The position numbers and the translations under genes are program-made. Shown one piece after another: positions 1 through 64,000 of a stretch of DNA of 64,000 nt. The notes under the pieces were generated by a model. It searched no databases, was not told the DNA's origin, and saw only the letters and a list, made by a program, of their open reading frames with translations. The stretch's first letter is position 1. Each line of letters starts with the position of its first letter. The stretch comes from Tunicatimonas pelagia (GTDB lineage: Bacteria > Bacteroidota > Bacteroidia > Cytophagales > Cyclobacteriaceae), in NCBI RefSeq assembly GCF_030506325.1, contig NZ_CP120683.1, positions 5,708,501 through 5,772,500 on the forward strand. Direction: 5' to 3'.

Positions 1-146
1 GGCGTGTGGGGCGGATGGAAAAATTGCCCGACTTACGTGGTAAAACAGCGTTAGAGAGCAGACCGACACCAATGTCGTAGAAATGACGGGTGGTTGACGT
101 AAGGAGATAATGCTCAATTTCCTTCTTTTGGGAAAAAGTAAATAAC
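1..146. other. Left window edge, no gene recognised
   Basis: One plus-strand frame is open from position 3 to a TAG at 84-86 and could be the last codons of an upstream gene, but the roughly 27 residues match no family I recognise. The remainder up to the start at 147 is noncoding, with no clear promoter box. Confidence 0.3.
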
Positions 147-718
147 ATGAAAGCGAGCGATACATTAGCCCAGCGAATTCGTGGGCGAAGAGTTCAGCGA
201 GGGTACTCTCAGGAATTTCTGGCCGAAAGTGCTAATATTAGTACTCGTACTTTGCAAAGAGTAGAAGCTGGACAAACCGAACCGCGCGGCCATACGCTTA
301 TTGCCTTAGCTCAAGCACTAGATATTGCGGTAGAAGATTTGATGGATTTTACGAAGGCGGAAAATAGTAACATCCTTCAGGCAATCAATTTGTCAGCTTT
401 AGCCTACTGGGCTTTTCCTTTAGGAAATATTATCTTACCATTGATTCTCTGGATTATCAACAAAGATAAAGTGCGAGGTGCTAACCAGTTTGGCAAAAGA
501 CAAGTGCTTATTCAAGTAGGGTGGACTGGGCTGATTTTTCTTGCCTATGTTATGTTCTTTTTAGTCCAAGATTAGATGACGGAGGCTTTGATATTAATGT
601 TACCCTTCCTCTCATTACTACCTTCATCGTCTACGGGCTCAATGCCTGCTACATCCTCGTCGTGTCCCTTTTGATAGGTAGGAACATGCAGATACCATTC
701 TTGGGATTGGGTCAGTAA
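147..718 (+). pseudogene. XRE-family HTH regulator fused to a DUF4870-like membrane domain, frameshifted
   Basis: The first reading frame (147-575) encodes an N-terminal XRE-type helix-turn-helix at residues 8-62 (key stretch YSQEFLAESANISTRTLQRVE). A membrane domain follows with the DUF4870-like pattern of a helix, an IIWxINKDKVRGANQFGK-like turn and a second helix. It stops abruptly at FLVQD. The next frame (to 718) carries the missing C-terminal part, with one more hydrophobic helix and the usual short tail. Adding one T to the T-run at 558-562 would join both frames into a single protein of about 190 residues. The family is normally one uninterrupted DNA-binding membrane regulator. Either the gene is broken or the T-run was under-called in sequencing. 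The function of such proteins is unknown. Confidence 0.7.
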
Positions 719-925
719 TAATTCATCCGGTTACTCATCCTTGCTTTGTCAAGAAGGTCTAATTCGTTGACTTCTTCTCTTTTCTAATTATCATCGCTGA
801 TAAATAACATAATTGATTGAGCGAAGACACCACTCAATACTTTATTGATTAGTATGATTTCAGTGAATAGCAAGTTACCTTCGGTAAGCATCAGAATAAC
901 TTGTGTTCAACCTTACCTTCTTCTC

Positions 926-3379
926 ATGATTTACAATTACTTGAAAGTAGCATGGCGGGCATTAGGCCGAAGCAAAGGGTACTCTTTTATCAACATTATG
1001 GGGCTGTCCATCGGTTTAGCCTCGGTGATACTTATCTTCATCTATATTCAAGATGAACTTACCTACGATACGGCTCACCCTGCTCCGGGTCAAACCTTCG
1101 GGATAGGAGTAGAAATCACTAATGAGCAGGGCGAAAAACGATTTCATACTACCGCACCCGCCGGGTTAGCCCATCTGCTAAAGGAGCAAATGCCCGATCA
1201 GGTAGCGCATATACTACGCTACTACCAGATGGTATGGTCATATAGTATGCGAAATCCAGAAAAGGACGAAGTTATTCTCTCGGAAGACGGTGAGCTATTC
1301 TTCGTAGAGGATACCTACTCCCAAGTGATGCACTTTCCGCTGATACAGGGCAATCGGGATGAAGCCTTGACTCAACCGAATAGCGTAGTATTATCCGAGA
1401 CAGCAGCACTGCGACTGTTTGGTGAGGTGGATGTGCTAGGGCGACAGTTGGAGATGCAGCACCGGGCGATTACCGAAGGGTACATTAGCCTCGAGGTAAC
1501 CGGAGTTATGCAGGATTATCCCGGCAATGTCCATATGCAGCCCGATTATCTGATATCGATGGGGACACTCAATCCCTTTCTCCAACGGAGAATGGAGGCA
1601 TCAGTCGCCGATGTTCTCTCCTCAATGGATAAATTATTCATGGCGACTTACATTCAGGTGGAAGATGGTGCTGACCTTGAGCAGGTAGAGGTTGCCGTAA
1701 AGCGTATTACCGATGAGCATTTCCAGGAGGCGAATTACAAAATTAATCCCTTTCTAAGAAACATTACCGATTTTCATTTTGACGATCAGGTGGATTGGTC
1801 GTGGTGGAATAGCCAGTCTGACTACAGCTACATCATCATTTTTGGTTCTATTGGCCTTATGATTCTGCTGATCGCCTGTATCAATTATATGAATCTGGCT
1901 ACAGCTAAGTCGGCTCGAAGAGCTCGGGAAATTGGGGTCCGGAAGGCTTTGGGAAGCAGCCGATGGAGCCTGGTATTTCAGTTCTTTCAAGAATCGTTGC
2001 TTACTGCCTTTATTGCGCTGCTGGTAGCGTTGTTGCTAGTTATGCTCGCTTTGCCAACGTACAATCAGCTGGCCGATAAGGATTTTTCGCTGCTTTCCCT
2101 GCTGCGGGTCGATGTGGTTGGGGCGCTGTTCGGTATATGGTTAATCGTATCAGTTGTTTCTAGTGCTTATCCGGCAATTTTCCTGTCGGGATTTAAAACT
2201 GTGGAAGTGCTGAAAGGTAAATTGGTCTTGAGAAAAGGCTCTAGCTCGCTGCGAAAAGCATTAGTAATTGCTCAGTTTGCGGTTTCGGTGCTGCTCATTG
2301 TAAGTACCGGAATAATTCTTCAGCAAATGAATTTGGTGCAAAACACCAAGCTGTACGACGATGCGGAGTCTATCATGTCTATCGCCATTGGGCCGGGAAT
2401 CGCCCCCGCTGAGCAATATGAGGTGCTGAAGAACGAACTGCTAAATAATAGCGATATTGAGGATATAACGCTAGCGGTGGGTTTACCCCGCTTGCCTCAT
2501 ATTCATCCGTTAAGTGCATCACTCACATTGCCCGAACTGAACGATCAGGTGTACAACTGGAAACGGTTGGGGGGCGACTATAATTTTCCCACAGTGTTCA
2601 ATCTGAAAATCTTGGCCGGAAGAAGTTTTGATGAACAGAATGTCTCCGACTCAAACAACTATCTGATAAACGAAACTGCGGTTCAGATGCTCAATATTAC
2701 CCCGGATGAGGCGCTTGGTTACACGGTGTTGGATACCATTAGTAAAGAAAGTGGCCGGGTGATTGGCGTAGTAGAAGATTTTCACTTTGAGTCTATTCAC
2801 ACTAGTATAAAACCGACGGTTATTCAGGGGAAACCCCAGCAGAGCTTAGCCGTACACGTGAAAATTCCTTCGGATAAAATACCCGAGAAGCTGGCGACAA
2901 TAGAAAAAACCTGGAAAGAGGTAATGCCAGGGGCGGCGTTTCAGTACCGCTTTATGAGCGATAAGCTAGAAAACATGTATGCTTCCGAAATTAGAATAGC
3001 TGGTTTGATCCGAGTTTTCTCAGTATTGGCCATACTGATTGCTTGTTTGGGACTGTACGGTTTGGCTTCCTACACTGCTGAACAAAAAACGAAGGAGATT
3101 GGGGTGCGTAAAGTACTGGGTGCTACTGTGTCACAAATCTTGCTGATGCTAATCAGTAAATTTATGCTGATGGTACTCACGGCCTGCGTAGTTGCTCTAC
3201 CACTGGGGTACTTTTTAATGCAGGAGTGGCTTCAGAACTTTGTGTATCAAGCAGAAATTGGTTGGACAGTTTTCGGTTTATCCATTCTGATTATTGCCGT
3301 AATTGCCTTGGCTACTGTAGCCTACGAGAGTATTAAAGCATCAACCATAAACCCCACTAAAGCAATCCGGTACGAGTGA
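926..3379 (+). CDS. ABC transporter permease, FtsX/MacB-like, double-unit type
   Basis: Inner-membrane permease of about 817 residues in the large Bacteroidota class made of two tandem MacB-like periplasmic core domains and two FtsX domains. The order is: TM helix at about residues 20-40, first periplasmic domain, three-helix FtsX unit ending near ARRAREIGVRKALG, a second TM anchor and periplasmic domain, and a terminal FtsX unit with QKTKEIGVRKVLGA. The EIGVRK motifs are the usual coupling region to a LolD/MacB-type ATPase, which is not encoded nearby. The open frame extends upstream only through a TTG at 845, but family members begin MIxNYLKxAWR, so I place the start at the ATG at 926. It probably exports or extracts a substrate at the envelope; the substrate is unknown. 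A paralogue follows directly. Confidence 0.9.
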   Translation: MIYNYLKVAWRALGRSKGYSFINIMGLSIGLASVILIFIYIQDELTYDTAHPAPGQTFGIGVEITNEQGEKRFHTTAPAGLAHLLKEQMPDQVAHILRYYQMVWSYSMRNPEKDEVILSEDGELFFVEDTYSQVMHFPLIQGNRDEALTQPNSVVLSETAALRLFGEVDVLGRQLEMQHRAITEGYISLEVTGVMQDYPGNVHMQPDYLISMGTLNPFLQRRMEASVADVLSSMDKLFMATYIQVEDGADLEQVEVAVKRITDEHFQEANYKINPFLRNITDFHFDDQVDWSWWNSQSDYSYIIIFGSIGLMILLIACINYMNLATAKSARRAREIGVRKALGSSRWSLVFQFFQESLLTAFIALLVALLLVMLALPTYNQLADKDFSLLSLLRVDVVGALFGIWLIVSVVSSAYPAIFLSGFKTVEVLKGKLVLRKGSSSLRKALVIAQFAVSVLLIVSTGIILQQMNLVQNTKLYDDAESIMSIAIGPGIAPAEQYEVLKNELLNNSDIEDITLAVGLPRLPHIHPLSASLTLPELNDQVYNWKRLGGDYNFPTVFNLKILAGRSFDEQNVSDSNNYLINETAVQMLNITPDEALGYTVLDTISKESGRVIGVVEDFHFESIHTSIKPTVIQGKPQQSLAVHVKIPSDKIPEKLATIEKTWKEVMPGAAFQYRFMSDKLENMYASEIRIAGLIRVFSVLAILIACLGLYGLASYTAEQKTKEIGVRKVLGATVSQILLMLISKFMLMVLTACVVALPLGYFLMQEWLQNFVYQAEIGWTVFGLSILIIAVIALATVAYESIKASTINPTKAIRYE

Positions 3380-3529
3380 TTAGTATGGTGAGGATCAATT
3401 ACTTTCATTATTGGCTTCCTTTTCCAGGAATGTAGGTTGAAAGTGTCCGTTATTGTACACCTATCGCTCGGTATCGATCATGTTGTGGGTAATAAATTAG
3501 GTTTTTAAGGCGAAAATCGTGTTGGCACA

Positions 3530-3662
3530 GTATTGTCAATGAGCAATGAGCAGTTAACAGTGAACAATAAAATGTAAACCTGTGATTCGGGAATGCGTTT
3601 TTCCACATTGCACCGTTCCACGGCGACATTGCACATTGCACGGCGATATTACACACTATTGA
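3530..3662. repeat. Degenerate intergenic microrepeats
   Basis: The spacer between the two permease genes contains self-similar short units, such as CAATGAGCAATGAGCAGTTAACAGTGAAC and repeated CATTGCAC (the latter at about 3605-3640). No open frame here looks genuine. The same style of spacer recurs at 7069-7108, 17774-17965, 23413-23480, 47818-47880 and 54820-54868. Confidence 0.55.
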
Positions 3663-3666
3663 AATT

Positions 3667-6048
3667 ATGCTTAAAAACTACCTTATTACTGCTTATCGGA
3701 ACTCGCTGAAAAATAAATTATACGCGGGCATCAATGTACTAGGACTTGCTATCGGGATTACCTGCTGCTTGTTTATCGCACTGTACGTTCAGTACGAACA
3801 AAGCTACGATCAGTTCCATGAGAAAAAAGATCGTATTTACAAAGTATACCGCACTACTAACCAGGGTAGCTACCAAGAGATCGGGCCTACCTCGCCACCC
3901 TACGCGGAAGCCCTGCTTAATGACTTTCCTGAAGAAATAGCGGCTACGGTGCGGGTAATGCCCCGCTCCGGTCTGATCACTGCGGGAGAAAAAGCATTTA
4001 CGGGCGACGATATTAGCTTCGTAGGCCGAGACTTTCTTCAGGTATTTACGTTTCCTCTTCTTCAGGGTGATCCCGCAACAGCACTGAGCGAACCGGGTAG
4101 TGTAGTGCTTACTAAGGCGATGGCGCAAAAATATTTCGGCAATAAAGATCCTATCGGTAAAGAACTGGAGTACGAAAATGAGTATCCCTTACTGGTAACC
4201 GGAGTGCTCGCGCCCGTACCCGAAAACTCTCATATTGAATTTGACTTTCTGGCATCGGTGCATCTCTTTGAGCAAGAAGAGTGGTTCACAGGATGGTGGA
4301 ATAACAACATGATGACCTACTTGCTCGCGAGCGAAGGAGTAAGCGAAGCTGCTTTGGAAGAGCAGTTTCCGGCCTTTATGGAGAAGTATATGGGGGAAGA
4401 CTTTGAGCGATTGGGTTTGCGGCTCGGGCTTACCTTATCGCCCCTCACTGAAATCTACTTCGCCAACAACGTACAGTTTGATATGTGGACGAAGCACGGA
4501 AACCGAACTATGACGTATATCTTTCTGGTGGTAGCCGTATTTATTCTACTGATTGCCTGCATCAACTTTATGAACTTGGCCACGGCTCGCGCTGCCCGAA
4601 GGGCTACCGAAGTGGGAGTGCGAAAATCATTGGGAGCCAATCGTTCTGATCTAATCTATCAGTTTTTTGGTGAGTCGTTCCTGACAACTTTTGTAGCCGT
4701 GCTGTTTACCATTGTGCTGATGACTACTACGTTGCCCATTTTCAATCAGTTTGCTGAAATTAACTTGACACTCTCTCTGACCGATGGCATTGCCTTTCCG
4801 ATACTTTTACTCGGTATTGCACTAGTAGTTGGGCTGTTGGCTGGAAGCTATCCGGCAATGTTCTTATCCGCTTTTGTACCCGCTAAAGCTCTCAAGGGTG
4901 GTAATCGGGTAGGGGCGAAGGGGCAGTATCTCCGCAAGGGCCTGGTGGTATTTCAGTTTGTAATCTCTATTGTATTGATGGTGGCCGTACTGGTAGTGGT
5001 TCAGCAGATGAATTATGTTCAGGATAAACAACTAGGATTTAATAAAGAGCGAGTGATGCTCTTGGAAGTAGACAACGAAGAAATCTACGAGCAACGAGAG
5101 ACGTTTAAAGACCAGCTTCGCCAACATGCCCGCATCGCTCAAGTGTCTGCTGCCTCGGGCGAGCCGGGTGGCTTTCACGATATGTATACCTTCGATGTGC
5201 AAGGGAAGGAGGAACAGGTGATTATGAATACGCTCTTCACCGATGAGAACTATCTGGAAACGATGGGGCTGACTCTACTTGCCGGACGAAACTTCTCCGA
5301 AGACCGACAAACCGATGCTCAGGAAGCCATCATCATTAACGAAACCGCTGCGCGTACACTAGAATGGACTCCTGAAGAAGCCTTAGGAAAAGAAATTACT
5401 AATCCTTTTTCTGACACAATTCCCCGCCGAGTGGTGGGCGTAGTAGAAGATTATCACTTTGCTTCATTGCACAATGAGATTGATCCGTTGGCAATTATGA
5501 TAGGAGATGATAACCGAATAATTGCTATTAAAATGACTTCCGGTTCGGTGAAGCCGGTAGTTGGCTTAGTAGAAGAAGCCTGGGCAGGCATTGTCAGCCA
5601 GCATCCGTTTGCTTTTACTTTCTTAGACGAGAGCTACGACCAATTATACCAGAACGAGCAAAAACAAGGTCAGATATTTACGGTGTTCGCCGGAATCGCC
5701 ATATTTATTGCCTGCCTCGGATTATTTGGCCTGGTAACGTTTGTTGCCGAACAGCGCACTAAAGAAGTGGGCGTTCGTAAGGTGTTAGGCGCGTCGGTTC
5801 TGCAACTTATTCACTTACTTACCAAAGACTTTGCAGTACTGGTAATTATTGCCTTGGTAATTGCCTCGCCCATTGCGTATTACGCTATGCATCAGTGGCT
5901 GGCCGATTTCGCCTACCGAGTTACCCTTCGCCCCACAGTATTTGTAGTGGCCGGGGCTGCTGCTTTGCTTATTGCACTGCTAACTGTAAGTTACCAATCG
6001 GCCCGCGCCGCTCTAGCCAATCCTGCTGACTCACTCCGAAACGAATGA
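3667..6048 (+). CDS. ABC transporter permease, FtsX/MacB-like, double-unit type
   Basis: Paralogue of the preceding gene: 793 residues with the same layout of two periplasmic core domains and two FtsX transmembrane units. The N-terminus (MLKNYLITAYRNSLKNKLYA) is the canonical start for the family and supports this ATG. The coupling motifs ARRATEVGVRKSLGA (middle) and QRTKEVGVRKVLGAS (C-terminal) are both present, so the protein looks intact. It shares orientation with the upstream copy but is separated by about 290 bp of repeat-rich spacer, so they may be transcribed separately. Such arrays are common in Cytophagales and often act with a single ATPase encoded elsewhere. The substrate cannot be deduced. 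Confidence 0.9.
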   Translation: MLKNYLITAYRNSLKNKLYAGINVLGLAIGITCCLFIALYVQYEQSYDQFHEKKDRIYKVYRTTNQGSYQEIGPTSPPYAEALLNDFPEEIAATVRVMPRSGLITAGEKAFTGDDISFVGRDFLQVFTFPLLQGDPATALSEPGSVVLTKAMAQKYFGNKDPIGKELEYENEYPLLVTGVLAPVPENSHIEFDFLASVHLFEQEEWFTGWWNNNMMTYLLASEGVSEAALEEQFPAFMEKYMGEDFERLGLRLGLTLSPLTEIYFANNVQFDMWTKHGNRTMTYIFLVVAVFILLIACINFMNLATARAARRATEVGVRKSLGANRSDLIYQFFGESFLTTFVAVLFTIVLMTTTLPIFNQFAEINLTLSLTDGIAFPILLLGIALVVGLLAGSYPAMFLSAFVPAKALKGGNRVGAKGQYLRKGLVVFQFVISIVLMVAVLVVVQQMNYVQDKQLGFNKERVMLLEVDNEEIYEQRETFKDQLRQHARIAQVSAASGEPGGFHDMYTFDVQGKEEQVIMNTLFTDENYLETMGLTLLAGRNFSEDRQTDAQEAIIINETAARTLEWTPEEALGKEITNPFSDTIPRRVVGVVEDYHFASLHNEIDPLAIMIGDDNRIIAIKMTSGSVKPVVGLVEEAWAGIVSQHPFAFTFLDESYDQLYQNEQKQGQIFTVFAGIAIFIACLGLFGLVTFVAEQRTKEVGVRKVLGASVLQLIHLLTKDFAVLVIIALVIASPIAYYAMHQWLADFAYRVTLRPTVFVVAGAAALLIALLTVSYQSARAALANPADSLRNE

Positions 6049-6151
6049 TAAGAGCTAGAAGAAGGGGGTAATTTAAAATAGTTAACCTTTCCACCGAAAA
6101 GATGTTTACCTTACTAGTGTCTATAAAATTATCGGCTAGTACTTCAGCAAT

Positions 6152-6847
6152 ATGAATAGTGAACTTAATAAACTTGCAATAAAGCTAAAATACCCTGATT
6201 CGCCACCGGTGTTTATGATCGGAACCTCGGGTAAGGGAGGGGTAGAGGCATTACGCTTTTTAACTGAAAATATTCCGGCAGGTTTTCCGGCTTCTTTCTT
6301 CTTTTTGTTACATCGCTTGAAGCGCAGCCCAATTACTAAACATCGTCTTCTTGAGTTACTGAAACCTGTTAGTAATTTGGCGATAAAGATTCCAATAACG
6401 GGGGAGGTAGTAGCAATTAGTACTATTTATCTTCCTACTTATGGGCACCATCTTATGATAAAGGACAACCACATTATACATGCTGAAGAACCCTCAGAAG
6501 AGCACTGGCGACCCAGTATAGATATGCTGTTTAAAAGTGGGGCTAAGGAATACAAAAAGCGAGCAGTATCAGTACTGCTCACTGGTGGCTTGGAAGATGG
6601 AGTGAAGGGCTTGGTAGAAACAACATATCAAGAAGGAGTTACCATAGCTCAGTCGCCAGAAGACGCGTATAATCCGATTCTACCTCTAAATGCCTTACTC
6701 GGAGATCATCCACAGTACGTACTGCCTTTGCGCGACATGCCGGCTTTATTTTGCGATTTAGCCGGATATGGCTGCCAGCCTAACCAGAAAAGCATAGTTC
6801 AAAAAGCAGCCATTGCAGCAGCCATGAAGAAAGAAGAGATTAAATGA
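6152..6847 (+). CDS. Stand-alone CheB-type methylesterase domain protein
   Basis: This 231-residue protein consists almost entirely of a CheB C-terminal methylesterase/amidase domain. The catalytic triad expected for the family is visible: Ser26 in GTSGKGGVEAL, His54 in LLHRL and Asp149 in LLTGGLEDGVKG. The intervening P(S)xDxLFxSGA segment at about residues 121-131 is also typical. Classical CheB carries an N-terminal receiver domain that gates activity; that domain is missing, and no chemotaxis receptor, CheR or CheA is encoded nearby. Receiver-less CheB proteins also occur fused to or beside CheR/PAS signalling proteins, so the role here may be non-chemotactic signalling. Family assignment is firm; the biological role is open. 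Confidence 0.85.
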   Translation: MNSELNKLAIKLKYPDSPPVFMIGTSGKGGVEALRFLTENIPAGFPASFFFLLHRLKRSPITKHRLLELLKPVSNLAIKIPITGEVVAISTIYLPTYGHHLMIKDNHIIHAEEPSEEHWRPSIDMLFKSGAKEYKKRAVSVLLTGGLEDGVKGLVETTYQEGVTIAQSPEDAYNPILPLNALLGDHPQYVLPLRDMPALFCDLAGYGCQPNQKSIVQKAAIAAAMKKEEIK

Positions 6848-7068
6848 TAGTGGCTTACACCTAACTGTTAAGAATCCGTTTGATGATAATCTTATCCGTT
6901 GAATAGAGCACCAAATTGCCTCTTCCTATCTTAGCTATGTATTGGCTCAACTCTGCGCGGACTTAAGTTAACGCTATCTTCTAGTTCGGTTACATACTAC
7001 ATCATCTCTTCGCGTAATTGGCAGAACTAATACCAGATAATTAATAAGTACTGCATAGTAAGCGCACT

Positions 7069-7108
7069 ACTATCATTAATCATCATTCACTAATCGTCAA
7101 TCATTACG
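7069..7108. repeat. Degenerate ATTCA/TCAATCAT microrepeat
   Basis: The short spacer 3' of the YihY gene is made of variants of CATTAATCATCATTCACTAATCG. It is the same sequence style as the other intergenic microrepeats in this window and has no coding potential. Confidence 0.5.
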
Positions 7109-7110
7109 CA

Positions 7111-8025
7111 TTAAGCTTCTTGCTTTTCTCGCTCCTGTAGTCGGTATTCGGCAGTACGCTGGGCGTGTTCGTCTGGCTCAAGCTGATGACCCTCATTACG
7201 GGCGTACACTTGCGTAAATTCGGCTCCAAATAGCAGAATCAAACCAGTGTAATATACCCACAACATAATCAGTACAATAGAACCAGCAGCTCCGAAGGTG
7301 GAAGCCGGATCGGTTTTACCGATGTAAAAACCAATCAGAAATTTGCCAATGGTAAACAGAATAGCGGTAAGCAATGCTCCGGCCCAAACCGAACGCCACT
7401 CTACTTTAGCATCGGGCAATACCTTAAACATAGCGGCAAACAGCACCGTAATTACTCCGATAGATACCATAATTTGTAATAGGTAGAAGATAAACTGGGG
7501 GAAGCCGGGCAACTGTTGCTGAATCCAGCCACTCAATGCTGAAAGAGCCGTAGTAACTAGCAGCGATACCATTAACAGAAAACCAATGGCTACCACTATT
7601 CCTAGTGCGTTGATCCGGCTTTTAGCCATCTGTTTAATACCCGAGTCGGGGTTAGGCTCTACCTCCCAAGCATCGTTCAGGGCTTTTTGTAGTTGGTAAA
7701 AAACTCCGGTGGCACCAAAAATCAGCGTAGCTATCCCTATTATGATGGCTAAGGTAGAGTTAGAGTTCTCTCGAGATTTAGAGATCATCGTTTCTACCTG
7801 ATTGGCAGCCTCGGTACCCATCATACCCGCAACTTGATCGGTAAGCTGCTGTTGCACATAATCTTGAGTCCAGATGAGTGATGCAATGTTGATAACAATA
7901 ATCATTAGGGCCGGAATAGAAAAGATAGAATAGTAGGCCAACGAAGCACTTTTCTGAAAAGCATCATCGTCAGACCATTCCTGATATGTTTCCTTCATGT
8001 AGTTAAAAAAAATGGGAAAAGTCAT
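7111..8025 (-). CDS. YihY/BrkB-family inner-membrane protein
   Basis: This 304-residue polytopic membrane protein has about six hydrophobic helices. It shows the family hallmarks: an N-terminal WSDDDAFQKSASLAYYSIFSIPAL segment, a central IFGATGVFYQLQKALNDAWEV region and the C-terminal GAAGSIVLIMLWVYYTGLI helix followed by FGAEFTQVYAR. The family was once misnamed ribonuclease BN; its members are membrane proteins of uncertain transport function. The final 35 residues are charged and presumably cytoplasmic. It is the only minus-strand gene between two plus-strand blocks. Its proximity to the stress cluster downstream may be incidental. Confidence 0.9.
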   Translation of the reverse strand: MTFPIFFNYMKETYQEWSDDDAFQKSASLAYYSIFSIPALMIIVINIASLIWTQDYVQQQLTDQVAGMMGTEAANQVETMISKSRENSNSTLAIIIGIATLIFGATGVFYQLQKALNDAWEVEPNPDSGIKQMAKSRINALGIVVAIGFLLMVSLLVTTALSALSGWIQQQLPGFPQFIFYLLQIMVSIGVITVLFAAMFKVLPDAKVEWRSVWAGALLTAILFTIGKFLIGFYIGKTDPASTFGAAGSIVLIMLWVYYTGLILLFGAEFTQVYARNEGHQLEPDEHAQRTAEYRLQEREKQEA

Positions 8026-8252
8026 AGTTTAAAAATGTTAGTGGTCACTATCTAATATTATCACTCTTTGCCTAGCAAAAGCTTATCCAACCCGGATTTT
8101 CGGCAGTTGTGGGAATACTTTCCCGAACCACTGAGGAAATTAGTACCCAAAATAGCGGAATAGACTGCAATAGTAGGGCTATAAACAAGTGGTATAATAT
8201 TTTCCTTACACCAATTGAAGTATAATTTTTTAACCACAGAAGCGATTGTATT

Positions 8253-8618
8253 ATGAATTTTTTAAAGAAGAAAACAACCCTTCTTACTCTTCCAGCAGTA
8301 GCACTAATAGCAATAGCTTGCGATGCTAACCAAGCAACTGTTACTGAGAGTGAGACAACAGTAATTAGTATAGATACGGTAGAAGCTGAAGTTACCTATG
8401 ATGTAAATCGGAAGGTAGTAGAAAGTGTAGATACCGTAGGAGCAACTACAGAGTACGAAATAGAGAAAACTATTGTGAAACGTACGGTTGAGGTAGATAC
8501 TATTACCAAAGAGATTGAGCGGGAGCAAAAGCAAGAGTTCGCTCAGGGTAATTATAAGGTGATAGAAGAAGAAGTGAAAACCGAACAGAGAAGCGAAGAA
8601 GTAGAGACTGACAACTAA
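8253..8618 (+). CDS. Small acidic lipoprotein, paralogue of the protein at 12,591
   Basis: A 121-residue protein with a lipoprotein signal peptide (hydrophobic core to residue 22, lipobox IAIAC, Cys23). The mature part is rich in Val, Glu and Thr and has an internal pseudo-repeat: TYDVNRKVVESVDTVGA, then a related TEYEIEKTIVKRTVEVDT. I recognise no named family. The alternating charged/valine pattern resembles the DUF2382 repeats encoded 4 kb downstream, which hints at a distant relationship (inference). A second copy with about 60 percent identity by eye lies at 12591. Both follow a TTTAACCAC-containing leader, suggesting shared regulation. Confidence 0.75.
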   Translation: MNFLKKKTTLLTLPAVALIAIACDANQATVTESETTVISIDTVEAEVTYDVNRKVVESVDTVGATTEYEIEKTIVKRTVEVDTITKEIEREQKQEFAQGNYKVIEEEVKTEQRSEEVETDN

Positions 8619-8695
8619 TTAACATTTTGATAATGATGCAGTTAATACTGCAAGATTTTTAGCCACAATTTTTTTAAACTAAATTTTTTTTGACT

Positions 8696-10465
8696 ATGAA
8701 ATTAACACGATTGATGCTCTTTACTTTGGGCGTATTGCTGTTGGCCAGCAGTTCAAGCATGGCACAAGATGGGCAATTACCACTAACTGATGTAGTGGCT
8801 ACTCCCCAGTTTTTTATTAGCATTTTAGCGGGTGTACTATTAGCCATTGGTTTTCAGGTATTGCTTACTTCCCTGTCGGTAGCCATTGGCTTTTCGGCTA
8901 TTGGTAATGTAGAAAAGCAGGCGAACCAATCAAGTAGTTCTTCTAGCTCGTCCGATTCGTCAAGTAGTACTCCGTTGGGTGTGAAAATTAGTTCAGGAGT
9001 AGGTATTTGGACGTTGCTAACTTCCAGTATTGCGTTGTTTTTTGCTAGCCTGCTAGCGGTAAAACTAAGTTTGATCGGTAATGAAATAACTGGAGTTACG
9101 CTAGGTCTCGTAATTTGGGCAACATTCTTTACAGTGTTAGCTTACCTAGAGAGCAAGGCGGTGAGTACGCTGTTGGGTTCTTTGATAAGCACAGTAACGT
9201 CGGGCTTGCGTAGTGCGGCTTCTGCGGTGCAGAGCGTATTTTCATCTTCGCAAAAGGGCCAAATTGAAAATATAGCGGATCATGCCATCGAGAAAGTACG
9301 AATGGAGATGGAAGATGCACTTGACCTCAATCAGCTAAAGCAGAAGGTAGATGAGTACGTAGACCGAATGGAGCAGACAGCCAACAGTGGTCCTGATTAC
9401 GAGCAGGTAAAGCAAGACTTTATTGGCCTACTGAAAGATATTCGAGTGGAAGAAAAAACGGATACCGAAGGTGAGGGAGTATTGGATACCGAAATTTTTG
9501 TTAAGCTAGCTTCAGAGCAGCCTAGCCTAAGCAAGCAGGATGTGAAAAAATTGAAAAGCACCTTTCAGCAGGCAAAGCAGGCAGTAGAAGCAGGCGACAC
9601 TCAGGAAGAAAAAGCTAAAAAAGTAGCTGCTCAATTTTCTTCGGCTAGCGAAGAAGATATAGATGAGTACATCACACAAATAGAAAGTTACTTAAAAGAA
9701 ACCGAGCGAAGCGAGTTAGATCCGCAAGCAATCCGAAACGATATTCAGCAGATTGTTAATAATCCTAACAACGCTCAGGCTATTTTGAGCGAGCGAGTGG
9801 GTAAAATGGATCGAGGTACGCTGGTTGCTTTATTAGAGAATCATCAGAAGATGGATCATGAGAAAGCAGAGAAAGTAGTCTCTTACGTTGAAGATGCCAT
9901 CGATTGGGTAGCTAGTAAATCTTCTCAGGCGCAAAACAAGGCTGAACAGAAAAAGGCGCAGGCCAACTATCAAGCCAATACTATTCAGGCGGAAGCCAAT
10001 GGTAGCTTAGAAAACTACGGTGCTTCAACGGATAACGGAGGGTTTGAAGACAAAATTCGCCAGTACCTGAACGGATTGAATCGTCCTGAGCTTCAGTACG
10101 ACAGCTTGAAGTGGGATGTGGAGAAAATGATGAATAATCCTAAGTCTACTCCCCAAATACTGAAGCACCGTTTGAGCCAGTTTGATAAAGAAACGTTTAT
10201 GGCGTTGTTAACTTCTAATGACAAGATTTCTCGTCGTGATGTCGAAAATATCAGCAACAGAGTGGATGAAACTCGTCAGCAAGTACTTACGAAAGTAGAT
10301 ACTTTAGAGCGGGAAGCTACGCGCCGAACCGAAGAGGCAAAGCAAGCAGCTTTACATCAAGCCGAGAATACTCGTAAAACAGCCGCGGCGGCGGCATGGT
10401 GGCTATTTGCTACGGCTATAGCCTCGGGTGCTGCTGCCGCTGTTGGGGGCATAGTAGCCATCTAA
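8696..10465 (+). CDS. Membrane protein with a serine tract and repeated helical modules
   Basis: Protein of about 589 residues starting at the ATG at 8696 (an upstream in-frame TTG at 8690 is less likely). It has a signal peptide or first helix at residues 1-24, a helix at about 35-62, a low-complexity serine run near residues 78-92, and two further helices at about 100-150. A long soluble helical region follows, then an Ala-rich C-terminal TM helix. The soluble part holds related modules: residues about 340-412 (containing DIQQIVNNPNNAQAILSERV) and about 465-540 (containing DVEKMMNNPKSTPQILKHRL), plus a weaker third copy before them. No family recognised. A strong terminator follows immediately. 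Confidence 0.8.
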   Translation: MKLTRLMLFTLGVLLLASSSSMAQDGQLPLTDVVATPQFFISILAGVLLAIGFQVLLTSLSVAIGFSAIGNVEKQANQSSSSSSSSDSSSSTPLGVKISSGVGIWTLLTSSIALFFASLLAVKLSLIGNEITGVTLGLVIWATFFTVLAYLESKAVSTLLGSLISTVTSGLRSAASAVQSVFSSSQKGQIENIADHAIEKVRMEMEDALDLNQLKQKVDEYVDRMEQTANSGPDYEQVKQDFIGLLKDIRVEEKTDTEGEGVLDTEIFVKLASEQPSLSKQDVKKLKSTFQQAKQAVEAGDTQEEKAKKVAAQFSSASEEDIDEYITQIESYLKETERSELDPQAIRNDIQQIVNNPNNAQAILSERVGKMDRGTLVALLENHQKMDHEKAEKVVSYVEDAIDWVASKSSQAQNKAEQKKAQANYQANTIQAEANGSLENYGASTDNGGFEDKIRQYLNGLNRPELQYDSLKWDVEKMMNNPKSTPQILKHRLSQFDKETFMALLTSNDKISRRDVENISNRVDETRQQVLTKVDTLEREATRRTEEAKQAALHQAENTRKTAAAAAWWLFATAIASGAAAAVGGIVAI

Positions 10466-10486
10466 GGTACATTACTTACTATCTAT

Positions 10487-10522
10487 AAAATAGCAAGCTC
10501 GTTGTGAGTTTGCTATTTTTTT
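10487..10522 (+). terminator. Rho-independent terminator
   Basis: Inverted repeat AAAATAGCAAGCTC / GAGTTTGCTATTTT with a 5-nt loop (GTTGT), ending in a run of T. One G-U pair is the only irregularity. It lies between the repeat-rich membrane protein and the channel gene. Confidence 0.85.
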
Positions 10523-10534
10523 ATACAATTCACT

Positions 10535-11599
10535 ATGCTTACTACCATCATTCTTATTACTATTGGAGTTGCCCTGGTCGGCTTTGCTATTTATGATTTT
10601 GCCGTAACGGCGTACATTCCTTCCGGGGAAGGTCCGGTTTCGGGAAGAATAAATCAGGCAGTTTTTAGCATTTTCTTTTGGCTGGCTGGGCGAGATGGGC
10701 GAGACGCTCGTTTGCAGTACGTGGGGTTAGCCATTATTTTTACCTTGAGTTTCACTTGGATTGCAATGATCTGGACTGGTTTTGTTTGTATTTTTCATGC
10801 CTTTCCCGAATCAGTACTACAGGGCCAAAACAAAACCCCTACCGATCTCTTTGAGAAAATCTACCATGTAGGGTACACTTTGTCAACATTGGGTATTGGC
10901 GACTATGTGCCAGGCAATAACTTTTGGCGAGTAGCTACCGCACTGGTATCTTTCTTAGGGTTAGTCACTATCACAATGTCTATTACATACTTAGTCCCCG
11001 TTGTCTCTAACGCCATCCAGAAGCGATCGCTCAGTTTATACATTGCGGGCTTAGGCGAGTCGCCCGAGCAAATTGTTATCAATAGCTTTAATGGCGAAAA
11101 TTTTAAAGGAATTGATAACCAATTGCCTGATTTGGCGTCGATGATTTTTACCTACGCTCAAAATCACTTGGCTTACCCAATTCTACACCATATGCACAAT
11201 GCTAACCCATCAGAAAATATTGTGCTAAAGCTGGCTGCCTTAGACGAGGCACTAACGATATTTCAATTTCATGTTCCTGAGCACTTACGACCCGATAAAT
11301 TAGGGCTTCAGCTAATACGAAGAGCACTCACCACCTATCTGAAAACGGTGAAGCACGTTAATGAATCTGATTATCCTCCGCCTTATGCTAAGTTTCATAT
11401 CATTGAGGAATACACCGGCATTCAGCTTCTCAATACTGAGGGAAGTGCCCGAGATGCCCTGTATGAGTCGCTGGAACCTCGTCGGATGCTAACCTTAGGC
11501 CATCTCTACGCTGATGGATGGGAGTGGGAAGACATGCGCGGTGAAAAATTTATTTCCTCGCTAGAAGTACGTTCCGAAATGATAGAAGTACAGTCATGA
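10535..11599 (+). CDS. Two-helix potassium-type ion channel
   Basis: A 354-residue membrane protein with an N-terminal helix (residues 3-25), a second helix at about 63-86, a pore loop and a third helix at about 130-152, followed by some 200 residues of soluble domain. The pore loop reads STLGIGDYVPGN. Potassium channels of the Ion_trans_2 group normally show TVGYGD or TxGFGD, so Ile at the central filter position is unusual and selectivity may be altered. The C-terminal domain is not a recognisable RCK/TrkA-N fold. The gene overlaps the next by 4 bp, implying translational coupling with the DUF421 protein. Confidence 0.8.
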   Translation: MLTTIILITIGVALVGFAIYDFAVTAYIPSGEGPVSGRINQAVFSIFFWLAGRDGRDARLQYVGLAIIFTLSFTWIAMIWTGFVCIFHAFPESVLQGQNKTPTDLFEKIYHVGYTLSTLGIGDYVPGNNFWRVATALVSFLGLVTITMSITYLVPVVSNAIQKRSLSLYIAGLGESPEQIVINSFNGENFKGIDNQLPDLASMIFTYAQNHLAYPILHHMHNANPSENIVLKLAALDEALTIFQFHVPEHLRPDKLGLQLIRRALTTYLKTVKHVNESDYPPPYAKFHIIEEYTGIQLLNTEGSARDALYESLEPRRMLTLGHLYADGWEWEDMRGEKFISSLEVRSEMIEVQS

Positions 11600-12132
11600 A
11601 CGAGTGGTTTTACGATGATGTCGAGAATATTGCACGAGTGGGGCTTTCCTGCTTGATGTTTTACATTGTGGTGGTAGTAGGCAGCAAGCTGGCTGGATTA
11701 CGTAGCTTTTCCGACTTCTCCAGCTTCGACTTTCTAATTACCTTGGCAATGGGAGCCCTTCTAGCTACTACTATTACTAGTGCCGAAGTGTCTATTGTGG
11801 AAGGCACAGTAGCATTAGCTGCACTGTATCTTTTTCAAATTCTGGTTGCTAAGGCTCGCCAAAAGTGGAATTTTGTAAAAAGGTGGGTGGATAATCCACC
11901 CGTACTGATAATGTTTAATGGCAAGATTATTTCCGACAATATAAATAAGGTTAGAATTACCGAAGATGAACTTAAGGCGAAGTTGCGACAAGAGGGCATT
12001 CGCAGTTATGCCCAGGTGAAGTCGGCAGTGCTTGAATCTTCCGGTGATATTTCGGTTATTCAAGACTTGGAAGCAACTGCTTCGTTCGATCTTGGTATGT
12101 TAGACGGAGTAGTAAAAAAAGTGGAGCAGTGA
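11596..12132 (+). CDS. DUF421 (YetF/YcaP-like) membrane protein
   Basis: A 178-residue protein with three hydrophobic helices in the first 90 residues, including the family signature FDFLITLAMGALLATTI at about residues 43-60. The small C-terminal domain has the usual NGKIISDNINKVRITEDELKAKLRQEG pattern. DUF421 proteins such as YetF and YcaP are inner-membrane proteins of unknown function, often found in sporulation or stress regulons. The start overlaps the channel gene stop (ATGA), so the two are likely co-translated. Confidence 0.88.
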   Translation: MNEWFYDDVENIARVGLSCLMFYIVVVVGSKLAGLRSFSDFSSFDFLITLAMGALLATTITSAEVSIVEGTVALAALYLFQILVAKARQKWNFVKRWVDNPPVLIMFNGKIISDNINKVRITEDELKAKLRQEGIRSYAQVKSAVLESSGDISVIQDLEATASFDLGMLDGVVKKVEQ

Positions 12133-12195
12133 TAAAAAAGTCTGTCATAATTTTTCCGGCAGACTCCAAGACTGATAGTTCTGTATTCTACTATT

Positions 12196-12400
12196 TTAGC
12201 TCTCCTGAATGGCAGCCGCATTCTGTCCATTGTGAGAGGTAATATTAATTACGGTATTATCATATTTACCCTGCTTTTCCTACTTTCAAATAGTAAATTG
12301 TAAGCCTGCTCAGCACTTTCACGAGTAGCAAATACGCCAGTAACTAACCTAGTTTTTTTCTTTGTTGCAACGTTCAAAAAAATTAGTAGACTTATCCCAT
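12196..12400 (-). pseudogene. Relic of a GSP17M/YsnF-type stress-protein domain
   Basis: Read on the minus strand, this spacer encodes RLVTGVFATRESAEQAYNLL, which matches the N-terminal domain of general stress protein 17M (compare TVVGIFNNLKEAQKASDNLL in the intact gene at 13447). After about 35 codons the frame breaks. The continuation, containing YDNTVINITSHNGQN, is in another frame and ends at a stop at 12196. The fragment has no good start codon. I read it as a decayed extra copy of the neighbouring stress-gene family. The surrounding sequence (12133-12195 and 12401-12590) shows nothing else. Confidence 0.45.
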
Positions 12401-12590
12401 GCGAATGGTTATAAATAACTAGTTATGTTCTGATAATCAATAAGTTGTACTGTTGCATAAAGTCACGATTGTTGATTTGCTTACCCACTAAAATTGCGGA
12501 GAATTCTTGAGAATTCATTAGAGGGTGTTGGCACGGTTTTTCTGATGGTAGTGGTGTAATAAATTAATTTAACCACGAAAATTTTTTAAG

Positions 12591-12947
12591 ATGAATTATC
12601 TAAAATCAATGAGCTGTGTAGCGGCAAGCATTTTTTTCCTAGCTGCCTGCGATAGCTCAAGCAGTACTGCTACTCGTACGGAAACTACTGTAGTTGACAC
12701 TGATACAGTAGAAGCTGAAACTACTTACGATGTAAATCGGAAGGTAGTAGAAAAAGTGGATACCGTAGGAGCAACCACGGAGTATGAAGTTGAGAAAGAA
12801 GTAGTAGAAAGAACGGTTAAGATCGACACAATGACCGAAGAGTATACTAAAGCAAAGGATACGGAATACACCCAAGGTGATTACAAGGTTGTTGATGAAG
12901 AAGTAGAAACAGAAACAGTAACTGAAGAAGTAGAAATTGATAGCTAA
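12591..12947 (+). CDS. Small acidic lipoprotein, paralogue of the protein at 8,253
   Basis: A 118-residue lipoprotein with signal peptide and lipobox (FLAAC, Cys20). The mature region contains TYDVNRKVVEKVDTVGATTE, nearly identical to the paralogue at 8253, followed by an acidic Val/Glu/Thr repeat ending TETVTEEVEIDS. The matching sections continue for about 60 residues, indicating recent duplication within the cluster. No domain assignment is possible. It directly precedes two DUF2382 proteins, so a role in envelope stress is a reasonable guess from context only. Confidence 0.75.
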   Translation: MNYLKSMSCVAASIFFLAACDSSSSTATRTETTVVDTDTVEAETTYDVNRKVVEKVDTVGATTEYEVEKEVVERTVKIDTMTEEYTKAKDTEYTQGDYKVVDEEVETETVTEEVEIDS

Positions 12948-12993
12948 AAAGTTATCTGTTTTCAGTTTTAACCCTTTAATATTCTATCATACT

Positions 12994-13410
12994 ATGTTGT
13001 CTAAAGAAGAACTTAACACAGATACTATTCCAGTTATAAAGGAGCAGGTAGTCATTGACAAACGCTCGGCAGATACTGCTAAAGTACGTATTGCCAAAAG
13101 CGTAAATGAGCGAAATGTTCAACTGGATATTACCGAAGAACAGGACACTGTTATGGTAGAGCGAGTTCCCGTTGGGCGAATGGTAGAAATAGAGCCAACT
13201 GCCCGGCATGAGGGTGATACTCTAACTATTCCGGTACTTCGGGAAGAAGTAGTTATCGAGAAGAAAATAATTTTGGTAGAAGAGATTAGGGTAACCAAGA
13301 AAAAGGGCGAAACAACTCGTAAAGTAGATGTTACCCTCAAGGAGGAAGATATTGATATAACGAGAGAAAGCTTAGACTACACTAACGTTGGTGAAAACAA
13401 ACTGACGTGA
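12994..13410 (+). CDS. DUF2382 (YsnF/AvaK-type) stress protein
   Basis: A 138-residue protein. The open frame extends to a TTG at 12937, but the ATG at 12994 gives MLSKEELNTDTIPVIKEQVV, placing the family motif IPVIKE at the normal distance. The whole chain is DUF2382: two IPVxxEExVI(E/D)K repeats (residues about 11-20 and 83-92), each followed by alternating charged and valine residues. DUF2382 proteins of unknown biochemical function are often induced by general stress in Bacillus (ysnF), cyanobacteria (avaK) and Deinococcus. No signal peptide, so it is probably cytoplasmic. It lies 36 bp upstream of a longer homologue. Confidence 0.85.
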   Translation: MLSKEELNTDTIPVIKEQVVIDKRSADTAKVRIAKSVNERNVQLDITEEQDTVMVERVPVGRMVEIEPTARHEGDTLTIPVLREEVVIEKKIILVEEIRVTKKKGETTRKVDVTLKEEDIDITRESLDYTNVGENKLT

Positions 13411-13446
13411 TTTTTTAATTTTTTTTAACCTTAAACGATAAAAACT

Positions 13447-14226
13447 ATGTCACAGACAGTAGTAGGAATTTTTAACAATTTAAAGGAAGCTCAGAAGGCA
13501 TCTGATAATTTGCTCGACAACGGGTTTGCGCGCAATCAAGTAGATATCTCAGAAGATTACGGAAGTAATTACAGCACATACAACGATACAGATAGGAAAA
13601 GCCACGATGACGGCATCAGTGGTTTCTTCGACTCGCTATTTGGTAGCGATGATAAAGTAGATAATTACAAAACCAATGCTCGCAATGGGTCAACTGTATC
13701 AGTGCACACCCAATCAATGGATAGAGCTGAGAAAGCACGTAATATCCTAGATGAATACGGGGCAATTGATATGGAAGGTGATGCCGGGTATCGTTCTACT
13801 GAGAACACTAATACCGATGGTAGTAAAAGCATTCCGGTAATTGAAGAAGAGTTTCAAGTAGGAAAGCGTAAAGTAGAAACTGGTGGAGTAAGTGTACGAA
13901 GCCGAATTATTGAGCGTCCGGTAGAAGAAAGCCTCCGGTTACGTACTGAACATGTGCATGTAGAACGGAATCCAGTAGACCGAAAAGCGACTGCAGCTGA
14001 GTTAGACAATTTTGCGGAAGGCGAAATTGAGATGACCGAGCATCGGGAAGAAGCAGTAGTAAACAAAGAAGCGCGGGTAACTGAAGAGATCAATGTTAGC
14101 AAAGATGTTGATCAGCGAAAGGAAACAATTCGTGAGGAAGTACGCGAAACAGAAGTAGATGTTGACGAAACGTCAGCAAAGCGTACTGATGCGAAGCATG
14201 ACTCTAATGCTAAGCGCACGATTTAA
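13447..14226 (+). CDS. General stress protein with GSP17M and DUF2382 domains (YsnF-like)
   Basis: A 259-residue protein of two parts. Residues 1-95 match the GSP17M/heat-induced domain (TVVGIFNNLKEAQKASDNLL, then a Gly/Ser/Asp-rich linker and VSVHTQSMDRAEKARNILDEYG). Residues about 127-235 are DUF2382 (SIPVIEEEFQVGKRKVETGG, ending VNKEARVTEEINVSKDV). The tail is charged and presumably disordered. This is the standard YsnF architecture. It is the last gene of the 8.2-14.2 kb plus-strand cluster and ends at a strong terminator. Confidence 0.9.
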   Translation: MSQTVVGIFNNLKEAQKASDNLLDNGFARNQVDISEDYGSNYSTYNDTDRKSHDDGISGFFDSLFGSDDKVDNYKTNARNGSTVSVHTQSMDRAEKARNILDEYGAIDMEGDAGYRSTENTNTDGSKSIPVIEEEFQVGKRKVETGGVSVRSRIIERPVEESLRLRTEHVHVERNPVDRKATAAELDNFAEGEIEMTEHREEAVVNKEARVTEEINVSKDVDQRKETIREEVRETEVDVDETSAKRTDAKHDSNAKRTI

Positions 14227-14246
14227 TTAATAAGTTTGATTTGAAT

Positions 14247-14282
14247 AAAAGGCTACTTTTCAAGATAAAAGTGGCCTTTTTA
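14247..14282 (+). terminator. Rho-independent terminator
   Basis: A 14-bp stem AAAAGGCTACTTTT / AAAAGTGGCCTTTT with one G-U pair and a 6-nt loop (CAAGAT), flanked by A and T runs so it may work in both directions. It closes the DUF2382 cluster. Confidence 0.88.
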
Positions 14283-14386
14283 TGTGTAAAAAGCTCAACT
14301 ACAAGAAATTTCAACATTACCTACTGCTTAATTAGACTCAGCGATCACTCAAAAAAAAGTCACACGTCAAGTTGATAAGTTAAATT

Positions 14387-16144
14387 ATGAAACATATTGC
14401 GATTGTAGGTGTAGGACCAAGGGGACTATCAGCACTTGAAAATTTCTTTACATTATTTTCCGAAAACCCGAGTTTAAGCAAAGTACATTTTACATTATTT
14501 GAGAATGCCCGTTTGCCTGGCTCTGGAAGTATTTGGGATACTGAACAGCCTACTACAAATTGGCTTAATATTTCAGAGAGGGCTCTTAAGAATTTGCCAG
14601 GAAGGCCAAGTCTGACCATGGGTTCTATTCAAATTCCCTCTTTTCCCTCCTATACTGAGTGGTTACCTGAGTCGGAACAAAGCCCGCCAGAAAAGGCACC
14701 TGATAGGTTTCCGCCCAGATCTAAAATGGGTAACTACTTGCAAAAACGTTATTCCTCGATAGCAAATATACTCATCGCGAATAACTTGGTTACTTTAGTA
14801 ACTACTTCAGTCAAAGACATTAATGTTCGGGAGCAGCAGATTATTTTGGAAGATTACAACAGTGAAAGCTACGTGTTTGATGAAGTACTGCTCACAATCG
14901 GTCACCAACCTACTGAACTATCGGATCAAATCCGGAAATGGAAAGAGTATGAAGAAAACAACCCCAACGTACTGTTGTTTGAAAAATCTTATCCCGCTGA
15001 AGATATAAGCAATACAAAGCACGTTGATCAAAACAGTGTAGTAGGTATCAGAGGGTTTGGGTTAGCTATGATAGATACCGTTCGAGCTTTGACGATCGGA
15101 CGAGGAGGAAAATTTACGATTGAAAACGATAAAACGTTAGAGTCAGCTTTTGTTTCTGGTGAAAATGTTCCGAAAAAAATAGTTGCTTTTTCGCTAGATG
15201 GAAATCCAATGGCACCAAAGCCCCTTAATGCTCAAATTGATGAGCGATACACCCCTACTGCCAATGAGATTAGGGAGTTTGCTCAAAAAATTGAGAAAGC
15301 AGCCAGTGACCGAGAAGGTACTACCTCAGATATGTTTCTGAAGGAAGCAATTGGTACCATCGCTACTCGGGTTTATTGCAACCTGGATGATAATAGTAAT
15401 ACAGCTATTGCTTCGGCCGAAGTCTTTCAAGCTGTTGTCAATTGGCTTACTGACGAATCTATCGATCACCCGCTAATTCAGTCTGTTAATAATTCGGCAT
15501 ACGAGAATATGCAGGCATTTACCCAAATGGCACTGGGTAAGGAAGCTGTATCGTTAGACTACTGTATTGGTCAAGTATGGCGTCACTGTCAACCTACTCT
15601 CTACGAGAAGTTTGCTCATGCAAATCTATCTGGTGAAGTTATTGCTTCAGTTGTAAGTTTAGATGAAAGAATAAAGCGATACTCGTACGGCCCGCCTTTA
15701 GAAAGTACGCAGCAACTGCTCGCCTTGTTAAAAGCAGATATTCTGACGTTGGATTTTATACAAGATCCAGAAATAAATATGAAAAATAACGGCTGGGAGC
15801 TGTCATCAAACGGAAATGAGATTACCGTTGATACGATGATTAATAGCGTCCTGGATCCCCCTCGATTATTAGATGTCACCTCGCCAATTATTCTGAATTT
15901 GTTAAGTAATTCTTTAGTTGAGCCTGTTCACTCGGAGTTGGGTATTCATACTAAAAGAAATGCGTGCATAGAATGGTCAGAAGGCAAAAATGAAATTCCA
16001 CTGGCCGTTCTTGGAAGACTATCTAAAGGTAGTGTGCTTGGAGTAGATGCCATTTTGGAGTGTTTTAGCCCAAATGAGAGAGCCTGGGCTCAGGGTGCAG
16101 TTGAAAGGTTGATTGCTGAGGAAAAATTGATAACCAGCCAGTAG
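14387..16144 (+). CDS. FAD/NAD(P)-binding protein (NAD_binding_9 type)
   Basis: A 585-residue flavoprotein-like enzyme. The N-terminal Rossmann dinucleotide motif is IAIVGVGPRGLSALENF at residues 4-20. Next comes the family-specific GSGSIWDTEQPTTNWLNIS segment around residues 44-62, and a second nucleotide-binding-like element, VVGIRGFGLAMIDTVRAL, at about 218-235. This pattern is that of the FAD-NAD(P)-binding (Pfam NAD_binding_9 type) family, whose members are usually uncharacterised or act as tailoring monooxygenases. The gene stands alone, flanked by a terminator upstream and a convergent MFS gene downstream. The substrate is unknown. Confidence 0.8.
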   Translation: MKHIAIVGVGPRGLSALENFFTLFSENPSLSKVHFTLFENARLPGSGSIWDTEQPTTNWLNISERALKNLPGRPSLTMGSIQIPSFPSYTEWLPESEQSPPEKAPDRFPPRSKMGNYLQKRYSSIANILIANNLVTLVTTSVKDINVREQQIILEDYNSESYVFDEVLLTIGHQPTELSDQIRKWKEYEENNPNVLLFEKSYPAEDISNTKHVDQNSVVGIRGFGLAMIDTVRALTIGRGGKFTIENDKTLESAFVSGENVPKKIVAFSLDGNPMAPKPLNAQIDERYTPTANEIREFAQKIEKAASDREGTTSDMFLKEAIGTIATRVYCNLDDNSNTAIASAEVFQAVVNWLTDESIDHPLIQSVNNSAYENMQAFTQMALGKEAVSLDYCIGQVWRHCQPTLYEKFAHANLSGEVIASVVSLDERIKRYSYGPPLESTQQLLALLKADILTLDFIQDPEINMKNNGWELSSNGNEITVDTMINSVLDPPRLLDVTSPIILNLLSNSLVEPVHSELGIHTKRNACIEWSEGKNEIPLAVLGRLSKGSVLGVDAILECFSPNERAWAQGAVERLIAEEKLITSQ

Positions 16145-16160
16145 TTTAACAACTCATGGA

Positions 16161-17633
16161 TTATGAGACAGCTTTTGCCTTTTTGTTTTTTTGAGGCTTA
16201 GCTACTACTGCATATACCGAAATTGGCACGGTTAATATCCAAGGTTTGTGCTGTCGTAATTTTTGTTCTTGTCGCATATTGGCTATCACTACTTTTACCA
16301 GAAAGCGACCCTGCACTCCACCGGGTTCGCGAACCAGGCGAAGGCGGTACAGTGCGTACAGACCTAATAAAAATGATAAAACGAACAAGAAATCCCAGTG
16401 TCGTAAGCTAATCAGGGTTATAATACTATCACTCATTGGAATAGAAAGTGTCCAATTCCAATTTTGGGTATAACTAGCTAGAAGTCCCGCCAGAATAGGA
16501 GCGGTGCCCGAAGCTAGTGCATTGATGAGACTAAGTACTGATAGATAAGCTACTGAATTTTCTCGGGGTGCCAGAGCCAGCCCAATGCTGCTGGATGCCA
16601 ATCCGGTACCTGCCGTACCAACGCCTGCCAGTAGAAATAATATTACTAACCATACCAACGTAAACGTGTGAACTTCGGGCAGTGTGGCGTACACTGTTCC
16701 TAATAAAGCGAACAAATACAAAGGGGCGCTTACCCGCAAAATGGTTTTATTGCTAAACCGATCGGCGTAGTATCCCCAAAATCGGAAAAAGGCAATATTG
16801 CCCAACTGACTTAGTGTGGTAAGGCCAATAACGTAGGTCATAGATAAGCCTACAGTTTGCAGCAGGTAAACTGTAAGAAACGGTGAAGCTATATTGACGG
16901 CAAAATTCCAGGAAGCCATGTAAGCCATTAATTGGCGAAAGTTAGTATGCTGAAAGGGAAGCAGTAGCAGTGACAGCAGTGGCTGGGGAGTATCTTTCTG
17001 AATAGGTTCGGGAGTTTTAGCCAGTAAAAATGATCCTACGATGCCCGCTAGCGACCCTATCATAAACAGAGCAGCATAAATAGTCAGGTCTTGTCCGGGG
17101 TAGTAAACATTTAGGCGATCTAGTAGAAATGCTACTCCCAAACTCAGTGCTATTGAAATAATCTGAGTATACACCAACCGATGCGAAAGAAACCGTCCTC
17201 GTTGTTTATCAGGAATCAGGTCGCGCATCCAAGAACTCCAGCTCCCATTAGAAACCGCTCCCATGCCGTGCTGAACGGCGAGGGCGACCATCATCAGGTA
17301 CAAGCGGGTATCTCCGTTGGGCAGTAACGGTAATAGGGCAATACCTGCGTAAGCACTTCGGCCAACCAGCGTACCAATTACCACCACCCGCTTACGACTA
17401 CGCCAGCGACGCACCAGTTCAATAGAGAGTATTTGTAGTACATTAGAATACAGTGGAATGGAGCTAATAATCCCAATTTGTAGTGGAGTAGCCCCAAGCT
17501 CTAAGGCAAAAGCAATTAGAAAAGCCCCACTCGTTAGAATAATCATACTTTGAGTGGCTAATCCTTCGCGTAGCACTAAGTTTAAGCCGCGCTGTACTTG
17601 GGTACTGCCGAGTGAGTTGGTTTGAGAATTCAT
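16161..17633 (-). CDS. Major facilitator superfamily transporter
   Basis: A 490-residue inner-membrane carrier with about 12 hydrophobic helices. The loop between helices 2 and 3 (RRWRSRKRVVVIGTLVG) and the cytoplasmic DKQRGRFLSHR segment match the MFS A-type motif layout. The C-terminus is a basic tail (KPQKNKKAKAVS). The family is broad, so the substrate is not predictable. The stop is 17 bp from the convergent flavoprotein gene. The start at 17633 gives a soluble N-terminus of about 25 residues before helix 1. Confidence 0.85.
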   Translation of the reverse strand: MNSQTNSLGSTQVQRGLNLVLREGLATQSMIILTSGAFLIAFALELGATPLQIGIISSIPLYSNVLQILSIELVRRWRSRKRVVVIGTLVGRSAYAGIALLPLLPNGDTRLYLMMVALAVQHGMGAVSNGSWSSWMRDLIPDKQRGRFLSHRLVYTQIISIALSLGVAFLLDRLNVYYPGQDLTIYAALFMIGSLAGIVGSFLLAKTPEPIQKDTPQPLLSLLLLPFQHTNFRQLMAYMASWNFAVNIASPFLTVYLLQTVGLSMTYVIGLTTLSQLGNIAFFRFWGYYADRFSNKTILRVSAPLYLFALLGTVYATLPEVHTFTLVWLVILFLLAGVGTAGTGLASSSIGLALAPRENSVAYLSVLSLINALASGTAPILAGLLASYTQNWNWTLSIPMSDSIITLISLRHWDFLFVLSFLLGLYALYRLRLVREPGGVQGRFLVKVVIANMRQEQKLRQHKPWILTVPISVYAVVAKPQKNKKAKAVS

Positions 17634-18093
17634 ACACGCTCTTTGGTCAATCGCTGCGAATAGATCGCCAAAATGGGTGGTTTGCTATTCAATGCGGAAG
17701 CTTCTCTTACTTATGTAAGATTTGTACCAAGGTTACTTCAGAACGGACCTTTCGTAGTTTGGATTGTGCCGTTTTTAGTCCACAGTCCACAGTCGATGGT
17801 CATTAGTCATTGAGTTACAGGCGATCGTCGCACGGGTTAGAAAGTTGAAGTGTTCGGGTGTTAGCGTAGTTTGATGTACGGGGTTTAGCTTTACCCATTG
17901 CTCATTGTCCACTGCACAGTGTCTCACGCCAAATAATCATGATTCATCAATCATTATTCATTCGTTCTTTGGTTCCACCAGCGATCAGTTTTAAATTCCT
18001 TTCTCCGTTCTCCGTTTTTTGAGTTTGAAGCAAACATTTCATGGTGGCGATTGATCTAATTACATAGGGCACTATTAAGCGCAAAATTACTTT
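17634..18093. other. Intergenic region with degenerate microrepeats
   Basis: 460 bp between divergent genes. The middle (about 17774-17965) is built from variants of AGTCCACAGTC, GTCATTAGTCATTGAG, CATTGCTCATTGTCCACTG and CAATCATTATTCATTC. No coding frame is convincing. Promoters for both flanking genes must lie here, but I see no clear TAnnTTTG box. Confidence 0.5.
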
Positions 18094-18957
18094 ATGAATT
18101 CAGTGAGTGTAATCACTTTGGTGCATGGACGGAAGCAGCATCTTGGAAATCTCATTATTGGTCTTCACCAATCTGATATTCTTCCGCAAGAACTGGTAAT
18201 TATTCATATGAATGAAGAGAGCACGTACCCACTTCCGGCTACTTCTTTTCCCCAATATCGCTACCAAGTAAATTCAACTGATACTAAAATTCCCCTGGCG
18301 GCTGCCCGCAACGAAGGTGTTAACCAAGCTCAGCACAATTTTTTAGTGTTTTTAGATGTAGACTGTATTCCTTCTCCTACGTTAATTGGCAATTACCTGA
18401 AAGCAAAACAGCAGTTTGATGGTCTGATAATGGGCGAAATTCGCTATTTACCAAAAGGTGCTCTTCCGGCAAGATGGCAGACGAGCGAACTGGCTCAGTG
18501 GGGAGTGCCTCACCCCAACCGCCCTAGCATTTCTAGCGCAGTAGAACCTACTGAGCGATACGAACTATTCTGGTCGCTCAACTTTGCCATTACCCGCCAG
18601 AATTTTGAAAAAATTGGTGGGTTCGATACGCAATACCAGGGATATGGAGCCGAAGATACCGATTTGGCTTTTACTGCTCGCCAGAGAAATATTCCGTTTG
18701 CGCTTGGCTCAGCTACCTGCTATCATCAGCATCATCCGGTTTATCAGCCTCCGCTTCAACATTTTCAGGATATAGTGGTCAACGCCCGCCGGTTCTACGA
18801 AAAATGGCAAACGTGGCCAATGGAGGGCTGGTTACAAAAGTTCACCGAACGGAAATTAATTCAGTGGGAGGCAAGGGGAAGTACGATAGAAATACTTCGC
18901 GAACCTAATTCCGATGAAATTCAAGCGGCTTATCACGAAGCCCCTGCGGGCTTTTAG
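18094..18957 (+). CDS. Glycosyltransferase family 2
   Basis: A 287-residue GT-A fold enzyme. It opens with NSVSVITLVHGRKQHLGNLI, shows the metal-binding DxD-like FLDVDCIPSP at about residue 88-97, and has the C-terminal galactosyltransferase-type GGFDTQYQGYGAEDTDLAFT, where the ED-x-D acts as the acceptor-side motif. No membrane helix or signal peptide, so it acts in the cytoplasm on nucleotide-sugar donors. It converges with and overlaps by 4 bp a second glycosyltransferase gene. The three neighbouring transferases suggest a small glycan-assembly locus. Confidence 0.88.
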   Translation: MNSVSVITLVHGRKQHLGNLIIGLHQSDILPQELVIIHMNEESTYPLPATSFPQYRYQVNSTDTKIPLAAARNEGVNQAQHNFLVFLDVDCIPSPTLIGNYLKAKQQFDGLIMGEIRYLPKGALPARWQTSELAQWGVPHPNRPSISSAVEPTERYELFWSLNFAITRQNFEKIGGFDTQYQGYGAEDTDLAFTARQRNIPFALGSATCYHQHHPVYQPPLQHFQDIVVNARRFYEKWQTWPMEGWLQKFTERKLIQWEARGSTIEILREPNSDEIQAAYHEAPAGF

Positions 18958-20054
18958 TTAGTCAACGCTGACAGATTTCCCTTTCTGCCTTTGGTGAGGG
19001 CTATCTCTTCTATATGTTGTGCTGCTCGCTGGGCTGCCCCCTCAGCAATAATAGAATACAGAGCTTCCGTATCAGTTTGTTGGGCTTGTCTGAGCTGATC
19101 TTCCCACACGCTAGGATCCGACCACTTGGGAAGTACCAAAGCGGCATTTTTCCGGGCGAGTAGTCGGGCTTTGCTTAGTTGCTCATCGAAGGGGCGTGCT
19201 TCGGGAATGCAAATGTAATGGGCTTTGAGTTCAGCCAACTCCATTACTGTATTGTTTCCAGCCGAAGCAATTACCACATCGGCACCTTTCAGGTAAGGGT
19301 AGGGGTTGGATTGAACACCCAAATAGTGTAGATTATCGGGTGGGGAGTTTGGCGGCGGTATTGGTCCCAGTACCCACCATTGCCAGTGTGTATTCTGCCG
19401 AGCTGTTTCCTCTAAAAGGTGGTACGGTTTATCTTCCCCACCAAACCCTGTCATTACCACTACATGCCGCTGGTGAGCAGGCATGTTAGCAGTCTTTCTA
19501 GCATCGTCTTTCGGTATATTCTGATTCTCAAATCGGCTAAATCCTCCGGCATAAAACGTTTTATCTTGAATCCACCGGGGGGTTTCTGGCTCCTCCCAAC
19601 TTTGGGGATACGGAGCTAACAGAGAATCAGCACTTTGAAAGGCGGCGGTGTGAGCTGCATCCCAACGGTAGCCATGCTGCCGGGAATAGATGGTAGGAAT
19701 ACTGCACAATCGAGCCAGCAGAGCCACTTCTACCGATACATCTACTACCAACAAATCAAGGCGGTACTGTTCAAAGAAGCCAACCAGTGTGTGTACTCGT
19801 TTACGAATATTAGGAACGCCCAACGGAGCGTAGTGCAACGCTTTGGGCCAGTCTTCAGCATACGAAGCAGTTGGGCTAGTATCGGGCGGAAGTAACTGGC
19901 AAACAACCTGTTGGTCGGCTATATCTTCCAAGACCGAAAGGTTGGAGCCGAACAAAAAAGCTTTCCCTCGCAAATGAGCTACAATCTCTCGGGTACGGTT
20001 GGCGTGGCCCCGACCGTGATGATGCACGTAAAAACCTACACGGCAGCCTGACAT
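18954..20054 (-). CDS. GT-B glycosyltransferase (MurG/UGT-like)
   Basis: A 366-residue GT-B enzyme. The N-terminal domain begins VGFYVHHHGRGHANRTREIV, the histidine-rich loop typical of MurG-like and UDP-glycosyltransferase families. The C-terminal donor-binding domain includes VVVMTGFGGEDKPYH and the sugar-nucleotide contact segment DVVIASAGNNTVMELAELKA. The product and substrate are not inferable. The start overlaps the upstream GT4 gene stop by 19 bp in the same orientation, so the two minus-strand transferases form one operon. Its stop overlaps the convergent GT2 gene. Confidence 0.85.
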   Translation of the reverse strand: MSGCRVGFYVHHHGRGHANRTREIVAHLRGKAFLFGSNLSVLEDIADQQVVCQLLPPDTSPTASYAEDWPKALHYAPLGVPNIRKRVHTLVGFFEQYRLDLLVVDVSVEVALLARLCSIPTIYSRQHGYRWDAAHTAAFQSADSLLAPYPQSWEEPETPRWIQDKTFYAGGFSRFENQNIPKDDARKTANMPAHQRHVVVMTGFGGEDKPYHLLEETARQNTHWQWWVLGPIPPPNSPPDNLHYLGVQSNPYPYLKGADVVIASAGNNTVMELAELKAHYICIPEARPFDEQLSKARLLARKNAALVLPKWSDPSVWEDQLRQAQQTDTEALYSIIAEGAAQRAAQHIEEIALTKGRKGNLSALTN

Positions 20055-21130
20055 ATCATTTCAATTGGGTGGGTTACACTGGTATATAAATCTACGTACT
20101 GGTCTACCATATGCTGCATAGAACAGAAGTTTTCAGCGCGTTTTCGGCAAGCTTTGCGATCAAGCTGTTTGGCTTCGGTAGCAGCTTGAGCTAAAGAAGC
20201 AATATCGTTCGGGGTTGCTAACCGACCGGTATCTTCGGTAAGTATTTCAGACATGGCTCCCCTTCGGAAAGCAGCCACCGGAGTGCCACAGGCTAAAGCC
20301 TCAGCCACTACCAAACCGTAGGGTTCTTCCCAGCAAGGCGTACACAGAAATACGCTTCCCATTCCAATTACATCAATTAGCTCGCGGTGTGATAGGTGAC
20401 CCAAATATTTATCTTGCGGATTAAGCAAGGGCATGACGTGTTCGTCAAAGTAGTTTTGATCGCAGATGGGACCAGCTAACCATAGCCGTAAGCCTGCTTC
20501 GTGTGCCGCTTGCACGGCTAAGTGGGTGCCTTTTTCGGGAGTGATACGGCCAAACCAAACTGCTAATCCCGTATCAGCCCGAGCACTAAATCTCCATTTG
20601 TCAAGGTTTATCCCGTTATGAATAATTTGATCTACCGGAACGAAGTCTTGCCAGGCTGTAGCATTTTGCTTTGAAACGGTTACGTAATGCATTTTACCGT
20701 GACGCCGCTCACACAGTACGGCGCTTTGTAACCAAGAAATGGGTGGCGTGTGCAATGTAGTAACCATCGGGGCATCAATAGTGTGCGCCATCGATACCGG
20801 AATGTAGTTCAGCGAATTATTCTGAATAATATCAAAGTCTTCATTAGCTAGGCGTCCCATCAGATCGAGATATGCGTGGTGTTCCTGCACAAACTGTTCG
20901 CTAAAGTACTCTACGTTTGGTTCACAGTCTCGGTAAGACTCAAAGTCCAGTGCGCTTAAACGCATGGGGTCAATATTCAAACAATCGTCAGAGTCGGTAG
21001 TAGCAAACACCCGCACCTGATATCCGCGTTGGATTAAGCCATCGGCTAAGGCGTAGGTATGCATCTCTAATCCTCCGGCAAAGGGTTCTTTAATGGGATA
21101 CTTTAAGTGAGATATAATGCCAATCTTCAT
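20036..21130 (-). CDS. Glycosyltransferase family 4
   Basis: A 364-residue GT-B retaining glycosyltransferase. The acceptor domain starts KIGIISHLKYPIKEPFAGGLEMHTYALA with the expected glycine-rich GGLE motif. The donor domain shows WFGRITPEKGTHLAVQAA and the E-x7-E region WEEPYGLVVAEALACGTPVAA, whose glutamates bind the nucleotide sugar. It is the first gene of the two-gene minus-strand operon. Cytoplasmic or membrane-associated; the sugar is unknown. Confidence 0.9.
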   Translation of the reverse strand: MKIGIISHLKYPIKEPFAGGLEMHTYALADGLIQRGYQVRVFATTDSDDCLNIDPMRLSALDFESYRDCEPNVEYFSEQFVQEHHAYLDLMGRLANEDFDIIQNNSLNYIPVSMAHTIDAPMVTTLHTPPISWLQSAVLCERRHGKMHYVTVSKQNATAWQDFVPVDQIIHNGINLDKWRFSARADTGLAVWFGRITPEKGTHLAVQAAHEAGLRLWLAGPICDQNYFDEHVMPLLNPQDKYLGHLSHRELIDVIGMGSVFLCTPCWEEPYGLVVAEALACGTPVAAFRRGAMSEILTEDTGRLATPNDIASLAQAATEAKQLDRKACRKRAENFCSMQHMVDQYVDLYTSVTHPIEMICQAAV

Positions 21131-21538
21131 AGTTAAAAAAGTTAAATAAGTGAAGTCAAAAAAATTATATGCTACATAATAGTAGTACTACATTTTGTGT
21201 AATTCTTTGTTCGAAAAAGTTAAGCAAAAAAATCAGCCTATTCGACTAAACTTCCGATTGGTATATTGGATGCTCCGATCCTGTTGATAGTTGATATGCC
21301 AGACGCTTCAATTTTCTCTCTCTGTAATTTTGCTCTTACTTATCAGCAAAGGTCTGTACGCAGTGCCAATATGAGTTACTTTACTTTTGAGCATTACCCG
21401 AGTAATGCTTATGTTTACTTTCTGACGGATTGCAGTTGCTATTCCCTTGTCTGATTAACATGCTTACGCTAAATTTTTGACACTTAAGTAACTATTCTTC
21501 GTAGAGAAATAGATAACCGACCTTACTTCTTATTACCT
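21131..21538. other. Divergent intergenic region, nothing recognised
   Basis: 408 bp between the divergently transcribed GT4 and antiporter genes. A 62-codon plus-strand frame at 21266-21454 shows no family resemblance and I do not call it. No convincing promoter box, terminator or RNA structure was seen. Confidence 0.4.
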
Positions 21539-22735
21539 ATGATTCTTGCTGCTGTTACCGAAATTCCTGTACTCGCCGATATTGCTATACTGTTCGCAGT
21601 AGCCGTAGTGGTTGTAATGCTGTGTAACCTACTTAAGATACCCTACATTATTGGTTACTTGGTAACCGGTATTCTGGTAGGGCCTAGCACATTAGATTTG
21701 CTCAAGAATACTCATGATGTCGAAATCTTTGCGGAGATTGGGGTTATTCTTCTGCTGTTTACCGTAGGTCTTGAGTTTTCCTTCAGTAACTTAATGAAGA
21801 TTAAGCGTTACGTACTGTTGGGAGGGTTATTGCAAGTGCTATTTACCATCGGCATCACCGCCGTTTTAATGTTGGGTATGGATCGGGAGGCACCCGAAGC
21901 AGTATTTTGGGGGTTTGTTACAGCCCTCAGCAGCACGGCTATTGTAATCAAACTACTACAAGACCGATTGGAGATTAACACTCCGCACGGAAAGGCTATT
22001 TTGGCAATGCTGCTGTTTCAGGATATTGCTATTGTGCCGCTGATGCTGTTTACCCCCATTATTGCCGGAAAGAGCGAAGGAGGAATTATGACAATTTTGC
22101 TGATGCTTGGTAAACTAGTGGGTATTGCGTTAGTTGCTTGGGTGCTGGCCAAATTTATTATTCCCCGATTTTTTAAAGAAGTAATGCGAGCCCGAAACCA
22201 GGAGGTTTTTCTAATTGCTACCATCTTGGTGGTGCTGGGTATTACACTGCTCACGCAGCAGATGGGACTTTCGCTGGCACTAGGAGCATTTATTGCCGGA
22301 CTCATTATTGCCGAAACAGATTATAATCACCTAGCCATTTCCTGCATTCTTCCGTTTCGCTACGTGTTCATTAGTTTCTTCTTTATCTCAATGGGTATGC
22401 TATTAGACTACCGGGTTTTTCTGAACGAGCCAGCGGCCATTGCATTCTGGTTTACGTTCATTGTGCTAGTGAAGATTATGGGTGGTTTTCTGGCTGCCCG
22501 TGCTCTGAAGATTTCTATTCGTACATCGCTAATGGTAGGTTTTGGTTTAGCGCAAATTGGTGAGTTTTCCTTTATTTTGGCTAAAAGTGGTATGGAAAAC
22601 GAACTGATTACCGAAAATAGCTACCAAATATTTTTAGCGGTATCAATCTTAACAATGGCCGTAGCACCGTTTATTATCGCCAATGCCGAGCGGTTAGCCG
22701 GAATGGTGTCATCTCCTAAAAGTGTAGTTCAATGA
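21539..22735 (+). CDS. Cation:proton antiporter, KefB/CPA2-like
   Basis: A 398-residue membrane protein of the monovalent cation:proton antiporter-2 family with about 12 helices. Hallmarks are YIIGYLVTGILVGPSTLDLL (helices 2-3), the conserved GVILLLFTVGLEFS, ALSSTAIVIKLLQD and AFIAGLIIAETDYNH motifs. It ends after the transport domain and lacks the C-terminal TrkA-N/RCK regulatory domain of KefB/KefC. The start codon of the glutaredoxin-like gene overlaps its stop (ATGA). This recalls KefB/C-glutathione gating, where a small accessory protein (KefF/KefG) regulates the channel; a parallel role is inference. Confidence 0.88.
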   Translation: MILAAVTEIPVLADIAILFAVAVVVVMLCNLLKIPYIIGYLVTGILVGPSTLDLLKNTHDVEIFAEIGVILLLFTVGLEFSFSNLMKIKRYVLLGGLLQVLFTIGITAVLMLGMDREAPEAVFWGFVTALSSTAIVIKLLQDRLEINTPHGKAILAMLLFQDIAIVPLMLFTPIIAGKSEGGIMTILLMLGKLVGIALVAWVLAKFIIPRFFKEVMRARNQEVFLIATILVVLGITLLTQQMGLSLALGAFIAGLIIAETDYNHLAISCILPFRYVFISFFFISMGMLLDYRVFLNEPAAIAFWFTFIVLVKIMGGFLAARALKISIRTSLMVGFGLAQIGEFSFILAKSGMENELITENSYQIFLAVSILTMAVAPFIIANAERLAGMVSSPKSVVQ

Positions 22736-22986
22736 GTAATTCACAACCTGTTTTGTACGGAGCAGACTGGTGTCTGAAAACCAGTGGCTTCAGAAATTTT
22801 CTGCAACGCGAGTGGGTAGACTTTACCTACCACGATGTAGAGAAGAATGAAGAAGCCGCTCAGCGAGTACGCGACCACTACGACGGACAACTAAAGTTTC
22901 CGGTACTAGAGATTGACGACGTATGGCTGAAGAACCCCGGTATGGGTGAGTTGCGCGACGTGCTAAAACAGAAAAAGCTAATATAA
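22732..22986 (+). CDS. Glutaredoxin-like monothiol protein
   Basis: An 84-residue thioredoxin-fold protein. The N-terminal strand VLYGADWCLKTSGFRNFL carries one cysteine at the active-site position (WCLKT, so CxxT rather than CxxC). The cis-proline segment FPVLEID follows at about residues 59-65. Length and layout match glutaredoxins and the NrdH group. It overlaps the antiporter gene by 4 bp, which implies coupled translation. With a single cysteine it would act as a monothiol regulator or glutathione-dependent enzyme rather than a dithiol reductase. Confidence 0.75.
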   Translation: MSNSQPVLYGADWCLKTSGFRNFLQREWVDFTYHDVEKNEEAAQRVRDHYDGQLKFPVLEIDDVWLKNPGMGELRDVLKQKKLI

Positions 22987-22987
22987 C

Positions 22988-23245
22988 TCAGGCACTCCGC
23001 TTCATGAAGGTGATGGGCACATAGTCATCAGTGGGCATACCGATGTAGTATAGTTGCCATTCTTTATCGTACCCATTGAGAATCTCGCGGATACATTCCG
23101 CTCGATTATGGCGGTGATAACAATCTTTCCAGTAGAATACTTCTACTCGATAATTTTGCTGACGAAGTTGTCCATTCACACGAATGTCTACTTCAATGTC
23201 TTGGTGGCCGCCAACTGACGGAAGGGGTATAGCAATGGATCCCAT
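22988..23245 (-). CDS. Hypothetical small protein
   Basis: 85 residues if the internal ATG at 23245 is used. The longer open frame to 23413 adds an unlikely N-terminus. The sequence contains a beta-rich start (DIEVDIRVNGQLRQQNYRVEV), a YWKDCYHRHNRAECIREIL segment with two cysteines and histidines, and ends with a basic tail. I recognise no family. The gene runs convergently with the glutaredoxin-like gene, its stop only 1 bp away. Confidence 0.45.
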   Translation of the reverse strand: MGSIAIPLPSVGGHQDIEVDIRVNGQLRQQNYRVEVFYWKDCYHRHNRAECIREILNGYDKEWQLYYIGMPTDDYVPITFMKRSA

Positions 23246-23412
23246 AAAAAAAGCATTTAATGTATTTGGATATGTTGTTACTTTTAAATTACTAATTTTC
23301 AACAAAATCGTTGGCAAATTATCCCCAAAAATTCGTGAAAAAACAAGGCTCATCCGAAGATCATTGTATTTTTGTTCAGATGCGTACAAGATGGACAGTG
23401 TTCGGTGAAACA

Positions 23413-23480
23413 ATTGACAATAATTAGTGAGTAGTGGATAATGATTAATGACTGTAGACTATCGGCTGTGGACTAACTGC
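23413..23480. repeat. Degenerate GACTAATGACTG-type microrepeat
   Basis: Variants of GTGGATAATGATTAATGACTG and GACTATCGGCTGTGGACTAAC fill the spacer upstream of the OmpA-like gene, matching the style of the 47818-47880 spacer. Confidence 0.5.
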
Positions 23481-23481
23481 T

Positions 23482-24387
23482 ATGAAACTAAACGTACTAC
23501 TTATTTTTCTTCTGATCGGCTGGATTTCTTTCTCGGCGTATTATTGGCAGTGTGAGATATGGGAGAACTGTGATGCCGATGCAAACCGTCCTGAGGTTTA
23601 TGAGAGCAGTCTCGCTTCTCGCCCGCGGGGGCAACTGGTGGTGCAAGGGCGCGATGCCAATATTCGGGCAGTAGAGAATGTGCGCTTTCCTCGGGGCGGA
23701 GCTAGCCTTCGGGTACCACCTCAGGCTGAGCAAGCACTAGAGGATTTAGTGATCTACTTAGACCAACACTCTGATGAAGTACTCCGAATTATTGGTTGGT
23801 ACGACGACTCGGAGAAGAATACTACTTTACTAAAGAATTTGGGATTAGCACGCAGCGAAGCAGTAGGCTACTGGCTGAAGCAGCAAGGGGTAAACCCTCA
23901 GCAGATGGAAATAGTGGCGGTGCCTTCAATCAACCTTACCTTTGTGCAAGACACGTTGGTAGATGGTGTTACTTTTCGGGTGCTGGGAAAACGAACCGAT
24001 TATTCATTAGATGAAGATAGCCTTCAGGCAATACAAACGCGGTTAACGGCTCAGTCTCAGGCACTGTACTTCGAGACTGGCTCTACCACACTACAAGTAT
24101 CTGATTCGTTGCGTCAGTACTTTCAGGATTTGAAATTATATTTAGGGCAGTATCCCGAACGAAATATTACCTTGGTAGGTCACACGGATAACAAAGGAGA
24201 AGCTAAGCTCAATGTACAGTACGGGCAGGAGCGAGCTGATTTCCTGAAGGAAATTCTCGCTCGCTCCGGAATTACCCCCACTCAAATTCAAACCGAATCA
24301 GAGGGGGAGGGGCAGCCTGTTGCCACGAATGATACTCCCAAAGGACGAAGCAAAAACCGTCGGGTAGAAATTGTTGTTAATCAATAA
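23482..24387 (+). CDS. Protein with two OmpA-like domains
   Basis: 301 residues with an N-terminal hydrophobic anchor or signal (residues 1-22). It has two OmpA/MotB C-terminal-type domains. The first (about residues 60-160) is degenerate: [23 protein letters not shown] with a GWYDDSEKN...LARSEAV core. The second (about 170-298) is canonical: [40 protein letters not shown] and [10 protein letters not shown]. OmpA domains bind meso-diaminopimelate in peptidoglycan, so the product likely tethers the envelope. In the first domain the peptidoglycan contact residues (D and R in TDxxG...R) are only partly kept, so only one site may bind. Confidence 0.82.
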
Positions 24388-24477
24388 GTTAGTGCTAAAG
24401 TGTTACGGTTCTAAGTGTTATGGTTATTAGATAAAATCAAATATCTTTAACACCTTATTTAAACTAACCAATAATTC

Positions 24478-25128
24478 ATGGCTGATCTACTCAAAATCTT
24501 GATTTTTCTAACTGGCTCCGCAGCTTTGGGCTTTATCTTGGGGCGCCGTTCTCGCAATTCTGACGTGGCTATTCGTGAGCATCAGGCCGATGAACAACGG
24601 CGAGCATTCGTAGAAATAAAAGGAAGGTTGGACCGATGCACATCTAAGCGAGCTGGTTTAGAGCGAGAGTTAGCCCAAGTTAAAAAGGGTAAATCGGCTG
24701 AAAATCAGCTAAAAGCTACTAAAAAGCCCCCGGTGACGAAACCAAAAAAGCAGGACGCTCCTAAATCCAAAGCTCCCAATCTATCTCCTCCTAAGCAAAA
24801 AGAAACGAAAGCCAAACCACCTAAAGTTTCGGCTAAAACCAAGCAAGAAGAAGCCCTAGAGCGAGTAAAAGCTAATGCTCAGCAGATTGATTTCGATCGT
24901 ATTGGTCGGGCATCGAAAGCCGAGAAAGATGATTTGAAAAAAATTAAGGGGGTAGGCCCGTTTCTGGAGAAGAAGCTCAACGCACTGGGTATCTATACCT
25001 TTGCCCAAATTGCTAATTTTACCGATGATGATAAGGAGCAGGTAAACCAAGCCATCGAATTTTTTCCCGGTCGAATCTCCCGCGATAACTGGGTAGGGCA
25101 GGCGAAAGATTTACAGCAGAATGCTTAG
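24478..25128 (+). CDS. Membrane-anchored helix-hairpin-helix protein
   Basis: 216 residues with an N-terminal TM helix (LLKILIFLTGSAALGFILG, residues 4-22), a coiled-coil/charged segment to about residue 80, and a Lys/Pro-rich linker. The C-terminal helix-hairpin-helix (KKIKGVGPFLEKKLNALGI at about 152-170, then FAQIANFTDDDKEQV) ends in FFPGRISRDNWVGQA. The latter combination is common in proteins annotated as HhH/DUF4332-type, seen also fused to ribosomal L21 or NADH dehydrogenase chains. The HhH suggests non-specific DNA or RNA contact near the membrane, but function is unknown. Confidence 0.7.
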   Translation: MADLLKILIFLTGSAALGFILGRRSRNSDVAIREHQADEQRRAFVEIKGRLDRCTSKRAGLERELAQVKKGKSAENQLKATKKPPVTKPKKQDAPKSKAPNLSPPKQKETKAKPPKVSAKTKQEEALERVKANAQQIDFDRIGRASKAEKDDLKKIKGVGPFLEKKLNALGIYTFAQIANFTDDDKEQVNQAIEFFPGRISRDNWVGQAKDLQQNA

Positions 25129-25194
25129 TTAAGATGGTAATTCTAGAAGTGTTTACGTCTAATTTGCGTCGTATAGAATGTTAAGTCAAAACAC

Positions 25195-25689
25195 ATGCAA
25201 TACCTCTACATCACTTGTCTGTTCATTTTCACTGTGACTACTTCCTGCTCACAGAACAATACAGTAACGACCAAAGATTACTTGAATGAAGCGTTTGACA
25301 TAAATGGTAAATCAGGAATCGATTCCATTCCGGTTACGCAGGTAAGTATTCAACCCTATAGACTTATTCATGATTCGAATCCTATCGCTGTACTAACTGG
25401 TGCTCGAACCGCTAGTTCAGGAGAAGTTGTAGTAACTGCTTTTCACAATAAAGATAACATTAGGAGTTTCGGGCAAAGTACAAGTGGCCTATCAACGGCA
25501 AATGACAACTTTTCATTAAGTGATGGTTCAATGATTTTTCTAACAGTCGCCGTTTATGCTGACCGGAAGGGCATTGTCTTTGGCAAAAAAATAGAGCCAG
25601 ACGAAGTGATTCCATTCTCATACGATGAGATCGGACTGCCTGGTAATTCAGTTATCAAGAGAGCCCAAGAATGGATAATTACAATGTAA
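25195..25689 (+). CDS. Hypothetical lipoprotein
   Basis: 164 residues with a lipoprotein signal peptide (lipobox TTSCS, Cys18). The mature part is polar with strand-like stretches, for example PIAVLTGARTASSGEVVVTAFHN, and no recognised domain. Its stop is 1 bp from the ATG of the metallo-hydrolase, so the two are likely co-transcribed. Confidence 0.6.
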   Translation: MQYLYITCLFIFTVTTSCSQNNTVTTKDYLNEAFDINGKSGIDSIPVTQVSIQPYRLIHDSNPIAVLTGARTASSGEVVVTAFHNKDNIRSFGQSTSGLSTANDNFSLSDGSMIFLTVAVYADRKGIVFGKKIEPDEVIPFSYDEIGLPGNSVIKRAQEWIITM

Positions 25690-25690
25690 T

Positions 25691-26695
25691 ATGGCAGACT
25701 TCCGATATAATAAAAATTTACCTTTCGTTAAGAAAGACGCGCGCGGGGTGTGGTACGAGAATGGTCAGTTTATTCACGCCAAGTACGCTAGCGATACTGC
25801 TGCGTTTAGCGATATTCTGCGTTGGCAGCTACAGCCTAATCCGCAGAAAAAAGAAAAAAAGGAGGACGGGTTTCGGGTAAAGTGTATTTACAACTCCGCC
25901 TTCCTGAACAGTTCAGAAGACATGATTGTATGGCTGGGACACGCTTCCTTTTTCATCCGGATTGGTGGCGTAACCTTATTAACCGATCCCTGCCTTACCG
26001 ATTTGCCACTGATTAAACGGCTGGTACCGCCACCTTGCCCTATTTCGGCTCTTAGCAATATCGACTACCTGCTGATGTCGCACGGGCATCGCGATCATTT
26101 CGACGAAAAGGTTATTAGGCAACTTATTGAGCAAAACCCCGCTATGACTTTTTTGCTTCCGCTCGAGATTAGCAAATTGCTGGGAAAAAAACGAAGTTCA
26201 GTGCTGTTTCAAGAGGCAGCTTGGTGGCAACAGTTCGTGGTAAAGGGTGACTTGAAAATTACGTTTCTTCCGGCTAAGCACTGGAACCGCCGCTATCTGC
26301 ACGACTTGAACCGCCAACTGTGGGGTAGCTTCTGGATTCAGTATCAAGGCATTTCTATTTACTTTGGTGGCGATTCTGCCTACGATTCTCACTACCAAGA
26401 AATTCGGGAGGTGATGGGCAAACCGGATATTTGCCTGTTGCCCATTGGAGCGTACCGCCCTTCTTCAGTAATGAAAACGGCGCATATGAATCCGGCTGAA
26501 GCAGTGCAAGCCTTTCAGGATTTGGGCGGAAAAACGATAATACCCATGCACTACGGTACATACGATTTATCGGATGAGCCTCTGGGCGAGCCACTGCAAC
26601 TGTTGCGGGAGTTTGACGAGATGAACCGCTTAACGGGTGAGCTAAAAGCCTTAGCGGTGGGAGAAGTGATGTCGCTAAAAACAACAAAAAGCTGA
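25691..26695 (+). CDS. MBL-fold metallo-hydrolase, NAPE-PLD/UlaG-like
   Basis: A 334-residue cytoplasmic enzyme with the metallo-beta-lactamase fold. The metal site is visible: DYLLMSHGHRDHFDE (HxHxDH, as HGHRDH), a downstream AKHWNRR histidine, the bridging aspartate in FGGDSAYDSHY and IPMHYGTYDLS with its final His. The N-terminal segment, VWLGHASFFIRIGGVTLLTDPCLTD, is typical of the NAPE-PLD/UlaG-like clade, which cleaves phosphodiester or lactone bonds. The true substrate is not predictable. It follows a lipoprotein gene with a 1-bp gap. Confidence 0.88.
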   Translation: MADFRYNKNLPFVKKDARGVWYENGQFIHAKYASDTAAFSDILRWQLQPNPQKKEKKEDGFRVKCIYNSAFLNSSEDMIVWLGHASFFIRIGGVTLLTDPCLTDLPLIKRLVPPPCPISALSNIDYLLMSHGHRDHFDEKVIRQLIEQNPAMTFLLPLEISKLLGKKRSSVLFQEAAWWQQFVVKGDLKITFLPAKHWNRRYLHDLNRQLWGSFWIQYQGISIYFGGDSAYDSHYQEIREVMGKPDICLLPIGAYRPSSVMKTAHMNPAEAVQAFQDLGGKTIIPMHYGTYDLSDEPLGEPLQLLREFDEMNRLTGELKALAVGEVMSLKTTKS

Positions 26696-26814
26696 AAGGA
26701 TATCTCCCAGCTCTTTGCAAACGTCCATTATGAAAATCAAATCTACTGACACAAAGGTAGGATCGAGATTGGGAAAAGATGTTACCTGAATGTTAAGGAT
26801 TCATCAATAAGATG

Positions 26815-27621
26815 TTACCTGTTCTGCTGATTCAGAAATTGTTGTAACTCAGCGAGTTTGTCGGTGTTAATCAAATCTACTTCGGCTTCCAGCAGTGTTT
26901 TCCACACTAAAGCATTCTCAGGAGTAGCCCACAACCGCACTTTTTTGCCTTCCTGATGAGCAGTTCGGGTAATTTTCCGAAGCTTTTTAAGCTGCTTACG
27001 CGAAAGAGGTTCTTTACCATCCCAATCAATAACAGCTCGGTAATGCTGACTGATCACCGGCATAAATTCAGCCGAATAGCCTTGGGCTAAATCAGCGGGG
27101 CGACCGTCAATACTTACCCAGCGCAGAGGTTCCTGCCGTACTTGCTCAATTGGACGATTACCGGATAAGAATATAGTCACCGCCCCTGGGTGGTATGTAT
27201 CGTTTTCAGTGTAACTTAGCATATCTTGGTAGGGGTGCAGTACTTCTTTCAGACGATTGTAAGTAGATTTAGCCTCCGTTTTGAAGTCAAGCATTAGGTA
27301 GAAATCGCCGTTGTATCCAGCGTAAACCTTTCCGTTTTGCTGGGTAACCCGTTGTTGAAGTGGCTCAAGATAAGCTTCTTCTAAAGTAGGTAGCGAGTGA
27401 GAACCTTCGGGCCTATCGTGGCCTACGTAGAGCTTTCCGTCAATAAGTAGTATGTCAGCTTCTACACTGGTAAACCCGTGGGCTAGTGCATCCAGTAGGG
27501 GGCGTTCGTGCTGATAGTCGTTGTGGGCGTGAGCATTGGGGAGCGGAGTAACTTGCGCCCAGCCTACCAGATTGATACTGAAGATGAGCGAGAGCAACCA
27601 TAGTAGTTTCAGAGTAGGCAT
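26815..27621 (-). CDS. Secreted PI-PLC/GDPD-type phosphodiesterase family protein (AIM6-like)
   Basis: 268 residues with a signal peptide ending at about WAQ. The catalytic face follows: NAHAHNDYQHERPLLDALAH near residue 30, and SVEADILLIDGKLYVGHD, which holds the acidic metal ligands and second His seen in the glycerophosphodiester phosphodiesterase TIM barrel. The core LMLDFKTEAKSTYNRL and the C-terminal GKKVRLWATPENALVWK support this. Substrate in the envelope would be a glycerophosphodiester or phosphoinositide-like lipid. Eukaryotic relatives include AIM6. The gene lies downstream of the flavodoxin-like gene on the same strand. Confidence 0.8.
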   Translation of the reverse strand: MPTLKLLWLLSLIFSINLVGWAQVTPLPNAHAHNDYQHERPLLDALAHGFTSVEADILLIDGKLYVGHDRPEGSHSLPTLEEAYLEPLQQRVTQQNGKVYAGYNGDFYLMLDFKTEAKSTYNRLKEVLHPYQDMLSYTENDTYHPGAVTIFLSGNRPIEQVRQEPLRWVSIDGRPADLAQGYSAEFMPVISQHYRAVIDWDGKEPLSRKQLKKLRKITRTAHQEGKKVRLWATPENALVWKTLLEAEVDLINTDKLAELQQFLNQQNR

Positions 27622-27642
27622 GAGGGTAGTGGTTTAACCCGA

Positions 27643-28227
27643 CTAAGATAGTAGTTTTTCTCCGATAGACTCGCCCCAGGCCCGAGCTAAATCCTTGGCA
27701 ACGTCGGTGTTTTTCTCATCCATTCGGCTTTCATTATTAGGGTGTAACAGCCAGTACGTTCGAGAGCCGATCAAGAGAGCGTCTGTGGCAAGAATCGCTG
27801 ATTCCAGTTTCCGTTGAGAGCGAGTGGTTTCGCCCGCGCCCATCGTAATAGCCACTACCATTTTGCCTTCTAGTGCCGGGTGATCACGAATAAATTGCTG
27901 AATGAGCCAGTCGGGTGCCCAGTTGTAGGTGTTGGCAAAGAAAACGTAAAGATCATAGGCTTCTTTCTTATGGGCCAACTCAATTGTAGCAATTTTTGCC
28001 GAGAATCCGTGGTGGCTCAACCCTTCCGCAAAGCTTCGGCATACTTGTTCATCTAGATTATAGATTGGGTCAGGGTTGTAAATAATTAGAGCTTTCTTAG
28101 GAGAAGACTCATCGCCAACCGCTACTATTTGTTGCTCTCCCGTGTATTGAACCCAGAAGGTCATACCCGTCCAGAAGAATAAAATTACCCCAATAACGTA
28201 GGCAATTACTTTAATACGCGGTTTCAT
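27643..28227 (-). CDS. Flavodoxin-like protein with N-terminal membrane anchor
   Basis: 194 residues. A hydrophobic helix at residues 6-26 precedes a flavodoxin-like domain (strand KALIIYNPDPIYNLDEQVCRS; helix; AYDLYVFFANTYNWAPDW; KMVVAITMGAGETTRS). The phosphate-binding loop (NPDPIYNLDEQV) is not the canonical TGxTE/NT, so FMN binding is uncertain. It is the host gene immediately left of the Mu-like insertion, whose start codon lies about 88 bp from the target site. Confidence 0.65.
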   Translation of the reverse strand: MKPRIKVIAYVIGVILFFWTGMTFWVQYTGEQQIVAVGDESSPKKALIIYNPDPIYNLDEQVCRSFAEGLSHHGFSAKIATIELAHKKEAYDLYVFFANTYNWAPDWLIQQFIRDHPALEGKMVVAITMGAGETTRSQRKLESAILATDALLIGSRTYWLLHPNNESRMDEKNTDVAKDLARAWGESIGEKLLS

Positions 28228-28308
28228 AGGATTGCAAGGTTATTGAGTTGAGAATTTCAACCACAGCAAATCCAACACATCCTACTATATTCTACGATTC
28301 TAAGATGG

Positions 28309-28314
28309 AATAGT
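28309..28314. repeat. Target-site duplication, left copy (AATAGT)
   Basis: Identical to the hexamer at 43876-43881. Neighbouring bases differ (G/A on the left, C/G on the right), so the direct repeat is exactly 6 bp. A true 5-bp duplication of AATAG or ATAGT is possible with one chance match. Confidence 0.75.
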
Positions 28315-28320
28315 ATTAAG

Positions 28321-28338
28321 GGGCAAACGAAAGGTCAA
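28321..28338 (+). repeat. Left terminal transposase-like site L1
   Basis: GGGCAAACGAAAGGTCAA lies 6 bp inside the left boundary. It matches the right terminal site R1 on the other strand (GGTCAAACAAAAAGTCAA) at 15 of 18 positions. Presumed transposase recognition site by analogy with Mu attL. Confidence 0.75.
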
Positions 28339-28434
28339 TAAGGGGGTAAAATTGATTTCTTTATTTTATAGGTGTAAGTGACTGATTGATAAAGCGTTAT
28401 GAGGGGATAAGAAAGTTTTTGACGAAAAGCTGGA

Positions 28435-28452
28435 GTTCAAACGAAAAGTCAA
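28435..28452 (+). repeat. Internal left transposase-like site L2
   Basis: GTTCAAACGAAAAGTCAA, 114 bp inside L1, same orientation. It is the inverted counterpart of R2 at 43829-43846, matching the full 18 bases. Confidence 0.8.
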
Positions 28453-28534
28453 CTTCTTCCGGTTTCTGCTGTTTTTGACAACTTTTAATGCAAAAAATGA
28501 GGGGATAAATTCCATTTACGCTATTTGACTTCCA

Positions 28535-29389
28535 TTATTCGGAAGGAGTATTTTTCGACCGACATTCTTCTTTGGATACACTCCACTTCTCATAAAACTT
28601 CTTTTCGTCCATTGTTGCACAGTCATATTCTTTTTCAATCTGTTGGCTATCGAGTGTACTTCCTTGTATCACCACTTGATATGCATGAGGGTATAAGGGA
28701 ACAATTATATTTTTAAGTAGCGTGTTTATATCTTTACTTATTGTCTTGAGTAATTCATCCATCGATTTGGCTTCTCCAAGAATTTGATCAACTGCTGTAA
28801 AAGCCTCATTTTCAGTTCTTTTACCATTAACAACCCCCATAAAAATCGCAGCCATCTCTATTCTATATGTATCATAGATATGCTCCAGAACTCTATTGAA
28901 ATCTCTATAATCAGGATAAAAGAAAGCCTTTAGTATTTCTAGTTTATTGGGTCTGCCTTTCCAGTATTCAATTTCCAAATGCATCACTTTCCTTATCTTA
29001 GAATTCTCCTCCTCATCGTCAGATAGATTATTAAATAACATGCTACTCGATGAGGCAGGCTGCTCTTTGCCTACTTTTTGACTTTTTTTTGTCCCGGACA
29101 GATTTGTGACACGATCCGTGACATTGGCAGTTTCAAATATGTCATTATTTTCATACTCTATAATTTCGTTAAGTATTTTTTCATCTAACTTTTTTGCAAT
29201 TAGAGTATTTAGATCGATTTCAAAAAAATCGGCAATTTTAACAAGATCGTTTATATCAGGCATAGATTTTCCGTGCTCATAGCTACTAATGGCACTTTTC
29301 TTCTTATCTAACAGATTTGCTAGATCGGTTTGAGTAGCTTTGCGGGCTTTTCTCAACAGTTTGATATTATTGGAAAAATGATTATCCAT
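28535..29389 (-). CDS. XRE-type prophage repressor
   Basis: 284 residues with an N-terminal XRE helix-turn-helix (residues 8-62; ATQTDLANLLDKKKSAISSY, then the NDLVKIADFFEIDLNTLI recognition). The remaining 220 residues are mixed charged helices with no recognised peptidase or other domain. It is divergent from the ner-like and transposase genes and shares a compact 86-bp control region with them, the normal layout for a Mu c-type repressor. Function as lysogeny repressor is inferred from position. Confidence 0.85.
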   Translation of the reverse strand: MDNHFSNNIKLLRKARKATQTDLANLLDKKKSAISSYEHGKSMPDINDLVKIADFFEIDLNTLIAKKLDEKILNEIIEYENNDIFETANVTDRVTNLSGTKKSQKVGKEQPASSSSMLFNNLSDDEEENSKIRKVMHLEIEYWKGRPNKLEILKAFFYPDYRDFNRVLEHIYDTYRIEMAAIFMGVVNGKRTENEAFTAVDQILGEAKSMDELLKTISKDINTLLKNIIVPLYPHAYQVVIQGSTLDSQQIEKEYDCATMDEKKFYEKWSVSKEECRSKNTPSE

Positions 29390-29413
29390 TATCTTTTTAT
29401 TGATCGATAATAA

Positions 29414-29444
29414 TTGACTTAAAGTACAAAATTAACTAACTTTG
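29414..29444 (+). promoter_or_regulatory. Bacteroidota-type promoter for the transposition operon
   Basis: TTG at 29414-29416 followed after 20 nt by TAACTTTG (29437-29444), which fits the Bacteroidota -33 TTG / -7 TAnnTTTG consensus. The -7 box sits in an imperfect dyad TTAAC(N9)GTTAA. ACTT-A-AAGT (29417-29425) and ACTTAAAAGT (about 29465-29474) are further short dyads, possibly repressor sites. The Ner-like start codon is at 29476. Confidence 0.65.
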
Positions 29445-29475
29445 TGTTAAAGGTAATAAATAAAACTTAAAAGTT

Positions 29476-29691
29476 ATGATTAACCGAAAAGAGATAAAGC
29501 ACGCATTGCCACACGGCAAGCTATCGGAAATAGCTAAAGAGGCTGGGGTCTCAAAACCTTCGGTCAGTATCTGGTTTGCCGGAAAGATCAACAGCGAACG
29601 AATCGAAAAGGCAGCTGTCAAAATCTATGTACAGCATAAAAAAGAGCGCAATAAGCTGAAGAAAGAATTGCAATCGGTAGAAAATTTGTAG
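29476..29691 (+). CDS. Ner/Cro-like small HTH protein
   Basis: A 71-residue protein. Residues 12-46 form a helix-turn-helix (LPHGKLSEIAKEAGVSKPSV, then SIWFAGKIN). The C-terminal half is a charged helix. It lies between the repressor control region and the transposase, 3 bp upstream of the transposase ATG, the position of Ner in Mu-like phages, where it modulates early transcription. Target is inferred. Confidence 0.75.
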   Translation: MINRKEIKHALPHGKLSEIAKEAGVSKPSVSIWFAGKINSERIEKAAVKIYVQHKKERNKLKKELQSVENL

Positions 29692-29694
29692 CAC

Positions 29695-31773
29695 ATGCGG
29701 GACGGGAAAAACTTTTTGATAGGAGATATACCTCATATTTCTCGAGAATACATGCGACGGCATGGTATCGAGGATGGTGCAATAAGGCAAGATCAACGGC
29801 GGGATCGTGAGAAAGGTACCAACCGTTGGAGCCAGAACTACATCCAATATAAAGACATACCTGGTCCTACAAAAGAATCACTTCCTGACCGGGAAAGCAT
29901 TGTTGCCGAAATTGAGCTTGAAGCAACTAAGAGCAAATTAGCTGGCCAAAATCAAAAGCTTAGAGAGCAAGTGTTTCGTTTAAACGAGGCAGTGTCAAAA
30001 TGGCAAAAACACCGGAATCAGGTAATGAATGATATACGCTGTAAGGATTTGACCTCTCACGAAATAAAGCAGGTATGTAGAAAAGTAGCTTTGTACCGAG
30101 AGCTACTAGTAATGAAAAAAGAGGGGGTGCGAGGAAGATTTGAAGCATACCAACAGGTTTCAATTACTAATTATAAGAAGTTCAAAAACGATTCAAGTTT
30201 ATCTAGAAAGTTAACTATAGCCGAACAGGACGTAGTAGGCGCAATACTCCATCAAGGTAGAGGAAACTCTAATTCTCGAAAAACAACTAAAGAACACGAA
30301 GAATGGATAATATTTTATTCTACCATAGGAAAGGCGTATTCACCCTCTCAGATTCTAGAGCGAGTGAATTGTTTGTGTGGCATTTACGAGCTTAACGAAA
30401 TAAGCCTTTCCAGTGTAAAGCGAGTGCGGAATATTCCGAACAATCATGAGCTTATTGAGGTGTTTGATAGAGATCAGAGCACGCGCACCACACTGAAACT
30501 TGCATTACCGCTTCATGCAGGTGACCAGTATCAGGTAGATGAATATAAGTTAGAATTCTATTATGATGATGAAAGAACCAATGGTAGTCAGTGGAATACC
30601 ATGTACCTATTTACGGTAATGGATGTTTACAGCCGGAAAATTGTGGCTTACAACTTTAACGAGGTAAGTGACCGTTGGCTATTTCTCAGTACACTTAAAA
30701 TGGCAGTAAAACTCTATGGTTTTTTACCTCACGAAATTGTCTCAGATAATCATTCAGCAAACCAAACCTTTGAGGTTAAGGATTTTAAAGATGCACTGGA
30801 TAAGCTAGAGGTTACATGGACAGTAGATAGCAACCCACGCAGGAAAGCAGTTCTGGAGCGATGGCACGACACTTTTCAGAATAGCATGAAACATTATTTT
30901 GGCTTTAAAGGAGGGTCGCCAAAAGACAAACGACAGGGTAGTAGACCTGCTGAACGCCTTCTTAAGCTATACACCAAACGAAGCAATGTCCGTGACCGAA
31001 ATGGTCTTATCCTTTTGGCAATGGAGGGAATTGAGCGGTACAATAATACCCCTTTACCCAAGCGCAAGGGAAAAACGCCCAATGAGCTATTTAAAGAGTC
31101 AAAAAAGCCTAATGTAGTTCCGGTAGATGATGAAACACTAATTAACCTGTTTTGGCTCAAGGCGGAAGAAACAATTAGAGATTCAAAAGTAGTATTTACA
31201 CGACAAAAGATAACGCATGAATACCCATTGGCTTTTGCTTCTCACGAAATCCGCCAGCAGTGGAATAATCAGAAAGTAATCGTGTGCTACGACGAGAAAG
31301 ATTACTCGGAAATATTTATTCTCGATCCATCTAACAGACGACTGATTACAAGCTTAAAAGAAATGCCTAATCTACACGGGGATAAAGCCAATCAGACCAA
31401 AGAAGATTTGGACTACATGGCTAAGATAGCGGCGAAAGACAAAGCCTATAATAACCATCTAAAGCAGCAAATTGAAAGTTTGGGAAGTAGCATTGTGTCT
31501 AGAATTACCCCTGATGCTTCTCACTATATGACTCATGGAAAAGAGGTTGCCCGACAAGCTGAGGACATTTACATGAGAAATGAGCTTATGGAAATTCAAG
31601 GAATTGATCCTGACAACATTAAACCTATCAATGAGAAAAGTGATCTGGAACTGAGTCCGGCGACTAGACCCATCCTAGCCCGTCAGGAGAAGGAGGGGCG
31701 AGCTATCAAAAACGCCTTCAAAGGTGATAGAAACCTGTCTATTTACATTCCTGATGAAGAGGATGAAGAATAA
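29695..31773 (+). CDS. MuA-type DDE transposase
   Basis: A 692-residue transposase. The N-terminal 250 residues carry charged helices and end-binding regions. The catalytic RNase H-like core spans about residues 270-400 with the DDE triad Asp282 (QVDEY), Asp351 (VSDNH) and Glu388 (VLERWHDTF). The residue after it, with KxxxKTPNELF (residue about 460), matches the Mu-type C-terminal beta-barrel region. Only 36 residues separate the second Asp from the Glu, unlike MuA with about 55, and closer to Tn552/IS481-type spacing. The residues look intact. It is transcribed with the ner-like gene. It should bind the repeats at each end and catalyse strand transfer. Confidence 0.92.
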   Translation: MRDGKNFLIGDIPHISREYMRRHGIEDGAIRQDQRRDREKGTNRWSQNYIQYKDIPGPTKESLPDRESIVAEIELEATKSKLAGQNQKLREQVFRLNEAVSKWQKHRNQVMNDIRCKDLTSHEIKQVCRKVALYRELLVMKKEGVRGRFEAYQQVSITNYKKFKNDSSLSRKLTIAEQDVVGAILHQGRGNSNSRKTTKEHEEWIIFYSTIGKAYSPSQILERVNCLCGIYELNEISLSSVKRVRNIPNNHELIEVFDRDQSTRTTLKLALPLHAGDQYQVDEYKLEFYYDDERTNGSQWNTMYLFTVMDVYSRKIVAYNFNEVSDRWLFLSTLKMAVKLYGFLPHEIVSDNHSANQTFEVKDFKDALDKLEVTWTVDSNPRRKAVLERWHDTFQNSMKHYFGFKGGSPKDKRQGSRPAERLLKLYTKRSNVRDRNGLILLAMEGIERYNNTPLPKRKGKTPNELFKESKKPNVVPVDDETLINLFWLKAEETIRDSKVVFTRQKITHEYPLAFASHEIRQQWNNQKVIVCYDEKDYSEIFILDPSNRRLITSLKEMPNLHGDKANQTKEDLDYMAKIAAKDKAYNNHLKQQIESLGSSIVSRITPDASHYMTHGKEVARQAEDIYMRNELMEIQGIDPDNIKPINEKSDLELSPATRPILARQEKEGRAIKNAFKGDRNLSIYIPDEEDEE

Positions 31774-31777
31774 AAAA

Positions 31778-31801
31778 AGCCGCTGGGACGGGATAGCGGC
31801 T
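31778..31801 (-). terminator. Hairpin between transposase and ATPase genes
   Basis: AGCCGCT / AGCGGCT with a 10-nt loop, preceded on the plus strand by seven A residues, so on the minus strand the hairpin is followed by a T-run. On the plus strand there is no T-run, so it may attenuate rather than stop the early operon. It could equally terminate antisense transcription. Confidence 0.5.
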
Positions 31802-31836
31802 CCTGTTAATGCTTGTAAAACCAAACAATAATAATA

Positions 31837-32703
31837 ATGACGAATTTAGTTGAAAAACATGACATTCAAAAGAAACTTGTTGTATATCAGCAAGAAACTG
31901 GGCTAAGTTATGGGCACATTGCTCAACAAGTAGGATGTAGTACAGCCATTATTAGCAACGTCGCCAACGGGAAGTTTGATAACATCAGCCCTGCTATGTT
32001 GCAAAAGGTCAATCAGGTAGTTACCTCTCAAAAGGAGAGTTTTCATGTCCTGACTACCAACAATTTCAATGATATTTTTAAGACCTGTCAACAGGCAAAA
32101 TCTCATCAATTTATGATTGGGCTGATTGGGGATACAGGACTAGGTAAAACCCTAGCCCTAAAAGAATTCTCCCGACGTAAGCAGGTCTACTATATTGAGT
32201 ACTGTCCAACTATGACTCCCAAGAACTTTTTTGAGGAGCTCCTAAAAGCAATGGGTGTAGCTTTCATCGGGTCAAAGCATGAAATGCTGAACCGGATTGC
32301 TGAGGAACTTAATGCGGTGAGAAATACCCTGTTAATCATTGATGAGGTAGGTCAAATGAGCCAAGCAATGTTTCAGTATCTACATACGCTACGAAACAAA
32401 ACTATGTTCAATGCCGGAATGGTGCTCTCTGGGATGCCTTACTTTGAAGAGTATCTCAAGAAGCTAGTCCGGCAGCAAAAGCAGGGGGCATCGGAGTTCT
32501 TTCGTAGAATTAATCTGTGGCAATACCTCAAGGTGCCCACTAAGAAGGAAAAGCGGAATATGTGTATGGCCTACGGTATTCATGATGAATCTGTCATTGG
32601 CGAAATGAATAAGTACCGCGACTTCGGAAGTCTGTACAATGGCATATTGTTTCATCAGCTATTAAACGCTCCACTCAAAGAAAAAGAGATCGCCACCCTT
32701 TAA
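31837..32703 (+). CDS. MuB-like AAA ATPase
   Basis: 288 residues with a short N-terminal HTH (residues 20-50; LSYGHIAQQVGCSTAIISNV). The AAA ATPase follows: Walker A GDTGLGKT at 98-105, Walker B TLLIIDEVGQM near 165-175, and a sensor-like ending. This is the composition of MuB and Tn7 TnsC-type target selectors, which deliver target DNA to the transposase. It lies 64 bp after the transposase. No motif is missing, so it should be functional. Confidence 0.9.
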   Translation: MTNLVEKHDIQKKLVVYQQETGLSYGHIAQQVGCSTAIISNVANGKFDNISPAMLQKVNQVVTSQKESFHVLTTNNFNDIFKTCQQAKSHQFMIGLIGDTGLGKTLALKEFSRRKQVYYIEYCPTMTPKNFFEELLKAMGVAFIGSKHEMLNRIAEELNAVRNTLLIIDEVGQMSQAMFQYLHTLRNKTMFNAGMVLSGMPYFEEYLKKLVRQQKQGASEFFRRINLWQYLKVPTKKEKRNMCMAYGIHDESVIGEMNKYRDFGSLYNGILFHQLLNAPLKEKEIATL

Positions 32704-32713
32704 CGAACTACTC

Positions 32714-33106
32714 ATGAAACCACGAAAGCTAGAAACCTACGCCCAAAAAGCGCAAGCCTTAGCCGAACTCACCGAGCGGTTGAAGGAAGTACCCAATCCC
32801 GATATTCAGGATGCACTCCGTTTGGCGAAGCTTTGCCATGAAAAGATGCTACAGCATAAGCGAGCGATTCAGCAGCGAGAAAAGACCAATCGTCGATTAG
32901 AGAAAGCGATCAAGAAGGAGAAAGAAAAAGTCCGTATGCTTGAATCCGGCATTTACCAACATAGCTGCTCCTCAGAAACTATGTCAGAAATTATTCAACT
33001 ACAACGAAAACAAATTGCTGAACTGGAAGCCGAGCGAACCCGACTGAAAGCCAAGAAAAAAGCGCATTTACCTTTAAAATTCAATCCATTTATTCACCAA
33101 AACTAA
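32714..33106 (+). CDS. Coiled-coil phage protein
   Basis: 130 residues made almost entirely of charged heptad-like helix (for example RAIQQREKTNRRLEKAIKK). It ends with a basic tail. No family recognised. Its position 10 bp after the ATPase places it in the early operon of the element. Confidence 0.55.
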   Translation: MKPRKLETYAQKAQALAELTERLKEVPNPDIQDALRLAKLCHEKMLQHKRAIQQREKTNRRLEKAIKKEKEKVRMLESGIYQHSCSSETMSEIIQLQRKQIAELEAERTRLKAKKKAHLPLKFNPFIHQN

Positions 33107-33109
33107 TTT

Positions 33110-33499
33110 ATGATGATTCGATTTAATCAAGAAGAAAACCAGTACGAAGTAGTCATTCCACTTATAAACGGAGTACAGGAGGTAGCTACCTATCAAGAGG
33201 CTATCCAGGCGGTTGTAGAGGTCTGCAAGTATCACGACAGTGATGTATTTATCAACCCGCACTATGCTTACCAACTGATTAACCTGATGCACGTATTCAG
33301 CCTAGACATATGGCAAATGAGTGCGATAGAGAAAACGGGGGTGCTGGAACGAACAACTCATTTTGATACCCCTCCGAATATTACCAAGCTAGAAGAGGAG
33401 TTAGCAACCTTAAAACAACTGCTACAGAAAAAGGGGGTATACAATCCTACAGCAGATATGGCGCAGCCAGCTAGTACATGTGATGCACCCTTAAAGTAA
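33110..33499 (+). CDS. Hypothetical phage protein
   Basis: 129 residues, beginning MMIRFNQEENQYEVVIPLIN. The first half is strand-rich, the second half helical, ending with a Lys/Glu segment. The gene starts 3 bp after the preceding stop, which supports a real operonic gene. No function inferred. Confidence 0.6.
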   Translation: MMIRFNQEENQYEVVIPLINGVQEVATYQEAIQAVVEVCKYHDSDVFINPHYAYQLINLMHVFSLDIWQMSAIEKTGVLERTTHFDTPPNITKLEEELATLKQLLQKKGVYNPTADMAQPASTCDAPLK

Positions 33500-33552
33500 G
33501 GTCATTGATTCAACATATCACTATTAATTTTTTTTACTTAATCACCGCAATC

Positions 33553-34041
33553 ATGTCAGAAAGAAGAAGAACTTCAGAACAAAACCGTAAACTTCACCTG
33601 TTACTCCAGGATTTGGGATTGATGGACGAAAAGCCCTCCCTCGCCTTAGAATTTTCTAGGGGGCGAACTGAGCGAACCTCCCAACTAAGCCAGCAGGAAT
33701 GTCGGTTACTGATTGACCACCTTGACCAATTTGCTTCTAAGACTGTTCGCTCGGCTGAAATCATGCGCCGTAAAGTCTTTGTGTATTGCTATGCGTTGGG
33801 CTGGATCAGTCCGGCCCGTAGCCCCCAGGATCACGCCTTTAACCGAACGGTAATCGATAACTTCCTATTAAAGCGGGGTTATCGGAAAAAGAGACTTCAT
33901 GAGTACACTTATGAAGAGCTTCCGAAGCTACTGAATCAGTTTGAGCAAATTAGCAAGCACAATGAGGCTAGTCAGCATAACAAAAAAGTGGCCTCTATGC
34001 TACAGGAGCTTAATATTTCGGTGGCTGCCAAGGTTGCCTAA
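33553..34041 (+). CDS. GemA-like (gp16, DUF1018) protein
   Basis: 162 residues, starting at the ATG at 33553 (the longer frame adds a hydrophobic leader that does not fit). The sequence TSEQNRKLHLLLQDLGLMDE followed by ECRLLIDHLDQF and HEYTYEELPKLLNQF resembles GemA/gp16 of Mu, which modulates host gene expression and phage DNA processes. The similarity is by eye, so moderate. Confidence 0.6.
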   Translation: MSERRRTSEQNRKLHLLLQDLGLMDEKPSLALEFSRGRTERTSQLSQQECRLLIDHLDQFASKTVRSAEIMRRKVFVYCYALGWISPARSPQDHAFNRTVIDNFLLKRGYRKKRLHEYTYEELPKLLNQFEQISKHNEASQHNKKVASMLQELNISVAAKVA

Positions 34042-34055
34042 GCTATTTTTAAAGT

Positions 34056-34096
34056 AGGGTTTACGTGTTCATAAAGGATGCTTAAACCCTTTTTTA
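34056..34096 (+). terminator. Possible rho-independent terminator
   Basis: Stem AGGGTTTA / TAAACCCT with a 19-nt loop, then a run of seven T residues. The loop is long, but the T-run and location between the early genes and the next HTH gene fit a terminator. Confidence 0.55.
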
Positions 34097-34120
34097 TTCC
34101 CTACTAACCCCAATGAAAAC

Positions 34121-34486
34121 ATGGCCTATTCCAAAGAAACAAAACAACACGCCAAGCAGCTTTTTGAGCAAGGTAAACCAATCGCGGTTATTGCTTCACG
34201 GATAGGTTGTGACGAAAAAACGGTTCGTAATTGGATAAGTAAATACAATTGGCGGGGTGATGGGATACCAGCCGAGCACCCCACAATACCAAATCGGTCG
34301 GAAGCTACCGCCCTTGTGCGCAAGAAGCACCAATATATTTGGGAGCAATATGAGAAACTTATCTGGGACAGCGAACACCAAGTACGCCGTAACAAACGCG
34401 ACGTTATTCAAAAACTGGCTAATGAATTTTTTGTACGCCCAGTTACTGTTCGTAAAATCATTGCTAAAAAACAGGCCCAGCGATAA
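34121..34486 (+). CDS. HTH protein, possibly small-terminase-like
   Basis: 121 residues. An N-terminal helix-turn-helix (residues 10-45; PIAVIASRIGCDEKTVRNWI) matches the HTH_23/resolvase group used in small terminase subunits of several phages and in late regulators. A charged helical part follows with a second HTH-like element near the C-terminus (RPVTVRKII). No large terminase partner follows. Whether it is a packaging or regulatory protein is open. Confidence 0.55.
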   Translation: MAYSKETKQHAKQLFEQGKPIAVIASRIGCDEKTVRNWISKYNWRGDGIPAEHPTIPNRSEATALVRKKHQYIWEQYEKLIWDSEHQVRRNKRDVIQKLANEFFVRPVTVRKIIAKKQAQR

Positions 34487-34652
34487 GCCATTCCTTTCTC
34501 ATTCGTTACGCCCTCTCTTCTCTAATTGCCGAATTGTCCTAAATCCCGCTCGCCTTTACCAGAAAATACACTATCTACGTAATCCGGTGATTTTTTCCTT
34601 GCTATTCTCTCACTACTTCTTTCTCTTTGCTTTAAGACCAAAAAAAATACGG

Positions 34653-34907
34653 ATGAACCTAGCTACCCCAACCGACCCAGGGAGTTCAGAAGAGAAGTAC
34701 CGACAGTCCCGGCGTAAAAACATGGAAGTGCGCTACCGAAAGATACAGCAGCGCGAGCGGGAACTTGCTTCCCAAACCATCGAGGGGTTGTCGCTAACCA
34801 GTCATCAAGTTAAGCAAAAACTGATGAGCGAATTTGGGATTAGCTACCAGACCGTTTGCACTGCGTTGGCTTATCAATTCAGGTCAAAACAAAACAGGCA
34901 ATTTTAA
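34653..34907 (+). CDS. Small HTH-like protein
   Basis: 84 residues using the ATG at 34653. A longer frame would begin inside the previous gene and is rejected. The C-terminal half (LTSHQVKQKLMSEFGISYQT) is HTH-like and ends with a basic tail. The upstream 166 bp from 34487 are pyrimidine-rich and noncoding, which may house a promoter. Function unknown. Confidence 0.5.
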   Translation: MNLATPTDPGSSEEKYRQSRRKNMEVRYRKIQQRERELASQTIEGLSLTSHQVKQKLMSEFGISYQTVCTALAYQFRSKQNRQF

Positions 34908-35074
34908 AGCTCCCTACGGAGGGCTTGGTCAAATGAAAGGAACACTGCCTAAAAAATGCGATCGTCGATTCTGTGGGATTTTAAACACCTTTTAAACGCT
35001 CCTACGAAAGTGGGTAGCGGTTGGGCGGTAATCAATGTTTGACAACGAGGGCGATACCCTTAAATTTTAGAAAA

Positions 35075-35923
35075 ATGAGCGTGAAAGGTTTGTGGGATTT
35101 TCAAGCGGCCAAAGGAGAGGCTGCGGAAGTACTGATGTACGGAAATATCGCCCAGTGGAGTGCGGTGAACGCCAAGTGGTTCGGTCAGCATATCCAAGAA
35201 CTGGAAAAGAATTTTGATGCTGCTGTGCTACGGGTTCATTCCCCAGGCGGTTCTATCTTTGAAGGGATTGCGATGTACCACGTACTACAAACCACCTCGC
35301 TGACCGTCACCGTAGTCATTGAGGGACTTGCCGCCAGTATGATGTCCGCCGTCATTATGGGGGCGGATACACGCAAGATCGCTACCATCGGCCGCATCAT
35401 GCTCCATCAAGGCCGGGGGGCTGCCAGTGGTACGGGAAACGAACTGATCCGACGAGGCCGACTCCTGAACGCCCTCAATGAAGATTTGGCGATGATGTAC
35501 GCCGAGGTGACCGGGAAAGAGAAAGCGTGGATACTAGCCCACTGGTTGAAAGAAGGGGTAGATACGTGGTTTAATGCCCAAGAGGCCCTAAAGGCAAAGC
35601 TGGTTAATGGAGTGATCGCTTCTACTAAACAGCTATCCGCCCCGCAGAAAGCTGCTCAGGCAGCCCACTGGGCAGATTTGGCAGCCTGTTATGACCCAGT
35701 GTTTGCGCCACAAACCCGGTCGGTTGCACCGATCACAGCGAATACTGACACAGTAGCAGCTTTCATCGCCTTAGGTAAAGAGCGCGGGGTAATTACCGCC
35801 AGAAACCAAACGGCATGGATACAGCTAGCTACCAATGACTACGCTACTGCTGTCAAGATACTCAAGAGCAAGCCAGCGATGAAGAAAAGTCCGGCAGCGC
35901 GCATCAATGATGCTTTACGTTAA
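35075..35923 (+). CDS. ClpP-like (S14-type) prohead-type protease
   Basis: 282 residues using the ATG at 35075. The serine protease fold of the ClpP/SppA type shows its triad Ser88 (GLAASMMSA), His111 (IMLHQGR) and Asp163 (GVDTWFNAQEAL), with HSPGGSIFEGIAMYHVL before it. This is the type of phage head maturation protease. Normally it neighbours portal and capsid genes, none of which is visible here. The final 90 residues are poorly conserved. A terminator follows. Confidence 0.85.
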   Translation: MSVKGLWDFQAAKGEAAEVLMYGNIAQWSAVNAKWFGQHIQELEKNFDAAVLRVHSPGGSIFEGIAMYHVLQTTSLTVTVVIEGLAASMMSAVIMGADTRKIATIGRIMLHQGRGAASGTGNELIRRGRLLNALNEDLAMMYAEVTGKEKAWILAHWLKEGVDTWFNAQEALKAKLVNGVIASTKQLSAPQKAAQAAHWADLAACYDPVFAPQTRSVAPITANTDTVAAFIALGKERGVITARNQTAWIQLATNDYATAVKILKSKPAMKKSPAARINDALR

Positions 35924-35953
35924 TACGATATGATATTTTCGGTCATATTATCT

Positions 35954-35989
35954 AAAAAAGAATGGGGTCTTGCCCTATTCCTTTTTTTC
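35954..35989 (+). terminator. Rho-independent terminator
   Basis: GAATGGGG / CCCTATTC stem with a short loop and flanking A and T runs (T7 at 35982-35988). It separates the protease gene from the following block. Confidence 0.75.
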
Positions 35990-36056
35990 TGAATTGTCGC
36001 GGAATAGAGGTAGTTAGCTTCTTTCCGCTTTATATATCACCAAACTCAATTATACA

Positions 36057-36350
36057 ATGGCAAGAAACTCAAAAAAAATCTCTACAGTAGTGACCCTAAC
36101 GGGGGATGCTGACTCGATTATAGCAGCTTTTGATACTTGGAAACAGGATGGGGTCACCGTGAAGAAACTCTCTGTGCCCGCAGATTTGCTGGCTAATGCG
36201 CTCACAGAAGAAAATGTGGAGGTAAAAGTATCCCTACACGGGGATATGGAAGCAGTCTACGGCAGAGCGTATGATGTTTTAGAAAAAGCCAGTGTGCGGC
36301 GGTATACTAGCGAATATGATGGTGTAGCCGTTGACCACACCAGCTATTAA
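36057..36350 (+). CDS. Hypothetical phage protein sharing a motif with the protein at 36,733
   Basis: 97 residues. It contains STVVTLTGDADSIIAAFDTW, then DGVTVKKLS, a pattern repeated in the C-terminal part of the protein at 36733. No family recognised. The preceding ORF stop and terminator suggest its own promoter at 35990-36056, though no box stands out. Confidence 0.6.
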   Translation: MARNSKKISTVVTLTGDADSIIAAFDTWKQDGVTVKKLSVPADLLANALTEENVEVKVSLHGDMEAVYGRAYDVLEKASVRRYTSEYDGVAVDHTSY

Positions 36351-36383
36351 CGCAACCGCTAGTTAGCCTTTAAAGAGCGTGTT

Positions 36384-36749
36384 ATGGCAGAAAAAACATA
36401 CTTCAAACCAGCAAAACACACAGGTTGGATGGAGATGATCGGCCCGGAAAAGTGGGTGCTAGCCTTCGCTGCGGGGTTTAGCATGGAAAACCTAGCCGTA
36501 GATTCCATTTGGATGCGGGCTGTTTCGCAGACCGATGCCCTGAAGAAATTAGAAAAGATTGGCTATACCTCCTACTTTCTGATATTGAAGACTGCCCGCA
36601 GCCCGCAGGAGGAAGAGATACTCAGGCGGCTTCTTCAGGCTGCCCGGCATCATAAAATCCGGTTCTTCCCCTTATCCGAGGAGGAGCTACCTGACCACAA
36701 AAAACTCCGTTATTTAATGCAAAAGTGTACCCATGCCCTCATCGATTAA
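36384..36749 (+). CDS. Hypothetical phage protein
   Basis: 121 residues, alpha/beta by appearance, with KTARSPQEEEILRRLLQAAR as the clearest helix. Its stop overlaps the next gene by 17 bp, supporting a coupled operon. No family recognised. Confidence 0.6.
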   Translation: MAEKTYFKPAKHTGWMEMIGPEKWVLAFAAGFSMENLAVDSIWMRAVSQTDALKKLEKIGYTSYFLILKTARSPQEEEILRRLLQAARHHKIRFFPLSEEELPDHKKLRYLMQKCTHALID

Positions 36750-37119
36750 ATACTTTAAGCGAACGGACATTTCCCGAAGATTTAGGCTTAGTGGGCCTGT
36801 TCAACTGTTACAAGCGTTGCTGACCCACTTAGCACAATCAGGCCTGTTGCAATCTACCGAGTTTAGTGGGCACTACTCTGTAGAACCAGTAAGCAACAAT
36901 ATGCTTACTAAAGCAGTAGCTCAGATCAACGTGCAAATGAAGCGCGCTTACCAGTCGCTTTACGCTTCTCACCAAGAAGACGACTGGGGTGAAAGGCCGC
37001 CTTCAAACCGTATTCCTTGCAGCCATTATCAAGTGCAACTAACGGGCGATCCCGATAGGATCAATAGTTACCTCAATCGTTTTGTACGCGATGGCGGCAC
37101 CATTCAAGTTCAATCATAA
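36733..37119 (+). CDS. Hypothetical phage protein with the shared LTGDxDxI motif
   Basis: 128 residues. The C-terminal SHYQVQLTGDPDRINSYLNR and DGGTIQVQS echo the N-terminal motif of the 97-residue protein at 36057, suggesting one small domain used twice. The N-terminal half is helical with basic residues. Function unknown. Confidence 0.6.
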   Translation: MPSSIKYFKRTDISRRFRLSGPVQLLQALLTHLAQSGLLQSTEFSGHYSVEPVSNNMLTKAVAQINVQMKRAYQSLYASHQEDDWGERPPSNRIPCSHYQVQLTGDPDRINSYLNRFVRDGGTIQVQS

Positions 37120-37143
37120 ATAGTTCTTATAAATACTATCATC

Positions 37144-37782
37144 ATGAAAAAACAGCTTTATTTCGATAAACCAGCCTACGAACACGCGCTTCGTGGAGCG
37201 AAGTCCCTATTAGAAACTCTCCAGGAATCAGTGGATGAGATTAACCGCCTTCAACTCAAAGAGTCGCTTACATCGGAAGATTTACTCCAGCTACTCAAGA
37301 ACCCGAAAACCTTCATAGTTGATGCTTTCTTGGAAAAGCAAGGGGCCGGTATTGCCGCCTTACCCCTGAAGAAGGAAAAAATGATCGACCTGCTAGACCT
37401 ACCCGAAGGCTGTGAAGAATGCGTATTGTGTATTCAAAAAGCAAAACAGGTATTCCAGGAAAGCAATAACTTGCACCAAGTGCTACGGTCTATTGACAGT
37501 TACGAACTTCAAAATAGCCGGGTACAGGTAAAACAATCTGCTAAAGATCGGTTAGCTGAATTCTTTACCTTTTACATCACTAGCGAGCGGCAAGAAAAGG
37601 TTCACGCCCAGTTGAAAATAATTTCGGAGGCCATGAACAAATTAGCGGATATGGGGGTGATGGGTAACGAGGCGCGCGCCACCTTTATTAAAGAAGCTCT
37701 ACTACCTCAATCAAGTAGCTTGGGCTATCATAATCCTGCTGAGACGATTCGGCCTAACCATCGCTTTATTATCAAAAAGTAA
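37144..37782 (+). CDS. Hypothetical phage protein with a cysteine pair
   Basis: 212 residues, mostly helical. A CEECVLC segment at about residues 92-97 might bind metal, but the spacing fits no known finger. It ends with a basic tail (HRFIIKK). The position before the small helical protein and tape measure gene resembles that of tail assembly proteins, yet sequence gives no proof. Confidence 0.55.
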   Translation: MKKQLYFDKPAYEHALRGAKSLLETLQESVDEINRLQLKESLTSEDLLQLLKNPKTFIVDAFLEKQGAGIAALPLKKEKMIDLLDLPEGCEECVLCIQKAKQVFQESNNLHQVLRSIDSYELQNSRVQVKQSAKDRLAEFFTFYITSERQEKVHAQLKIISEAMNKLADMGVMGNEARATFIKEALLPQSSSLGYHNPAETIRPNHRFIIKK

Positions 37783-37802
37783 TCCCTTCAACCCTAGCAC
37801 TC

Positions 37803-38129
37803 ATGCCTTCACTGAAAATGTCACAAGACCCTTCCGATCTAGAACTCATGCTGCGTGAGTTCGCTGAAAAGATCGGCCCTAACTTTGATTTGATAGATTT
37901 CTTTCGCCATCGTGTCTCTCAGGCCGGGACTGCTTACCTGGAGGTGTGTAAGAATATTGCTGTATTAGAAAGGCAAAAGCAAACCAGTAAAGCGGATAAA
38001 AAGAAACTCAAGGAGTTGCGCCAGCAGCGGCAAAAAATCCTGAATTCCTGCAAACGGATAGAGTGGTGTACGGAGGAAATGATCGCTTTTTCTAAAGATA
38101 GCCAACATGCTGAAAAAGAAGAAAAGTAA
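37803..38129 (+). CDS. Small helical protein upstream of the tape measure gene
   Basis: 108 residues, all helical and strongly charged (for example KQTSKADKKKLKELRQQRQK). In phages the gene directly ahead of the tape measure is often a tail assembly chaperone, but this product lacks recognisable homology and has no sign of a programmed frameshift into another frame. Role inferred from position only. Confidence 0.5.
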   Translation: MPSLKMSQDPSDLELMLREFAEKIGPNFDLIDFFRHRVSQAGTAYLEVCKNIAVLERQKQTSKADKKKLKELRQQRQKILNSCKRIEWCTEEMIAFSKDSQHAEKEEK

Positions 38130-38165
38130 CGATTACCCTTACGATACTTATTTACGCTAGTACCC

Positions 38166-40208
38166 ATGCCAAAAGTCTATGAATATACGCTCAAGCTTCG
38201 CGATAACGTTAGCCCTACGCTACAGAAGCTCAACAAACTAGTAGGGAAGTCCAATACTACTTTTGGCAAGTTGAAGCGTATGGCGGGCCGAGCCGGAAAC
38301 GCCTTATATGATGCGGGACGAAAAGGGGCGAAAGGTATGCGGGAGTACGTGAACCGACTCTCTGAAGCAGCCAAGAAAACCCGGGTATTCAATAAGCAAG
38401 TAAACGGGCTTCGGAATACTGTTATCGGATTTCTATCGGTGACTGCCGGGGCGCAATTGTTTGCAGGAGTCGTAAACGCTACTGCCCGAATGGAAAGCCT
38501 CAATAATGCCATCGCCTTTGCTTCAGGAAGCACCCAGGAAGCGCGTAAGAATTTAGAGTTTCTGGATAACACCGTAGATGCGCTTGGTTTGGATTTGATG
38601 GCCACCAAAGATGGTTTTCGGCTTTTTGCGGGAGCGATGCGCGGCAGTAAACTGGCGGGGGAGGCGACCCGTGAAATTTTTGAATCCGTTGGTATTGCCA
38701 GTGCCTCCATGAACCTGACGGCTGACCAGACAAAGGGAACGTTCAAAGCACTCTCTGATATGATGGGCAAAGGGAAAGTGGAGGCAGAGGAGTTGCGAGG
38801 ACAATTGGGTGAGCGGATTCCAGGGGCCTTCAATATTGCCGCGCGGGCAATGGGAATGACCAGTGGGGAGTTAGACAAATTTATGAGTGATGGCAAGCTG
38901 CTAGCAGAAGATTTTCTACCCCGTTTTGCCCAACAACTACGCCGTGAGTTTGTCGGAGGGCTAGACGATGCTACCAACTCACTTCAGGCGAATCTTAATC
39001 GGGCTAGAAATGAGTGGACTCGGTTACAAGTATTCTTTGGGGGTATGTTAGCCCCTACCATTGTGAAAGTCGCCAAAGCACTGGGAACGATGCTGCTGTA
39101 TGTTAAAGAGAACTGGGATACCATCAAACGATACAGCTCCTATCTGGCCGGGGCAATCGGTATTTTTGCCGCCTATAAAGTTACCTTTATAGGGGTTGCT
39201 AGTGCCCTTAAATTGGCGACTACTGCAACGGCTTTATTGCGGGGGCAAATGACCTTGCTGAACCTGGTAGCCGCAGCGAACCCAATTGGCATGGTCACCA
39301 TTGGAATTATGGCAGTAGCCGGGGCGGCTGTCTGGGCATACAATAAATTTGAAACATTCCGAGGGGGAGTGTGGGGGCTATGGGAAGCCTTCAAAGAAGT
39401 GTTTGCTAATATTGGTACACTGGCGACAGAAACTTTTGGGGGATTGAAAGAAATGATAGCGGGAGCTCTGTCCTTTGATGCCAAACGTATGATGAAGGGT
39501 ATTGCCCAAGCGAAACACGCTTCTAGCGTATTTGGCAACCAAGTTGCTTCTAAGTACAGAAAGGGGTACCACGAAGGCACACAAAAAGAACCCCTGAGCC
39601 TGGATATGCTACTCGGCAACCTTCCTTCTACCGATAAATACCGTGATAAGCTCAACGAGCTGTTAGCCGGACTAGGTAATGAATTTGATACATCTACTTT
39701 CACTTCCGTACCGAAAAAACAGCAAAAGGTAAAAAACAATCCGTTCCAACGCTACGAGGAATTATTGTCACTGGCTAGTAACCAGGGTTCACTGGGGGCT
39801 AACCAGCGCAAGGGCTTGCAAAGCTCGATCATTAGTGGGTACGAGCAACTGGAGGGAATGCTCGCTAAGTTTCGCGTAGCGGAGCGCACGGGGCAAAAAT
39901 TCAAAAGCCTGGAAGGTATCAATCGGGGGCGGGTAGAATCTACCCTGGGGCAACTCAGTGGGTACTATGCCGATGCGGTTAATAGCCAGAATGCGGAGAA
40001 AGAAGCGGAAGAAGAGCGGCGAGGGTTGGAAGCCATTACAGGGGGAGGCAAGAAAGTTACGAACATCTATATCCAACAACCCAAGATGGCCGAAACGATT
40101 GAAATGCACGTACAAGATGCCACCGGGGGAGTCGAAGAAGTGAGTGAGAAATTTGAGGAGTACTTCTATAAAATGCTGAATGACTTTAACCGAAATGGAG
40201 GACAATAA
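38166..40208 (+). CDS. Tape measure protein
   Basis: 680 residues. A basic helical N-terminus is followed by the tape measure domain at about residues 95-290 (hallmarks ALSDMMGKGKVEAEELRGQL and AMGMTSGELDKFMSDGKLLA). Two hydrophobic segments at about 325-350 and 365-400 follow, then a soluble tail that ends in a coiled coil. In phages it sets tail length and forms part of the injection channel. At 680 residues it would fit a short tail. No other major tail gene was recognised, so it is the strongest structural phage signature left. Confidence 0.88.
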   Translation: MPKVYEYTLKLRDNVSPTLQKLNKLVGKSNTTFGKLKRMAGRAGNALYDAGRKGAKGMREYVNRLSEAAKKTRVFNKQVNGLRNTVIGFLSVTAGAQLFAGVVNATARMESLNNAIAFASGSTQEARKNLEFLDNTVDALGLDLMATKDGFRLFAGAMRGSKLAGEATREIFESVGIASASMNLTADQTKGTFKALSDMMGKGKVEAEELRGQLGERIPGAFNIAARAMGMTSGELDKFMSDGKLLAEDFLPRFAQQLRREFVGGLDDATNSLQANLNRARNEWTRLQVFFGGMLAPTIVKVAKALGTMLLYVKENWDTIKRYSSYLAGAIGIFAAYKVTFIGVASALKLATTATALLRGQMTLLNLVAAANPIGMVTIGIMAVAGAAVWAYNKFETFRGGVWGLWEAFKEVFANIGTLATETFGGLKEMIAGALSFDAKRMMKGIAQAKHASSVFGNQVASKYRKGYHEGTQKEPLSLDMLLGNLPSTDKYRDKLNELLAGLGNEFDTSTFTSVPKKQQKVKNNPFQRYEELLSLASNQGSLGANQRKGLQSSIISGYEQLEGMLAKFRVAERTGQKFKSLEGINRGRVESTLGQLSGYYADAVNSQNAEKEAEEERRGLEAITGGGKKVTNIYIQQPKMAETIEMHVQDATGGVEEVSEKFEEYFYKMLNDFNRNGGQ

Positions 40209-40220
40209 ACCGTCAACAAT

Positions 40221-40751
40221 ATGAGTATAGTATCACCTTCCCAACCGTATCACCATTTGCTAAAAGAATCATCCTCGTTTTTCTGGGCCAAAGTCCTGAC
40301 GGTCGCCCCTGACCAAGTACATTGTTCGGTAGCACCTGTTAATGAAGCAGGTTCCTCACCGCGCCAAGTACGGCTCCGACCTGCTAGTGAACCAGCCGGG
40401 CAAGGGCTATTCTTACTTCCTGAAGTTGGCTCGTTTGTAGGAGTAGTTTGGCTTTCCGATACACCAGAAGAATCCTGTATCGGTCTGTACACGGAAGTGA
40501 AGGAGCTTCGGTTCGTGCCCACTCCAGGTTGCTCTTTCACTAGCAATAGTCAGAAGATCACGGCTACCGTAGATGATAAGCATCTTCAACTATCCAGTGA
40601 AAAGCTATCCATCCAGACCAAACAGGGGGAGTTGAAAGAATTGAGTGATAAAGTGTTTTCATTGGCTAAGAAAACCTGCCCTAGTGATCTAACCAAAGAG
40701 CAAAAGCAGTTACTAGGGATAGCGAAGAAGCTGGTGGCAGCCCTTTCATAA
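40221..40751 (+). CDS. Possible baseplate/spike OB-fold protein (gpV-like)
   Basis: 176 residues. The central part PEVGSFVGVVWLSDTPEESC fits the OB-fold of phage baseplate assembly/spike proteins such as gpV, and the downstream beta-rich stretch (KITATVDDKHLQLSSEKLSI) fits the beta-helix that follows. It starts 12 bp after the tape measure gene stop, in line with tail gene order. Homology is by eye and the C-terminal helix is unusual, so this remains tentative. Confidence 0.5.
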   Translation: MSIVSPSQPYHHLLKESSSFFWAKVLTVAPDQVHCSVAPVNEAGSSPRQVRLRPASEPAGQGLFLLPEVGSFVGVVWLSDTPEESCIGLYTEVKELRFVPTPGCSFTSNSQKITATVDDKHLQLSSEKLSIQTKQGELKELSDKVFSLAKKTCPSDLTKEQKQLLGIAKKLVAALS

Positions 40752-40815
40752 TAGGTTAGCCCCACGCTCTATTACCAATGATTGTTTGTATGAGTGGGAA
40801 AAAAAAGACCAAAAG

Positions 40816-41030
40816 ATGTCAACTAACAAGCGAAGCTCACTATCGATATTGCTACGGGTGAAGCTGAAGATACTCCAGATATAGATGAAAGTAAAAACCC
40901 CTCTGCTGTTGAATTAGGTAGGCTAGGAGGTAAGGCAAGAGCTAAGAAGCTTTCACCCGAAAGGCGAAAGGAAATCGCTAAAGAGGTTGCTTTGAAACAT
41001 TGGGGGGAAGAGCTAGTCAAAGATGCTTAG
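40816..41030 (+). pseudogene. Frameshifted small LGRLGGKARAKKL-type protein
   Basis: The ATG at 40816 begins MSTNK, after which the frame should shift by one base near 40825-40832 to give AKLTIDIATGEAEDTPDIDE, then SAVELGRLGGKARAKKLSPE and a C-terminus ending WGEELVKDA at the stop at 41028-41030. This C-terminal motif (glycine/lysine repeat plus SPERRKEIAKEVA) is common to small KGG-type proteins found near toxins or phage genes. A single missing A in AACAAG explains the break. The stop overlaps the end of the P63C gene on the other strand. Confidence 0.65.
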
Positions 41031-41600
41031 TTGAAATGGCAATCCATATACTTTTGCATGTTCCTTTTCAAACTGACTCCAAGTTTTACAACGCTTCATT
41101 ATCACTTCTGATTCTTTAATATAATCTTCCAACTTTGTTACTTTTTCAGGAGTCAGAAATTGGAAATGCTTAAATAATCTGATGCCTATTTTGTCATACT
41201 TATTTTGATGCTCTAGTACTGGTAATACTTCTTTTGGAAAACGACCATATATGATGTCAATGGTATATTTAGCCACGACCTGTGGTTTTTTAGATATTTT
41301 TCCGTTTTTGGGTATCTCCCAACCATTTAGACGAAATACCTCTTTATACCAACCTTGTGTAAATCTAGATTTATAAGTGTTGATCTTGTCATCAATGTAT
41401 TCAGCTAGCTCTTTAAGGTCTATAGTTTCTCCACTGATTAGTTTAATCTTCTCAGCCCTTTGTTCAAGGGCTTTATCAGAACCTTTACGTTGAATTAGTA
41501 AGTCAGGGCTAATTGCCAATTGCTTCCGTAAGGCATTATCTTCCTGTTCTTTTCTTAACTGCTCTACGGTTTTCTTACTTGAATTTTTAATCTTTTTCAT
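41013..41600 (-). CDS. P63C-domain protein
   Basis: 195 residues. Following a basic N-terminal helix, residues about 80-170 match the P63C domain: FTQGWYKEVFRLNGW, IDIIYGRFPKEVLPVLEHQN and IRLFKHFQFLTPEKVTKLED. P63C occurs in phage-borne proteins, often fused to BRO/KilA-type DNA-binding domains; here it stands alone beside an ImmA peptidase. The start overlaps the upstream gene stop by 14 bp, so the two are one translational unit. Function unknown. Confidence 0.75.
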   Translation of the reverse strand: MKKIKNSSKKTVEQLRKEQEDNALRKQLAISPDLLIQRKGSDKALEQRAEKIKLISGETIDLKELAEYIDDKINTYKSRFTQGWYKEVFRLNGWEIPKNGKISKKPQVVAKYTIDIIYGRFPKEVLPVLEHQNKYDKIGIRLFKHFQFLTPEKVTKLEDYIKESEVIMKRCKTWSQFEKEHAKVYGLPFQLSIFD

Positions 41601-42792
41601 AGTTTAGATTGTATATTTTATCGTTATAAAATTTTGCAACCTCTGATGCTGACATTTTATGATTTATCTCCTTAACCGCCCACAAATACCTATTAATATC
41701 TGGCAAGAATTCTTGTAACCATCCCCAACTATCTCTTTCTAGAGCTATCATTGTATATACTATGCTTGGATGAACATGATTAAGCCTAGCATATTCCTCA
41801 ATAAATATTCGGTTATTATAGTGAGGTAAAACCTCTTGAACCTTCTCGTCGGAGAACAAGTAATCTTTTGCGAATTGATTAGCGACATCTTCAACCTCCA
41901 CTTCTGTATAAAAATCAGTTTTATCAGAAATGTGGTATGAGTTAATCAAAATATCATCCCAATCGAAAAGGACATGATGTAATTCATGTAAAAGAGCAAA
42001 CCATATTGTAGCGTAATTACCCTTATAATCGGACAAAACAATGGACGGTTTTTTGTTGACTGAAAATGTAGCACCTCTGATGTGTAGTTTTTTAAATTTT
42101 GGAAGATATATAACGGTGATACCCATTCTGTATAAGACTTTAATAACTTCCCAGATTCCTTTCTCGACACTCATTGAATGCCATCGAATTGTTGGAAAAT
42201 ATTCGATCAAAGCTTGCCTATCATACGGGATAGGGTTCTGTATTTTTCGAAAAACTTTTCGGGCATACTCTATCCAGTAGTTAAGCACCTGAACATCACT
42301 AGCAAGCTTTGCTGAACTGTAAGCTGGATTCACTACATCCTTTCTATAGTCAAAAATAGAATCGTAATTAAATATCCTAACTAACTCCCTCTCCACGTGA
42401 TCTAGATCAGTTGCATCATCAATGACACCTTCATTTTTCAACTCTTTAAGGTTAAAATTTTCTGCTATAAATTTTCTTCTCTCGAGAGTGTGGATTTGCT
42501 CCTCATGTGGTTTTTTTAATGATTCTAGGTAAAGATTAACAGCCTCACCTACTGGAATTTCTAAAAATCGTGACAACTTCTTTAATGATATTATATCTAC
42601 TCTGCTACCTGTTCCTTTGAGGAGTCCGTGTAACGCTCGACTCTCCATTTGCATAATTTCAAGGGCTCGAGTCTGATTAATTTGTAATTTTCCTAACTGC
42701 ATTTCCCACCTCTCTTTCAATCCTCTTTTATCGTCATCATTATAGGATTGCAAAAGATTGCTAAGATCAATACCGTCCAAATCGTCTGCCAT
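41587..42792 (-). CDS. HTH-ImmA/IrrE-family metallopeptidase
   Basis: 401 residues using the ATG at 42792 (an upstream TTG at 42816 lies within the operator). The N-terminal 90 residues resemble an HTH (LQINQTRALEIMQMESRALH). The C-terminal part is the ImmA/IrrE zinc peptidase: HELHH at residues 269-273 and EDVANQFAKDYL at about 301 supply the metal ligands. ImmA-type proteases cleave phage repressors or regulators. The partner, a P63C protein, is unusual. The tandem is inside the Mu-like element, on the strand opposite to the late genes, and could regulate lysogeny, act as a toxin-antitoxin pair or confer immunity; none is proven. Confidence 0.82.
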   Translation of the reverse strand: MADDLDGIDLSNLLQSYNDDDKRGLKERWEMQLGKLQINQTRALEIMQMESRALHGLLKGTGSRVDIISLKKLSRFLEIPVGEAVNLYLESLKKPHEEQIHTLERRKFIAENFNLKELKNEGVIDDATDLDHVERELVRIFNYDSIFDYRKDVVNPAYSSAKLASDVQVLNYWIEYARKVFRKIQNPIPYDRQALIEYFPTIRWHSMSVEKGIWEVIKVLYRMGITVIYLPKFKKLHIRGATFSVNKKPSIVLSDYKGNYATIWFALLHELHHVLFDWDDILINSYHISDKTDFYTEVEVEDVANQFAKDYLFSDEKVQEVLPHYNNRIFIEEYARLNHVHPSIVYTMIALERDSWGWLQEFLPDINRYLWAVKEINHKMSASEVAKFYNDKIYNLNYEKD

Positions 42793-42795
42793 AAG

Positions 42796-42813
42796 ATTTG
42801 TAGTTTTACAAAT
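42796..42813. promoter_or_regulatory. Operator-like palindrome, proximal copy
   Basis: ATTTGTAGTTTTACAAAT, perfect 7-bp arms ATTTGTA/TACAAAT with a 4-nt centre, 3 bp upstream of the peptidase ATG. Identical to the copy at 42859. Confidence 0.8.
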
Positions 42814-42858
42814 CAAAAATAGCTATTTAAAGCTAATAAGCAATGCTTTTAGTGCAAT

Positions 42859-42876
42859 ATTTGTAGTTTTACAAAT
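42859..42876. promoter_or_regulatory. Operator-like palindrome, distal copy, overlapping a -7 box
   Basis: The same 18-bp palindrome, 63 bp (six helical turns) from the proximal one. On the minus strand it overlaps TATATTTG, a TAnnTTTG -7 box for the peptidase operon, although a -33 TTG at correct spacing is not obvious. The HTH of the peptidase, or an element repressor, is the likely binder. Confidence 0.75.
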
Positions 42877-42899
42877 ATAATCATTTACCTTCAAGTTGA

Positions 42900-43662
42900 G
42901 GACACTTCGCTATGGGTAAATTCACGTATTGCGGATATTTCCATCAATACCGTTACTAAACTTCTGGTTAACTTTGGTAGAACCTGCATAGAGTTTCATA
43001 ATAATCATGTGGTAAACGTGAAGTCTAAAGGCATTCGGTGTTATGAAATCTGTCGTTCTGCTATGCAAAGCAAAAGAACGTACTAGAGGAAATGAAAGGT
43101 AGCGGATCGGGAGGTGTGTGGACGTGGACGGCTATTAATGCTAACACTAAGCTAACTGTACCGGCACGTGGGTAGTCGCGATACTGATTCGGCTAATCTA
43201 TTTATTTATGAAGGATGTGGCAGGCTGTTTATCTAATAGAGTGCAATTAACTATCGATGGACACAAAACCTATTTGAACGCTGTTTATGATGCTTTTGAA
43301 GGCATCATTGACTATGCTCAACTTACTGAAATATTCTGAAAAGAAGTAGGCACCTGTTAAGTGTATTGGTATCAAAAAAAGGAATCTTTGGCAATCCAGA
43401 TGAAAAACATGTATCTACGAGTTACGTAGAGTGGCAAAATCTAACGGTGCGAATACATATGAGGAGGTTTACCCGTTTGACTAATGGATTTAGCAAGAAG
43501 CTGGAGAATCATTGCTATCCAACTGCCCTGCAATTTCTCTACAACAGTTGGGTGAAGATTCACAAAACATGGAGAGTAAATCCAGCGATGGAAGCAGGAC
43601 TAACCAAGCGACCGATGGAAATCGTAGATATAGTTAAATTGATTGAAAAAGATTCAAACTGA
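42900..43662 (+). pseudogene. IS1-type transposase relic
   Basis: Broken into several frames. Visible fragments include TKLLVNFGRTCIEFHNN, then GSGGVWTWTAINANTKL, and the C-terminal part from 43378: GNPDEKHVSTSYVEWQNLTV, RIHMRRFTRLTNGFSKKLEN, NPAMEAGLT. These match IS1-family transposases with their conserved TSYVERQNLT...RRFTRLTNxFSKK region. Multiple stops and shifts show long decay. Terminal inverted repeats were not recognised. It lies inside the Mu-like element, between the operator region and the right end. Confidence 0.8.
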
Positions 43663-43828
43663 GACACTACCTATATTCCCGAAACACCTTGTCACCCTTC
43701 TAGGTTGAAAGATAGTTATTTCGTAATTTTACGAGTAAATTAGAAAAGTGCAATTTCAATACATATTTTTCTAAATGTTTAAAAATTGTACTTTATTAGA
43801 AGCCAACCCCCTTACTATATTTTTTTTA

Positions 43829-43846
43829 TTGACTTTTCGTTTGAAC
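43829..43846 (-). repeat. Internal right transposase-like site R2
   Basis: Minus-strand GTTCAAACGAAAAGTCAA, identical to L2, in inverted orientation. Confidence 0.8.
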
Positions 43847-43851
43847 CAAAG

Positions 43852-43869
43852 TTGACTTTTTGTTTGACC
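43852..43869 (-). repeat. Right terminal transposase-like site R1
   Basis: Minus-strand GGTCAAACAAAAAGTCAA, 6 bp inside the right boundary and 23 bp from R2. The distance from the boundary mirrors L1 on the left. Confidence 0.78.
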
Positions 43870-43875
43870 GAATAC

Positions 43876-43881
43876 AATAGT
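43876..43881. repeat. Target-site duplication, right copy (AATAGT)
   Basis: Matches the left hexamer at 28309-28314. The host DUF885 gene ends 7 bp further right. Confidence 0.75.
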
Positions 43882-43887
43882 GACCAA

Positions 43888-45552
43888 TTAAGGGTTTAAT
43901 TTTTCGTGCTCTATTATCGGTTCTAGATGACTTTTACTTCCGGTTAGTTGCCAGTGGCCTAAGGAGATGGGAATATTGCCGATGGAGTTGAGTTGGTCAA
44001 AATAGTTCTTTAGCTGAAACGGTTCTGTACTAGACTCCTGAGTGCGCCCGTAGTCGGCCAGCGCACTTTCCATCAGGTATTTTCCGGTGATGTAGCTAGT
44101 GCCGTAGCCTGGCTGGCGCAAGTACAGATGCTGCTCAAAAATGAGTAACTCCTTCTCGGTTTTCATCCACCCTCGAGGTGTCCATTCCGAGTGAATACCT
44201 CCGGCTTCTTCCATTGTCATTTCATTGGCGTGCGCGTAGAGCGAACCTAGTCCTCGGGCGGCTCGTTGGGCAATCAGAATATAGACAATTTCTCGGGACC
44301 GGGGGCTATCATCGTACAAACCGGCTTGCATAAACATTTCTTCCACAGCAGTAGCCATCCCCTCATTACGGGAATCAAAAATATTATAAAGCAGTGGCTC
44401 CCGCCGAATTTCACTCGCATTAGGTTCTGTATCCATCCGCGCCAGTTCAAACCAGTGGTAGAAGTGACAGAACAGCGGTCGAGGATCATAGTGAGCCGTA
44501 ATCCAAAAAAAATTACGGGTTTTCTTCGGTACGAACTTACCTACATGAGCGTATAAGGCTGGCTCAAAATAGTCTTTCACGGTGACTATTTCTTCCTGAT
44601 CTAAAAAAGTTAGTAAGCTCTCTGTCGCTTGTTCAGCCATTCTTCGGTAAGCCTCCGGCGAATCAGCATCGGGCAGTTCAGGTAGGTTGCGGTTGCGATG
44701 CTCTTCCAGCTTCAGCGACGACCAGGCTCGGGCTAGTTCTCGCTTTAATAGCAGCACTTCATCCTCCCAAGTAAGCGGCACTAAGTGAACATTTTGCAGA
44801 TACCAAGTATAATTTTCTTTGCCGATACCTGAGGGGCCGGTTTTAGAATCGGCTTCTTTCTCTAGCCAAGTAACTAAGTCGTTAGTAGAGGCAATAGCTT
44901 TCTCAATCGCCAGTACTAGATCAGCTTCGTCTTTAACTCCGAGTCGATTGAGGATGGTTTTTAAGTTCTCAGATTGGGTGCGAATATCGCGGATACCCGC
45001 CACCCACAGGTCGCGGGCATTTCCGGTTAGGTTGAGCTTAGCCTGTTCATTCAGTGGCGGGATTACGCTCAGGTCGGCCAACAATCGCTTTTTCTCTTCA
45101 CCGCTCAGCGGAAATTCGTAGGTCCAAATTTCGGTGGTCATGTGGTGAGTGGGGCCTTCGTGAGCCGGAACATCACTACGGGCCATCCACAGTGATTTAT
45201 AGAAAGCGGGGTCGCGTACCCAGGGCTGTAGTACCCGATGGTTGAAATCATAGCCATTCATTTCGGCCCACACAATGTACCAGTCAACTTGCTGTTCAAT
45301 GGGCCAATTGCTGGTATCGAAAGCTAGTAGCTCAGCTTGCAGTTTCTCAAATTCGGGATGTCGTTGTTCAAAAGTTTCGGCCGTGTAATCGGGTGCGCCC
45401 TCTCTTAGTGGTGGTTGCTCAAAATCCCGCCATCGGGCGAATAGGTCAACCAAATTCTGGTAGTCCTGAGGAGCGGAAGGAGAACGGGGGGTAAAACTGA
45501 ACAATGGGAGAAGTAGGGCAGACGCCAGAGCGGTCAGTAAAATTTTTTTCAT
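43888..45552 (-). CDS. DUF885-family exported protein
   Basis: 554 residues with a signal peptide ([20 protein letters not shown]). The C-terminal half carries DUF885 features: [19 protein letters not shown] and [26 protein letters not shown]885 enzymes are thought to be zinc peptidase-like. The usual HExxGHH metal motif is not visible where I would expect it (only [11 protein letters not shown] nearby), so the enzyme may be inactive or use another arrangement. It lies immediately right of the Mu-like insertion and is convergent to it. Confidence 0.8.
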
Positions 45553-45621
45553 GGTTATGTAGTGTTATCGAGAGCGGTGAATATAGGAAAAGATAAGCCG
45601 AACTGGTAGAAATATTAGCAG

Positions 45622-46063
45622 ATGATGTTTACCAACCACTACGATAAGGTATTGAGGGAAAAAAATAGCTCTGTACTTATAAAACCTGTCCAATCTTTGC
45701 TCATCCTTATTTTAGCAGTTTCACTTTCTGCCTGCCCCTCCGATGACGACCCGGAACCGTCTGGAGCGGAAGTAGAAGGTGTGATGGCTTCCAAGTCTAA
45801 TTATCGGATTGCCGGTAAGTAGAAAACAGAGGGGGGATAAATTCTATTTTAGCGGCGATGGTTTTCTTGACCATCAAATTTCGTTCAATCCTTGGACGCA
45901 TGTACTTTCCTTTTCTGATGAGGAGTTTTCTATTGATGGCCTCAATATTTTGGGGGTTACTGATACAAAAATCACCCTGGAGCTTATCAGCAATAGAAGT
46001 TTTACCTTGAGTGGAATTCCTCGGCAATGGAAAAGTATCGGCACCGTTGTTTTTGAGAAATAA
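45622..46063 (+). pseudogene. Small lipoprotein gene with a frameshift
   Basis: The first frame (45622-45822) starts with a signal segment and a lipobox (LSACP), then DDDPEPSGAEVEGVMASKSN and a stop. The second frame (to 46063) continues with a beta-rich part (GDKFYFSGDGFLDHQISF, then ISNRSFTLSGIP). The overlap near 45812-45830 fits a one-base indel. Together they form a lipoprotein of about 145 residues. No family recognised. If the indel is an error, this is one intact gene. Confidence 0.6.
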
Positions 46064-46223
46064 ACGACACCATTGGCGTTCTCAATACTTGTAGTAATTA
46101 GCTAGGCGTTTTCCTCCGAGAATGCCTTTTTGCGTTATATAGAATAACACGCAGCAGTTTTCGTTTAAGAATTGACAGTCAATTCTATTGAAAGAGAGTA
46201 ATGGTAGTCGTCTAATAAATTGC

Positions 46224-46244
46224 TACATTTGTACTATACAAATG
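46224..46244 (+). promoter_or_regulatory. Promoter -7 box with embedded palindrome
   Basis: TACATTTG (46224-46231) fits the TAnnTTTG -7 box for the downstream glycosidase-like gene. CATTTGTA-CTA-TACAAATG (46226-46244) is a perfect palindrome overlapping it. Its arms ATTTGTA/TACAAAT equal those of the operators at 42796 and 42859, with a spacer one base shorter. No -33 TTG at the proper distance was seen. Confidence 0.5.
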
Positions 46245-46271
46245 AATAGTTAAACGAAACAAATCTTTTTT

Positions 46272-47801
46272 ATGCGTTTCACCATCATCTTTTTGCTAGG
46301 CCTTATTTTTAGTTTTATTCCAAATGCCAGCAATTCGCAAAACACTACTACTTCCCAATCATACTACAACTTGGTAGTCAATCACTTCACTAAGCGATTG
46401 GCCAACGGAAAAGATAAATACGGAACGGAAACTACTCCTTTCTGGATGGCTAGTCTGAATACCGCCACGGGTGAATACCCTGAAGATGATACTCGCCCTG
46501 ACGACCGTCCGCAGCGCTTGTACCAAGGTCGTCCGGTAGAAGCTCCCAAAGGCTCGAGTATGTACTGGGACATGCCGCAAGTAGCAATGGCGTATTACTT
46601 AGCGGAAAAAACGGGTAACACTACCTTTTCCACATCGGCTGATGCCTACATTCAAGCGTTTTTTGATAACTGTGTGGCAAATAACGGACGTTTCCTTTGG
46701 GGAAATCATTATTACTACGATGCCTTCCAGGACGCTACGCTTGAATTTGGCTCCGATGGCATTGCCGAAAAAGTAGACTTTTCTACCGAAACGGGTGGGT
46801 TGCACGAAATGCGTCCTATTGTTCCTTCCTGGCAAGCTCTCTGGGATATTGACCCGGAAGTTACGGAAGCTGCTATTCGATCTGCCATCGAAGGTCATCT
46901 TACCGATCCATCCACCGGAGAGTTTAACCGTCATGCCTCAAATAACCGAGGTCATGCTTTTCTAGAAGCAGGCGGAGTGCTAGTACATGCTGCCGCTTGG
47001 CTCTACAACAAAACACAAGATGCCACACTACTAGACAATGCTAAGAAAATGGCTAGCTACAGTTTCTCCAATCAAGGGCCAGAAACCGGATTGCTGGAGA
47101 ATAGCCCGAACCAAAACCGTTGGGATAAAATATACTCGACCACCGAAGTAGGGTTATGGGCTCGCGGTATAATTGAGGCAGCCAACTACGTAGATGAAAC
47201 TACCCGACAGGAGTGGATCAATATGGCTGATGAGGCAATGACCGCTTGGTTAGAGTACGGATTTGATCCGGAGCAATGTGAGTACTACGGTATTCTACGG
47301 GTTGCCAATGGAGAACCGGTTTTTGAGGAGGACTTTGCAGCTGATTTTGGAAGTAAAACAACATATAGCCCTGATAACTACACTTCTTTCTGGGAGCCGC
47401 TCTTTCCTCGCCACGATTACCCCATGCCATTCGCGGAGAGTTGCCTGAAACTGTACGAATTAACCGGAAAAGACTACTATAAGTCGGCTTGTTACCGTTG
47501 GATGGCTGCCGTTCAGAAAGGCTTACCAGCTTGGGATGGGAAGGGAGGTTACGCTGATCTGTACGGACGGGTAATTCACTTCCTGTTGGGCGGAGCCGAG
47601 ACTTTTTCGGATGAGCAGTTTCGTATCTTGGCGCAAGATGTGGCGGATGAAGCCGTTGAACGGTTGTACGCTCAAGGAATGTTCCGAACCCATACGGGTG
47701 AAGATCGCTACGATGTAGCTGATATGTTCGGCTTTCTGGCTGCCTCGCTTATCTGGCTAGAAACCGGAGAAGAACCGGATATGATGGGACTATTTTATTG
47801 A
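46272..47801 (+). CDS. Secreted six-hairpin glycosidase-like protein
   Basis: 509 residues with a signal peptide (residues 1-22). The chain has the repeated aromatic/charged helix pattern of alpha/alpha-toroid enzymes: YWDMPQVAMAYYLAEKTGN, HAFLEAGGVLVHAAAWLYNK and KIYSTTEVGLWARGIIEAAN. Such folds serve glycoside hydrolases, epimerases and polysaccharide lyases. I cannot say which family applies. An exported carbohydrate enzyme would suit a polysaccharide-degrading Bacteroidota. The neighbouring aldose epimerase may act in the same catabolism. Confidence 0.6.
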   Translation: MRFTIIFLLGLIFSFIPNASNSQNTTTSQSYYNLVVNHFTKRLANGKDKYGTETTPFWMASLNTATGEYPEDDTRPDDRPQRLYQGRPVEAPKGSSMYWDMPQVAMAYYLAEKTGNTTFSTSADAYIQAFFDNCVANNGRFLWGNHYYYDAFQDATLEFGSDGIAEKVDFSTETGGLHEMRPIVPSWQALWDIDPEVTEAAIRSAIEGHLTDPSTGEFNRHASNNRGHAFLEAGGVLVHAAAWLYNKTQDATLLDNAKKMASYSFSNQGPETGLLENSPNQNRWDKIYSTTEVGLWARGIIEAANYVDETTRQEWINMADEAMTAWLEYGFDPEQCEYYGILRVANGEPVFEEDFAADFGSKTTYSPDNYTSFWEPLFPRHDYPMPFAESCLKLYELTGKDYYKSACYRWMAAVQKGLPAWDGKGGYADLYGRVIHFLLGGAETFSDEQFRILAQDVADEAVERLYAQGMFRTHTGEDRYDVADMFGFLAASLIWLETGEEPDMMGLFY

Positions 47802-47817
47802 TAATTATAACCGATGA

Positions 47818-47880
47818 ATAGTTACTGTAGACTAATGACTGTTGACCGTCGACTATGGACTATTGACTAAAAACTACTGT
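47818..47880. repeat. Degenerate TGACTGTTGACCGTCGACTATG microrepeat
   Basis: The spacer has units such as TAGACTAATGACTGTTGACC and GACTATGGACTATTGACTA, and resembles that at 23413-23480. No gene. Confidence 0.5.
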
Positions 47881-47881
47881 A

Positions 47882-48757
47882 ATGGCAAACTATGTTCTGG
47901 AAAACGATCACTTAATCGCAACCTTTACCACCGAAGGAGCGGAGCTGACCAGCGTTCAAAGTAAAGCAAGTAAGCAGGAATACATTTGGCAGGCTGATCC
48001 GGCCGTGTGGGCGCGTCACGCTCCGGTACTGTTTCCTATTGTGGGGCGGCTAAAAGACGATCAGTATCAGTGGAATAACGATACTTACTCCATGAGCCAG
48101 CATGGTTTTGCCCGCGATCATAATTTTTCAGTCATCGATCAATCTAATGCGGAAATTACCTTCGGGCTGACAGCCTCTCCCGAAACCCAGAAAATGTACC
48201 CGTTCAACTTTGTGTTCGATATTCGGTATACGCTTCAGGAGAATGAACTCACGGTTGCTTATCGGGTGGCAAACCAGGGGCAAGATGAGATGCTATTTTC
48301 TATTGGAGCTCATCCGGCTTTTTACTGCCCCACCCAGCGGGATCAAAAGTTGGAGGAGTACCATTTACAATTTGAGAAACCGGAAACCCTAAATCGCCAC
48401 TTACTGCAAGGTGGGCTTAGAAATGGTAAAACTGAACCGCTACTAAACAATGAAGACGTACTTCCTCTACATCGCCAACTATTCGAATCTGATGCCATTA
48501 TCTTCAAAGGCATAGCTTCCAGCTGGGTGCGTATTGTTCGGCAATCGGATGGGCAACCACTGGTAACGGTGACTTTTGCTGGATTCCCCTACTTAGGAGT
48601 ATGGCAGAAGGTAGGATCCGACTTCTACTGTATTGAACCATGGTATGGTTTGGCAGATAAGAAAGAAGGGCAAGTGGACTTTTCTGAGAAAGAAGGTGTT
48701 ATGAAACTGTCGCCGGAAGAACAATTTACGGCAGACTATCAAATAAAATTTCACTAA
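47882..48757 (+). CDS. Aldose 1-epimerase family protein (LacX-like)
   Basis: 291 residues, cytoplasmic, of the galactose mutarotase fold. The N-terminus (TTEGAELTSVQSKASKQEYI), then APVLFPIVGRLKDDQY, and SMSQHGFARDHNF carry the conserved core; catalytic His is in SMSQHGFARD and in IGAHPAFYCP, and the Glu-rich C-terminal PWYGLADKKEGQ matches the LacX group. Such enzymes interconvert sugar anomers. It probably works with the adjacent secreted glycosidase-like protein. Confidence 0.85.
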   Translation: MANYVLENDHLIATFTTEGAELTSVQSKASKQEYIWQADPAVWARHAPVLFPIVGRLKDDQYQWNNDTYSMSQHGFARDHNFSVIDQSNAEITFGLTASPETQKMYPFNFVFDIRYTLQENELTVAYRVANQGQDEMLFSIGAHPAFYCPTQRDQKLEEYHLQFEKPETLNRHLLQGGLRNGKTEPLLNNEDVLPLHRQLFESDAIIFKGIASSWVRIVRQSDGQPLVTVTFAGFPYLGVWQKVGSDFYCIEPWYGLADKKEGQVDFSEKEGVMKLSPEEQFTADYQIKFH

Positions 48758-48841
48758 GCAGGTTTACCTTTCGAGAAAATACCGATAAAAAGGTAAAGTT
48801 TTTGTAACTTAGGGAGTTGATGATTAAGGTTTTATCGGGAT

Positions 48842-50089
48842 ATGAAGCTAGATAGTAGTCGGTACTGGGTAAAAATTGGGATGCTCTTAACGATTGTGGT
48901 GCTAGGCTGGGGTTGCCAGAAAGATGGGGTGCAGCCGGAGGCTAAGCTTCCTGCGGTTCGGGAGCTTTCCGGCGAAGAGCGGGAGTTGGTGAAATCAGTA
49001 AACGATTTTGCCTTTGATCTTGTCCGTCAGGCTACCCATCAATCATCAGCCCAAAACGTGTTTTTATCGCCGCTTAGTGTAAACTTAGCCATGAGCCTGA
49101 TGCTCAATGGCTCGGCCGAATCTACCCGAGAGCAGCTTTATCAATTCTTAGATTTTGACGTGCTCTCGCCACTGGAGATCAATAAAGCATATAGTGAGCT
49201 TATTCCCTTTCTGCAAGAATTAGATCCTGAGGTTGATTTTTCATTAGCTAATGCCATCTGGTACGATCAGCGTTTGTCGATCAGTACATTTTACCAAGAC
49301 ATGCTTCTGGCGTACTACAATGCTCATGCTATTGATCTAAATTTCAAAAGTAAGCGAGCCGGTACTGTTATCCAGAAGTGGGTAGAAAATCAGATGCCGT
49401 ACAAATTATCCCAGCCACTTACCCTGCCGAGTTCTCGAGCTAAACTGTACATGACCAATGCGGTACAGTTCAGCGGAAAGTGGGCGGTGCCTTTCCGAGA
49501 AGAGTTTACCCGTCCGGCTAAATTCTACTTGCCTAATGGCAATAGTATTACTACGGATATGATGTACGCTGACCAAGCAGCGTACCGATACCATGAGACT
49601 GAGCTAGCCTCATATATCGATATTCCTTACGGAAACCAACAGTACAGCATGACGTTGGTAATGCCGAAAACAGAAGATAGTTTACATCATTTGGCTGGTT
49701 CTTTAAACGCGGAGAAACTATCTTCTATTCTAGATGCAGCCGATACCTTAGAGCAAGGGCTGTACTTACCGAAATTTGCGATCAACTATCAGGTATCTTT
49801 AAAAAATATGCTTTCTCAATTGGGAATGGGCATTGCGTTTCAAGATAGTGCCAACTTTTCTTTATTCTTCTCCGAGGCTAACCAACAGCCTCACTTAAAT
49901 GATATGTTGCACCAAGCCTCCATTGAAATTAGTGAGATTGGAGCTAAAGCGGCATCGCTCACATCTACTTTGCCAGTAGAAAGTACTGCACCTTCTGTTC
50001 GGATAGATCGGTCTTTTCTGTTTTTTATTCGGGAGCAGCACTCCGGTGTGATTTTATTTGCGGGAATACTCACAAATCCGGTAATTTAG
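48842..50089 (+). CDS. Serpin-family protease inhibitor lipoprotein
   Basis: 415 residues with a lipoprotein signal (lipobox LGWGC, Cys25). The serpin body is recognisable from FAFDLVRQ, NVFLSPLSVNLAMSLMLNGS and the final FFIREQHSGVILFAGILTNP. The reactive-centre loop reads EISEIGAKAASLTSTLPVES, with hinge region residues EIGAKAA close to the canonical inhibitory hinge. An inhibitory role against serine or cysteine proteases at the cell surface is plausible. The protease-facing P1 residue is not identifiable by eye. Confidence 0.85.
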   Translation: MKLDSSRYWVKIGMLLTIVVLGWGCQKDGVQPEAKLPAVRELSGEERELVKSVNDFAFDLVRQATHQSSAQNVFLSPLSVNLAMSLMLNGSAESTREQLYQFLDFDVLSPLEINKAYSELIPFLQELDPEVDFSLANAIWYDQRLSISTFYQDMLLAYYNAHAIDLNFKSKRAGTVIQKWVENQMPYKLSQPLTLPSSRAKLYMTNAVQFSGKWAVPFREEFTRPAKFYLPNGNSITTDMMYADQAAYRYHETELASYIDIPYGNQQYSMTLVMPKTEDSLHHLAGSLNAEKLSSILDAADTLEQGLYLPKFAINYQVSLKNMLSQLGMGIAFQDSANFSLFFSEANQQPHLNDMLHQASIEISEIGAKAASLTSTLPVESTAPSVRIDRSFLFFIREQHSGVILFAGILTNPVI

Positions 50090-50134
50090 ACACTTCTTTA
50101 TTTAGCAACCAAGCCCTTTTTTACTATTAATACC

Positions 50135-51787
50135 ATGCGCCAACGAGTTCTGCGTATTCACCCAAACGATAATGTTATTGTAGCCCTCGATCAGTTAACG
50201 ATCGGTGAGAGCGTTCAGCTTGAATCAGATATTTATGAAATCCGGCAGGATATACCGCCTAAACATAAGTTTGCCCAGGAAGACTTTCAGCCGGGTGATA
50301 CTATTGTAATGTACGGAGTACGAGTGGGTAAGGCGGTGCAGGCTATTCGTCAGGGGGAAGCCATCACTACCGAAAATGTTCATCATGATGCTGAGAGCTA
50401 TAATCTGCGGGAGCAGCAGTACCAATGGCAACCACCATCGGTAAGCCAGTGGCAAGAAACTACGTTTGAAGGGTACTACCGAGCCGATGGAAAGGTAGGC
50501 GTAGCAAATTACTGGTTGGTTATTCCATTGGTTTTCTGCGAGAATCGTAATCTCCGGGTTATGCGTGAAGCACTAGTAAAAGAGCTAGGCTACAATCGTT
50601 CTCAAGGCCATCGGTTTAATGTGCGTTCTCTGGTGGATCAATATCAGGCAGGAGCTACTTCGGATGATTTGCTTACGGCACCTATCACGCTATCAAACCA
50701 CTCTTCCGGTCAGCACCGCACCTTTCCGAACGTAGACGGAATACAGTTTCTCACCCACGAGGGAGGCTGTGGGGGCACCCGCCAGGATGCCCAAACGCTG
50801 TGTGCATTATTTGCGGGTTATATCACTCACGCCAACGTAGCGGGAGCTACGGTGCTCAGCCTGGGTTGTCAGAATGCGGAAGATAAGTTGTTAATGGAGG
50901 AGATTAAAAAGCGGGATGCTAACTTTAGCAAACCACTGCATATTCTGGAGCAACAGCAAAGTGCCTCGGAAGAAGAGTTTCTGGCCGAAGCGATCAAAAA
51001 AACCTTCGTAGGATTAACCCAGGCCAACCAGCTAGAGCGAAAACCGGCCCCGCTTAGTAAACTAGTTGTTGGACTGGAGTGCGGCGGTTCCGATGGGTTT
51101 TCTGGTATTTCGGCCAACCCGGCGGTAGGACATACCGCTGATCTATTAGTGGCTTTAGGAGGCTCGGTAGTACTATCAGAGTTCCCGGAGCTGTGTGGGG
51201 TAGAGCAGGAGCTAACCGATCGTTGTGCTGACCGAGCTACAGCCGAACGGTTCATCAGTCTGATGCGAGCGTACAGCCGTCGGGCTGAGGAAGCAGGTAG
51301 TGGCTTCGATATGAACCCCTCTCCCGGAAATATTAAAGACGGACTCATTACAGATGCTATTAAATCGGCGGGAGCGGCCAAAAAAGGTGGCACCTCTCCG
51401 ATAGTAGATGTATTGGATTATCCTGAACCCGTCACTAAAGCTGGTCTCAACCTGCTTTGTACTCCCGGCAATGATGTAGAATCAACTACCGGCTTAGCAG
51501 GGGCGGGGGCTACTATTATTCTGTTCACTACAGGCTTAGGAACTCCTACCGGAAACGCGGTGGCTCCCACCTTGAAGATAGCGAGTAACGCCACTTTGGC
51601 TAAACGGATGAGCGATATTATTGACGTTAACGCGGGCACAGTAATCTCAGGTGAAGATACTATTGAGCGTAAAGGCGAAGAAATCTTGAACACTATTATC
51701 CGTACTGCCGGAGGTCATTATGTTCCTAAGGCCGTCCAACTGGGGCAGGATGATTTTATTCCCTGGAAGCGCGGAGTATCTCTATAA
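50135..51787 (+). CDS. Altronate dehydratase (UxaA)-family enzyme
   Basis: 550 residues. The N-terminal SAF-like domain (DNVIVALDQLTIGESVQLES, to about residue 90) and the C-terminal hydro-lyase core with LTHEGGCGGTRQDAQTLCAL, LEQQQSASEEEFL and GLECGGSDGFSGISANPAVG match altronate dehydratases, which convert D-altronate to 2-keto-3-deoxygluconate in hexuronate catabolism. The cysteine in ECGGSDG and Cys-rich GGCGGTR help bind iron. Length is slightly above the usual 495-500. The serpin gene is 45 bp upstream. No other hexuronate enzyme is nearby. Confidence 0.85.
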   Translation: MRQRVLRIHPNDNVIVALDQLTIGESVQLESDIYEIRQDIPPKHKFAQEDFQPGDTIVMYGVRVGKAVQAIRQGEAITTENVHHDAESYNLREQQYQWQPPSVSQWQETTFEGYYRADGKVGVANYWLVIPLVFCENRNLRVMREALVKELGYNRSQGHRFNVRSLVDQYQAGATSDDLLTAPITLSNHSSGQHRTFPNVDGIQFLTHEGGCGGTRQDAQTLCALFAGYITHANVAGATVLSLGCQNAEDKLLMEEIKKRDANFSKPLHILEQQQSASEEEFLAEAIKKTFVGLTQANQLERKPAPLSKLVVGLECGGSDGFSGISANPAVGHTADLLVALGGSVVLSEFPELCGVEQELTDRCADRATAERFISLMRAYSRRAEEAGSGFDMNPSPGNIKDGLITDAIKSAGAAKKGGTSPIVDVLDYPEPVTKAGLNLLCTPGNDVESTTGLAGAGATIILFTTGLGTPTGNAVAPTLKIASNATLAKRMSDIIDVNAGTVISGEDTIERKGEEILNTIIRTAGGHYVPKAVQLGQDDFIPWKRGVSL

Positions 51788-53233
51788 ATTTAGCGACATC
51801 TGCTCTTGTGAAGGTGCAAGAAGCACGGCTGGTAAGCGCACCGTAAACGTAGTTCCTTCGCCTAAAGTAGAGTCTACGTGAATACTTCCCTTCATTTTGT
51901 CAATCACCTCTTTCACCAGATACAGCCCTAATCCTGAGCCGCTTTCCTGAACACTAGCTCGATAGAACATATCAAATATTTTATTCAAGTGTTCCTTAGC
52001 AATACCTAGTCCGTTATCAGCCACTTGAATGGTGGCCTCTCGTTCTGAAGCAAATATTGATACCCGTACTTCACTCGAGCGGCGGTGAGTACTACTATAT
52101 TTATAAGCATTGCTGATTAGGTTGCTCAAAATTACGTTAACATTGTGAGGGTCAGAGTAAAATGTGCCGGATTGATGAACATTTATAACCCTTTCTATCT
52201 GAACCGCTTGAGCACTGTAGCCTAGATTATCGAATACATCATTTACTAACTTTTCAAAGTCTATGGACTCTTGGCGTAACCTCCGGTCTTTATTTTTAGA
52301 GTAGTCTACAATCTCGTAAATAAATTCATTGAGGCGATGGAGGCTCTTCTCCATTAACCGTAGGTATAATTCTTTTCCTTCCTCATCTTCTTCATTTTGA
52401 AAGATGTTGAGCAACCCAAGTAGAGAGGCTGTGGGGGCTTTCAAATCGTGGGTGGCACCACATAAGAAATGCTGAAGATGCTCATTAGAAGCCCGTTCGG
52501 TTTTCAGTATTTTGGTCAGCGTATCTTCTAGTCGCTTTTGCTCTTGAATGGATACCAAGCAAACTACTGTAGTGTTTCTTTCCGATACCCGAGCATTGAC
52601 CAGCATCCACTGAGACCGGGTACTTTCAGGATATAGCTGCCATTCGGAGTTCTCCCAGTGTGCCCTTTCACTTAATAATTCCGCTATAGGAACCGTTCTT
52701 TGGATATGACCGCTGTAGATTGCTACCGACTGGCGCAGAAATTCCTGCGGATGAATATCTAACCGCTGTTGAGCTGCCTTATTGCTCCGCAAACACTGAC
52801 CTAAAGCATTGCATTCAAATAAGAACACGTTAGATAAAGAGTCAGCGATTTCCGGTAAAACCTTGGTTCGAGCTTCAGGAAATGGCAGTGCCGTCATTGT
52901 TATGAGCTGGCCAGGTTCTTCAGAGTCCAGGGTGATAGCATCGGTTGATAGCTGAACGTACTGCCGACTTCCATCTTGCCGCTGAATAAACTGGTAACCT
53001 TTATAAGCATCACCATTCACGTAATTTTGATAATGTAACTGAGCTTGGTCGCGAAAGTGCTGAGGGGCTAATTTGTCTACCGACTGGTGAAGCAATTCGT
53101 CAAGTGAATACCCGTAGATGTTACAAAAAGTTGGATTAGCTTCTATCAGTTTTCGCTGGCTATTTACAATCCCGATTCCAATAGTTGAAGATGTCCATAA
53201 TAGATGTTCTAGCGTAGCTGACTTAGTGGTCAT
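51782..53233 (-). CDS. PAS-domain histidine kinase
   Basis: 483 residues, soluble, without TM helices. It has PAS-type N-terminal domains (NPTFCNIYGYSLDELL at residues 30-45 and RLDIHPQEFLRQSVAIYSGH at about 157-175). The HisKA H-box is FLCGATHDLKAPTASLLGL (His near residue 265), and the ATPase has NLISNAYKYS, VADNGLGIAKEH and GSGLGLYLVKEVI. A cytoplasmic sensor kinase with no receiver gene nearby. The stops of this gene and the UxaA gene are directly adjacent. Confidence 0.88.
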   Translation of the reverse strand: MTTKSATLEHLLWTSSTIGIGIVNSQRKLIEANPTFCNIYGYSLDELLHQSVDKLAPQHFRDQAQLHYQNYVNGDAYKGYQFIQRQDGSRQYVQLSTDAITLDSEEPGQLITMTALPFPEARTKVLPEIADSLSNVFLFECNALGQCLRSNKAAQQRLDIHPQEFLRQSVAIYSGHIQRTVPIAELLSERAHWENSEWQLYPESTRSQWMLVNARVSERNTTVVCLVSIQEQKRLEDTLTKILKTERASNEHLQHFLCGATHDLKAPTASLLGLLNIFQNEEDEEGKELYLRLMEKSLHRLNEFIYEIVDYSKNKDRRLRQESIDFEKLVNDVFDNLGYSAQAVQIERVINVHQSGTFYSDPHNVNVILSNLISNAYKYSSTHRRSSEVRVSIFASEREATIQVADNGLGIAKEHLNKIFDMFYRASVQESGSGLGLYLVKEVIDKMKGSIHVDSTLGEGTTFTVRLPAVLLAPSQEQMSLNL

Positions 53234-53417
53234 TGGTATCAGTATTCAAGCGACAATAGGTTAGTTATCTAGGCACTGAACGCCGAATATAAGCCAAGAA
53301 AAAATAAAAAGTGAGTATTTTAACCTAGAGGTTTGAAAAAAAATATTGTGGAATAAGGGGTAATTTTTGGAAGATAAAGATTATCAACCATTTACAGGAA
53401 ATGTTCGATAATCTACT

Positions 53418-53942
53418 TCAAGAAAGATTTTTTGGACGTTTGTACAGAGGAACTGTACTACATGGTTCACCGTACATAATAGTGCTGACGTAGGGGCGAA
53501 GTAAACGGGTGATTTCTACGTAGGCAAAATCGGGCACTGGAAGGTTACCGCAACCTTTTACTACCACCTTAGCATCTTGAAAGTCGGCAGGGTCTACTTG
53601 AGATAGCGCTTCTTGGAACAAAACTAACTCTAGTGTGCTGAGTGAGCCGAAGATTACCCGTTGGGTGTAGGGTTCTAGCTTAGTAGCCAGTAGCATGTAC
53701 GCCCAAGTAGGCACGATAGCATCTACTGAGCAGGTTAAGGCGACGTACTTGTCTTGGTATTGCGACCAATCGTGTTCTTTCACAAACGCTCGAAAATCTT
53801 TCTCCCGCAAAACCATTTCCTGAAATAGATTATCTTTAATGTCGTATACCATTCGCTCGCCCGGTAGGTAGTACTCTTCCAGGTCAAACGTAACTAGCGG
53901 GCTATTCGCTACTCTATTAATAATTTCGGTCTCGTTGCTCAT
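53418..53942 (-). CDS. DUF2480 family protein
   Basis: 174 residues. Conserved segments VTFDLEEYYLPGERMVYDIK, DWSQYQDKYVALTCSVDAIV and KGCGNLPVPDFAYVEITRLL identify DUF2480, a Bacteroidota-typical family of unknown function. It stands 103 bp from TsaB on the same strand and may share its transcript. Confidence 0.88.
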   Translation of the reverse strand: MSNETEIINRVANSPLVTFDLEEYYLPGERMVYDIKDNLFQEMVLREKDFRAFVKEHDWSQYQDKYVALTCSVDAIVPTWAYMLLATKLEPYTQRVIFGSLSTLELVLFQEALSQVDPADFQDAKVVVKGCGNLPVPDFAYVEITRLLRPYVSTIMYGEPCSTVPLYKRPKNLS

Positions 53943-54045
53943 AATTACTATAGTTTGATGACAAGGGGTGGGGAGTGGCTTTTCTTACGCTTGATTCTTG
54001 TCCTTTAACTTTTCACATTTCTGATTTTACATTTCTTATCTTTTG

Positions 54046-54732
54046 TCAACGTAATAGCTTCTTCTTGGGTTGAGTGGTGCGGTATTCCTTTAGATAAAAA
54101 GGGACAAAATAGGCTAGGTCTTCAAAATCTTCTTCTTCGTACTTTCGTAATGCTAGTTCGCCTACCCAACGGGCAGAGGGAAGCGCATTGGGTACGAAGT
54201 GCGCGTTAGGGTGCTGCAACAATGGTTGACACTTATCACTTCCATTGCCGAAGAAGGTAATTGAGTGTTGATCTAATTCCGGTCGGAATGATTCTTCATC
54301 TATAACGAGTGGTTGTGTTTTTTTCATTAGCTTACCCGTATCATCCTGCAATAGGCAGTACACTTCCATCCGGCGGGCATCCAACATCGGACATAACCAA
54401 TTCTTAGCTAAGTTAGAATCTTGCATTCCCCGAGTCATTGCTTCCAGTGTGTTGACGGCAATAACCGGAATATCCAGCGCGTAGCCAATACCTTTCACTG
54501 CTGATACTCCGATGCGTAAGCCGGTGTAGGAACCCGGACCGATGGACACGGCTACCGCATTAAGCTGGCTACGTTCTACCTCGCAGTGTTGAAGCAGATT
54601 ATCGATCATCACGTGCAACAGCGACGAGTGCGACTTATCTAAGTGTACTTCCTGCAAACCAAGCAACGTTCTATTCTGATGTAAGGCTACCGAGCAGGTT
54701 TTAGTCGCTGTTTCTATACTGAGAATAATCAT
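54046..54732 (-). CDS. tsaB: tRNA threonylcarbamoyladenosine biosynthesis protein TsaB
   Basis: 228 residues from the ATG at 54732 (MIILSIETATKTCSVALHQN). The longer frame to 54777 adds a leader absent in the family. TsaB partners with TsaD and TsaE in making the universal t6A modification of tRNAs that read ANN codons. Visible hallmarks are LSIETATKTCSVAL, VAVSIGPGSYTGLRIGVSAV and IPVIAVNTLEA. An essential gene in most bacteria. It is divergently oriented to murF. Confidence 0.92.
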   Translation of the reverse strand: MIILSIETATKTCSVALHQNRTLLGLQEVHLDKSHSSLLHVMIDNLLQHCEVERSQLNAVAVSIGPGSYTGLRIGVSAVKGIGYALDIPVIAVNTLEAMTRGMQDSNLAKNWLCPMLDARRMEVYCLLQDDTGKLMKKTQPLVIDEESFRPELDQHSITFFGNGSDKCQPLLQHPNAHFVPNALPSARWVGELALRKYEEEDFEDLAYFVPFYLKEYRTTQPKKKLLR

Positions 54733-54819
54733 TAAAATACGAAATGTGAGAAGTCGGAAGATAAATACAAATAACAATCAACAATTGAGCAATTTGGTAA
54801 TCAACAAAATCCTAAACAA

Positions 54820-54868
54820 TTTTAATTCACTAATTATCAGTCATTATATCATCAATCATTCGTCATTA
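54820..54868. repeat. Degenerate TCATTATATCATCAATCATTCG microrepeat
   Basis: The divergent spacer between tsaB and murF contains variants of AATTATCAGTCATTATATCA and TCAATCATTCGTCATTAC. Same style as the other intergenic microrepeats in the window. Confidence 0.45.
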
Positions 54869-54869
54869 C

Positions 54870-56156
54870 ATGAAAACCACTGAAGAGCTATACAAAGTAT
54901 TTCTGCGTTGCGGGAAAGTATCTACCGATACCCGGAAGATTGAATCTGATAGTATGTTTTTTGCCCTAAAGGGGGCGAACTTTAACGGAAACCAGTTTGC
55001 GGATGAAGCTTTGGAAAAAGGAGCGAGCTACGCTGTAATCGATGAAACAGAATTTCAGCAAGATGAGCGTTTTCTGTTGGTAGAAGATGTGCTTACCGCT
55101 CTACAAGAACTAGCCCACCACCATCGGATGCAGTTAGATATTCCCGTAATTGGCATCAACGGAACCAATGGAAAAACCACTACTAAAGAACTGCTTCACG
55201 CCGTACTAAGTCAGAAATACCAAACTCTAGCTACTAAAGGAAATCTCAATAACCACATTGGCGTACCACTAACTTTGCTAGAGATTACCAAAGATATTGA
55301 GATTGCAATTATCGAACTGGGAGCCAACGCGGTGGGCGAGATTGCTACTCTCTGTCAGATTGCCCACCCCACCTACGGGCTAACCACTAATATCGGCAAA
55401 GCTCACATGGAAGGTTTTGGTGGATTGGAGGGAGCGATTCGGGGCGAGAGTGAGCAGTACGACTATATGCGGAAAACCAAGGGTACCGTGTTCATCAACT
55501 CCCAAAACCCGATCTTAAGTAATATGGCCAAGCGGTTCGGCAAGCCGTATTTTTATCCAGCGGAAGGTGATTACTTCCACTGTGAATTTATTTCAGCTGA
55601 CCCTTTTGTTTGCTATCGGCACGAGAGTGGGCAGGAAGTAGAAACCCAGTTGCTAGGTGGTTATAATTTTGAGAATATTTCGGCAGCATTATGCATTGGT
55701 AAGTTCTTTGGGGTTCCGACCGAACAAGCCAATAAAGCGGTAGCATATTATCAACCGTCTAACAAGCGTTCGCAGATTGTAAAAAAGGATAGCAACACCA
55801 TCATTCTGGATGCCTACAATGCCAACCCTGATTCTATGCAAGCGGCAATTGAAAACCTGAAAGCCATGCAAGCTCCTCAGAAAGTAGCCATTCTGGGTGA
55901 TATGTACGAGTTGGGCGAAGACAGTCCGCAGGAACACCGAGCAATTGGCGAACAATTAGCCTCAGCCAGATTTACTCAAGTATTTCTCTGTGGTGAACTA
56001 ATGAAAGATACTGCTGATGCTTACCCTCAAGCTCATTACTTTCCCCAAAAAGAAGACTTAGAGGCATTTTTGAAAGAAAATCCTATTCAAGAAAGCATAG
56101 TATTGTTAAAAGCTTCGCGGGGTATTGCACTAGAGACATTGGTGGATCTATTTTGA
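54870..56156 (+). CDS. murF: UDP-N-acetylmuramoyl-tripeptide--D-alanyl-D-alanine ligase
   Basis: 428 residues. MurF adds the D-Ala-D-Ala dipeptide in cytoplasmic peptidoglycan precursor synthesis. The N-terminal domain (CGKVSTDTRKIESDSMFFAL) and the ATP-binding GINGTNGKTTTKELLHA at about residues 98-115, then the DAYNANPDSMQAAIENL near 310, match the family. The last 100 residues form the Rossmann-like C-terminal domain. Overlap with the next frame is minimal; the next ATG lies 3 bp after the stop. Confidence 0.93.
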   Translation: MKTTEELYKVFLRCGKVSTDTRKIESDSMFFALKGANFNGNQFADEALEKGASYAVIDETEFQQDERFLLVEDVLTALQELAHHHRMQLDIPVIGINGTNGKTTTKELLHAVLSQKYQTLATKGNLNNHIGVPLTLLEITKDIEIAIIELGANAVGEIATLCQIAHPTYGLTTNIGKAHMEGFGGLEGAIRGESEQYDYMRKTKGTVFINSQNPILSNMAKRFGKPYFYPAEGDYFHCEFISADPFVCYRHESGQEVETQLLGGYNFENISAALCIGKFFGVPTEQANKAVAYYQPSNKRSQIVKKDSNTIILDAYNANPDSMQAAIENLKAMQAPQKVAILGDMYELGEDSPQEHRAIGEQLASARFTQVFLCGELMKDTADAYPQAHYFPQKEDLEAFLKENPIQESIVLLKASRGIALETLVDLF

Positions 56157-56158
56157 AC

Positions 56159-56997
56159 ATGGCCAACGACTACAATAAAATTATCAAGGAGAATATTGAA
56201 GCAGTAATTCTCCCTCTAACCCATCGTTTATTTCAGCTAGAGATTAAACTGATGGAAGAGGTGCCGGATGAATTACAAGTAACGCTAGAACGTAAGCCTG
56301 ATTTTTTGAAGCACATCACCACGAAAGATGATCGGAATTTTATACTACATATTGAATTTCAATCAGCCAACGACAGCGATATGGTGTACCGGATGTTGGG
56401 CGGACGGCTAGTCAGTATCATGCTCTGCTATTGCGTAAGTACCAATTGCCAATTATCCAGTTCGTAGTCTATTTAGGACAAGACCCACCAACGATGGACA
56501 CTTCCTGGTCAGCCGTTAACATTGATTTTCAGTATACTCCTAGGAGTTTGCAGGAGTACAACTATCAAAACCTGCTGACCTCTGATATTCCCGAGGAAGT
56601 CATTTTAGCCGTTCTGAGTGACTTTCGAGATCAACCTCCGGAGGAAATAATTCATTTAATACTAGAAAAGATTGTGAAGATTGTACCCAATAAGATTAAA
56701 TTACAACGGTATTTATGTCAGCTTGGAGTGCTTTCTAAGCTACGAAATTTGCAACCACTAACATTTCAAAAATTAGACGATATGCCAATAGAATATGACA
56801 TCCAGACTGATTATCTCTTTATGAAGGGGAAAGAAGCTGGCATTGAAGAAGGGACTACTGAAGGAATGAAAGAGGGTGAAAAAGCGGTAATCGTGAAAAT
56901 TCTAAAATTGGGAAAGCTAAATCACACTCAGATTTCCGAGTTTACAGGTATCTCCGAAAAGCGGATTAAGCAGACTGCCAAAGAGCACAACATTTAG
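56159..56997 (+). pseudogene. Rpn-family recombination-promoting nuclease, frameshifted
   Basis: Two frames cover 839 bp. The first (ATG 56159) ends in DMVYRMLGGRLVSIMLCYCV. The second resumes HALLLRKYQLPIIQFVVYLG and runs to 56997. Together they give a protein of about 280 residues with the PD-(D/E)XK-type Rpn fold (FILHIEFQSANDS supplies the catalytic ExQ-type motif) and the typical C-terminal MKGKEAGIEEGTTEGMKEGE region. The shift lies within 56388-56431. Rpn proteins are DNA endonucleases that raise RecA-independent recombination and are frequently fragmented. Confidence 0.72.
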
Positions 56998-57011
56998 CAT
57001 TATTTCACTCT

Positions 57012-57686
57012 ATGAACACTACCGCCGGAGCAACTCCCTATATCTTGTCATTTCTTAGTGACCTTCAAGCGAACAATGAAAAAGCCTGGATGGATGCCCA
57101 CCGCGACCGTTACCAAACCGCTCGCCAGCACTTTATCGATCTGGTAGGGCACATTCTGGGCGAACTTAGTATTGACGACGAAAGCCTACGCGGATTAAAT
57201 CCTAAAGACTGTATCTTCCGCATCAATCGCGATATTCGTTTCTCTAAAGACAAGTCGCCCTACAAGAACAACTTTGGGGCAGCGATGGCCGAAGGCGGTC
57301 GTCATACCGATCAGGCATTGTACTATTTGCATCTTCAGCCTAACGACGAATCTTTTTTGGCAGGAGGTATCTATCAGCCACCCCCACCCATACTGGCGAA
57401 GGTACGGCAGGAGATTGACTACAACGCTAGTGAGCTAAAAACTATTACCAATGCCCCGGCATTTAAGCAGTACTTTGGCGAAATTCAGGGCGATGCCCTT
57501 AAGCGAGCTCCTAAAGGCTACGAACCCGACCACCCCAATATTGAGATGCTCAAGCTTAAAAGCTATCTGGTAATGCACAAACTCACCGATAAACAGGTGG
57601 CCAACAAGCAATTCCCCGCCCAAGCCGTGGCGGTCTTCCAAAGTATGCAGCCCTTCCTTAGCTATCTGAATGTAGCGGTAAGCTAG
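57012..57686 (+). CDS. DUF2461 family protein
   Basis: 224 residues. The segment ILSFLSDLQANNEKAWMDAH, then RINRDIRFSKDKSPYKNNFG, and the YYLHLQPNDESFLAGGIYQP region are the DUF2461 hallmarks. The family is of unknown function and widely distributed. It is 14 bp after the end of the frameshifted Rpn gene. Confidence 0.88.
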   Translation: MNTTAGATPYILSFLSDLQANNEKAWMDAHRDRYQTARQHFIDLVGHILGELSIDDESLRGLNPKDCIFRINRDIRFSKDKSPYKNNFGAAMAEGGRHTDQALYYLHLQPNDESFLAGGIYQPPPPILAKVRQEIDYNASELKTITNAPAFKQYFGEIQGDALKRAPKGYEPDHPNIEMLKLKSYLVMHKLTDKQVANKQFPAQAVAVFQSMQPFLSYLNVAVS

Positions 57687-57744
57687 TTTTGGTATTTATG
57701 TTTTTAGGCATCCTGTATTCCTGTAGGTAGGGTGCTCTCAACTA

Positions 57745-58420
57745 GAGAGATTTGGTCAGTATTGATACAGCGGTCAACAGCCCAGCCATTGCCGGACAGA
57801 TCATAGAGCAGGAGGGGCACTATCTACTTTCGCTCAAAACAATCAGAAGGACATCTTTGCTTAAGCGGTCGACGCGCAGTAAAAGATTACATGATGCCCT
57901 ATCGTTAAAGATTAGTTAGTGATAAACAGGTAGAATTTGGTTAAGGACGTATAGAAACCTGTACCTGCTATGTTTGTAAACGTACCGAGCTGCTGGGAGA
58001 AACGCTGGCTTGGAAGAACATCCAGTCCATCATCGTGGTATACGCCCTGCGAGAAACTGGTACCAAACAGCAAGAAGAGTGTCGCTTTTATCTGAGCGAT
58101 GTGGTTAAAAGCCCAGCCTATTTCAATAAAAAAGTCAGGGAACACTGGGGCGTAGAGAACCCATTTCATCACTGGGCGACCTGTGGTACCTGGATGAAGA
58201 TCGTCGTCGCACCAACACTAAGACAAGGCTCAAAACTAAAACACGCTTAGAAAGCTGGCTTTACAGCTACCACACAAACCTAAAGGCGGCGGCCGCTCAA
58301 GCAGATGGCGATAAGCACAGCATCAAAGTAAGAAAGCAGGGTGGGATGATGACTATCTCAAACAGATTATACGTCAATACTGCTCTGGTTAGTGCGTTTA
58401 ACCTGATAACTAACTGAGAA
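57745..58420 (+). pseudogene. ISAs1-type transposase relic
   Basis: Fragments in several frames resemble ISAs1-family transposases: VSIDTAVNSPAIAGQIIEQE and GHYLLSLK, then TCYVCKRTELLGETLAWKNI, QSIIVVYALRETGTKQQEE, CRFYLSDVVKSPAYFNKKV, REHWGVENPFHHW. The layout of AQIIEQGGDYVLALK, RYYISS and SHWGIENSLHW-like segments is characteristic. The N-terminus is missing and several stops interrupt the copy. No terminal inverted repeats found. It fills the spacer between DUF2461 and pyrH. Confidence 0.75.
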
Positions 58421-58440
58421 ACGTTTCTTTTAATTAGAAA

Positions 58441-59154
58441 TTAGTTGATCAGCGTTCCCACCTCTTGTCCGCTGATTAGATTGAATAAGTTGCCGGGTTT
58501 ATTCATATCAAAAACAATAATGGGCAAGTTATTTTCCTGACAGAGCGTAAATGCGGTCATATCCATTACGTTGAGCTTCTTCTGATATACTTCGGAAAAA
58601 GTAATGGTTGAGAAACGTTTAGCAGTGGGGTCTTTTTCGGGATCGGCGGTATACACTCCATCAACTCGGGTTCCCTTTAGTACTACATCAGCTTCAATTT
58701 CAATAGCGCGTAGGCTGGCCGTAGAGTCGGTGGTAAAATACGGATTTCCGATACCCGCCCCGAAAATAACAATGCGTCCTTTCTCAAGGTGGCGAATGGC
58801 TCGACGACGGATAAAGGGTTCACATACTTGTTCCATCTTAATGCCAGACATCAACCGGGTATAAACTCCGGTTTGCTCTAGTGCGCTCTGCAAAGCCATA
58901 CCGTTAATAACGGTGGCCAACATTCCCATATAATCACCCTGCACCCGATCCATTCCTGAATTCTGAGCCTGTACTCCCCGGAAAATATTACCCCCGCCAA
59001 TGACAATAGCCACCTCAACCCCAGTATCTTTCACTCGCTTAATTTCCTGGGCGTACTGTTGAATTCGCTCCGGATCAATGCCGTAGGGCTGATTGCCCAT
59101 GAGGGCTTCACCACTAAGTTTCAAAAGAATACGTTGGTACTTCATACGTGTCAT
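58441..59154 (-). CDS. pyrH: UMP kinase
   Basis: 237 residues (an alternative ATG 3 codons in would give [17 protein letters not shown]). PyrH phosphorylates UMP to UDP in pyrimidine biosynthesis and belongs to the amino-acid kinase fold. Hallmarks are [33 protein letters not shown] and [20 protein letters not shown]. It is intact and of standard length. The 5' flank to 59300 holds no other gene. Confidence 0.95.
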
Positions 59155-59344
59155 TCTAAATTAAGTGCAAGTAACGCAAAATTATCCAACCGAAGCGAAA
59201 TGTGTAAGGAAAAATCTAGAATAGTGGTATGGCTCGATAGTGTTAAAGTGTTATTGTATTCAGTTCGCCGTGGAATGGTGTTCATATTGCGAAATTAGAG
59301 TTCAAAATCATGCGTTTATGAGTTCGGAGCTTCGCAAATTTTAA

Positions 59345-59384
59345 CCCTTCAACCCTTCAACCCTTCAACCCTTCAACCCTTCAA
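59345..59384. repeat. Tandem repeat (CCCTTCAA)5
   Basis: Five perfect copies of the 8-bp unit. On the minus strand the repeat encodes the final codons and stop of the biotinyl-domain gene (EVEGLKG then TGA at 59365-59367), so the reading frame ends inside it and the number of units would alter the C-terminus. Confidence 0.85.
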
Positions 59385-59883
59385 CCTCAAAACTAACCAG
59401 TACTTGATTTTTCTCTACACTCTCTCCAGTCTTCACCAAAACGGAATCAATCATTCCTGAGGCCGGGGATTTTATGACATTTTCCATTTTCATGGCTTCC
59501 AGGGTAAGTAGCTTATCGCCCGTTTGTACTGAATCGCCAGCATTTACTTCTACTGCTCGGATGAGACCCGGCATCGGGCTGCGAACTTCTTCCACTACGG
59601 CTTCTGAGGTGGCATCCATTCCCAAGGTTTCTAGTAGTTGGTCAAGTTCAGATTGCAGTTGCACTGGCACCCTTTTTCCGTTTACCGAAATAATGAATTG
59701 CTTGGTCGCATAGTCAGCTTGCAGCACCTCAATTTGGTAAGACCGGTGCTGATAAAGCACGTGAAATTGATTGGGCGAAATCTGGTGAATATCCAGATCA
59801 ACCTTTTTCTGGTCGATATGAATTTGGTCGTCTTTTACTTCTACAGACAGTGAAGTATTATCGTCAACTGAGGCCTGGTACAT
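59365..59883 (-). CDS. Biotinyl-domain (biotin carboxyl carrier-type) protein
   Basis: 172 residues. The C-terminal biotinyl domain carries the lysine in LEAMKMENVIKSPASG (Lys132). The N-terminal 95 residues are beta-strand-rich and are shared by many propionyl/acyl-CoA carboxylase carrier subunits. It shuttles biotin-bound carboxyl groups between carboxylase and carboxyltransferase subunits, which are not encoded nearby. The C-terminus lies in an 8-bp tandem repeat. Confidence 0.88.
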   Translation of the reverse strand: MYQASVDDNTSLSVEVKDDQIHIDQKKVDLDIHQISPNQFHVLYQHRSYQIEVLQADYATKQFIISVNGKRVPVQLQSELDQLLETLGMDATSEAVVEEVRSPMPGLIRAVEVNAGDSVQTGDKLLTLEAMKMENVIKSPASGMIDSVLVKTGESVEKNQVLVSFEVEGLKG

Positions 59884-59930
59884 AGCTTGCAGCGTAAAGT
59901 TGACAGCGAAGTTACTAACAATTACGCTTC

Positions 59931-60617
59931 TTAGCTAAAATCATTCACTACGGATTTAACTTGCTCTTTGTACTTGGGGCCGATAGAAATTCTAGCCTGA
60001 CCAATATGAATGTGATTGTCCCGAATCACGTCAATATGGCTTAAAGCCACGATGTAGGAGCGTTGCACTTGAATAAATTCAGCAGAAGGCAGGTAAGCTC
60101 GTACTTGCTTAATCGTAGATCGTACCAATACTTTTTCGCTACTGAGGTGGTAAGTAACGTAGTTTCCACTCCCTTCAATATACTGGATGTCTTCATATCG
60201 CATTTTGCGCTGTTCACTGCCTGTATTTACAAAGAAAAAATTAGTGGCATGATTACTTGAGTTTAGTCTTTTCCTGACCTTTAAAAGTGCCGAATGAAAG
60301 CGGGTAAACTCGAAGGGTTTTAGCAGATAGTCTACCGCATCAAGGTCATAACTCTCTAAAGCATATTCGCTAAACGCGGTGGTGAAGATGACTAATACGT
60401 TTTTCTCGTTGAGTATGCTAGATAGTTCCAGCCCTGAAATATCGGGCATATTGATGTCTAAAAAGATCAGGTGAGCGCTGTTCTCTTCCAAAAACTTCAG
60501 TGCTTTGAATGGGTCAGTGAAAGTCTCTACTAATTGTAAGAAGGGAACTTGTGCGGCATGATTTTCAATAACCCGCAGCGCATTGGGTTCATCGTCAATA
60601 GCAATTGCCCTAATCAT
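59931..60617 (-). CDS. LytTR-type response regulator
   Basis: 228 residues. Receiver domain with phospho-acceptor Asp54 in LIFLDINMPDISGLEL, acidic pocket IAIDDEP at residues 7-11, and LytTR DNA-binding domain at about residues 130-228 (EDIQYIEGSGNYVTYHL, then VQRSYIVALSHID). It regulates target promoters when phosphorylated by the adjacent kinase. Its start overlaps the kinase stop, so both are co-translated. Confidence 0.92.
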   Translation of the reverse strand: MIRAIAIDDEPNALRVIENHAAQVPFLQLVETFTDPFKALKFLEENSAHLIFLDINMPDISGLELSSILNEKNVLVIFTTAFSEYALESYDLDAVDYLLKPFEFTRFHSALLKVRKRLNSSNHATNFFFVNTGSEQRKMRYEDIQYIEGSGNYVTYHLSSEKVLVRSTIKQVRAYLPSAEFIQVQRSYIVALSHIDVIRDNHIHIGQARISIGPKYKEQVKSVVNDFS

Positions 60618-61681
60618 CAGGTTAGATTAAGTTCTAAGTGGACGAGGTATTTTCCGTCATTCAAGCCACAGGTTAGCTTATGCCGATTAGGGTAGATAAG
60701 TGTCAAGCGATTTTTTACGTTCTCTAATCCTAATCCACCAACCTTGGATTGTCCGGTTCGTTGTACGGCATTTTCTACTTCCATGACTAATCGCTTTTCT
60801 ATTAGTTGGATACTTATGTTAATCTGGGAAGCGTGAGTGGTACTGACTCCGTATTTGAAGGCATTTTCAATGAAGGGTAGCAGAATCATAGGCGCAATGC
60901 TAAGGCTTCCTATTTTGCCGTTTTTTAAGTCAAGATCAACGTTTAACTGCTGGTCTTCGGTGAGCCGCATTCGCTGTAGCTCAATATACCGTTCCAGATA
61001 ATCCAGTTCCTTATTTAGTGCAATAAAATCGGCTTGGGTATCGTGCAGGCTGTAGCGCATTAAAGTACCCAATTTTGAAATATTATCTGCTGTGCTCACC
61101 GCCCGTTCATCCAGTGCCACCGCATAAATATTATTTAAGGTGTTGAACAGAAAATGAGGGCTAACCTGCGCTTTTAGCAGTGCCAGTTCTACCGATAGTT
61201 TCTCAGAAATCAACCGACTTTTGACTTGCTCATTCACAAACCAATCTTTAACAAAACGATAGGCGAACGATATGTAAATAATCCAGGGTAGTTGACTAAA
61301 AACAAATTTATCAAAGCTGTTAAATTCTCGGAACATCCAGTGACTAAACTCACTAGAAAAGTTAAGGCTCGCCCAGTCGTTAATCATCCAGGGAGCTAGT
61401 AAAAGTACAGTGTGGAGAACTTTTGCAACAATGAGTAGTACTACTAAGCATAAAGCGTATGTAAGCCATTTATCCCGCTTAAAGAATCGGGGAATAAGTA
61501 CGAAAATATTGATATACATAGGTAAAATAAAGGTCAGTACCAGCGAAATGCCTCGGAAAGTAATATGCGTCGAGTCCATGTTATTTGACCAGGCAGAAAT
61601 GGCCGAAACCATTACCAGCAACCAAAAGGCGATATGAAACCATGCTTCTCGTTTGTCCAGCTTGATAAATTGTGTGTTCAT
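60617..61681 (-). CDS. LytS/YehU-type sensor histidine kinase
   Basis: 354 residues from the ATG at 61681 (the longer frame begins with GTG). Four N-terminal TM helices in the first 150 residues precede a dimerisation helix and His_kinase domain with the phosphorylated His in LLKAQVSPHFLFNTLNNIYA and the ATPase NAFKYGVS and GGLGLENVKNRL. It senses an unknown envelope signal and pairs with the downstream LytTR regulator. Confidence 0.9.
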   Translation of the reverse strand: MNTQFIKLDKREAWFHIAFWLLVMVSAISAWSNNMDSTHITFRGISLVLTFILPMYINIFVLIPRFFKRDKWLTYALCLVVLLIVAKVLHTVLLLAPWMINDWASLNFSSEFSHWMFREFNSFDKFVFSQLPWIIYISFAYRFVKDWFVNEQVKSRLISEKLSVELALLKAQVSPHFLFNTLNNIYAVALDERAVSTADNISKLGTLMRYSLHDTQADFIALNKELDYLERYIELQRMRLTEDQQLNVDLDLKNGKIGSLSIAPMILLPFIENAFKYGVSTTHASQINISIQLIEKRLVMEVENAVQRTGQSKVGGLGLENVKNRLTLIYPNRHKLTCGLNDGKYLVHLELNLT

Positions 61682-61789
61682 CTCAAATAATTTAGTTAAC
61701 GACACAATGCTACCATTCACCTACCTAATCTGAAAAATAATGTGACGAAGACATGTTTTTATGACACGAAGGCACTATTTGAAGGATAG

Positions 61790-63205
61790 TTAATTGTCAA
61801 TTTTGAACAGTTCAGTATTTCGGGCTTCGCCATTCACATCGTAATGAGTAAATGTGAGCTGAGGTTGACCTTCTTCTCGTTTAACCTCAACTCCCAAAAA
61901 ACCGCCAATTAGATTAAGATAGCGGTGCTGGGGTTGTTTCCCACTTTTCCAGCCCTGCACGTGGGAGTCGCTCACCGGGCCTGAACCAAACTCCATAAGC
62001 TGAGTAACACTATCCTGCGATACGTACTGCCAGTGCCGATCTCCGTTAATCACGTAGGTATTTTCGTGCTGAGAGAGTAAGTTTCTTAGCCACTCACCTT
62101 CGGTTTGAAAGGATGCGTTGGAGTGGTTGTCGGTTTTATTTTTCCGGTCGGGCCCCACCACCGGGGTAGCGGAAATTACAACCTTAAACGTAGCATCCGA
62201 TTCTGACAGCGTTTGCGTAAGCCAGTGTTTCTGTTGCTGACCGAGAATCGTTTTGCCTTCGCCATCGGGAGCTTGGTTGGCACTGCGGTACTCCCGCCCC
62301 TCTAGCAGCCACACTTGCAAATCCTTTCCCCAGCGAACGGTTCGGTAGGGAAGCTCCTTCATCGGAACATTCTCTTCCCAAATCACCAAGCCCTCGGCGT
62401 AGGACAACTCCCCGTAATCGGATGTTTGCGCGTGAGAGTCATCGGAAAGCAAGTCATGATCGTCTTTGATAAAGTAGGTAGGTGTTTCTCGGAAGAAATT
62501 GACTAGCGAGGGCCAACCGTTGATGGCGTGCCACTTGTGTCGGGCTTTCTCAGGATTGGTAGCCGACGGCCCAGGTTTATCGTAGTACACATAATCACCG
62601 GTTTGCACAAAGAAATCGGGAGCTAACTCTGCCATGCTCAGGTAGGTTTTAAATCCGGCTACCGAATCATCGTAGCTCCAAAAGTATTGACAGGTAGAGG
62701 AGGTAAATGATACTGGAGCCGCCACCGTATCGGCCGGGGGAGTGCGAAAAATTCCGCTTATTGTGGCTATGTTTTCATCGGACTGCTGCGCTTTTCCTTC
62801 TAGTTTAATGGTGTACTGGGTATCTGGAGTTAATCCTTCCAGAGGAATATGTACCGTGTGGTCTTCCTTTGCTTCAGCTACCAACCACTCTGAAGTCTCG
62901 CTAGACTGATCGCTTTCTACTATCACGCGAACGTAGCCGTCAGCACCTCGCACTGCACCATCCATTTCATCTACAGGCATATTCTCATCAAAATTAATTG
63001 GATGGCGAAATACCTTGGGTTTCCGCTGGTGAACTACCGGATTTGGTTTTTTCTGACCGCACAAGCGTGTCCAGACAATGGCATCAGTAGACGTGAGTTC
63101 TGAAATTCGGAAACCGTTAGTGAAATAGACTTCTTGAGCGTAACTCAATTGAAAACTAGCTACTGCTAAAAGGCTGGTGAAGTAAATGTAAAATAACTGC
63201 TTCAT
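61790..63205 (-). CDS. PhoD-like alkaline phosphatase
   Basis: 471 residues with a signal peptide to about YAQ. The N-terminal beta-sandwich is followed by the metallophosphatase core: FFVQTGDYVYYDKPGPSATN, TYFIKDDHDLLSDDSH and YVINGDRHWQYVSQ contain the metal-binding Asp and His residues of the PhoD group. It hydrolyses phosphate mono- and diesters, most likely at the cell surface. The upstream esterase gene overlaps it by 4 bp. Confidence 0.87.
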   Translation of the reverse strand: MKQLFYIYFTSLLAVASFQLSYAQEVYFTNGFRISELTSTDAIVWTRLCGQKKPNPVVHQRKPKVFRHPINFDENMPVDEMDGAVRGADGYVRVIVESDQSSETSEWLVAEAKEDHTVHIPLEGLTPDTQYTIKLEGKAQQSDENIATISGIFRTPPADTVAAPVSFTSSTCQYFWSYDDSVAGFKTYLSMAELAPDFFVQTGDYVYYDKPGPSATNPEKARHKWHAINGWPSLVNFFRETPTYFIKDDHDLLSDDSHAQTSDYGELSYAEGLVIWEENVPMKELPYRTVRWGKDLQVWLLEGREYRSANQAPDGEGKTILGQQQKHWLTQTLSESDATFKVVISATPVVGPDRKNKTDNHSNASFQTEGEWLRNLLSQHENTYVINGDRHWQYVSQDSVTQLMEFGSGPVSDSHVQGWKSGKQPQHRYLNLIGGFLGVEVKREEGQPQLTFTHYDVNGEARNTELFKIDN

Positions 63206-64000
63206 TGCTTGGTAGTAATTGTCCCAAATTCTTCAAAATACTCAAGGTAGGGATTTAAAATAGAATCGTACTGATAGTGCGTGTGCGGATTTTGATTATA
63301 CGTTTTGGTGCGCTCTTTTCCGTAAAAGTGCCAATCACAAAAATCGTAGAGGGCGAGCCAGTCCTCCTGGTTTTGGTTATGGCCACCATTGCGCCAGTGT
63401 AAGGCCAGATTATCCGGTTTTCCGTAGGCATCAAAAATCGGTTGGGCTGCCAAATGAGTGAGCTGCGTGCCGTAGGGGTTAGCCCAGTAATCTTGGCGGG
63501 CGTGTAGGTTCACCAAAGCCCGAGGGGCAATCAGCATCTTAGCAAAGTGGGCGTCAAAGGGCAGGTAAGCCACACTATCCACAAACTGAAATAGTGAGTC
63601 GGTAAACCAATAATGGTGGCGTTCTTCAGCTACCGACAGGGTTTGAGGCTTCTGATCAGGATCAAAGTACCGCCAGCTTCCGGTGCCACCGCTACCCGAT
63701 GAGTTGGGAGCCGTTACGGCAATGCGCTCGTCGTAGATGCCAGCACAAAGGGCTGTCTTTCCTCCTCTTGAATGACCAGTTACTGCAACCTTATCTGCAT
63801 GAACGTAAGGTTGCTTTTCGAGCCAGTCAATAATAATGCTGTACATCCAGGCCCAGGCAGCCGTGTTTTCCCAGGTATGGTTGGGGTACAAAGCTAGTAC
63901 ACCAGTATCTCGGTTATCGGGCTTATCGGCAGCTACGTCTTCCCGAATAAACTTCACAAAAACATAACCGCGCTCAATAGCCTCTTTGGTAGCAAATTGC
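63202..64000 (-). CDS. CE15-like glucuronoyl/acetylxylan esterase, partial at the window edge
   Basis: Partial: the frame continues beyond 64000, where residues upstream read QFATKEAIERGYVFVKFIRE. The alpha/beta hydrolase core has the nucleophile in VAVTGHSRGGKTALCAGIYD, the surrounding DERIAVTAPNSSGSGGTGSW, and a catalytic His in LHWRNGGHNQNQEDW. These match glucuronoyl esterase-type (CE15) enzymes that cleave ester bonds of plant cell wall polysaccharides. The stop overlaps the phosphatase start. Confidence 0.8.
   Translation of the reverse strand, partial: QFATKEAIERGYVFVKFIREDVAADKPDNRDTGVLALYPNHTWENTAAWAWMYSIIIDWLEKQPYVHADKVAVTGHSRGGKTALCAGIYDERIAVTAPNSSGSGGTGSWRYFDPDQKPQTLSVAEERHHYWFTDSLFQFVDSVAYLPFDAHFAKMLIAPRALVNLHARQDYWANPYGTQLTHLAAQPIFDAYGKPDNLALHWRNGGHNQNQEDWLALYDFCDWHFYGKERTKTYNQNPHTHYQYDSILNPYLEYFEEFGTITTKQ

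What the first reader, a model, noticed from the sequence alone, without database searches (positions are those of the whole stretch)
28315..43875. Intact-looking Mu-like element with no recognisable capsid, portal, large terminase or lysis genes
Ends, target duplication, transposase, MuB-like ATPase and most genes are present and uninterrupted. Yet only a prohead-type protease, a tape measure protein and a possible spike protein remain of the structural set. The absence of gaps or decayed fragments of head genes suggests a streamlined mobile element, a satellite or a tail-derived device instead of a random deletion relic. This is the best candidate in the window for an undescribed system.
Basis: partly seen in the sequence, partly recalled or inferred. 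Interest (0 to 1): 0.82.

Follow-up and report, generated by a model that had tools for sequence, protein, structure and literature searches.

The report
Headless Mu-like elements, probable phage satellites
A 15.6-kb jumping element related to phage Mu carries a transposition engine and a few phage assembly parts but no shell or DNA-packing motor, and because relatives in other bacteria keep a similar headless design it is probably a parasite that travels inside the particles of ordinary Mu-like phages.

Summary
Confirmed: window 28314-43876 is a complete Mu-like element with end repeats and target duplication. A second, identical copy (15,564 bp) lies elsewhere in the genome, so the compact form itself moves. 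It encodes repressor/Ner, MuA, MuB, NinB-like and TerS-like proteins, a ClpP-type prohead protease, a tape measure protein (TMP), a tail protein in spike position and small unknowns. HMMs for TerL, portal, adaptor, head morphogenesis and capsid hit 4 of 4 full phages kept out of the seeds and 0 of 8 compact elements.

A random deletion relic is unlikely. In relatives, protease, TerS-like and o224 genes show dN/dS 0.08-0.18 (W itself untestable). In both compact-element genomes that hold a full Mu-like phage, the two share DNA at 78-89%. Tail genes (TMP, baseplate hub) resemble those with which PLE satellites build chimeric tails (PMC12987554).

Best reading: a transposition-based phage satellite family. 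Headlessness and conservation are shown; helper use and packaging are inferred.

The parts
28310..28313 (.). left target-site duplication (ATAG)
   Evidence: matches 43877-43880; the second genomic copy has CGTG on both sides
28314..28560 (+). left end with two MuA-site-like repeats (28324-28338, 28438-28452)
   Evidence: same motif inverted at the right end
28535..29389 (-). Cro/CI-type repressor
   Evidence: HTH_19/HTH_3, phrog_2967
29476..29691 (+). Ner-like small HTH protein
   Evidence: phmmer to the same-position gene of compact relatives, L134 6e-10
29695..31773 (+). MuA-type DDE transposase (D282, D351, E388 invariant in a five-sequence alignment; triad assignment recalled)
   Evidence: phrog_310 1.1e-41, rve, alignment
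31837..32703 (+). MuB-type ATPase
   Evidence: phrog_296 3.7e-44; AAA_22, TniB
32714..33106 (+). unknown 130 aa
   Evidence: no convincing family; no relative among sampled loci
33110..33499 (+). unknown 129 aa
   Evidence: no convincing family; no relative among sampled loci
33505..34041 (+). NinB-like early protein, conserved in compact and full elements
   Evidence: PF05772 9.2e-5, just below cut-off; phmmer to G1260 9e-22
34121..34486 (+). TerS-like HTH protein (Terminase_5, gpP-like)
   Evidence: PF06056 4.1e-9, over cut-off; phmmer 3e-4 to 2e-3 to TerS genes of full phages
35021..35923 (+). ClpP-type prohead protease
   Evidence: phrog_2976 1.4e-41; NF045542 2.1e-32, just below cut-off
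36057..36350 (+). unknown 97 aa
   Evidence: no family; no relative among sampled loci
36384..36749 (+). unknown 121 aa
   Evidence: no family; no relative
36733..37119 (+). unknown 128 aa
   Evidence: no family; no relative
37144..37782 (+). o212, probable distant member of the o224 family of compact elements
   Evidence: 5-member HMM finds it at 4.5e-4, the best non-member of 1650 proteins; hhalign 24% over 168 columns, E 0.0012 but probability 19%; similar predicted secondary structure
37803..38129 (+). unknown 108 aa directly upstream of TMP (position of a tail assembly chaperone)
   Evidence: position only; the HMM of such genes does not hit it
38166..40208 (+). tape measure protein, 680 aa
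   Evidence: TMP_3 4.3e-28, phrog_2335 1.8e-54; full phage G836 4e-55
40221..40751 (+). tail protein in the spike position (label by position)
   Evidence: HMM of nine same-position proteins (eight from other Mu-like loci, one from compact G679) 8.3e-11
41013..41600 (-). P63C-domain protein (cargo)
   Evidence: PF10546 6.2e-17
41587..42816 (-). M78/ImmA-type peptidase, candidate anti-phage cargo
   Evidence: PF06114; PADLOC PD-Lambda-2_B 5.5e-21
43366..43662 (+). IS1-type transposase remnant
   Evidence: PF03400 0.013, below cut-off
43829..43872 (-). right end with two MuA-site-like repeats
43877..43880 (.). right target-site duplication (ATAG)

Best explanation
The element belongs to a family of compact, headless Mu-like elements of Bacteroidota that I found described nowhere in my searches, and most likely works as a phage satellite. 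SHOWN: (1) it is a mobile unit with repressor/Ner, MuA/MuB and ends, moved recently; (2) it and seven relatives give no hit to HMMs of head and packaging-motor genes; (3) five relatives form a MuA clade without a full phage; (4) in relatives several retained genes evolve under purifying selection; (5) compact elements carry tail genes (TMP, baseplate hub or neck protein) that match full Mu-like phages. INFERRED: when a full-length Mu-like phage is active in the same cell, the element replicates by MuA/MuB transposition. Its TerS-like protein steers the helper's large terminase to element DNA. Its prohead protease and the o224/o212 protein alter helper head assembly. Its TMP or hub replaces the helper's part to give a chimeric tail, as PLE satellites do. 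For the window element the likely helper is a phage with ClpP-type protease and a TMP like that of G836.
For: Identical second copy with its own TSD. TerL/portal/adaptor/head-morphogenesis/MCP HMMs: 4 of 4 full phages kept out of the seeds, 0 of 8 compact elements. Similar compact gene order in M. rigui, L134, L136, G1245 and G1260. MuA clade G1332a+G379+L136+L134+G1245 at 100/100. dN/dS: protease 0.08, 0.11, 0.14; o224 0.18, 0.10; TerS-like 0.10, 0.14; o161 0.16. o224 found only in compact elements among the ORFs searched. G1332: the compact element's only structural gene (DUF6046; the equivalent G499 gene is PHROGs 'baseplate hub') is 82% identical in protein, 78% in DNA, to that of a full Mu-like phage in the same genome (E 3e-128), while the MuAs match only at 6e-23. 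G1260: compact TMP and protease match the phage in the same genome (4e-105, 6e-50), with DNA stretches of 33-343 bp at 78-89%. TMP shorter than the best sampled full-phage homologue in 4 of 5 (573 v 641, 1185 v 1242, 526 v 1242, 635 v 912; W is longer, 680 v 662; L136 left out because its TMP lies in two ORFs). PLE satellites encode TAC, TMP and a baseplate hub for chimeric tails (PMC12987554, section 8 read). Candidate anti-phage cargo.
Against: No packaging, induction or transfer data. 4 of 6 compact-element genomes, the window's included, gave no TerL of this phage type, so a resident helper is not general. TMP is absent from 2 of 8 (G1245, G1332a), lies in two ORFs in L136 and is short in G1260; between G379 and L136 its N-terminal part is only 48% identical and dS is saturated, so selection on TMP was not measured. 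Several dS values exceed 1, so the ratios are rough. G679 sits inside a clade of full phages, so one headless element arose separately. The TerS similarity is mainly the HTH. Tail-chaperone and spike labels rest on position; their families are unnamed in PHROGs. W's MuA position is unresolved, its o212-o224 link is weak, and no close relative of W was found. The IMG/VR contig L136 lacks both element ends. Sharing with co-resident phages could reflect common phage types in those hosts rather than dependence.
Confidence: 0.6

Rival explanations
1. Anti-phage interference element: the partial structural genes act as dominant-negative decoys that poison head or tail assembly of infecting Mu-like phages. 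The element protects its host and spreads by intracellular transposition and unrelated transfer.
For: Tail-assembly interference is a reported defence mode (Tai, PMC11364771, passages seen). Candidate PD-Lambda-2_B-like cargo. Structural genes match phages in the same genomes. Tail genes vary from element to element. A full phage, G718, carries an extra module of spike-position protein, TMP and upstream gene.
Against: A protease, a near-full-length TMP and a TerS-like protein are more than a decoy needs (inference). The repressor/Ner pair suggests an inducible cycle. Interference and piracy are not exclusive.
Confidence: 0.2
2. Deletion relics: full Mu-like phages repeatedly lost head genes and survive only as self-transposing elements; the remaining structural genes are on their way out.
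For: G679 is nested in full phages (100/100). L136 TMP lies in two ORFs and G1260 TMP is short. A branch of MuA/MuB-only transposons shows that this lineage can live without phage genes. TMP itself was not shown to be under selection.
Against: dN/dS 0.08-0.18 for protease, o224, TerS-like and o161. Five-member headless clade. Similar retained set with dissimilar TMPs. o224 not found in sampled full phages. Tail-gene sharing with a co-resident phage.
Confidence: 0.13
3. The element does encode its own head, made of unrecognised proteins among the small ORFs at 36057-38129.
For: Five small ORFs without family.
Against: Largest is 212 aa; its model is mostly helical (pLDDT 64.5) and finds no viral fold. 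No TerL or portal candidate, genes found in 4 of 4 controls.
Confidence: 0.04
4. A tail-derived device (tailocin or injection system).
For: TMP and a spike-position protein are present.
Against: No tube, sheath, hub-D, gp46, baseplate-J or endolysin HMM hit in any of 8 compact elements; fibres were not searched by HMM.
Confidence: 0.02

Closest known systems
PLE satellites of Vibrio phage ICP1 (PMC12987554: passages, section 8)
   Same: Use helper capsid proteins; encode TMP, tail assembly chaperone and baseplate hub, TMP and hub replacing helper parts in chimeric tails; tails shorter than the helper's; anti-phage gene.
   Different: Here the element moves by MuA/MuB transposition and has a prohead protease, a TerS-like gene and the o224 gene; host and helper types differ; chimeric particles are not shown.
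Phage-inducible chromosomal islands (SaPI/PICI, capsid-forming PICIs) and P4 (recalled; listings)
   Same: Similar size class, repressor switch, TerS, head-assembly modifiers (recalled); some capsid-forming PICIs encode putative tmp genes (PMC12987554, passage).
   Different: They integrate by site-specific recombinases (recalled); no such recombinase was recognised here, and this element has a DDE transposase.
Mu-like phages of Bacteroidota (Bacteroides p00, Porphyromonas phage008a)
   Same: Repressor, MuA, MuB, protease, TMP; homologous early genes.
   Different: Those records are 43.1 and 34.6 kb with TerL, portal, adaptor, capsid, tail and lysis genes; their minus-strand head/packaging block is missing here.
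AH14b, a 16.8-kb prophage that seems to parasitise AH14a (PMC4936722, title and start of abstract in a listing)
   Same: Small prophage using another phage's capsids.
   Different: Gene content was not compared here.

Membership tests
Mu-like transposable phage | MuA and MuB with inverted end repeats and short target duplication | tested here: met
Mu-like transposable phage | own head and packaging genes | tested here: not met
   no hit for TerL, portal, adaptor, head morphogenesis or MCP in W; 4 of 4 full phages kept out of the seeds have all five
phage satellite | no autonomous virion production, but a conserved gene set of its own across genomes | tested here: met
   by gene content only
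phage satellite | genes that interface with helper assembly or packaging, kept by selection | tested here: inconclusive
   dN/dS 0.08-0.18 in relatives; interaction with a helper not tested; W itself has only an identical copy
phage satellite | helper phage identified | tested here: inconclusive
   TerL search: hit in 2 of 6 compact-element genomes (G1260, G1332), none in 4 (G000, G379, G1245, G679)
phage satellite | packaging and transfer in helper particles | not testable with these tools
   needs infection or induction experiments
PLE satellites | serine-recombinase integration in Vibrio cholerae (recalled) | tested here: not met
   no serine recombinase among the window element's 20 scanned proteins; the host is in the same class as Mucilaginibacter
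PLE satellites | own TMP with TAC and hub | tested here: inconclusive
   W has TMP and a spike-position protein; the HMM of TMP-upstream genes does not hit W; L134 has such a gene plus TMP; G1245 and G1332a have a hub-family (DUF6046) gene but no TMP
PICI / SaPI | tyrosine integrase (recalled) | tested here: not met
   none among the 20 scanned proteins
capsid-forming PICI | own capsid and packaging genes | tested here: not met
   HMMs of Mu-like head genes only, plus Pfam and PHROGs
tailocin | tube, baseplate and lysis genes | tested here: not met

The most novel reading that the evidence does not exclude
A family of satellites derived from Mu-like phages that parasitise other Mu-like phages. 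They replicate by transposition, supply their own TerS-like protein, prohead protease, a hallmark protein (o224) and interchangeable tail-assembly parts, and build chimeric particles from helper heads and tubes. This would be an origin of tail-manipulating satellites unrelated to PLEs, and a satellite type that lives by transposition, of which my searches listed no example.
Probability: 0.5. Interest if true: 0.88.

Novelty: new variant of a known kind. Interest (0 to 1): 0.78.

Why it matters
Satellites that replace helper tail parts were shown for one family in 2026 (PMC12987554), whose authors noted putative tmp genes in other satellites and suspected that the trait is broader. These elements offer an independent lineage in Bacteroidota, with a transposase instead of a site-specific recombinase and with tail genes shared with phages in the same genomes. 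That makes the question testable in environmental hosts such as Mucilaginibacter. It also warns that 'incomplete Mu-like prophage' annotations may hide functional satellites.

Tried and rejected
Close-relative scans with single window proteins found no relative for MuA in genome contigs and viral contigs or for MuB in viral contigs, and one contig for TMP (29% over residues 110-290; not studied); relatives appeared with whole-genome six-frame searches and clade alignments. tblastn of o212 in phages: no match; spike: two weak matches at E 0.6. Solved structures for the spike: one match at E 1.4. Foldseek of o212 (viral library) and of the M. rigui o224 (PDB): no match with E under 0.001; both models are mediocre (pLDDT 64.5 and 66.2), so the function of o224 remains open. 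PF06074 (Mu portal) in the window genome: none, but no control rang. PF03237 terminase in the window genome: none, but the two full-phage TerLs tested hit no Pfam family, so that negative says little; the TerL alignment search replaced it. W's o97, o121, o128, o108, o130 and o129 have no relatives in the sampled loci. The labels portal, MCP, sheath, hub and tube used for G499 were checked with PHROGs and borne out, MCP weakly (6e-10) and the 138-aa 'tube' ambiguously (best match 'major head protein', then 'tail protein'); 'spike' and 'chaperone' were not named by it.

Considered and rejected: assembly duplication as the cause of the second copy (different flanks, each with its own TSD); L134 as a packaged genome (about 126 bp lie outside the region shared with G1245 on each side, so it looks like a chromosomal copy). 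Dropped rows: G422, G1000b, G849 and G875 were left out of the second tree, the first three lying on short contigs; L137 (5 kb) was left out of the eight-element count. Of the rows kept in the tree, G892, G412 and G408 showed no labelled head gene in what was fetched and G1361 only tail genes, so these four are unclassified; G615 is MuA/MuB-only by my reading. None falls in the five-member clade.

Literature searches for a Mu-like or transposable phage satellite. No listing showed such a family; the library lacks most subscription papers.
Full report
OBSERVATION. The window maps to G000:C1:5708501-5772500. The MuA gene has a second identical copy, and aligning the fetched stretch shows that the whole element, window 28313-43876 (15,564 bp), is duplicated without a mismatch at C1:2400499-2416062, in unrelated flanks. 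Each insertion is bounded by a 4-bp repeat (ATAG; CGTG). Paired ~15-bp repeats lie at both ends in inverted orientation. The compact element is therefore the mobile unit, and it moved recently. A phrog_310 search and a TMP_3 search of the genome each found these two copies only.

GENE CONTENT. Pfam, PHROGs and NCBIfam give: repressor, MuA, MuB, a NinB-like protein (below cut-off), a TerS-like HTH protein (Terminase_5), a ClpP-type head maturation protease, TMP, and P63C and M78 cargo. PADLOC matches the M78 protein to PD-Lambda-2_B (5.5e-21). The protein at 40221-40751 matches an HMM of nine proteins that take the spike position in Mu-like loci, one of them from compact G679 (8.3e-11 among 1650 proteins); no library names that family. 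MuA keeps D282, D351 and E388, invariant in a five-sequence alignment. No head, packaging motor, tube, sheath or endolysin gene was found.

RELATIVES. MuA searches, own or centre genome included, covered 395 phylum genomes (6 with a match), 390 order genomes (22), 395 class genomes with phrog_310 (235, many of them short matches) and 400 genomes of the order of G379 (20), plus contig scans. Selected matches were fetched and annotated by phmmer against labelled phage proteins. Three kinds appeared. (a) Full phages with TerS-TerL-adaptor-portal-head on the minus strand, then protease and capsid. (b) MuA/MuB-only transposons, some with a resolvase-like neighbour (my reading). (c) Compact elements: W; G379 = Mucilaginibacter rigui (about 12.5 kb, inserted in what reads like an amidohydrolase gene); L134 and L136 (IMG/VR); G1245; G1260; G1332a; and G679. 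A common order is repressor, Ner, MuA, MuB, TerS-like HTH, NinB-like, protease, o224, o105, with one to three tail genes; G1332a and G679 lack protease and o224, and in W the TerS-like gene follows the NinB-like gene. TMP is present in 6 of 8 (W, G379, L134, L136 in two ORFs, G1260 short, G679) and absent in G1245 and G1332a, which carry DUF6046 instead; the equivalent gene of full phage G499 is called baseplate hub in PHROGs. A protease is present in 6 of 8. L134 has a homologue of the gene upstream of TMP in full phages (chaperone position; PHROGs family of unknown function) and L136 a neck protein (Phage_tail_S).

HEADLESSNESS WITH CONTROLS. HMMs for 21 phage gene types were run on six-frame stretches. 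TerL, portal, adaptor, head morphogenesis and MCP were all found in 4 of 4 full phages kept out of the seeds (G1332b, G1260ph, G836, G411) and in 0 of 8 compact elements. The L134 chaperone-position gene and the G679 spike-position gene were themselves seeds, so their own hits are no evidence. Borders of G379, G1260, G1332a and G679 are approximate, and the L136 contig begins at ner and ends at o105.

EVOLUTION. In a 41-row MuA tree G1332a, G379, L136, L134 and G1245 form a 100/100 clade with no full phage. Eight MuA/MuB-only rows join them at 91/87. W and G1260 are unresolved in the same larger group. G679 is nested among four full phages (100/100), so headlessness arose at least twice. Nei-Gojobori dN/dS in three pairs: protease 0.08, 0.11, 0.14; o224 0.18, 0.10; TerS-like 0.10, 0.14 (one pair saturated); o161 0.16; o105 0.04 (one pair saturated); MuA 0.10, 0.06. 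Several dS values exceed 1, so the ratios are rough, and TMP could not be measured (48% identity, dS saturated). The other retained genes are not decaying in these relatives. W itself could not be tested, having only an identical copy. L134 and G379 carry TMPs without detectable similarity. o224 was found only in compact elements among the ORFs searched; W's o212 is its best outside match (4.5e-4; hhalign E 0.0012 but probability only 19%; similar helix and strand order in two mediocre models).

LINK TO HELPERS. A TerL search of six compact-element genomes found a hit in two, G1260 and G1332, and none in G000, G379, G1245 and G679; of the four control genomes that rang, G940 and G1330 were not in the query. 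In both positives the phage was fetched. In G1332 the compact element's single structural gene, DUF6046, is 82% identical in protein and 78% in DNA to the phage's (3e-128; next labelled match 6e-17), and 224 further bases match at 82%, although the MuAs are remote (6e-23). In G1260 the protease, TMP and o104 match the phage (6e-50, 4e-105, 1e-33), with seven DNA stretches of 33-343 bp at 78-89%. G379's TMP is of the same type as that phage's (1e-129). W's TMP matches full phage G836 best (4e-55); its protease matches G578 best (5e-30) and G836 at 6e-16.

INTERPRETATION. PLEs were recently shown to put their own TMP and hub protein into chimeric tails, with shorter tails than the helper's (PMC12987554, section 8 read). 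The compact Mu-like elements carry the same kind of parts, though rarely both in one element, plus a protease and a TerS-like protein. A transposition-based satellite is the best reading (0.6). Assembly interference as defence (0.2), deletion relics (0.13), a hidden head (0.04) and a tail device (0.02) remain as rivals. Shown: mobility, headlessness by HMM, recurrence, selection in relatives, gene sharing. Inferred: helper dependence, packaging, chimeric particles.

NOVELTY. Seven literature searches listed no Mu-like or transposable phage satellite family; the library is incomplete. TMP genes in other satellites are already in print (PMC12987554, passage). I file this as a new variant of a known kind (phage satellites) and do not claim membership of PLE, PICI or P4 families.

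Noticed in passing
window 41587-42816 and 41013-41600: Right-end cargo pair: an M78/ImmA-type peptidase matching PADLOC PD-Lambda-2_B (5.5e-21) next to a P63C protein (no PADLOC match); possibly an anti-phage system.
   Followed up: partly
window 43366-43662: IS1-type transposase remnant inside the element, present in both identical copies.
   Followed up: no
L055/L056 (G718:C35), joined coordinates 19271-22885 minus strand: A full Mu-like phage carries a second TMP with its upstream gene and a spike-position gene besides its normal tail genes; TMP and spike-position protein are homologous to the only structural genes of compact element G679.
   Followed up: partly
G411:C34 (L114+L123), joined coordinates 31524-33026: The same 174-aa spike-position ORF start is listed twice in tandem in a full Mu-like phage.
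   Followed up: no
L102 (G915), L049 (G688), L020 (G109), L129, L163 (G1471), L165 (G1406), L166 (G1251), L168 (G1151): Mu-like transposons with only MuA and MuB recognised, some with a resolvase-like neighbour by my reading: a branch of MuA living without phage genes.
   Followed up: partly
L164 (G1260:C15) reverse complement 10147-10263 and the phage on G1260:C31: A ~119-bp segment is 89% identical between compact element and co-resident phage, between the listed ORFs of the element; it could be a regulatory or packaging site.
   Followed up: no
G836 joined 14726-16714 and G411 15679-17445: In these full Mu-like phages the TMP sits in the minus-strand head block between neck and head-morphogenesis genes.
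   Followed up: no
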